Shown here one piece after another: positions 1 through 24,977 of a stretch of 24,977 nt of DNA. Both the position numbers and the translations under genes were made by a program. The notes beneath the pieces were generated by a model. That model worked only from the letters and a program-made list of their open reading frames with translations, did not search any database and was not told the origin of the DNA. This stretch comes from a virus: positions 1 to 24,977 of the IMG/VR virus record IMGVR_UViG_3300042691_021174; one strand, given 5' to 3'. Within the stretch, counting starts at the first letter, position 1; each line of letters begins with the position of its first letter.

Positions 1-1204
1 CCAGCCATTTCCGGACGGGCTTCTCGCTCATCGTCCAGCGGCGGGCCGCGAACATCTGCAAGAAGTTCCCAGGGGGCGGAGAGGCATCGGCGGTAGCCAC
101 GGAGCCCCCGCTATCGCCTTCGACGCCGGCACCACCCGACGCTGCCTCTCCGCCCTCCTCCGCCGCAGCCTGCCATGCGCTCGCGCTGATCCCCTGCGAC
201 AGCACCGGCTTGGATGCGGCAATCGGTCCCTTGTCGTTGATGTCCCGCGACAGGATCGCGGCCCACTCGCGCTCAAACCTGTCCGCAGGCCATGCCGGCT
301 TCATGTGCGCCAGCATCCACCCCTCGGTGAGCGCCTTCGCCTCCTCCGGGGTCGCGACCTGTCCGGCCCGGAGCGCGTGGATGTAGTGCCCAGCCACGCG
401 GGAAAACTCGGACCAGCGGTTCGCGTCCGGCCCGCCGCCCTCGGTGATATCCTGCGTGAGCGCGAGCGGCGCCCGCGTGTCCGTCCCCGTCTCCGGCGTG
501 AACACCAGCAAGCCTTGCTCGTTCACGGTGGGGCGCTTGATGCGCTTCGGCTCTGGCGCCCAGGCCGGACGCTCCGCGTCCGCAATCGCGGCCAGCAGAT
601 CGTCCAGGGTGTAGCGCGTCTCCGGCTCGCACTTGACCAGCGCGACAGGACGCTTCTCGCCGCCCTTGTGGTTGGTCGTGCCGGGCACGCGGATGATTTG
701 CGGGATGCGGAAGAACGCCGCGTCACCGCCCACAAGCTCCGCCAGATGGCGGCGCGTGGCGGCGATCATGCGCGTGTCCTCGCAGGGCTCGTCCAGCAGC
801 CAATACAGGTGGCGCTTCGGGCTCGCGGTTCCGGACGACGCCACGATGATCGAGGGCGGCCCCAGGATTTCGCTCAGGTAGTGCGTGGCCTTCTCCGCCA
901 GCGCCTCGTCGTCCAGGTCAACGAGGATCGACGTGAACGCCATCACGTCATCGTCGTGCGGCGCGGTGCGGGTGACGCCGGGCGCGATGGTGCCGGGCAC
1001 CACGAACGCGCCGATGCCGTTCTCGGTCCACCGGGTCAGGTGGCCCATGGCGCGGGTCGTGTCGCACATGACGGGTTCGGAGAAGGCGCCGAACTTGTCG
1101 GTGCCCTTCTCCCCCACCCCTCGCAGGGCGATGCGCGCCCCTGGCGGCAGGAGCGCCGACAGGAACGCATGGACGCTCGGCGCGTGGATGATCGGGACGC
1201 TCAT
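1..1204 (-). CDS. Phage DNA primase, AEP/RepB-like (3' end outside window)
   Basis: The frame is open from ATG at 1204 to the window edge, giving about 401 residues without a stop, so the C-terminus is missing. Residues 93-100 read SILVDLDD, like the acidic DxD metal site of archaeo-eukaryotic-type primase-polymerases. About 25 residues later comes SSGTASPKRHLYW, then RIPQIIRVPGTTNHKG near residue 170; both are typical of phage and plasmid RepB/prim-pol proteins. The segment after about residue 330 is Gly/Ala/Glu-rich and looks like a linker. In relatives a helicase domain often follows, and I infer but cannot see one here. The start overlaps the stop of the upstream 45-aa gene (ATGA), implying translational coupling. 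It is the last visible gene of an operon that also encodes an HD phosphohydrolase and a GcrA-like protein. It probably primes phage DNA synthesis. Family assignment is fairly sure; activity is inferred. Confidence 0.8.
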   Translation of the reverse strand, partial: MSVPIIHAPSVHAFLSALLPPGARIALRGVGEKGTDKFGAFSEPVMCDTTRAMGHLTRWTENGIGAFVVPGTIAPGVTRTAPHDDDVMAFTSILVDLDDEALAEKATHYLSEILGPPSIIVASSGTASPKRHLYWLLDEPCEDTRMIAATRRHLAELVGGDAAFFRIPQIIRVPGTTNHKGGEKRPVALVKCEPETRYTLDDLLAAIADAERPAWAPEPKRIKRPTVNEQGLLVFTPETGTDTRAPLALTQDITEGGGPDANRWSEFSRVAGHYIHALRAGQVATPEEAKALTEGWMLAHMKPAWPADRFEREWAAILSRDINDKGPIAASKPVLSQGISASAWQAAAEEGGEAASGGAGVEGDSGGSVATADASPPPGNFLQMFAARRWTMSEKPVRKWL

Positions 1205-1338
1205 CGGCTCACCCATGCGGTCGCGAGGAAGGCAACGGCGCTGATGCCGATGAACCAGGGGTTCGGGCCGCTTGCGGTCGCCATCCAGGCGATGGCAAGG
1301 AGCGCGATCCCCAGGATCAAGTAGGGTATTGCGAGCAT
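1201..1338 (-). CDS. 45-aa predicted membrane protein coupled to primase
   Basis: A short ORF translates to 45 residues with two hydrophobic stretches: LILGIALLAIAWMA near the N-terminus and WFIGISAVAFLATAW near the C-terminus. The short polar turn between them contains SGPNP. This fits a small two-pass inner-membrane protein. The ATG is preceded by a CCACCACGGGA leader, a motif shared with other starts in this genome, and the stop overlaps the primase ATG as ATGA. Codon third positions are mostly G or C, as in its neighbours. I do not recognise a family. It could be a holin-like or superinfection-exclusion peptide, but its place between regulator and primase does not support either strongly. 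Confidence 0.55.
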   Translation of the reverse strand: MLAIPYLILGIALLAIAWMATASGPNPWFIGISAVAFLATAWVSR

Positions 1339-1372
1339 GTGGTGGCGTGTCCCGTGGTGGGGTTGTGGTGGG

Positions 1373-1729
1373 TTACTCGTCGTCGCTGAAAGGTGTTGCT
1401 GACCGCTGCGGTAGTTGCAGTGTGCCGTAGCCTGCCAGGGCGATAACGCGCTCCGGCGTGTCGTTGGACGGGTTCCGGTCGTTCCCTCGCCGCGACAGCA
1501 TCCCGCTCTTTTCGTGAGCGTCCGGCTGGCGCTGGCGCTTCGCGGCCCACTCCGCCTGCTTCATGAGCCAGCGGTCGCGCTTGGCGGCGCTCCGCGTGCG
1601 GTCATACACAAGCGCAGCGTGCGTCCCGCAGTAGGGCAAGGCTCCGTCCGTGGCGGCCCCGCAATAGGCGTGCGCCTCTTGCGGGTCGCCCGTGATGTAT
1701 TGGCACTCCAAGGTGGTGCGCCGCGACAT
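1373..1729 (-). CDS. GcrA-like protein lacking the N-terminal DNA-binding domain
   Basis: This 118-aa protein starts directly with a Cys/His pattern: C9, a GDP motif at 14-16, C23-G, then YCGTH at 33-37 (C34, H37). It matches the C-terminal region of the GcrA cell-cycle regulator family, the part that contacts sigma-70 in Caulobacter. The usual N-terminal helix-turn-helix of GcrA is absent, and the upstream gene ends only four bases before this ATG, so no longer version exists here. Residues 46-80 are strongly basic and could contact nucleic acid. GcrA normally activates promoters carrying CcrM-methylated GANTC. A version with only the sigma-binding part might redirect or compete with host GcrA, which is inference. 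It lies in the operon with HD phosphohydrolase and primase. Family call is good; mechanism is unknown. Confidence 0.75.
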   Translation of the reverse strand: MSRRTTLECQYITGDPQEAHAYCGAATDGALPYCGTHAALVYDRTRSAAKRDRWLMKQAEWAAKRQRQPDAHEKSGMLSRRGNDRNPSNDTPERVIALAGYGTLQLPQRSATPFSDDE

Positions 1730-1733
1730 GGAG

Positions 1734-2834
1734 CTAGTGCCGCGTCTCGGTGGTCGGCGCCGTCCGCAGCAGCCCCATCAGGCGGCTTTCAGCGTCTTCT
1801 TCCATCGCCTGCAAGGCGGCGCGGGCGGGGTCCGTCTTGACCAACTCCGGGTCCAGGCCGCCCCGAAGGTTGTCGGCGCTCATCGCTTCGAGAAACTTCT
1901 TCGCAAACCGGACGATGGCGAGCGCCGCATCGTCTCCCGCGACGCGCAGCTTGTCGTCCGGAACGTCGCCCGTGGTCGCGCAGGCGGCCGCGATCGCCGC
2001 CTTGGCGGCGGGCAGCTTGAGTTGTTCGGGGACCGGCGCCTCGGTGTAGGCGAGCCCGAACAGGCGCGAGGACGAAAGCGGACGCCACCGCAGGGAGCGG
2101 GTCCGCGCCTCCTCCATCATGGAGTGAGCCCGGACGATCGCGGGGGAGCGCGGCGCGACGTTTTCCAGGCGCCGGACCTCCGCCTCAAACCGCAGCACCC
2201 ACAACATCGACGCATGAGGGCCGGCCTGCGCGTCCATGTTGCCGGCGTCGGGGTGAACGTCATGGGCTTCGAGCCATTCCGTCCCGTCCGGAAGCCCGTA
2301 GTCCACGGGCCGGAGGTTCGCGACCATGGCCTCGGCGGTCGCGGCTTCGTTCATGCGGCCGGCGCTGGCGTTCTTCATCGCGGCCTCGCGATACGAAAGA
2401 ACGTTCGCGCTGACTTCGTGCCGCAAAGCCTCCTTGTCCGCCGCCCGCAGCGCGGGGTGGTTCATGATGCCGCGCGGAAGCTCGAAGGCTTCTTCGACAA
2501 CGGCCATGACGTTGTTCTCGATGTGCGCGTAGCTCGGCAGGATGCGCTTCAACGGCGCCGGCACGTCGCCCATGTAGCACTCCGCCGCATCGTGCAGCAG
2601 CGCGGCCAGCAGAAGCTCCGGCGTCTGGCGCACGGCGTCCGGATGCTCGGCGCGCAGAATGTCCGCGACGATGATCGAGTGGACCGCGACCGGGGTGCGG
2701 TGCGCGTGCGAGCCGCAATAGCGGATGATGCTCGCCAGCGAGTGAGAGATGTCGTCCAGCCGGATCATGCTGGCGTCGGGGCGGTTCAGGTAGAACCGCG
2801 CTCCGCTGGCGGTGAACACAAACGGGTCGTGCAT
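1734..2834 (-). CDS. HD-domain phosphohydrolase (YfbR-like nucleotidase type)
   Basis: This 366-aa protein has an N-terminal HD domain. The pattern VAVHS (H52), LLHDAAE (H81-D82) and MGDVPAPLKR (from residue 88) is the metal-binding layout of the HD family. The opening, with GARFYLNRPD and DDISHSLASI, is typical of phage and YfbR-like HD hydrolases that act on nucleoside monophosphates. The C-terminal half, after about residue 200, is not familiar and makes the protein longer than the roughly 200-aa single-domain form. A likely role is adjusting the nucleotide pool during phage replication, inferred from family and from the downstream primase. The ATG at 2834 is preceded by a CCACCACGGAG leader. 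The TGTCA-N3-TGACA palindrome lies about 35 bases upstream, so this gene probably opens a repressor-controlled operon. Confidence 0.8.
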   Translation of the reverse strand: MHDPFVFTASGARFYLNRPDASMIRLDDISHSLASIIRYCGSHAHRTPVAVHSIIVADILRAEHPDAVRQTPELLLAALLHDAAECYMGDVPAPLKRILPSYAHIENNVMAVVEEAFELPRGIMNHPALRAADKEALRHEVSANVLSYREAAMKNASAGRMNEAATAEAMVANLRPVDYGLPDGTEWLEAHDVHPDAGNMDAQAGPHASMLWVLRFEAEVRRLENVAPRSPAIVRAHSMMEEARTRSLRWRPLSSSRLFGLAYTEAPVPEQLKLPAAKAAIAAACATTGDVPDDKLRVAGDDAALAIVRFAKKFLEAMSADNLRGGLDPELVKTDPARAALQAMEEDAESRLMGLLRTAPTTETRH

Positions 2835-2919
2835 AGGTGGTGGGCTCCGTGGTGGGTTATCAGCAATGTCATGCTGACAGACCGGAGGACACCATACAAC
2901 GCCCTACCCTGGCAAGGGT
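2835..2919 (-). promoter_or_regulatory. Intergenic control region of HD-GcrA-primase operon
   Basis: This 85-base gap lies between the endolysin stop and the HD gene start. It is locally more AT-rich than the flanks (TTTATTTTG near 2920). It contains the operator-like palindrome at 2867-2879 and the CCACCAC-type leader next to the start codon. I looked for -35/-10 pairs on the minus strand and found none convincing: TTGCCA is followed by TATGGT only 13 bases later. A promoter is expected here because of the operator, but its exact position is not resolved. Confidence 0.45.
2867..2879. promoter_or_regulatory. Operator-like palindrome TGTCATGCTGACA
   Basis: A perfect 5-bp inverted repeat, TGTCA and TGACA, is separated by three bases. 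The same arms with the same spacing occur at 12400-12412 in the repressor/Cro intergenic region. Finding it in both control regions suggests a common binding site, most simply for the XRE repressor at 12466-12888 or the Cro-like protein at 12019-12288. Confidence 0.6.
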
Positions 2920-3525
2920 TTATTTTGCCTCCCGCGCCATTTTTTCGGCGCGGTCCCGCACGTCCACGACGCGACGGGTCCAGCCGCGCCCAAAGTCGTC
3001 CCAGGTGGGCAGGGTTTGCAGCCACGCGAGCCGGCGCCCGCATATGATCTTCGCCGTCAGCGCCGGGTCCGCGTTGCGGACTGCCGCCAGCGTGCGCGGC
3101 CCGAACAGGCCATCAACCTCGGCGCCGACTGCTTCCTGTAGAAACCTCGTCGCTCTCCCCGGCCCGCTGTTCACGGCGAAGTCGAACGTCGCGAGGTCGA
3201 TACCGGCGGGGAGGTCGTCCCCCCGCACGTCCCGCCAGAACCAGCCGCGATAGACGCGCGACGCAAGCTCCGGCGTCACCAGGACGATATCGGCCTTGTC
3301 CACGTCCCCATCGCCATCGAGGTCGAACATGGAGCCACGCGAGCGCGCATAGCGCAGCGAAATACCATGGTTCGTAGCCCCACCAGGATCGCGGGGGTGG
3401 TCCACATAGCCCCCTTCGTGCCGGAGGATGATCGGGATGCACGCTGCGAAGCGCGCGTCCGGATCGTCCCGGCGGAGAGGCGCGATTACGGACGGCGCGC
3501 GACGCGCCGGAAGGAACCAAGCCAT
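2920..3525 (-). CDS. Endolysin, glycoside hydrolase 108 type, with EF-hand-like insert
   Basis: This 201-aa protein carries the GH108 signature HEGGYVDHPRDPGGATNHGIS at residues 36-56, with E37 the expected catalytic glutamate. DFAVNSGPGRA (115-125) follows, then a C-terminal peptidoglycan-binding-3-like part (EAVGAEVDGLFGPRTLAAV). It should cleave host peptidoglycan at lysis. No N-terminal signal peptide is obvious, so release probably needs the adjacent holin. Residues 68-79 read DLDGDGDVDKAD, a complete 12-residue EF-hand or dockerin-type calcium loop, sitting where many relatives have a shorter connector. The gene is last in the lysis cassette holin, Rz, Rz1, endolysin. An AGGAG-like site (GGAG) lies 11 bases upstream of the ATG. 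Assignment is confident. Confidence 0.9.
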   Translation of the reverse strand: MAWFLPARRAPSVIAPLRRDDPDARFAACIPIILRHEGGYVDHPRDPGGATNHGISLRYARSRGSMFDLDGDGDVDKADIVLVTPELASRVYRGWFWRDVRGDDLPAGIDLATFDFAVNSGPGRATRFLQEAVGAEVDGLFGPRTLAAVRNADPALTAKIICGRRLAWLQTLPTWDDFGRGWTRRVVDVRDRAEKMAREAK

Positions 3526-3531
3526 CGAGCA

Positions 3532-3768
3532 TTATTCTCCGCACACGGCGCGACGGCGGGCGCGCAGGATGCGGTAGTCCTGCATCATCTGCGGAAGCTC
3601 GGCGTCAGGTGGTAGGGATGAGAGTTCGAGAGCGGCGCGCGTGGTGCGCTCCGCCGAGTAGGGGGTGATCGGCAGGGCCTCGCACACGCCTGGGCTAGAA
3701 GGTGCCATCGCGCAGGCTGCGGAGAACATCACTGTCGCCGCGAGAACGGATATCGCGTTCAGCCTCAT
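3532..3768 (-). CDS. Rz1-like outer-membrane spanin lipoprotein
   Basis: The 78-aa product begins with a lipoprotein signal: MRLNAISVLAATVMFSAAC, with lipobox residues SAAC and the modified cysteine at C19. The mature part is short and has several prolines (APSSPG, LPITPY, SLPPDAELP), as is common for Rz1-type o-spanins. It overlaps the 3' end of the Rz-like gene by 74 bases in a different frame, the classical overlapping Rz/Rz1 arrangement. It should be anchored in the outer membrane and join the inner-membrane spanin to fuse the two membranes in the last step of lysis. The C-terminal half is helical and basic, so it differs from the shortest Rz1 proteins, but position and signal make the call reasonable. 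Confidence 0.75.
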   Translation of the reverse strand: MRLNAISVLAATVMFSAACAMAPSSPGVCEALPITPYSAERTTRAALELSSLPPDAELPQMMQDYRILRARRRAVCGE

Positions 3769-3970
3769 GCGCTCGCTCCACCGCGCGTTGGTCGCGCTGC
3801 TCGATTTGTTCGATGACCTCGCGCCGCCCGTCCGCTTCGCGGCGCTCGCCGTAAACCCACAGGAACACCAGGACGGCGAGCCCAGCGAGCGTGATCCGCC
3901 CCGCTTTCGTGCTGACGAGCCACGCGCCCGCCATGCGAGCCAGGGCGATTGCGCTCGTCACGGTGATCAC
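3695..3970 (-). CDS. Rz-like inner-membrane spanin
   Basis: The 91-aa protein has one hydrophobic segment at about residues 26-40 (ITLAGLAVLVFLWVY). A long charged helix follows (43-80), rich in E, R and Q, suitable for a periplasmic coiled coil. This is the architecture of an Rz-type i-spanin. The start is GTG at 3970, which overlaps the holin stop as GTGA, so translation is probably coupled to the holin. Its 3' part overlaps the Rz1-like lipoprotein gene. The name rests on architecture and context, since spanins diverge too fast for sequence recognition. Confidence 0.75.
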   Translation of the reverse strand: MITVTSAIALARMAGAWLVSTKAGRITLAGLAVLVFLWVYGERREADGRREVIEQIEQRDQRAVERAHEAERDIRSRGDSDVLRSLRDGTF

Positions 3971-4185
3971 TTGGAAAAGTCCTTCCGCTTCTCCGCCCCC
4001 TCAGGGGTCAGGAAGGCGTCCACCGCCAGCCAGATTGCGGACAGGATCGCAACCACGGTGCCGGCCTGCGTCAGCGCGTCCGGATCAATGAACCCGAAGT
4101 ATCCACCGACTGCCGCCATGACGCCGGCCGCCCGCTTCGTGTTGCGTTCGGTGGCGCGCTCTTTGAGCCATGCGAGGGTCGTCAT
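3967..4185 (-). CDS. Holin, two predicted membrane segments
   Basis: The product has 72 aa: a short charged N-terminus (residues 1-18), a hydrophobic segment at about 18-33 (AAGVMAAVGGYFGFI), a turn with DPD, a second segment at about 40-58 (AGTVVAILSAIWLAVDAFL), and a basic tail ending KRKDFSK. Size, topology and position at the head of the spanin/endolysin cluster fit a class II-type holin that permeabilises the inner membrane to release the endolysin. The ATG overlaps the stop of the tail-like gene by one base (TGATG). I chose this start because longer in-frame extensions run into the upstream gene and lose protein-like character. Confidence 0.8.
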   Translation of the reverse strand: MTTLAWLKERATERNTKRAAGVMAAVGGYFGFIDPDALTQAGTVVAILSAIWLAVDAFLTPEGAEKRKDFSK

Positions 4186-5153
4186 CAGCCGAACGCCATA
4201 TAGAGGAAGGATTGACCCGCAGCGTTCTTGGACAACGGCGGTCGAAATGTGGTGCCGCTCACAATGACGCCGTTCGCATCGGTTGTGATTGCGGAGTTGG
4301 ACCAGGGTTGCCAATACTTTGTCCACGGCGAGGTCGGATTGCTTTGCGCCTCGTAGTTGTGCATCCAGTTCGCGGCGGTCGTCTGGAACAGATACAGCGA
4401 CTTGATCTTGACGCCGGTTTCCACCGTCGCGCCGTTGGCCGCGCCGTCGCCGGAATACGAGCCGATCTTCAACACGCCGGGGCGAGAAGCGAACATCAGC
4501 ACCAGCGACGCATTGCCGGTCGCGTTGAGCGCGGTTCCTGCCACGTTGCCGATAGTGACCTGCGTGGCGGTCGGGTTCGTATTGTTGAGCCAGTTGTTCG
4601 TCGCCGTGCCGATGTTCGCAGGGAAAAAGCAGAGGTTGGCAGCGCCACCCAGCGATGGCGCGATATACATGCCCCACGAGTTGGCGGCGGCTGACATATT
4701 GCGCGCCCACATGATCTCAGGCGCTACGCCGAGATTGTGCGAAACCGTCTGGCCGGCCGCGCCGTTGCCGCTGATAAACGCCCCGTCGAAGAAACCGCGC
4801 CGCCGCTGCACCGCCTGCCAGACGTATTCAGTCGCAGCCGCGTTGACCGTGGTCGCCGTTCCCAGCGAGAACGAGCTAGAGCCGAACGCGGTAAAGCCCT
4901 GCGCGTCTGCGCCGAAGGGGACCACGCCGGACACGTTGAATAGGCCAAAGTTGCCCACGCCGATCAGCGCCGGCCCGCCCAGCCGCGTATAGTTGGCACC
5001 ACGGTTGATCATCACAAGGTCAGGCGTCATGCCCGTCTGGATGGTCCGCGCGCTGCCGCTGCCGGTGTAGCCGCCGACATTGATGAGCCTTCCGCTCAGC
5101 ACACCCCCGGAGCGTAGCCGGGCAATGCGTCCGCGTCCGCCACCGAACGCCAT
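4185..5153 (-). CDS. Tail-fibre/appendage-like protein with three internal repeats
   Basis: The 322-aa protein is rich in G, A, T, S and N, as expected for an extended beta-structured virion protein. A unit recurs three times, near residues 27-49, 122-149 and 229-255. It has the form Y/F-x-G-x-G, then a V or I, a G or L, a P or K, and a hydrophobic strand; the first begins GGYTGSGSARTIQTG and the third GSYSGDGAANGATVETG. The style matches phage proteins of the DUF7483 kind, probably tail-associated host-contact proteins. It starts four bases after the stop of the gene before it, with no clear ribosome site, so it probably relies on coupling. The C-terminus (LYMAFG) ends directly on the holin start. 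Structural role is likely; receptor binding is inference. Confidence 0.65.
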   Translation of the reverse strand: MAFGGGRGRIARLRSGGVLSGRLINVGGYTGSGSARTIQTGMTPDLVMINRGANYTRLGGPALIGVGNFGLFNVSGVVPFGADAQGFTAFGSSSFSLGTATTVNAAATEYVWQAVQRRRGFFDGAFISGNGAAGQTVSHNLGVAPEIMWARNMSAAANSWGMYIAPSLGGAANLCFFPANIGTATNNWLNNTNPTATQVTIGNVAGTALNATGNASLVLMFASRPGVLKIGSYSGDGAANGATVETGVKIKSLYLFQTTAANWMHNYEAQSNPTSPWTKYWQPWSNSAITTDANGVIVSGTTFRPPLSKNAAGQSFLYMAFG

Positions 5154-5156
5154 GGA

Positions 5157-5498
5157 TCAGATGCCCGTGCCGGTCGTGATGAACAGGTCGGTTGTCTCGC
5201 CCGAATTGCAGATCGCCGCAATGTGCGTGATATCCGCCGCAAGCTCGAAGATTTCGGCGCTCTTGTTCGCGCCAATATACATGGTCGTGTCCACCGTCGC
5301 GGTGATGCCGTTGCTGGTCCCGAAGGCGACGAAGCACTCGTTGTCGCCGCCGTTCACAAGGCGCACGTTCCGCCGAACACCGGCCGGGAAGGTGCCGGGG
5401 ACGGCGACGTTGCCGCTCGCTGCGGTGACGGCGAGCTTCGCGGACGCGACCGGCTGGAACAGCCGGAGGTCGCCCATGGTGCCCTGGAAGATGCTCAT
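5157..5498 (-). CDS. Small structural protein, unknown
   Basis: The 113-aa product is rich in V, A, T and G with alternating hydrophobic and polar residues (RLFQPVASAKLAVTAAS, RNVRLVNGGDNECFVAFG). This suggests a compact beta-sandwich such as found in phage head decoration, head fibre or tail accessory proteins. The NGGDNECFVAFGTS stretch resembles motifs in such proteins, but I do not recognise a family. I chose the ATG at 5498 because the protein-like composition begins there. It follows the stop of the upstream gene after one base and precedes the fibre-like gene, so all three probably form one structural unit. Confidence 0.6.
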   Translation of the reverse strand: MSIFQGTMGDLRLFQPVASAKLAVTAASGNVAVPGTFPAGVRRNVRLVNGGDNECFVAFGTSNGITATVDTTMYIGANKSAEIFELAADITHIAAICNSGETTDLFITTGTGI

Positions 5499-5499
5499 G

Positions 5500-5823
5500 T
5501 CAGGCGGCTCCCGAGACGCGATAGGTCGGATTTCCGGACGACAGCGCGGGGTTGAGCCGATACAGGACGCCCGGCTCCGGCTCGTCCAGCGACACGGAGA
5601 AAGCACTCGTCCAAGAGTTCGGCGCGCCGTTCGGCAGGGTGCAGTTGTGCCAGTTGCTCCCGCCGTCAAAGCTCCGCTCGATGGCGATGCCTCCGACGAA
5701 AGACCCCGAGACGGTCAGGTTGAAGCGGCCGGTCCAGACGCCAACAGGGGCGGCCGCGCTGCCAGCCAGGATGCCGGATACGACGCGGCCCTGCTCACCG
5801 ATCCTGGAAGATGGGCTTCCCAT
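5500..5823 (-). CDS. Small tail/structural protein, unknown
   Basis: The 107-aa product contains VSGSFVGGIAIERSFDGGSNWHNCTLP, shown here only in its key parts: a FVGGIAIERSFDGG strand-turn-strand pattern often seen in short phage structural proteins, where it reads S-F-x-G-x-x-x-x-ERSFDGG-x-x-W. The C-terminus ends in YRVSGAA. I infer a virion or tail accessory role from this and from the two genes after it. The start at 5823 (ATG) was preferred over the TTG at 5844. A candidate promoter lies just upstream (5859-5887), which would separate this unit from the early operon. Confidence 0.6.
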   Translation of the reverse strand: MGSPSSRIGEQGRVVSGILAGSAAAPVGVWTGRFNLTVSGSFVGGIAIERSFDGGSNWHNCTLPNGAPNSWTSAFSVSLDEPEPGVLYRLNPALSSGNPTYRVSGAA

Positions 5824-5858
5824 TTGCCTGCACACCCCGACCAAACGTGTAGGGTGTC

Positions 5859-5887
5859 AGTATAGCGCCATCCGGACGGCTCCGCCA
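5859..5887 (-). promoter_or_regulatory. Weak candidate promoter for structural/lysis unit
   Basis: On the minus strand TATACT (5859-5864) is a good -10 hexamer. The hexamer 17 bases upstream, TGGCGG (5882-5887), is a poor -35 and overlaps the loop of the hairpin at 5871-5896. A phage-specific sigma context or an activator would be needed. The call rests mainly on the -10 and on its position about 30 bases before a gene start. Confidence 0.3.
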
Positions 5888-5896
5888 CCGTCCGGA
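5871..5896. terminator. Hairpin after nuclease gene, possible terminator
   Basis: A perfect 9-bp GC-rich inverted repeat (TCCGGACGG / CCGTCCGGA) with an 8-base loop lies between the nuclease stop and the structural genes. No T-run follows on either strand, so intrinsic termination would be weak. It may act as a Rho-assisted stop, an mRNA 3' stabiliser or a protein site. It marks the border between early and late-type genes. Confidence 0.45.
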
Positions 5897-5907
5897 ATGC
5901 TGGACGA

Positions 5908-6753
5908 TTATTTCATCCAGGCCGGAAGCGCAGGGCCTTTGGGCGGGTTCTTCGGCGCCTCGCCGGCCCAGCATCGGTCCTGGAAGGAACAGAACCGGCA
6001 TTGCCATGCGTCCTTGTCCTTCCCCAGCCGGGGGAGGGTGTCCACGGACGGCGCGGTGATGACGGTCACGCCGCGATCGGAGGCGGTCTGCGCGGCCTCG
6101 ATATCGAGCGTCAGCACGTCCGCCCAAATCTCGCATGTGTCCTGGTCCTCCGCCGTGAACAGAGCGCGAGGGATGTCCAGGTAGGCCATGTAAAGGTTGA
6201 TCTGCGCGTAGTAGAGCGGCTTGGAGCCCTTGAGCCCCTTGTTTTTGAGGTCTTGGAAGGACCGATGCTTGAGCCCCTTGTTCTCCCAAAGCATCGGGAA
6301 CTCTAAGCCGTCCGCCCAAGTCCAGCCGTCCGGCGCCCACTGAGCTTCATAGGTCGGGCTCCACCCCCGAATGATCCCGTCCGCGTGGCCCTGGATGCGC
6401 GCCTTGCCTGTCTCCGGGTCTTTGGCGGCGTAGAACCCCCACTGTCCGCCGTCCGGCTTCTCCGTCCGCAAGTCGAACCCGGCGGCCCGAAGATACCCCG
6501 CCATGCGGGCTTCTGCGTCGTGGCCGCGCTGGAACACCCGCAGGATTTCGGGCGAGGGCTCACGCCCTGGGTCGGCCGGCGCCCCCTCATACTCGTAGCG
6601 CAGGCGCCGAAGGCACTCCTCCCCCAACAGGGACGCGCCCAGGTAGTCCCGCCTGCCCTGCTGCTCCCGCTGCGCTGCCTGCGCCGCGCCGATCAGGGTC
6701 GAGAGCGCGTGCGAGACACGCTCCGTCTGCGTCGCCTGGGCAAAGTCGATCAT
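5908..6753 (-). CDS. Cas4/RecB-like PD-(D/E)XK nuclease with Fe-S cysteines
   Basis: The 281-aa protein shows the nuclease core in order: H78 region, GHADGII with D125, MLWENKG with E157 and K159, and YYAQINLYMAYL with Q184 (the QxxxY motif). Four cysteines bracket the core: C47, then C252, C255 and C261 in QCRFCSFQDRCW. This is the spacing of Cas4/AddB-type iron-sulfur nucleases. It should be an exonuclease that trims DNA ends to give single strands, working with the SSB-like protein, ATPase and helicase encoded upstream. There is no CRISPR array or other cas gene in the window, so this is a phage recombination enzyme rather than a CRISPR adaptation protein. It starts inside the stop of the 67-aa gene (ATGA) and is the last gene of the early operon. 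Confidence 0.85.
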   Translation of the reverse strand: MIDFAQATQTERVSHALSTLIGAAQAAQREQQGRRDYLGASLLGEECLRRLRYEYEGAPADPGREPSPEILRVFQRGHDAEARMAGYLRAAGFDLRTEKPDGGQWGFYAAKDPETGKARIQGHADGIIRGWSPTYEAQWAPDGWTWADGLEFPMLWENKGLKHRSFQDLKNKGLKGSKPLYYAQINLYMAYLDIPRALFTAEDQDTCEIWADVLTLDIEAAQTASDRGVTVITAPSVDTLPRLGKDKDAWQCRFCSFQDRCWAGEAPKNPPKGPALPAWMK

Positions 6754-6953
6754 CCCTCAAGCTCCTTGATGCGGGCGCGGAGGCGGGCGTTCTCGGCTTC
6801 CAACTCCACCAACACGCGCAGCCGCCACACGCCGGGGGATACCTCTACCACCGGCAGGACATTCACCGGCTCCGGGGCGCCCCCTCGCAGGACGTGTGCG
6901 CTGCGTTCGGCGGCGTCGGTGCGTTGGTCGGTCGGTTCCGCTTCATCGGTCAT
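6750..6953 (-). CDS. 67-aa protein with C-terminal coiled coil
   Basis: The N-terminal half is acidic and polar. A short beta-like piece follows (NVLPVVEVSPGVWRLRVLV), and the end forms a clear heptad helix, LVELEAENARLRARIKELEG. The protein probably dimerises through this helix. Function is not recognised. The stop overlaps the nuclease ATG and the start lies within the 3' end of the preceding small gene, so it belongs to the same polycistronic message and may partner the nuclease. Confidence 0.6.
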   Translation of the reverse strand: MTDEAEPTDQRTDAAERSAHVLRGGAPEPVNVLPVVEVSPGVWRLRVLVELEAENARLRARIKELEG

Positions 6954-7164
6954 CGGCTGGCACCCTCACCGCCGCCATGCGCGGCAGCTTCATCGTCGCG
7001 CGGATCACGAAGCCGCTTTCCGCGGGCTCTTGCGTAACCGTGATGACCGCTTCATCAAGCCGCCGCACAAGCGGGCGCCACACCGGGGCGCCATAAAGCG
7101 CCATCCCTTCCAGCATCATCGCGCCCGGCGGCTTGAAGGTGGTCCGCTTCTCAATGTCGGCCAT
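6943..7164 (-). CDS. 73-aa hypothetical protein
   Basis: I take ATG at 7164 as the start, giving a 73-aa basic protein beginning MADIEKRTTFKPPGAMM. It shows alternating hydrophobic residues in the centre (EAVITVTQEPAESGFVIRAT). It overlaps both neighbours by 11-14 bases, as is usual in this operon. No family is recognised. The sequence looks like a small beta-rich fold. Confidence 0.55.
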   Translation of the reverse strand: MADIEKRTTFKPPGAMMLEGMALYGAPVWRPLVRRLDEAVITVTQEPAESGFVIRATMKLPRMAAVRVPADDR

Positions 7165-7393
7165 GGCGCTCGATCCACTCATCCAGCGCGGCGACGCTCT
7201 CGGGCGTCGGCTGGGTCAGGTTACCGCTCTCGTCCTCGTCCTGCCCGGCGCAAGTCGCCTCGCCCGTCTCATCGAAGCGGGGGCGACACAGGCCGTTGGC
7301 TTCCTTGACCGTCCGCGCGCCGCACGTCGGACACGGCGCGGGCGCGTAGGCTACCGCGGGCATCGGCGGGGTCGACTTGGCTTCATCGGACAT
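7151..7393 (-). CDS. 80-aa small protein with CxxC motif
   Basis: From ATG at 7393 the product begins MSDEAKSTPP. It has CPTC (residues 21-24) followed by two further cysteines (near residues 35 and 46), spaced as in small zinc-binding or rubredoxin-like modules. The C-terminus is an amphipathic helix ending IERHGRH. Function is unknown. It is one of several neighbouring Cys-rich small proteins in the early operon. Confidence 0.55.
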   Translation of the reverse strand: MSDEAKSTPPMPAVAYAPAPCPTCGARTVKEANGLCRPRFDETGEATCAGQDEDESGNLTQPTPESVAALDEWIERHGRH

Positions 7394-7766
7394 TGGCGGC
7401 CTCCTCTGCTGCGGCGGCGAGGTCTTGCACGCGCATCCAGCCGATCCCCGGCGCGTGAATGCGGCCCGGCTCTGCGTCGGTGGTGATGGCGCGCAGGAAT
7501 GCCGCGACCGTTGCCGCTGCCTCCACATTCCAGTGGCCCGGCTTGCGACACTGATCCGCCGTCAGGCAGGTATCGCAGTCAATGCCGTTCTGGCCAAAGC
7601 AGAGCGCCCGCCCAGCCGCTTCAAGCGCGGCACGCACAGGCGTGGGTTCGCGAACTGGCGGCGCTCCTATCAGCGGCGGGTCAAGACGCAAGCACCCGCG
7701 CGTGTTGCACGCCTCGTCGTGGTCGCAGCGCCCGCCTGCTGGGCAATCAGTCTGTGGTTGCGTCAT
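7383..7766 (-). CDS. 127-aa Cys-rich hypothetical protein
   Basis: I chose ATG at 7766 because AGGAGAAGG lies just upstream with good spacing and the codon overlaps the previous stop (ATGA). The protein has two cysteine clusters: CPAGGRCDHDEACNTRGC near the N-terminus, and CDTCLTADQC followed by KPGHW in the middle. The C-terminal half is helical and Ala-rich. The cysteine spacing suggests metal binding. No family is recognised. Its neighbours suggest an early accessory role. Confidence 0.6.
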   Translation of the reverse strand: MTQPQTDCPAGGRCDHDEACNTRGCLRLDPPLIGAPPVREPTPVRAALEAAGRALCFGQNGIDCDTCLTADQCRKPGHWNVEAAATVAAFLRAITTDAEPGRIHAPGIGWMRVQDLAAAAEEAANVR

Positions 7767-8038
7767 TTGCCTTCTCCTGTCGTCCTCGATTGTGTCACAT
7801 GAGCCAGATCGGTTTCCGCACAAGTTTGTTGACACGCATCCTCATCCAGCCCCTCCAACGTCGCCTCTCGGACGCGCTCCATTTCCGCGTCTCGAAAGTC
7901 GGCGCTTGTGGGGTGCAGCACGAAGCACGTCCGGCAAAGCCACTCCGGTTTCCGGACGATCGGCGCCGTCAGAAGGATGCGCGGGTTCGGCGCTCCGCAT
8001 TGCTGGCATCCGTCCGGCTTAGGCAGCAATGCGAGCAT
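7763..8038 (-). CDS. 91-aa zinc-ribbon-like protein
   Basis: The product contains CQQC (residues 11-14) and CRTC (35-38), a CxxC-x20-CxxC zinc-ribbon pattern, followed by an acidic helical tail. Such ribbons often bind nucleic acid or contact RNA polymerase. It overlaps the 3' end of the helicase gene by 20 bases, indicating tight coupling. Specific function is not known. Confidence 0.6.
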   Translation of the reverse strand: MLALLPKPDGCQQCGAPNPRILLTAPIVRKPEWLCRTCFVLHPTSADFRDAEMERVREATLEGLDEDACQQTCAETDLAHVTQSRTTGEGK

Positions 8039-9698
8039 TGCCGGCCTCCATGACGCGCGCCTTGATGGCGCCCTCCGCCCACCGCCACGTCAACAGGCAC
8101 GCCGCGCGATAGCGCGTTAGCCCCGGCGCTTCGAGCGGGCTCTTGTATCCAAGGTGGTGTAGCTGCTTGTCGGACGGCGGCAGGGAAAGCCACCGCTTCG
8201 TCTTGCTCGCGGCGTCGTCGTCGCCATGCTCGCGCATGTAGTCGTCCGCCGTGGAGAGCGCGACAAGGCGCTCCGCCTCCGTCGCCAGCAGCCGGACGGG
8301 CTGACCCTTCGCTCCGCCTACCGCGATCCAGCGCCCCCGGAGGTTAATCATGCACGCCCACACGTCGAACGCGCACGCCATCATCATCGCGCCGTCCCAA
8401 AACTCCTCCCAGCGGTAGGGGCTCTGTTTGAGCAAATCCACTTCCGTCAGGACGAAATCGGACAGAACCTCCTTGTCGCCCGCGTCCCGCTCCTGGCGCT
8501 CGCCGCGCTCGCCGGCCTCGGCCGGCTTGCGTAGCTCCGCCCCGCACAACGGGCACTCGATGCAGACCTTCGGGACGGTGCTATCGCAGGCGTGGCACTT
8601 GACCGTGCCGCCCTCCCCTAGCGTTTGCTCCGCCTCGATCGAGCCGTGCTGCAATACGGACGTGCCGAAATCCAAAACCAAACAATCGTCTTTGGTGCGG
8701 CCGGGATACAACTCCGGGTCCAGCTTGCGGAGCCCGCGCCCGATCATCTGCACCATGGTTGAGCGGTGCGAGGACGGGCGCAACAGGATCACGCACGACA
8801 CCGGCTGGCAGTCCCAGCCTTCCGTCAGGACCGCGACGTTGACGATGACTTGAAGCTCGCCCCGATCGAACGCGCGCAGGATCGCGGCGCGCTCGCCGTC
8901 CGGCATGGTCCCGTCGATGTGTGCGGCGGCGACGCCCGCCGTCCGGAAAGCCTCCGTGACGTGCTTCGAGTGCGCGACGTTGGCGGCGAACACCACCGTC
9001 TGCCGCTCGCCCGCGATCTTGCGCCACTCCTCCACGACACGTTCGTTGAGCGGAGCTTGGTCCATGATTTCCGCGACCGCATCCATGTCGTAGTCGGTCG
9101 CGAGTTGCTTCACGCCGCGCAGCTTGTCCTTCACCCCCACGTCGAGGACGAAGGTTCGCGGCCGGACAAGGTGCCCGCCCGCGATTAGCTCGCGGACGGA
9201 GATTTGGTCCGCGACGTTCGAGAACACCGTCCGGAGCGTGCGCTTGTCGCCGCGCCCGGGGGTGGCGGTGACGCCCAGTAGTTGCAGTTCGGGGTTGCGC
9301 TTGCGGGCGCCGTTGATGAGCCGGAGGTAGCCGTCCGCGCTGGCGTGGTGCGCCTCGTCCACGATGATCGAGCCCAGCGGCGGTAGCTCGTCCAGGTGCC
9401 CGGTAAGGCTCTGGATCATGCCGAACGTAACGCCGTCGCGCTCGATGCGCTTCTTGTCCGCCGTCCACTCGCTCGTCATTCCGGACGGGTTCATCCGCCG
9501 GTAGGTGCGATGGTTCTGCGCGACCAACTCGATGCGGTGCTGCACAACCAGGATCGGCTTCGGCATGTGCAGCGCGGTCGCAGAGAGCATGACCGTCTTG
9601 CCGGCGCCGGTCGGGGCTATGCCGAGAGTGTTGCGCTCCGCCGCAAGGGCGTTGTGGCAGCGGTCAACAAACTCGCGCTGGCGGGGGCGGAGTTGCAT
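8019..9698 (-). CDS. SF2 DEAD/DEAH-type helicase with C-terminal zinc motif
   Basis: The 559-aa protein has the motif I nucleotide site APTGAGKT (28-35), DEAH (114-117), the TAT motif of LGVTATPGRGD (141-151), and an arginine-finger motif VI, QMIGRGLRK, after residue 310. A four-Cys module (CHAC ... CIECPLC, roughly 375-395) follows, and a C-terminal domain of about 150 residues. This is the organisation of the phage SF2 helicases related to RadD/YejH and the Res subunit-like family. It should unwind or remodel DNA or branched intermediates using ATP during replication or recombination. It sits between the SSB-like/ATPase genes and the Cas4-like nuclease, which supports a recombination role. 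All motifs look intact. Confidence 0.9.
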   Translation of the reverse strand: MQLRPRQREFVDRCHNALAAERNTLGIAPTGAGKTVMLSATALHMPKPILVVQHRIELVAQNHRTYRRMNPSGMTSEWTADKKRIERDGVTFGMIQSLTGHLDELPPLGSIIVDEAHHASADGYLRLINGARKRNPELQLLGVTATPGRGDKRTLRTVFSNVADQISVRELIAGGHLVRPRTFVLDVGVKDKLRGVKQLATDYDMDAVAEIMDQAPLNERVVEEWRKIAGERQTVVFAANVAHSKHVTEAFRTAGVAAAHIDGTMPDGERAAILRAFDRGELQVIVNVAVLTEGWDCQPVSCVILLRPSSHRSTMVQMIGRGLRKLDPELYPGRTKDDCLVLDFGTSVLQHGSIEAEQTLGEGGTVKCHACDSTVPKVCIECPLCGAELRKPAEAGERGERQERDAGDKEVLSDFVLTEVDLLKQSPYRWEEFWDGAMMMACAFDVWACMINLRGRWIAVGGAKGQPVRLLATEAERLVALSTADDYMREHGDDDAASKTKRWLSLPPSDKQLHHLGYKSPLEAPGLTRYRAACLLTWRWAEGAIKARVMEAGNARIAA

Positions 9699-9699
9699 G

Positions 9700-9918
9700 T
9701 CACAACGTCTCCCCGTCAGCGAGAGGAAGGTGCGCGGAGGTAGCGTGCCAGCCTCCGCACCACATGCAGGCGTAAAGGTGGCGGCCAGTAAAATGCGGGG
9801 GCAGTTTCTTGATCGCCGCCAGCGCCTCTTGCTTGGTCGCGTAACGCCGCTTGTTTGTGCAGCCGGGCTTATGGTTGGGCTTTACCGCCACGGCCCACAT
9901 CTTGCCGGAAGAAATCAT
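9700..9918 (-). CDS. 72-aa basic zinc-motif protein
   Basis: The product is small and basic, beginning MISSGKMWAVAVKPNHKPGC. It contains C20 and a later CMWCGGWH cluster, together a plausible CCCH zinc site. RRYATKQEALAAIKKL forms a helix. This fold type is common in phage early operons but has no assigned function. Its stop lies one base from the helicase ATG and its start overlaps the preceding stop (ATGA). Confidence 0.6.
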   Translation of the reverse strand: MISSGKMWAVAVKPNHKPGCTNKRRYATKQEALAAIKKLPPHFTGRHLYACMWCGGWHATSAHLPLADGETL

Positions 9919-10109
9919 GGTTGCGCTTCGGGCTGCATGGCAAGGACGCCGGTGCGGATGTTTCGCGCCGTCGCGCGGATTGTGCGCTCAGTAGTGTTGT
10001 CGCCGTCGCTGCTCATCGCCACGCCATCACACAGCTTCGCGGCTTGCCTCTGCGCCGCCCTCCACGCCTCCATTTCTCCGATCGTCGCGCTCTTGGGGTC
10101 GAAGCTCAT
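9915..10109 (-). CDS. 64-aa hypothetical protein
   Basis: The product is a small, mostly helical protein (EMEAWRAAQRQAAKLCDG) with no recognised motif. ATGA overlaps link it to both neighbours, and codon third positions favour G/C, so it is probably real. Function is unknown. Confidence 0.5.
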   Translation of the reverse strand: MSFDPKSATIGEMEAWRAAQRQAAKLCDGVAMSSDGDNTTERTIRATARNIRTGVLAMQPEAQP

Positions 10110-10342
10110 GCGACCTCTCCCGCCGTCAGATCGGTCGCGGCCGGCGCATCCTCCGCCAGCACGGGCGCCCCGCTAATCTCCATGCCGTATTCTGCAAGCA
10201 CCTTGCGCGCACGCTCGCGGATCGGCGCGGACGAGTGCCACGCCAGATCAAGGCAGATGCGACATGCGGTTTTCACGTCACCCGCGCCGTGAGCGCGCAG
10301 GGCTTCAAAGAGTGCGCTCGTCGCGCACGTTGGCTTGGTCAT
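10106..10342 (-). CDS. 78-aa hypothetical protein
   Basis: From ATG at 10342 the product begins MTKPTCATSALFEALRAHG and is helical. CRICLDLAWHS in the middle could be part of a metal site. A variant of the CCACCAC-GG leader lies upstream of this start (CCACCACTGGACC). A longer start at 10381 is possible, but its added residues look unlike protein. The hairpin at 10382-10415 precedes it. Function is unknown. Confidence 0.5.
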   Translation of the reverse strand: MTKPTCATSALFEALRAHGAGDVKTACRICLDLAWHSSAPIRERARKVLAEYGMEISGAPVLAEDAPAATDLTAGEVA

Positions 10343-10381
10343 CGGCGGCCTGTCGGTCCAGTGGTGGATGGGCAGAGGCAT

Positions 10382-10415
10382 CGCCCGGCGCGACGTGGTG
10401 GCGCAGCGCCGGGCG
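10382..10415. repeat. 10-bp perfect inverted repeat in intergenic gap
   Basis: CGCCCGGCGC (10382-10391) and its exact complement (10406-10415) flank a 14-base loop in the only sizeable gap of the early operon, just after the SSB-like gene. There is no T-run. It could attenuate transcription or protect the 3' end of the upstream ATPase/SSB message. Confidence 0.45.
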
Positions 10416-10426
10416 AAACGATCATG

Positions 10427-11101
10427 TCAGAATGGGATGGCGTCGTCCATCGGTTTTGTCGCCTGTCCTCCGCCGCCAAGCCACCCCGGAGCGGAGGAAC
10501 CGAAGCCGGCCGGCGCGGCGGCGACGGGAGCCGGCGCGGACTGCATGAAGCCGGACGCCGGCAACGCCGGAGCCGCCATCGCCTGCCCGCCCTCCTGCAA
10601 CTTCTGCCACTTCTTGTAGCTGTCGCTCTTGGGGTTCGGGGACAGGAACGCGCGGATCACGTTCTTGTCCTGATAGCCGCCCGTGCCCTTCTGCACGCCG
10701 ACCTCGATGGCGATGGTCTTGCCGGCGCCCTGCGCCGCCAGCAGCGCGCCCACCGCATCGCGGAAGGTCATGCTGCGGTAGGACGCGGGGTTGGCCGGCT
10801 CGAACACGCCGGTCGCTTCCAGCATCCGGACGAGCGCGCCCAGGCCCAGGTCGCGGCCCTGCTGTGTGTGCTTCGGGTCTTCCGGGTTGAGGAGGTAGTG
10901 GAAAATGGTGCGCTTCTCGTAGGGCGCGCCAACCAGCGTGATCTTGCACTCGTAGTATTCGCCGCCGCCGGCCGTGCCCTTCTCCGGGTTCGGCTTGGAG
11001 AAACCCTGCTTCTCCACGGAGAGGATCGCGCGCGAGAGCGTGCCCTGGGGGACAAGCTCGATATTGCCGATCTTGGCGGTGTCCTGGGAAAATCCGATCA
11101 T
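10427..11101 (-). CDS. SSB-like single-stranded DNA-binding protein
   Basis: The 224-aa protein has a beta-rich N-terminal part of about 150 residues (for example GEYYECKITLVGAPYEKRTIFHY). A disordered Ala/Pro/Gly linker follows, and it ends in MDDAIPF. The acidic tip with terminal IPF is the hallmark of bacterial SSB proteins, where it docks partner enzymes. The N-terminal fold is not the standard SSB consensus, so this is probably a phage-specific functional counterpart. It should coat single-stranded DNA during replication and recombination and recruit host or phage enzymes. It lies just after the RecA-like ATPase gene (18-base gap), a common pairing in phages that use Sak4-type annealing. 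The role is well supported by the tail and context, though the domain itself is not recognised. Confidence 0.7.
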   Translation of the reverse strand: MIGFSQDTAKIGNIELVPQGTLSRAILSVEKQGFSKPNPEKGTAGGGEYYECKITLVGAPYEKRTIFHYLLNPEDPKHTQQGRDLGLGALVRMLEATGVFEPANPASYRSMTFRDAVGALLAAQGAGKTIAIEVGVQKGTGGYQDKNVIRAFLSPNPKSDSYKKWQKLQEGGQAMAAPALPASGFMQSAPAPVAAAPAGFGSSAPGWLGGGGQATKPMDDAIPF

Positions 11102-11119
11102 CGGTTCTGGCAGTCCTTC

Positions 11120-12022
11120 TTAGGCCGCCGCCGGAGCGGCGGGGGTCGCGATGGAGGAGGAGAGGGTCGCGTCGTGGCGAGGCGCCGTCCGCATCTTGCG
11201 GACAAGCTCGCCCAGGTTCGGGGGCTCGATCGTGTCGAGGTTCCCGCTGCGGTTTTTCGCCAACAGGCCCCACGGGTTCGCATCGCACACCAGCGCGCGG
11301 CGGGTGCCGCCGATCATGTTGTGCGTGATGCCGCCGTCGCCCACGTCGAAGCGGGAGAGCGTCAGAACGGTATCGAAGATACCCGGCAGCGCGCGGCCCG
11401 TGGACGATCCCACGATCTGCGGCTGATAGGTGATGCGCCCCAGGTCGTCCTTGTCCTCGTCCATGATGCCGACGACGATCACGCTGTAGGGCGCATGTTG
11501 TAGGACGGTGAGCCACTTGGTCATTTCGCGACCCAGCAGCCCGTAGGCGCCGCGAGTGTCCGGCTTGCCCGTCTTCTCGGAGAACGCCTCCGGCTGCATC
11601 TGGCACCACTCGAAAGCCCACCGGCTCGCGACGGTGATGCTGTCCATGAACAGCGTGTCCACACCCTTGAACAGCGCCGCCGGGTCGCCCAACGCGCCCT
11701 TGTATTGCTCGTAGGCCGCCGCGCTGTAGGGGCCGGACGTGTCGGCAGGATCGGGGCCGGCGAGCAGCGACGCGATGGCGCGACACATGACCCACGGATG
11801 CTGACCGAGCGACGCGGCGGCGCCGCGAAGGTCCACCACGCGCCCGCGCCAATCGCCCAGCGCCAGCGTCCCAGCTTCGCCGTCCAGGAACAGCGTCGTG
11901 TCCGGGTCCAGCGTGCGCGCCAGGGTCGTCTTGCCAACGCCGGACGGGCCGAACACGGCAATGTTGATCTTTGGTTTGCGAGCAAGGCGCTCGTCAGCCG
12001 TGATGATGCGAAGGCCGCTCAT
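11120..12022 (-). CDS. RecA-fold ATPase, Sak4-like recombination protein
   Basis: The product of 300 aa has a Walker A at FGPSGVGKTTL (24-34) and a Walker B-like VDTLFMDSITV near residues 107-117. FLDGEAG precedes an ATPase core with the sequence style of phage AAA_24/Sak4 proteins. These resemble a shortened RecA/Rad51 core and support single-strand annealing or recombination together with SSB. The start at 12022 is preferred because it overlaps the Cro-like stop (ATGA); upstream in-frame sequence is His/Arg-rich and not protein-like. The C-terminal 60 residues are low in complexity, ending in Pro/Ala. With the SSB-like protein, helicase and Cas4-like nuclease it completes a recombination module. 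Confidence 0.8.
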   Translation of the reverse strand: MSGLRIITADERLARKPKINIAVFGPSGVGKTTLARTLDPDTTLFLDGEAGTLALGDWRGRVVDLRGAAASLGQHPWVMCRAIASLLAGPDPADTSGPYSAAAYEQYKGALGDPAALFKGVDTLFMDSITVASRWAFEWCQMQPEAFSEKTGKPDTRGAYGLLGREMTKWLTVLQHAPYSVIVVGIMDEDKDDLGRITYQPQIVGSSTGRALPGIFDTVLTLSRFDVGDGGITHNMIGGTRRALVCDANPWGLLAKNRSGNLDTIEPPNLGELVRKMRTAPRHDATLSSSIATPAAPAAA

Positions 12023-12288
12023 GCCGCGACTTTCTCCTCTCGGATATGCTGATGGAGGCGATACCGGATCGCGCGACGGCGGCGCAGCGCGTCCAGCGCC
12101 AGCAGCCCCGTCAATGTGATGCGGTCGCGCTCGATCCACTTGGCGATTGCGTCCGTGGTGAGGCCGAGGATGCGATGCTCCTCCGCCAGCGCCACGATCT
12201 TTGCCGTGCCGCCAAGGGAGCGGATCAGGTCCGCCGCCTTGAGCCGCACGCGAAGCCGTGGCGCCTCTTTCTCTCTTGTGGTGGTCAT
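12019..12288 (-). CDS. Cro-like small helix-turn-helix protein
   Basis: From ATG at 12288 the product has 89 aa, starting MTTTREKEAPRLRVRLKAAD. An HTH-like block follows (LIRSLGGTAKIVALAEEHRI then LTTDAIAKWIERDRIT), with the usual G-GT-A pattern and a W-x-x-R recognition helix as in Cro/YdaS-like proteins. The C-terminus is basic (RRRRAIRYRLHQHIREEK). It is the first gene of the early operon and faces the repressor gene, the position of Cro in lambdoid phages. It probably competes for the palindrome at 12400-12412. AGGGA lies three bases before the ATG within the CCACCAC leader. Longer in-frame starts exist (for example 12357), but their sequence is Thr/Pro-rich. Confidence 0.7.
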   Translation of the reverse strand: MTTTREKEAPRLRVRLKAADLIRSLGGTAKIVALAEEHRILGLTTDAIAKWIERDRITLTGLLALDALRRRRAIRYRLHQHIREEKVAA

Positions 12289-12465
12289 GGTTCCCTGTGG
12301 TGGTGTGGTGGTCGTTGTCGGGTTTGCCGCCCGACACTCCGGAGTGTAGTCCGTCATTTTGTCGGAAACAATAGGCGACGTGCCGCGTTGGGCAGAATAT
12401 GTCAGCTTGACAGAGGCCACCCGCTTGTGCCCTACATTAGCGGCTCGCGCCGGAGGAACCCCACC
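12289..12465. promoter_or_regulatory. Divergent repressor/Cro control region
   Basis: This 177-base noncoding gap lies between the minus-strand early operon and the plus-strand repressor. It contains a CCACCAC leader (12289-12330), an AT-richer stretch (12355-12375) and the operator palindrome at 12400-12412. On the plus strand TTGACA (12407-12412) overlaps the palindrome and is a perfect -35, but the nearest -10-like TACATT is 20 bases away, so the repressor promoter is only tentative. GGAGGA at 12452-12457 is the ribosome site for the repressor. No clear minus-strand promoter was seen, though CATATT (12396-12401) is possible. Confidence 0.55.
12400..12412. promoter_or_regulatory. Operator-like palindrome TGTCAGCTTGACA
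   Basis: The arms TGTCA/TGACA are spaced by three bases, identical in arms and spacing to 2867-2879. The right arm forms part of a TTGACA hexamer on the repressor strand, so binding there would block or modulate repressor transcription as well as the divergent early promoter. The site is best assigned to the XRE repressor and/or the Cro-like protein. Confidence 0.65.
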
Positions 12466-12888
12466 ATGAGCGCCAAGAAACTCCCGCCACGCCAGCAGAC
12501 CGCACCGGAGCCCGAGCCCGACATTGGGCCGCGCGCCGCCGTGCGATCGGAGTTCGCCCGCCGCCTGCAAGAGAGGATGCTGTCGCACAAGCCACTTCCG
12601 TTCTCGCAGGCGGACCTTGCCCGCGCCTCGCATTGCGGGCGCGATGCCGTCTCTACCTATGTGCGCGGCATTTCCATGCCCGGCCCGAAGGCTCTCAAGC
12701 AGTTGTCGGATGCGTTGGGGTGCCAGCCGGAAGACCTGATGCCGCCCGGCGCCAGCAACGAGAACGAGGCGCCCGCCTTCCAGGTGCGCCAGATGGCCGG
12801 CGCGGATCGGGTCTGGCTCACGGTCAACCAGCCCGTGTCGAAGGATCAGGCCGCCGCCATCACCGCGATCCTCATGGGCGTGCGGTGA
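12466..12888 (+). CDS. XRE-family phage repressor (CI-like)
   Basis: The 140-aa product has a Pro/Glu-rich N-terminal arm (1-25). An XRE helix-turn-helix follows (about 28-90), with FSQADLARASHCGRDAVSTY as the helix-turn-helix core and then GPKALKQLSDALGCQPEDL, the typical end of the domain. The short C-terminal part (AFQVRQMAGADRVWLTVNQP) has no LexA-like peptidase residues, so cleavage-based induction is not expected. It is the only XRE protein next to the integrase and faces a Cro-like gene, so it most likely maintains lysogeny by binding TGTCA-N3-TGACA. A strong GGAGGA ribosome site lies nine bases before the ATG. Its stop overlaps the start of the excisionase-like gene (GTGA), so repressor, Xis-like protein and integrase are probably one transcript. 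Confidence 0.8.
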   Translation: MSAKKLPPRQQTAPEPEPDIGPRAAVRSEFARRLQERMLSHKPLPFSQADLARASHCGRDAVSTYVRGISMPGPKALKQLSDALGCQPEDLMPPGASNENEAPAFQVRQMAGADRVWLTVNQPVSKDQAAAITAILMGVR

Positions 12889-13199
12889 AACTGCACACTC
12901 AGGCGGAGGTCGCCACCATCCTCCGCAAGAGCGCCGCGACGGTCTATCGCCTCCGGCTGGACGGCAAGCTGGGATACATCCCCGGTCGGCCCGTCCTTAT
13001 TCCGGACGACGCGCTACAGGCTTACATAAGGAGCAGCACCACATGCCCCGCGAGAACCGAGGCACACGACTTGCCGACAGGCCCAACAGTGACGGTTACT
13101 GGGAAATCACCTGGACCGAGAACGGCAGATCACGCCGCCGCTCGACGGGGACGCGCAGCCGCCGTTCGGCTGAAAAGTTCCTCGCCGCGTTCATTATAG
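12885..13199 (+). CDS. Excisionase-like HTH protein overlapping integrase
   Basis: The GTG start at 12885 overlaps the repressor stop. Residues 5-50 form a MerR/excisionase-type HTH: TQAEVATILRKSAATVYRLR, then GKLGYIPGRPVLIPDDALQAYI. This is the classic HTH_17 layout of phage Xis and related proteins. The last 50 residues overlap the integrase gene by 157 bases and are Thr/Arg/Ala-rich with poor codon bias, so the functional part is probably the first 50-55 residues. It would bend attachment-site DNA to direct excision, or regulate int. Co-transcription with a repressor gene would be unusual for a pure excisionase, so a regulatory role is also possible. Confidence 0.65.
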   Translation: MKLHTQAEVATILRKSAATVYRLRLDGKLGYIPGRPVLIPDDALQAYIRSSTTCPARTEAHDLPTGPTVTVTGKSPGPRTADHAAARRGRAAAVRLKSSSPRSL

Positions 13200-14146
13200 A
13201 GCGCGAGCGGATCGAGCAGGCCGAGGAAGGCCCGCCCGATATCGCGGCGCTCGTCTCGCTCTACGAGGACGAACACATCAGGGAGCGCGCCGTGGACGTG
13301 GAGCGCGCCCTGATGTGCGGCCAGCCCATCAAGGCGTTTTTCGGGCCGATGCTGCCCACGGACATTACGGACGCCATCCTTCTCAAGTATCGCCGCAGCC
13401 GCGCCGGTCGCTCCGACGCGACGATCCGCCGCGAGCTTGAGCATCTTCGCGCGGCGCTCAACCACGCCGTCCGGAACCGGCGCCTCCGCCTGGGCGACGT
13501 GCCGCACATCGCGCTTCCTCCGAAGGTGGAGCCCCGCAACCGCGTGCTGACGCCGGACGAAATGCGCGCGATCCTCACAACCTACGTTGAGGAGGACCGC
13601 CACGACATGATCCGCCAGGGGCGGAAGGCGGACGACGACACGCCGCTGCGCCTGTCGCGGGTCCACCGCTTCGCCGCGCTTGCCCTCCATGCGCCAGCCC
13701 GGCGCCGCGCCATCGAGACGCTGACGTGGTTTCAGGTGGACCTCGAAAAGCGCCTCATCGACTACCGGATGCCGGGGCGGCAGCGGACCAAGAAGCGGCG
13801 CGTGGCGGTCCCTATCTCGTCCGCGCTCTGGCCGATCATCGTCCGCGCCCACGCGGAGCGGAAAAGCGAATACGTCCTGGACAACCCGGGCTCGATCAAA
13901 AAGACCTTCGCGACGCTCATGCGGCAGTCCGGCGTGAAGGGTGTCACGCCGCACGTTCTGCGGCACACCTACATCACCAACGCGATCGCCAACGGCGTCC
14001 CGCCCGCGCTCGTCGCGGAGATTGTCGGGGACACCATCGAGACGATCATGCGGAACTACAAGCACCTGATGCCGCACCATCTGCGGGACGCGGTTGAGGG
14101 GGCTTGGGGGCCGGCGCAACAGCCTGCGTTACGCGCCGATCGGTGA
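13043..14146 (+). CDS. int: Tyrosine site-specific integrase
   Basis: The 367-aa protein has an N-terminal arm-binding-like piece (WEITWTENGRSRRRSTG), a core-binding helical domain (about 65-150) and a C-terminal catalytic domain. Visible catalytic elements are the arginine region LHAPARRRAIETLTW (R220-R222), a lysine hairpin TKKRRVAVPI (250-258), HVLRH (304-308, with R307) and the nucleophile Y339 in IMRNYKHL. All appear intact. AGGAG lies just upstream of the ATG. The gene ends 82 bases before a tRNA-Pro half-gene that serves as the attachment core, the standard int-attP arrangement. It should integrate the phage into a host tRNA-Pro(CGG) gene. Confidence 0.92.
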   Translation: MPRENRGTRLADRPNSDGYWEITWTENGRSRRRSTGTRSRRSAEKFLAAFIIERERIEQAEEGPPDIAALVSLYEDEHIRERAVDVERALMCGQPIKAFFGPMLPTDITDAILLKYRRSRAGRSDATIRRELEHLRAALNHAVRNRRLRLGDVPHIALPPKVEPRNRVLTPDEMRAILTTYVEEDRHDMIRQGRKADDDTPLRLSRVHRFAALALHAPARRRAIETLTWFQVDLEKRLIDYRMPGRQRTKKRRVAVPISSALWPIIVRAHAERKSEYVLDNPGSIKKTFATLMRQSGVKGVTPHVLRHTYITNAIANGVPPALVAEIVGDTIETIMRNYKHLMPHHLRDAVEGAWGPAQQPALRADR

Positions 14147-14194
14147 CGATTTACGCCGGACAACGCCCAACAATGCGGAGCTAACCCGCTGAGA

Positions 14195-14214
14195 ATATGC
14201 ATCCGGAGGCATAT
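14195..14214. repeat. Small inverted repeat beside attP core
   Basis: ATATGC and GCATAT flank eight bases just upstream of the core. It could form a hairpin after int, or be a protein site used in excision. No T-run follows. Confidence 0.35.
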
Positions 14215-14227
14215 CGGCATTCCGGAC

Positions 14228-14276
14228 GCCTGTGTTCGGGACGCAGGGGCCGGAGGTTCAAATCCTCTCACTCCGA
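14228..14276 (+). other. attP core: 3' half of tRNA-Pro(CGG)
   Basis: This segment folds as the 3' half of a tRNA. An anticodon arm has stem 14230-14234 with 14242-14246 and the 7-base loop TTCGGGA, giving anticodon CGG at 14237-14239. A variable region follows, then a T-arm (GGAGG, TTCAAAT, CCTCT at 14252-14268) and an acceptor strand ending CACTCCGA. This is the pattern of bacterial tRNA-Pro. The 5' half (acceptor 5' strand and D-arm) is not present upstream and no adjacent CCA is encoded, so it is not a working tRNA gene. It is most simply the segment of identity that lets recombination restore the host tRNA. Confidence 0.85.
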
Positions 14277-14291
14277 TACGCCAAGGCAAGC

Positions 14292-14329
14292 AAAAACCCC
14301 TGGAAAGCCAACGCTTTCCAGGGGTTTTT
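14292..14329. terminator. Strong bidirectional intrinsic terminator
   Basis: A perfect 17-bp stem (14292-14308 with 14313-14329) closes on a CAAC loop. It has five As at one end and five Ts at the other, so it terminates transcription from either strand. It separates the plus-strand integrase transcript and attP from the convergent minus-strand operon ending at 14391. Confidence 0.9.
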
Positions 14330-14373
14330 CGTTGAACCGGACCAATCCGGAGAAAGGCGAACGAAGCGCGAAA

Positions 14374-14396
14374 CCGGCGTTATCCCGGCGTTACGC
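14374..14396. repeat. Tandem CCGGCGTTA, possible integrase arm sites
   Basis: CCGGCGTTA occurs twice with an 11-base period (14374-14382 and 14385-14393), one helical turn apart. GCGTTACGC at 14388-14396 is repeated exactly at 14126-14134 on the other side of the core, and a near-inverted copy (TTTACGCCGG) lies at 14150-14159. The layout around attP suggests arm-type binding sites; this is inference. Confidence 0.35.
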
Positions 14397-14732
14397 CCCC
14401 GCCCGCTGGGCCTCCAACTCGTCCAGCAGGCGGTCCACCGTCTGCCAGATCGGCTCCCCCGGAAGGCGCTCCCGGTTGATCCTCTCGGCGGTCATGCGGC
14501 GGACGTTGAGCGTGGCGTGGTTCGTGGCGGCGGCCCGCCGGCCGCGCATGGCGGCCATGGCAAGCTCCACGTCCCGAAGCTCGACCTTCATCCGCTCCGC
14601 GATGGCGGCGGGGCCGAGGTCTTTTCGGCGGAGGCGCCGCACGCGGCGCACCTGTCGGATGGTGAGGTCGCAGTCCGGACGCCAGCGGCGCCCGACTGCG
14701 TTCTCCTCCGGGCGGGGATCGGGGCCGATCAT
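14391..14732 (-). CDS. 113-aa basic HTH-like protein, unknown
   Basis: From ATG at 14732 (overlapping the previous stop as ATGA) the product is very basic. It contains DLTIRQVRRVRRLRRKDLGP, then AAIAERMKVELRDVELAMAAM, which resembles a helix-turn-helix of the homeodomain/resolvase type. A helical tail ends the protein. It may bind DNA. It is the last gene of the operon before the terminator. I do not recognise a family; small regulator is the likeliest reading. Confidence 0.6.
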   Translation of the reverse strand: MIGPDPRPEENAVGRRWRPDCDLTIRQVRRVRRLRRKDLGPAAIAERMKVELRDVELAMAAMRGRRAAATNHATLNVRRMTAERINRERLPGEPIWQTVDRLLDELEAQRAGA

Positions 14733-16060
14733 GCGACACCCCGCCGCGCCTGGGTCACGCCGCGCCCGGGCGCCGCGAACCGCTCGTTGTAGTAGCCCTT
14801 GACGAAATACCGGACGACTTGCGCCTCGCACCCGACGATCGCGCCCGTGGCCGGGTCTTGTTCCAGCTTGATCGTTGGGATGCCGCCGACATGCGCCTCA
14901 AGGCGGCGCTTCCGCATGAACAAGCTCTGGTCCTGCGTGCATCCGGTCTGCATCGCAAACACGTTTCGGATGTTCATGGGGCCGTGCAGCTTGTGGTAGT
15001 GCCCGTAGAGCGCGACGCCCGGCTTCTCGCCGCCGTCCAGGCTCTCGATCACCTTCTGGATGGAGTAGGAAAGCGCATAGGCGCTGCCGCCGCCGGGATG
15101 CACCACCGCCAGCACGGCGCGCTTGCCGGTGTTGGCGTTTTCCAGGATGACGTGCGCCTCCTGGTAGCCGAGGTTCACCCAATCCCAGCGATCGGCGGCG
15201 CGCATGTCCTGCTCGGCGCGGACGCCAATATCAATGCCCTCGCGCTGGGCATACCACCCTTCGTGATCGTCGCCGGTTACGGCGTAGGTCGTGATCCCTT
15301 CGCGCTTCGGGTAGTTCCGGACGAGATAGGCAAGCTGCGCGTCCATGCCGTGAACGTGCAACTCATGCCGGTTGAAGCGCGCCTCGCCGTCGATCCAGTT
15401 GCCGGTGTTCATGACGTGCTGCACACCGGCATCGTGCATCCGGTCGTAGAGGTCGTTGAGCGCGTCCAGCCGCTCGTAGCGGGAGCCCAGGTGGTTGTCC
15501 CCCACCGCCCCGAACAGAAAGCGGTTGTTGGCGTCCGACCGAAGGATGATGTGCCCGTCCTCCATGGAGAAAGCGGGCTTGAGGTCCATGGCGAGCGCGA
15601 CGTGACCGCGCCGCTTGTCGAGAATGATGTTGTAGCCCTTGGCTTGCAGGGCTTTGGCGGTCGCGACCACATCGCGGTCAGTGATCGCCAGCATCCCGGC
15701 GAGCGACGGGATATGGATGCCCTTGCGCTCCTTCCGGAGCGCCGCAAGCACCCGCTCGTCCAGCGTGCCGGCGGGCGGACGCTTCTCGCTGGGGGTGTTG
15801 TTCCTGTCCCCGGATCGCTGCGCCTTCTCGATCCCCTCGATGCTGCGGCCGGTCCAGCGGAGCGCCTGCCCGAGAAAGCTATGCCGCGATCCCGTGGGGA
15901 TTTTCAGCCGGTCGGCCGCCATGCGGTATGCCGTGGGCTCGCGCTTGTTCTCGCGCTGACGCTCATCGAGCAAATAGCCGTCGCGGACGGCGCGTTCGAT
16001 TTCGTCCAGATACTTGTTCGCGAGCTTAAGTTGTTCCTTCGTGGGGGCTCGCGTCGCCAT
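14729..16060 (-). CDS. Calcineurin-like metallophosphoesterase with N-terminal HTH region
   Basis: The 443-aa protein has the full set of metallophosphoesterase motifs: VGDNH (186-190), GNWID (220-224, in place of GDxxD), GDDHE (263-267, in place of GNHE), VVHPGGG (H321) and GHYHK (353-357). These ligate a two-metal centre that hydrolyses phosphate esters. The first 160 residues are helical, with an AGMLAITDRDVVATAKALQA block like a winged helix, which suggests it targets nucleic acid. It could be a nuclease or nucleotidase acting on DNA or RNA. It lies between virion genes and attP, coupled to both neighbours by overlaps (TAATG upstream, ATGA downstream). The substrate is unknown. Confidence 0.8.
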   Translation of the reverse strand: MATRAPTKEQLKLANKYLDEIERAVRDGYLLDERQRENKREPTAYRMAADRLKIPTGSRHSFLGQALRWTGRSIEGIEKAQRSGDRNNTPSEKRPPAGTLDERVLAALRKERKGIHIPSLAGMLAITDRDVVATAKALQAKGYNIILDKRRGHVALAMDLKPAFSMEDGHIILRSDANNRFLFGAVGDNHLGSRYERLDALNDLYDRMHDAGVQHVMNTGNWIDGEARFNRHELHVHGMDAQLAYLVRNYPKREGITTYAVTGDDHEGWYAQREGIDIGVRAEQDMRAADRWDWVNLGYQEAHVILENANTGKRAVLAVVHPGGGSAYALSYSIQKVIESLDGGEKPGVALYGHYHKLHGPMNIRNVFAMQTGCTQDQSLFMRKRRLEAHVGGIPTIKLEQDPATGAIVGCEAQVVRYFVKGYYNERFAAPGRGVTQARRGVA

Positions 16061-16440
16061 TAGTCCGGCTCCCCGCCGACGCCGTAGAACAGGAGCCCTT
16101 GGGCTTCCTTCACCGCGCGCTCATGTGCGCCCTCCGCCTCGCGAAGCTCGCCCCAAATGGCGGCGTAGCCGGTGGCGTCCAGGCCGTGATCCGCGATGTG
16201 CTGCCCGTGGTGCGAGCGCGCGAACTTGAGGAGGACCATCATGGCGCACACGTCCGCCGCCGTGATGCCGGCGCTCATGCCCCGGGGGCGCTGCCGGAGG
16301 TAAGCCTCCCACAGCGATGCAATCGCCAGGAAGCTCCGCTCCTTGTCCCCGTGCGTGACGTTCCGCGCGCCGTCCACGATCGAGGCGGCCTCGCGCAAGA
16401 TCGCGCCCGCCCTGGTGTTCGCCGGTTCGATATCTGCCAT
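16060..16440 (-). CDS. DUF6378-like phage protein
   Basis: From ATG at 16440 the product has 126 aa. Its pattern is A-x-x-I-V-x-G-x-R-x-x-x-HGDKERSF, later GITAADVCAMMVLLKFAR and then HHGQHIADHGLDATGYAAIW. This matches the DUF6378 family found in many phages, whose function is unknown. Conserved H, D and R residues are present. I rejected a longer TTG start at 16521, because that upstream sequence carries a promoter-like and palindromic region. A CCACCACGGGA leader lies ten bases before the ATG. It is first in a three-gene unit with the phosphoesterase and the HTH-like protein. Confidence 0.75.
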   Translation of the reverse strand: MADIEPANTRAGAILREAASIVDGARNVTHGDKERSFLAIASLWEAYLRQRPRGMSAGITAADVCAMMVLLKFARSHHGQHIADHGLDATGYAAIWGELREAEGAHERAVKEAQGLLFYGVGGEPD

Positions 16441-16492
16441 TGGTGGGTTCCCGTGGTGGTGGAATGTTGGCCTGTCTCCGCCAACGCGACAG

Positions 16493-16521
16493 AGTATGAC
16501 CAACAACACCCAACACGGCAA
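16493..16521 (-). promoter_or_regulatory. Candidate promoter upstream of DUF6378-like operon
   Basis: On the minus strand TTGCCG (16516-16521) and CATACT (16493-16498) are separated by exactly 17 bases, each matching the sigma-70 consensus at four of six positions. Just downstream, near the expected start site, GTTGGC/GCCAAC (16466-16471 and 16480-16485) form an inverted repeat. TGTC/GACA half-sites also lie here (16473-16476 and 16488-16491), not in the spacing of the main operator. This could make the three-gene unit separately regulated from the virion genes. Confidence 0.45.
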
Positions 16522-16530
16522 CCTATATCA

Positions 16531-19500
16531 TTAGCGACGCTGGCGCTGCTCCGGGCCTGCCACGCCGTCAATAAAGGCGCCGCGCACCCCGCCATGGCCG
16601 GCCGCTTGCGTCAGGATCGCCGCAAGCGGGATCGGCAGGAAGGTGAGCCCCCAGTTGGCGGCGGGCTCGATGCCGGCATCCCACACCGCACGCGCGACGC
16701 GCCGCTCAGAGGCGTTCGTGTTGGGGCTATTCCGCCCCACGACGCTATCAAGGCCGGTCTGCGCGGCGCCCAGCAACAGGCCGGCGGACGGGCCGGCGAG
16801 GCTCGTTGCAAGGTCGCGCCCATAACGGACGCCCGTGACAAGGTTGAACGCTGGGTCGAACGCGCCAAGCAGGCCGGAACGCGACAGGACCAACAGGGCT
16901 TGATCGGTGCCAACCGGCTCGTCCGTAATCGGGGACCGGAAGATTGGATCGCGCGCAGCCTGCTCGCGTCGCTTGCGCTTGCTGTCTTCGCTGTCCAGAA
17001 GCTCGGAGCGCAGATAGGACACCACGATCTGCGCCGGCAGCATCGCAGCAGCAGCCATGGTCAGGTAGCTGCCCGCCATGATCGCCGCGTCCATGCGCGT
17101 CAGGTCAGGGCTCTTGGCGAGATTAAACGGCCGCGCCAGGACGTTCTTGTGGAAGGCCCAGGCAAAGTTGGACAACTGGAACGCCACGGCACCCACCGGA
17201 TGCGACGCCCAGCGCGGGCGGGTCGAGGCGTTCGGGCTCATGATGCTCTGCCACACGAACCGCTGCACCGCCCGGCGGAAAAGCTCCGCCTGCGCCTTCG
17301 GCGCCAGATGCAGCGCCGCAGCCGTCATGCCGTTGCCCGCCGATCCGCGCATCCACTGTGCGAACGCGGCCTGCTGCGCCTTCGGGATGCCAAGCTCCGC
17401 AAGCAGCACACCGGCCATGCGCTCATGGCGCGTGCCCGTCTTGCCCAGGTCGCTCGCAAGCCGGCGAAGGAAAACCTCAGCCCCGGAGACGGCAGCAACG
17501 CGCGTGCCGCGCGTCCACTGTTCCAGCCCCGTCCGGCGAAAATACACGTCGAGGACGTGGCTCTGGAAGCTGGACGTGGCATCACCGCCGGTCCACCGCG
17601 CGGCGTTGAGTGAGCCCGCATAAGCGGACGCGATCACGCCGATATCCTCCGCAAGCTCACGCAGGCGCCCGGCTTCGCCCTTGCCCTTGTGCCCGCGCAC
17701 AAGGTCATCAACCGTCCGATAGAGGCTTTCCCCGATCTTCAAGAGGTTGCCCTGTCGCACGGCGGGCATGAAGGCTTCCGCGAGCGAGGCGATGGTTGCC
17801 TTTTCCAGCATCCCCAGCGTCGTCCACATGCGGATATTCGCGGACGCGCGGACGTAGCTCCGGTTGGTGCCGGCGTATTTGGCGCCCGTGACGCTCCCGA
17901 CATAGCTCCGCACATCGTCAATGCGCGCGTCGGCGCCATCGGCGCGAAGCGCCTTCACAAGCGCATCCCAGTTGGTTTGCACCACCTTGCCGCCGGGCTG
18001 CACCTTCTGCCCGACCGCGCGAGCAAACTCCGCCCGGCGCGCGGCGGCCGTGATGTAGGTCGTCAGGACGTGCAGCGGGTCTTGATGCAGATAGTCGCGA
18101 AGGATGTTGTCCGCTTCCTTCGGCAGCGTGCGCCCGTTCACATGATCCGCCTGGATGCCGGACATGGGCGGCGACAGAACATCATCGTGCTTGCCGCCGG
18201 CCAGAATGTTGTTGAGCCACGCTTGCGCGGCTTCCTTCGGGTTCGGTTCGCCGGCCAGCCTGTAAGCCTTCTCGGCGTCGCGCAGGAACCCGGCCGAGTT
18301 ATCCCACACGGCATTGTCGTTGATGACGCGCGGCCAATACCCGTTCTTGATCTGGCCCATTTCGACGCCGGCCTGCCGCTGGTAGTCGTGAAGCTCGCGA
18401 AGGAGCTTCGTGAGGGCGAGGGCGGCGTCGCCCATTTTCGTCCCGGCGCGGATGCTGCCCGGGTTCTGCACCATGCGGGCAAGCTGCGCGAGTGCGGCCT
18501 TGTCGCGGAGAATGTCGTCCCCCAGCGCCTTGCCCAACGCCTGCATGTGGCGGTTCGTGTTGGTATTCACCAACTCGTCGTAGGCGTCGCCAGCGCCGCG
18601 AGCGTCGCCCGCTCGCGCGTGCCACTTGTCGAGGAACGTCCGCATTGCCTCGCGCGAGGCGGGCGGGAGCGTGTCCGCCATGGCGCGCATCCGCGCGTCG
18701 TCCGCATAGAGGGCCGCGCGCATGAAAGAGCCGATCGCGCGAAGCGGACGGCGGATGATCTTTGGCGACCGCTGCGGCTGCGCCGGATCGCGCGGGACGC
18801 GCGCCTCGCGGCTGGGATTGTCCATCGAGCCCTTGAGCGCGCTCGTTGCTTGATCCCATGCGTCCGTGAAGGACTTGGTGACGTAGCGCGCCGCCGGCCC
18901 CAGGACGAGGCGCCACACGGCGGGATCGAAGATGCCGCCGGAGTAGAGCTTGCCGCCCAGCCCCCGATCGCCAGTCTCGCGCATAATGTCCATCTGATCC
19001 CGCGCGCTCACGTCAAAGAGCGGCGTATCGGCATCCCCTAGCGCACGCTGCGGCACGTCGCCGTTGTTGCGCGCCTCGGCGCGGGCCTGCACCGCCTGCT
19101 TCGTGCTGGCTTCCATGCCGGGCATGACGTTCTGCCCGTCATCCTCGACGGTCTTGCGGAGCGGGTCGCGCCCGCGCGCTACTTCTCCACCCTGTTCGCC
19201 GGGGCCGCGTCCTCCTTCGGTTTCGGCGCGGCTCCCTTCTGGCTGTTGCGGAGCATCTTCTGTCGCTCGCCCAGGTCCAGCACCCGTTCGATCTTCTCCC
19301 GGAGCGCCACGCTCAGGTTCGGGTCGCGCAGCAACCTCCGGAGTTCCGCCGCGCTGCGCTCCCCCTTCTGCATCAGCGACAGCGCCTCGCCACTCTGCCT
19401 CTGCATCTTCCAGGCTCCTTGCCCCGTAGGCGTCCAGGTAATCGTCCAGGGTCCGGAGAATGTCCGGCTCCCAGGCGTCGCCCCGGGCTTCCATTTCATC

Positions 19501-21864
19501 CTGCAACGCGCGGCGGAGGTCAACAACCTCAGCCTCAAGCGCCTCGGCCTGCTGCCGGTGCATGTTGGCGGCTTCCTCCTGGGAAAGCCGCTCGCGCATC
19601 AGGTCTTCAAACTGCCCGCGCGACATGCCGCGAACCTCGTCCGGAGACAGGCCCATTTCGCGCGCCATGTCGTTCATGCGCGTCACATCGGCGTCGTAGG
19701 CTTCCTGCGCGGCGCGAAACTCCACGCCGTCCCCGTCCCGATATTGCGGACGGCCGGATCGTTCCTCGCGCAGCGCATTGAACAGGGCGCGCTCGGCATC
19801 GAGCCCCGTCAGGTTCGGGAACCACCCGTCCTGTTGAAGCCGCTCCACCATCATGTCCGGCGATAGGCCGGCCTTGTCGTTGCGGACGCCGGGCGCCATA
19901 CCTTCCAGGTCGCCGCCGCCCTTCATGCCGCCGTTCGCCTTCACCGCTGCGGTGAGCGAGGTCGGAGCCTTGGGCGGTGTGCGCGCGGCCGGTGCGTCCA
20001 GCTTCGGGTCGCCGTAGGACGGGCGATAAGGCACGTCATCCGGCGTGCCGGCGCGCTCGGCGCCTCGCCGCTGGATCGCCGCTCGGCCCCGCGCGGCTTC
20101 CGCTTCGCGCTGACGGGTCGTGATGGCGCGGTCAATCTCGGTCGCCGTCCGGTATTTGCCGGCCAGCGCCGCAAGCTCGCGGCTCGCCTTGTCGCGCGGT
20201 GCCTTCGCGCCCTTCGCGGCAAGCATGTTCGTGCCGGTGTTGCGGTCAAAGAACCGCTCGCGCGCCTGCTGTAACTGCGCCACCTGGGCATCGAGCTTCG
20301 CCGCTGCCGCCTCGGAACGCTCGGCCAGCCGGGTAAACTCGGCGGCGCGCTCGGGGGTCGTGGCGCGCGGGGGTGGGGCGCCCTCCGCCTGCGGCGCGGG
20401 TCCGGTTTCCGGACGGGGCTCGGGCGGGCGCGTGACGCTGGTGACGTTGACCTCGCGCGCACGGGGCGCGGGCGGGGTCGGGGGCTGCGGGGCCGTGGGC
20501 TGCGGAGGGGCGCCCGGCGCGCGATAGTCCGGCGATGCCGGGTTCTGCGCGCGGATGCCTGCTTCCGTCATGCGCGGCATGGACGGCGGAGGAGGCGGGT
20601 TGCCGACGACAGGCGGCGTGCCGCTCTGGTCCGGCATCCGGATCGGCTCGGGCGGCGGCAGGAGCCGCATCGTCTGATCCGGACGGAGGCGCGGCGTCGG
20701 GTCCATTGGCGCCACGGAGCGGCCGGACGGATCATCGCCAAACTGTAGCGGGTCTTGCCCGATGCGCTCGGCTTGGATTTGGTTCACGCGGGCGGCGTGC
20801 GCGATTTCCTCCGGCGTCATCCGATTGGGGATGATCGGCGGCTCAAGCGGGACTAGCGCGGTGGTGCGCTGCGGGAGCGGAAGGTCCGCCGCGAAGTCCC
20901 GGCGCGGAGCGGACGGGTCCGCCGGGTTCTGCGGGTTCCGCTCCATGAAGTCCTGGCGCAGCCGGGGCGACATAGCCTCGACCACGGGCGGCTGGCCGGG
21001 CGCGACCGCCTGCGAGCTTGGGCCGATCCGGTCGCGCTGCGCGGCAGCGAGACGGAACGCCTCGGCGGCCTGCTGGATTTCGGTGTCGGTCAGGCCGGCG
21101 GCCCGCGCCGTGTTCAGCATTTCCGGGTCGCGGAAGGCTGCGGCAAGTTCTTCCGTCGCAAGGTCATCGACGCCGCGAGGCTCGGGGGCGCCGGCCGCCA
21201 TGCGCCTCCGCGCGGCGGCAGCGACAATCAAGGACGCGACAACGGACGTGACTGCGGCGCCGCCGAAGTTGGCGCCCATGCCAATCAGGTCGCTAGCGCC
21301 GGCCTGCTGCGCGATGCCCTGCGCGCCGCCGCCCGCCGCGTTGGCGGTTACGTCGATGCCGGGGGCGTCCGCAAACGCCCTTGCGACGGTCTGGCCCGTC
21401 CCCTGCAATACGGGCGCAAGGACGCGCCCGGCGATTTGTGTCGGGGCTGCGCCAGCGGCGGCTTCACCGATCTGCCCAAGAACCTGTCCGGTTTGGCTCT
21501 GCTCGTATTGCGGGAGGCCAAGCGCGTCCGCCGCGCCTGTCGTCATGCGCTGGATTTGGCCGTAGCGGAAAGGCTCGCTCGTCCCGGGCGCGTTGCCGCG
21601 CGCCGCATCCCACGCGATGAACGGCGCATTAAGGACGGCGCCGGCTGCGTTGTTGAGCATGTCCAGGACGCCCGGAACGCCCTGCACAACCATGCGCGCC
21701 GCGCGGCCCGGGGCGTTGACGATCGCCTCCCCTGCGCCTTCCGTGGGCAGAAGCGGGCGCGGGGGTCGCGCGGCCGGCCCTCGCGGGATCAGGTCATCAA
21801 AAGCGCCCGGCTGCGACTGCTGCGGGTCGGCGCCAGGGATCAGGTCGTCAAAAAGCCCACTCAT
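16531..21864 (-). CDS. Giant virion/ejection-type protein, 1777 codons
   Basis: The N-terminus repeats FDDLIP (5-10 and 22-27), a signature of many large phage/polyvalent proteins. A Gly/Ala segment follows, which may be membrane-active, then a long Pro-rich linker (about 330-500). Next is a coiled-coil stretch (RLAERSEAAAAKLDAQVAQL), and the C-terminal 900 residues are mainly helical, with a hydrophobic piece (SYLTMAAAAMLPAQIVVSYL) near residue 1600. It follows a gp14-like and a 550-aa protein, so its position and size fit a T7 gp16-like core protein ejected with DNA into the host. I see no clear lytic transglycosylase motif. Between about 19420 and 19179 the codon bias of this frame collapses (Gly/Pro/Glu-rich), while the +1 frame is strongly coding; see the nested gene. 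The product may therefore be two genes or contain a frameshift. Confidence 0.7.
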   Translation of the reverse strand: MSGLFDDLIPGADPQQSQPGAFDDLIPRGPAARPPRPLLPTEGAGEAIVNAPGRAARMVVQGVPGVLDMLNNAAGAVLNAPFIAWDAARGNAPGTSEPFRYGQIQRMTTGAADALGLPQYEQSQTGQVLGQIGEAAAGAAPTQIAGRVLAPVLQGTGQTVARAFADAPGIDVTANAAGGGAQGIAQQAGASDLIGMGANFGGAAVTSVVASLIVAAAARRRMAAGAPEPRGVDDLATEELAAAFRDPEMLNTARAAGLTDTEIQQAAEAFRLAAAQRDRIGPSSQAVAPGQPPVVEAMSPRLRQDFMERNPQNPADPSAPRRDFAADLPLPQRTTALVPLEPPIIPNRMTPEEIAHAARVNQIQAERIGQDPLQFGDDPSGRSVAPMDPTPRLRPDQTMRLLPPPEPIRMPDQSGTPPVVGNPPPPPSMPRMTEAGIRAQNPASPDYRAPGAPPQPTAPQPPTPPAPRAREVNVTSVTRPPEPRPETGPAPQAEGAPPPRATTPERAAEFTRLAERSEAAAAKLDAQVAQLQQARERFFDRNTGTNMLAAKGAKAPRDKASRELAALAGKYRTATEIDRAITTRQREAEAARGRAAIQRRGAERAGTPDDVPYRPSYGDPKLDAPAARTPPKAPTSLTAAVKANGGMKGGGDLEGMAPGVRNDKAGLSPDMMVERLQQDGWFPNLTGLDAERALFNALREERSGRPQYRDGDGVEFRAAQEAYDADVTRMNDMAREMGLSPDEVRGMSRGQFEDLMRERLSQEEAANMHRQQAEALEAEVVDLRRALQDEMEARGDAWEPDILRTLDDYLDAYGARSLEDAEAEWRGAVADAEGGAQRGGTPEVAARPEPERGAPGEDRTGAGPGRATEDAPQQPEGSRAETEGGRGPGEQGGEVARGRDPLRKTVEDDGQNVMPGMEASTKQAVQARAEARNNGDVPQRALGDADTPLFDVSARDQMDIMRETGDRGLGGKLYSGGIFDPAVWRLVLGPAARYVTKSFTDAWDQATSALKGSMDNPSREARVPRDPAQPQRSPKIIRRPLRAIGSFMRAALYADDARMRAMADTLPPASREAMRTFLDKWHARAGDARGAGDAYDELVNTNTNRHMQALGKALGDDILRDKAALAQLARMVQNPGSIRAGTKMGDAALALTKLLRELHDYQRQAGVEMGQIKNGYWPRVINDNAVWDNSAGFLRDAEKAYRLAGEPNPKEAAQAWLNNILAGGKHDDVLSPPMSGIQADHVNGRTLPKEADNILRDYLHQDPLHVLTTYITAAARRAEFARAVGQKVQPGGKVVQTNWDALVKALRADGADARIDDVRSYVGSVTGAKYAGTNRSYVRASANIRMWTTLGMLEKATIASLAEAFMPAVRQGNLLKIGESLYRTVDDLVRGHKGKGEAGRLRELAEDIGVIASAYAGSLNAARWTGGDATSSFQSHVLDVYFRRTGLEQWTRGTRVAAVSGAEVFLRRLASDLGKTGTRHERMAGVLLAELGIPKAQQAAFAQWMRGSAGNGMTAAALHLAPKAQAELFRRAVQRFVWQSIMSPNASTRPRWASHPVGAVAFQLSNFAWAFHKNVLARPFNLAKSPDLTRMDAAIMAGSYLTMAAAAMLPAQIVVSYLRSELLDSEDSKRKRREQAARDPIFRSPITDEPVGTDQALLVLSRSGLLGAFDPAFNLVTGVRYGRDLATSLAGPSAGLLLGAAQTGLDSVVGRNSPNTNASERRVARAVWDAGIEPAANWGLTFLPIPLAAILTQAAGHGGVRGAFIDGVAGPEQRQRR
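19179..19406 (-). CDS. Nested 75-aa ORF in +1 frame of giant virion gene
   Basis: From ATG at 19406 the +1 frame encodes 75 residues, ending in TAG at 19179. The sequence is convincingly protein-like: it is helical and charged, with AAELRRLLRDPNLSVALREK, then IERVLDLGERQKMLRNSQKG. Third codon positions are about 90% G/C, as in true genes here. The overlapping long frame falls to about 40% and reads as Gly/Pro/Glu-rich. AAGGAG stands eight bases before the ATG, one of the best ribosome sites in the window. Three readings are possible: a true overlapping gene, the end of an upstream protein reached by +1 frameshifting near 19400, or an indel in the assembled sequence. Function is unknown. Confidence 0.5.
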   Translation of the reverse strand: MQRQSGEALSLMQKGERSAAELRRLLRDPNLSVALREKIERVLDLGERQKMLRNSQKGAAPKPKEDAAPANRVEK

Positions 21865-21867
21865 GCC

Positions 21868-23520
21868 TTAGAGCCCCGCCGGATCGACGCCAGCCGCCCG
21901 AAGGCGCTGGATCACTTGGTCGCGGTTCGCGCCGCGCTGGATCGCGCTGCGCGCCTGCTCAAGTAGCTCGGCCGGAGGGATGGTCTGCGTGGCCGCCGGG
22001 GGCACCACGGACGGACGCCCTGCCGGAGCCTGTGGGGCGGCGGGCACTTGCGGACGAGCCGCGCCCGCCGCCGGAGGCACCAGGGACGGCGGGAGCCCGT
22101 ATTGCGGACGCCCCGGCATCCAGCGGTGATCCGTCCGGGGGAGGGCCGAACCGTGGCGGAAATATTCCTCAACCGCCTGCTGGGCAGCGACCGCCGCAGA
22201 GCCGCCCTGCCCCGGAGAGCGTTGGCCGAAAATCTCTTGAGTGCGGCGGTTTACCCACTCCCTCGCGGCGGGGTCTAGGCTGACGGCGCCGCCCGGGCGA
22301 GAGGTCAGCACTTCGTCAATCGCGGCGCGGATTGCGCGCTCGTTTGCCTCTCCGATCGTCCGGTTCGCGCCAGCTCCACGCGCACCGGCAGCTTCCGCCC
22401 GGATGCGCGCGGCTTCCACGCGACCGATGCTGGCCTCGACTTGCGCCGCCACCCGGCTATCCGCAAGCAGGGCCGCGATTTCCTCGCGGCTGGCATTCTG
22501 CAACTCGACGCGCTCAAGCTGCCCGTCCTGCCGCATACGCTCGATTTCGATGCTGTTGTCCGCCCGGATGCGCGCCGTAAGCTGAGCGGCGCCAGCGCGG
22601 ATACCAGCAACCTCGCGCGCCGTCTGGCCGCGAACCTCTGCCGCCGCGACACCCGGCAGGATCGACGTGGCGCGGGCGCGCTGCTCGGGCGGCGTTTCCG
22701 GCGCAAGGATTTGCTGCGCGGCACGGCCCTGCTCAGTTGGGAGCGTCGGGTTGCCCTGCGTCTCGACCATCACGGGGGCCTGACCGGGGACGAGCGGACC
22801 AGGGGCCGGCGACTGCCGCACATTGCCCGGCGCGATCGTCGCGGCACCCGGCACGAAGAACGGCGCGGGCGGAGGCGCGGGCATGGGCGGACCCTGCTCG
22901 CCGGGTGCCATCTGCGGCGGCGGAGGCACCAAGTTAAGCGCCTGTGCGCGACGGCCGCCAACCACCACGCCGTCCGCGCCGGGGTTCACGTCGCCATGCA
23001 AGAACCGGAAGTTTGCGCCTTCCTGCGCGATCTGCTGGGAGCGCACCGTCGCGCCGGCCGCGATGCCGGCCCGGCGCGTGCTTTCGCCCTCGGAGAAGCG
23101 CCCGCCCGTCTCCGTGTCGCGGAGCCAGGAACCGCCCGCGCCAACCACGGCAGCGTCGCGCTCAGCCTGCGGCACAAGCGGCTGCGTGTGGACGAAGCCG
23201 CGCATGAAGGCGGGAAGGGCCGTCTGCTGGTTCGCGTCATCCTCGGCGCGCAGCGAATAGACCTGACGGTTCCATGCCGCGCGCCCCTCGGGATCGGCGG
23301 GCGGGCCGGACGCCAGAAGATCACGAAGCGCCGCCGCGTTCTGCGCGCGGCGCTGGAACCGCTGGTTCTCAAAGGATGCGCCGGTCGCCTGCTCGCGCAG
23401 AAGCCCCGCGCGGGCACGATGAACCTCGCGCTCGCCGCCCCCGAAGATGCCTTCGGCCAGGGCTTCGACACCCGCTCCGATGGCGGGGTCCGAGTAGTAG
23501 CTATTGCGGCGCGTTACCAT
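21868..23520 (-). CDS. Internal virion protein-like, 550 aa
   Basis: The 550-aa protein is rich in Ala, Gln, Arg and Pro. The N-terminal 150 residues are helical (AGVEALAEGIFGGGEREVHR). The middle is a Pro-rich linker with runs of proline, and residues of about 330-400 form a long charged helix (IEIERMRQDGQLERVELQNA). The C-terminus has a second Pro/Ala linker and ends in a short helix (VIQRLRAAGVDPAGL). Its position between the gp14-like and giant proteins corresponds to T7 gp15, an ejected core protein. Sequence identity cannot be judged without a search, so the call rests on gene order and composition. Its stop lies three bases before the ATG of the giant protein. Confidence 0.6.
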   Translation of the reverse strand: MVTRRNSYYSDPAIGAGVEALAEGIFGGGEREVHRARAGLLREQATGASFENQRFQRRAQNAAALRDLLASGPPADPEGRAAWNRQVYSLRAEDDANQQTALPAFMRGFVHTQPLVPQAERDAAVVGAGGSWLRDTETGGRFSEGESTRRAGIAAGATVRSQQIAQEGANFRFLHGDVNPGADGVVVGGRRAQALNLVPPPPQMAPGEQGPPMPAPPPAPFFVPGAATIAPGNVRQSPAPGPLVPGQAPVMVETQGNPTLPTEQGRAAQQILAPETPPEQRARATSILPGVAAAEVRGQTAREVAGIRAGAAQLTARIRADNSIEIERMRQDGQLERVELQNASREEIAALLADSRVAAQVEASIGRVEAARIRAEAAGARGAGANRTIGEANERAIRAAIDEVLTSRPGGAVSLDPAAREWVNRRTQEIFGQRSPGQGGSAAVAAQQAVEEYFRHGSALPRTDHRWMPGRPQYGLPPSLVPPAAGAARPQVPAAPQAPAGRPSVVPPAATQTIPPAELLEQARSAIQRGANRDQVIQRLRAAGVDPAGL

Positions 23521-23523
23521 ACG

Positions 23524-24252
23524 TCATCCCCAGCTTGCCGCAGCGTAGGGCTTCGCCCCAAGCGCGGTGCCTTCCGCCACGATGCTGCCCGTGGGCGAGC
23601 CGAACCAACTACCGATCGTGCCAGCATTGGAGAGCCCGGCGTTGCCCAGCGCGCTCACGCCGGAGCCGATCGCCCGGAGCCCCGCGCCCTCGTGCTGCGC
23701 GAGGTTGCGTTTCACGTCGAACGCCTGCTGCTCGACGCCGGACGCGCCGGCAGAGCCGCGCGCGAAAGAGCCATACATGCCGATGCGGTCCTGCATGGGA
23801 GCAGTCGTCTCGCCCAGGTTCACGAAGGCATCGCCCCACGATCCCAGGCGCGCACGCGCCAGAGCCTCGCGCGCCAGCTTCGCCCGCGCTTCGCCCTGCC
23901 GGTCGGAAATGACCGTCCGGACCACATCGCTCGCGCCCTGCTGGCCGCCAAGACGGTCCTGATTGGGCGTGTCCTCGGCGGTCGCGGCGGTCAGCCCCTC
24001 GGCGCGACGCGCCTCGGCCTGCCGAAGCCGCTCCTGCATCGCCTGCGGGCCGCTCTCCTGCGCGATGCGCCCGGCCTGCTCGCGGGACCGGCCGGAAATC
24101 TCGTCCTGGCGCTGCTGCTCCCGCATCGCGGCGGCGGCGGCCTGATTGGACGCCTCCTCCTGCGCGTTACGGGCCTGCTGCGCGCCCTGGTATTGCAGCG
24201 CGGCGCCGGCCACGGCGGCGACTGCGGAGACAATCGCGACGGGTTCACACAT
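23524..24252 (-). CDS. Internal virion protein, T7 gp14-like
   Basis: The 242-aa product begins MCEPVAIVSAVAAVAGAALQ. This short hydrophobic start with Cys at position 2 is widespread in gp14-type internal virion proteins of podoviruses. A long Gln/Arg/Ala-rich helix follows (YQGAQQARNAQEEASNQAAA onward), then a Gly/Ser-rich C-terminus. Such proteins are ejected first and form a channel in the host outer membrane. The gene follows a related structural gene by six bases and precedes the 550-aa gene by three, a compact late block. The family assignment is good from the N-terminus and length. Confidence 0.7.
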   Translation of the reverse strand: MCEPVAIVSAVAAVAGAALQYQGAQQARNAQEEASNQAAAAAMREQQRQDEISGRSREQAGRIAQESGPQAMQERLRQAEARRAEGLTAATAEDTPNQDRLGGQQGASDVVRTVISDRQGEARAKLAREALARARLGSWGDAFVNLGETTAPMQDRIGMYGSFARGSAGASGVEQQAFDVKRNLAQHEGAGLRAIGSGVSALGNAGLSNAGTIGSWFGSPTGSIVAEGTALGAKPYAAASWG

Positions 24253-24258
24253 GGCTCA

Positions 24259-24977
24259 TTACCTCACCACGCGGCCGGAGCCGGACGACGCGCCGTAAAG
24301 CGACGCGCCGCCCTTCGACGCGCCCTGCTGCTGGCTCTGCATGTCTCGGTATCCGCCGATCCCCGCGCCGGCCGACGCCAGCGTGTTCGCGAACAGCGTG
24401 CCCATTGGGTTGAAGGACGGCGGCGTTGACACCGCACCCACGCGCTCGCGCGCTACCGAAAGCGCGGCCTGCGGATCGTTCGATGCCGTCAGGGCGTTCA
24501 CGGCCTGCGCGCGGGCGCTGGCAACGTCGCCGCGCGCCTGCCCGATCAGGTCCGTCGCCGTCATTTCCACGCCCTGCAAGGCGCGGCCCCGTTCCAGGCC
24601 AAAGTCGCGCTGCCGGTCGCCCGCGACGGACGAGCGAGTAAGCCGCTGCCGCGCAAGCGCGAACTCCATTTCCTGCCGGGCGCGCTCGGCCTGCTCCTCC
24701 ACCTGGGGCATCGCGAAATCGCGGTATGCCTGCGCCCGCTGGTTATAGAACTGATCGTTGAAGGCCACGCCAGAAGGCGTCCAAATCCACCGCTCGGGGG
24801 CGGCCGGGGCTCCGGGTCGCGTCACGCCGCCAAAGAGCCCGCCAAGCGCGTCCCCCCCGCCGCCATACTGCCGGTTCCACTCAGCCCAAGCCGGGTTTTC
24901 GCTGCGAACCTCGCCACGGGTAAAGAGGCGGTCGATCGCCTCCATGCCTTCGTTGAACCGGGCCTGCCGTTCTTCCT
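24259..24977 (-). CDS. Virion-associated protein, 5' end outside window
   Basis: The frame is open to the right window edge; the residues before the first internal Met (EERQARFNEG) are protein-like, so the real start lies outside. The visible 239 residues contain a Gly-rich piece (QYGGGGDALGGLFGG). A long amphipathic helix follows (AERARQEMEFALARQRLTRS) and the C-terminus is Ser/Gly-rich. Composition and position just before the gp14-like gene indicate another internal or tail-associated virion protein. I do not recognise a family. The direction implies that head and tail genes lie to the right of the window. Confidence 0.6.
   Translation of the reverse strand, partial: EERQARFNEGMEAIDRLFTRGEVRSENPAWAEWNRQYGGGGDALGGLFGGVTRPGAPAAPERWIWTPSGVAFNDQFYNQRAQAYRDFAMPQVEEQAERARQEMEFALARQRLTRSSVAGDRQRDFGLERGRALQGVEMTATDLIGQARGDVASARAQAVNALTASNDPQAALSVARERVGAVSTPPSFNPMGTLFANTLASAGAGIGGYRDMQSQQQGASKGGASLYGASSGSGRVVR

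Follow-up and report, generated by a model that had tools for sequence, protein, structure and literature searches.

Absence of GANTC sites from a temperate phage and their retention in a methyltransferase-bearing sister

GANTC is the mark of the CcrM methyltransferase and is commonly viewed purely as a cell-cycle signal. In alphaproteobacterial chromosomes the motif is under-represented, above all in coding regions (PMC3973325). Elimination of orthodox Type II sites from dsDNA phage genomes is also established, near-complete elimination being found mainly in non-temperate phages (PMC6286503); the phage described here resembles those cases in its missing sites but has the genes of a temperate phage, and the cutting enzyme is one that we infer. 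The closest described systems are pelagiphages and a prophage of Pelagibacter NP1, in which, as here, GANTC is depleted in some lineages only and the hosts are CcrM-bearing Alphaproteobacteria (PMC9516812). They belong to another phage and host group, and the available portion of that report describes no methyltransferase contrast, whereas the present phage is fully GANTC-null, carries an integrase and an attP, and has a methyltransferase-bearing sister. Site purging and GANTC-depleted phages of Alphaproteobacteria are therefore already known; the contrast between this phage and its sister is new.

The window analysed, an entire IMG/VR record (positions 1 to 24,977; 24,977 bp, G+C 68.1%), is a large part of a temperate soil phage genome with no near DNA match among GenBank phages. 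A tyrosine integrase gene (13043-14146, plus strand; PF00589, 2.5e-10; phrog_1, 3e-45) adjoins a 47-nt element (14230-14276, plus strand) that duplicates the 3′ half of tRNA-Pro(CGG) and that ARAGORN called as a tRNA. With its 5′ half degenerate, this element was rejected as a tRNA-Pro gene and reinterpreted as an attP core, 42 nt of which occur exactly in only 3 of 84,980 genomes, always in an alphaproteobacterial tRNA-Pro gene. Both marks of a temperate phage, an integrase and an attP matching a host tRNA, are thus present. The minus strand encodes the 5′ part of a primase/polymerase-like gene (2-1216), which runs past the window end and continues in the sibling contig L103, as well as a Cas4-domain exonuclease (5908-6753; phrog_1990, 1e-58), a DEAD/ResIII-type phage helicase (8019-9698; phrog_16, 1e-88; PF04851) and a Sak4-like recombinase (AAA_24; 11120-12034, the start codon being uncertain within an ORF listed as 11120-12337).

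Of 348 genomes in the order of Caldovatus, which we take to be Acetobacterales, 26 encode relatives of the window helicase, which served as the query; most of these share 50-53% identity with it. CcrM is present in 346 of the 348 genomes of this likely host order. The attP match to tRNA-Pro, the related helicases and the prevalence of CcrM together support a host within Alphaproteobacteria, and its order is probably Acetobacterales. The initial annotation had taken the missing GANTC sites as support for an alphaproteobacterial host; that assignment stands on the other evidence, but zero GANTC alone is no proof of it, and many alphaproteobacterial phages retain the motif. Observed/expected ratios in phages without a methyltransferase of the sister type discussed below are 0.91 for DSS3phi2, 0.74 for HTVC010P, 0.51 for phiCbK and 0.43 for SIO1, which rejects a universal rule that absence of a methyltransferase entails absence of GANTC. 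The depleted pelagiphage HTVC019P holds 6 GANTC sites of 79 expected and no GATC of 89 expected.

String counts of GAATC, GACTC, GAGTC and GATTC were all zero across the window, as initially reported. The earlier estimate of about 75 expected sites agrees with our independent-base value of 73, and the Markov comparison proposed alongside it gave 95.8, 58.9 and 27.6 sites at orders 1, 2 and 3, far above zero. A count of zero against 28 to 96 lies far under composition-aware expectation, as in Type II site avoidance, and of the short palindromes examined in the window none shows stronger depletion than GANTC. Shuffling synonymous codons within the 23 predicted genes of the window (22.3 kb; 2,000 shuffles) yielded 26.5 ± 4.2 sites with a minimum of 13, while the control motifs were unaffected (GATC, 137 versus 134 shuffled; CANTG, 34 versus 35). 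The absence also extends past the window: L103, 100% identical over 2,652 bp, reaches 6.1 kb beyond window base 1 with no GANTC, giving 0 in 31,067 bp against 74 expected, and another sibling record, L087, has none in 12.2 kb. A phage methyltransferase encoded in the sibling extension was rejected as a CcrM; it is a TSPPYYGLRDYG-type enzyme that falls far below the CcrM equivalog cut-off, and the enzymes it matches best come from phages (Bordetella phage PHB04, 57%). A compositional or codon-usage artefact of high G+C could be imagined, A and T being scarce and several A+T-rich 5-mers likewise absent from the window, but the order-3 Markov and codon-shuffle nulls predict many sites and refute it, and a sister phage of equal G+C, G004, holds 120 of 133 expected; we give this reading practically no weight. 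Selection against GANTC, as had been suggested, is borne out, and it is strong.

This selection operates on DNA, not protein, as seen from a switch of serine codons after Asp or Glu. All 14 serines in this position use AGY and none uses TCN, whereas other positions show 231 TCN to 100 AGY (Fisher P 1e-7). The Asp/Glu-Ser dipeptides themselves number 14 versus 39 expected (P 4e-6), and those in the reverse order, Ser before Asp/Glu, 29 versus 39; GANTC has been erased even at a cost to phage proteins. Serines following Asp or Glu in G004 are encoded by 10 TCN and 10 AGY codons, with 20 dipeptides versus 22.6 expected.

Such avoidance might in principle involve no nuclease, if phage GANTC sites would titrate CcrM or GcrA or subject promoters to cell-cycle control. 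The near-universal CcrM of the likely host order is consistent with this reading, as is the scarcity of GANTC in alphaproteobacterial chromosomes (PMC3973325), which amounted to 0.25-0.57 of expectation (about 0.4, never zero) on the host loci fetched here and 0.2-0.6 around related prophages. The window also encodes a 118-aa protein (1373-1729, minus strand) with the Cys-rich motif of the GcrA C-terminal, sigma-interacting domain (PF07750, 6e-5, below the cut-off; NF050816, 4.5e-4). Profile search found no GcrA N-terminal DNA-binding domain (HTH) in this protein, which, judged by its sequence, would not qualify as a GcrA with both an N-terminal HTH and a C-terminal sigma-interacting domain. 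A chromosomal bias of about 0.4 is also not 0; even at the host-order baseline (228/526 = 0.43), about 32 sites are predicted for 31 kb of phage DNA. Furthermore, GcrA works at promoters whereas GANTC is missing within all genes, G004 and phiCbK retain GANTC in hosts of this type, and palindromes with no CcrM link are equally purged. Two of the three causes first suggested, avoidance of CcrM methylation and of GcrA binding, are accordingly disfavoured, and we regard them as unlikely. The third, a GANTC-cutting enzyme, fits best because the purge is uniform in genes, proceeds via codon choice and is accompanied by the loss of about 20 unrelated palindromes.

That wider loss was omitted from the initial annotation. 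The roughly 20 other absent palindromes include GTAC (0 versus 34 expected in 31 kb), and in the class with an expectation of 5-20, 16 of 25 six-base palindromes are absent versus 37 of 1,609 non-palindromes. So broad a purge could come from a general anti-palindrome process, a lineage-wide pressure or mutational process that strips short palindromes, GANTC included, and strong hexamer depletion in many relatives of the helicase clade is in keeping with this. However, GATC (178 observed, 175 expected), CCATGG (19, 15), CGATCG (24, 27), GGCGCC (62, 59) and TCCGGA (38, 15) are unaffected, and a double dissociation weakens the case further: L036 has 1 GANTC of 45 expected yet only mild hexamer depletion, while L040 and L035 have purged hexamers and normal GANTC. 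A general process of this kind is in our view improbable.

The sister phage G004 shares the attP of the window, and ORF-level blastp established synteny between the two, with 54% identity for the anchor gene (14729-16060, minus strand) and 35% for a virion structural protein of 1,777 aa (16531-21864, minus strand; phrog_30152, 4e-17). G004 is purged like the window of GTAC (3 of 64 expected), GGATCC (0 of 29), CAGCTG (0 of 19) and CTGCAG (0 of 12), but retains GANTC. Between attP and the anchor gene, G004 and G006 carry an NPPF-type DNA methyltransferase; in the window the same slot holds an unrelated 113-aa ORF (14391-14732, minus strand) with no Pfam match and no assigned family. The G004 enzyme is related (33% identity, E 1.4e-12) to phiLM21_p027, a proven GANTC methyltransferase from the Sinorhizobium and Paracoccus phage group, of which the window phage has no relative (PMC5537653). 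Because the sister-type family (487 records) spans phages of many other hosts, we infer, rather than assert, GANTC specificity for this enzyme. The G004 methyltransferase may protect the GANTC sites of its own genome, a reading as protection that differs from the regulatory mimicry proposed for phage GANTC methyltransferases (PMC5537653). Relaxed avoidance with self-modification fits the G004/G006 pair, whose methyltransferases are 99% identical so that the sister contrast represents a single lineage pair, although phages without a methyltransferase can also retain GANTC. Across 66 loci with the sister-type family, the median GANTC ratio is 0.42 and none is zero, and no match to the methyltransferase was found in the GANTC-poor G000, G009, G010, G029 and G034 (G010 being GANTC-null, and G010 and G029 having no assigned host).

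A second CcrM-like match occurs in 8 of the 348 genomes of the host order. Two of four such loci inspected adjoin DpnII-type (GATC) enzymes, and two more matches resemble pieces of CcrM genes that are split or fragmented. No clear HinfI-like restriction-modification pair was found via second CcrM-like methyltransferases in these 348 genomes, which sample the order rather than the phage's true host and its plasmids. A hypothetical alphaproteobacterial nuclease that cuts unmethylated GANTC, with housekeeping CcrM providing self-protection, would account for GANTC pressure where host DNA is already methylated, for the missing HinfI-type pairs in our sample and for the GANTC methyltransferases common in alphaproteobacterial phages (PMC5537653). 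No candidate nuclease was found, though, and some alphaproteobacterial phages carry GANTC without a known methyltransferase; as an explanation of the present purge we consider it very unlikely. The broader idea that at least some Acetobacterales pair CcrM with such a solitary nuclease, their phages either erasing GANTC or bringing a methyltransferase, is a doubtful one.

Overall, the purge is probably best explained by Type II restriction-site avoidance, with the methyltransferase as the sisters' alternative. The lineage would have met Type II enzymes cutting unmethylated GANTC, GTAC and some twenty other palindromes, and selection would have stripped every such site from the phage, each fresh GANTC being disfavoured enough to dictate serine codons and thin Asp/Glu-Ser dipeptides. 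Because temperate phages seldom eliminate sites (PMC6286503), the pressure on this phage would have been strong. Its sisters at the same attachment site, whose GANTC frequency is normal, may have met the same problem by modification in place of avoidance. CcrM would then not be the attacker; its mark would expose unmethylated GANTC as foreign. A GANTC-free phage beside a GANTC-keeping sister with a methyltransferase relative suggests that incoming unmethylated GANTC can be dangerous in such hosts, and GANTC depletion in some alphaproteobacterial phages and GANTC methyltransferases in others become testable as alternative answers to one defence.

A string count found 0 GANTC sites in the 24,977 bp of the window, as the initial annotation had reported, and the roughly 75 sites it had expected agree with the 73 predicted by base composition. 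Markov models of order 1, 2 and 3 predict 95.8, 58.9 and 27.6 sites, respectively, and shuffling of synonymous codons in the 23 predicted genes affords 26.5 ± 4.2 (minimum of 13 among 2000 shuffles); this procedure leaves the control motifs GATC and CANTG at normal frequency. The window is the complete IMG/VR record, and the absence extends to sibling records: G039, identical where the two overlap, continues 6.1 kb past base 1 without a single GANTC (window plus extension, 0 versus 74 expected in 31,067 bp), and L087 has none in 12.2 kb. The sibling extension (contig L103) carries a phage DNA methyltransferase gene (4342-5313, 1.7 kb past window base 1) with a TSPPYYGLRDYG motif; its product shares 57% identity with an enzyme from Bordetella phage PHB04.

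The purge acts on DNA and reaches as far as an amino-acid cost. In one reading frame, GANTC encodes Asp or Glu followed by a TCN serine codon. Serine after Asp/Glu is encoded by AGY in 14 of 14 cases in the window, versus 231 TCN:100 AGY elsewhere (P 1e-7), and the Asp/Glu-Ser dipeptide is itself depleted, with 14 occurrences versus 39 expected (P 4e-6), the opposite order giving 29 versus 39. The remaining two frames hold 0 sites versus 8.5 and 10.8 expected, in a count with one gene misframed. Neither the codon switch nor the dipeptide depletion occurs in the sister phage G004.

Judged by its gene content (integrase, ResIII/DEAD helicase, Sak4-like recombinase, Cas4 exonuclease, nucleotidase, endolysin and virion proteins), the window represents a predicted temperate tailed phage. 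The tRNA-Pro gene called by ARAGORN at 14204-14276 is false: its last 47 bases are the 3′ half of tRNA-Pro(CGG) with a degenerate 5′ half, and the feature is attP. The 42-base attP core matches exactly in 3 of 84,980 genomes, all Alphaproteobacteria and Caldovatus aquaticus among them, and helicase relatives occur in genomes of the Caldovatus order, mostly at 50-53% identity, making a host in this order probable rather than proven. We take the order to be Acetobacterales; CcrM is encoded by 346 of its 348 genomes, in line with the alphaproteobacterial host first proposed.

Other sites are purged as well. GTAC is absent (0/34, observed/expected), as are 16 of 25 six-base palindromes with an expectation of 5-20. 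By comparison, 37 of the 1,609 six-mers that are not palindromes are missing, and around half of these 37 contain GANTC or GTAC. GATC, CCATGG, CGATCG, TCGCGA and GGCGCC occur at normal frequency, and TCCGGA is enriched (38/15; 59/20 in G004). Among helicase relatives, GANTC loss and hexamer loss separate: L036 combines GANTC 1/45 with mild hexamer depletion, and L035 and L040 combine strong hexamer depletion with normal GANTC. A related phage group (L032-L035, L049, L050) has no GATC (0/20 to 0/77), with GANTC near expectation in most, and in phage G010 (L010) the purge is even broader (GANTC 0/123, CCGCGG 0/52, GCCGGC 0/70, CGATCG 0/18). Lineages differ in the sites that they have erased, which is expected if they encountered different Type II enzymes.

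The initial annotation had offered CcrM methylation, GcrA binding or a GANTC-cutting enzyme as the cause. We disfavour the first two as direct causes because sites are lost evenly throughout coding sequence, together with unrelated palindromes, and to an extent far beyond the known host bias (PMC3973325); a cutting enzyme is most likely. The window also encodes a 118-aa protein (1373-1729, minus strand) with the C-terminal, sigma-interacting, Cys-rich motif of GcrA (CQYITGDP..YCG..PYCGTHAALVY), matched by PF07750 at 6e-5, below cut-off, and weakly by GcrA chain 5yix_B. This protein lacks the GcrA DNA-binding domain and might act on sigma70 as a decoy or adaptor.

The sister phages G004 (48.8 kb) and G006 closely resemble one another, show synteny with the window (G004 identities: helicase 56%, Sak4 54%, Cas4 48%), and share its attP at 46 of 47 positions. 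G004 is purged of GTAC (3/64), GGATCC (0/29), CAGCTG, AGGCCT, CTCGAG, CTGCAG and others, as is the window, yet retains GANTC at 120/133, exceeding the level in the host order (228/526). Both sisters encode a 203-aa NPPF methyltransferase in the slot that separates attP from their homologue of window gene 14729-16060; it is related (33%, E 1.4e-12) to phiLM21_p027, which has been shown to methylate GANTC (PMC5537653). The corresponding slot in the window holds an unrelated 113-aa ORF; no copy of the methyltransferase was detectable in the window or in the other GANTC-poor relatives G009, G010, G029 and G034. Across 66 viral loci carrying the family, median GANTC is 0.42, which is host-like, and zero in none. 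Since the family is widespread among phages of other hosts, we can only infer that the sister enzyme is GANTC-specific, and the sister contrast represents one lineage and hence one evolutionary event.

The most likely explanation is that this phage lineage encountered hosts that cut unmethylated GANTC. Since CcrM methylates the resident chromosome, such hosts could keep a cutting enzyme whether or not a methyltransferase of its own accompanies it; the window phage would have responded by erasing its sites, and the sisters by bringing modification with them. Several alphaproteobacterial phages without the NPPF methyltransferase retain GANTC, so purging is not obligatory and is presumably a matter of exposure. 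The analysis revealed no GANTC endonuclease; the restriction-modification pairs found beside second CcrM-like methyltransferases are DpnII-type. Genes of this type, a DpnA-like methyltransferase beside a DpnII endonuclease, lie in L276 (1367-3046) and L277 (1517-3191), small, A+T-rich genomes returned within the host order.

Restriction-site avoidance in phages is already well known, and total loss of sites is described as far less common among temperate phages (PMC6286503). A 2022 study reported that some of the pelagiphages are depleted in GANTC, with restriction suggested and no enzyme found (PMC9516812); in the passages of it that were consulted, we found no mention of GATC loss in HTVC019P. 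This pelagiphage (L254) is purged of two sites, GATC (0/89) and GANTC (6/79). The new elements here are a complete GANTC purge in a phage with an integrase and attP and a host group other than that of the pelagiphages, evidence that the purge operates at the DNA level even at a cost in amino acids, and a sister phage whose alternative to purging is a methyltransferase gene.
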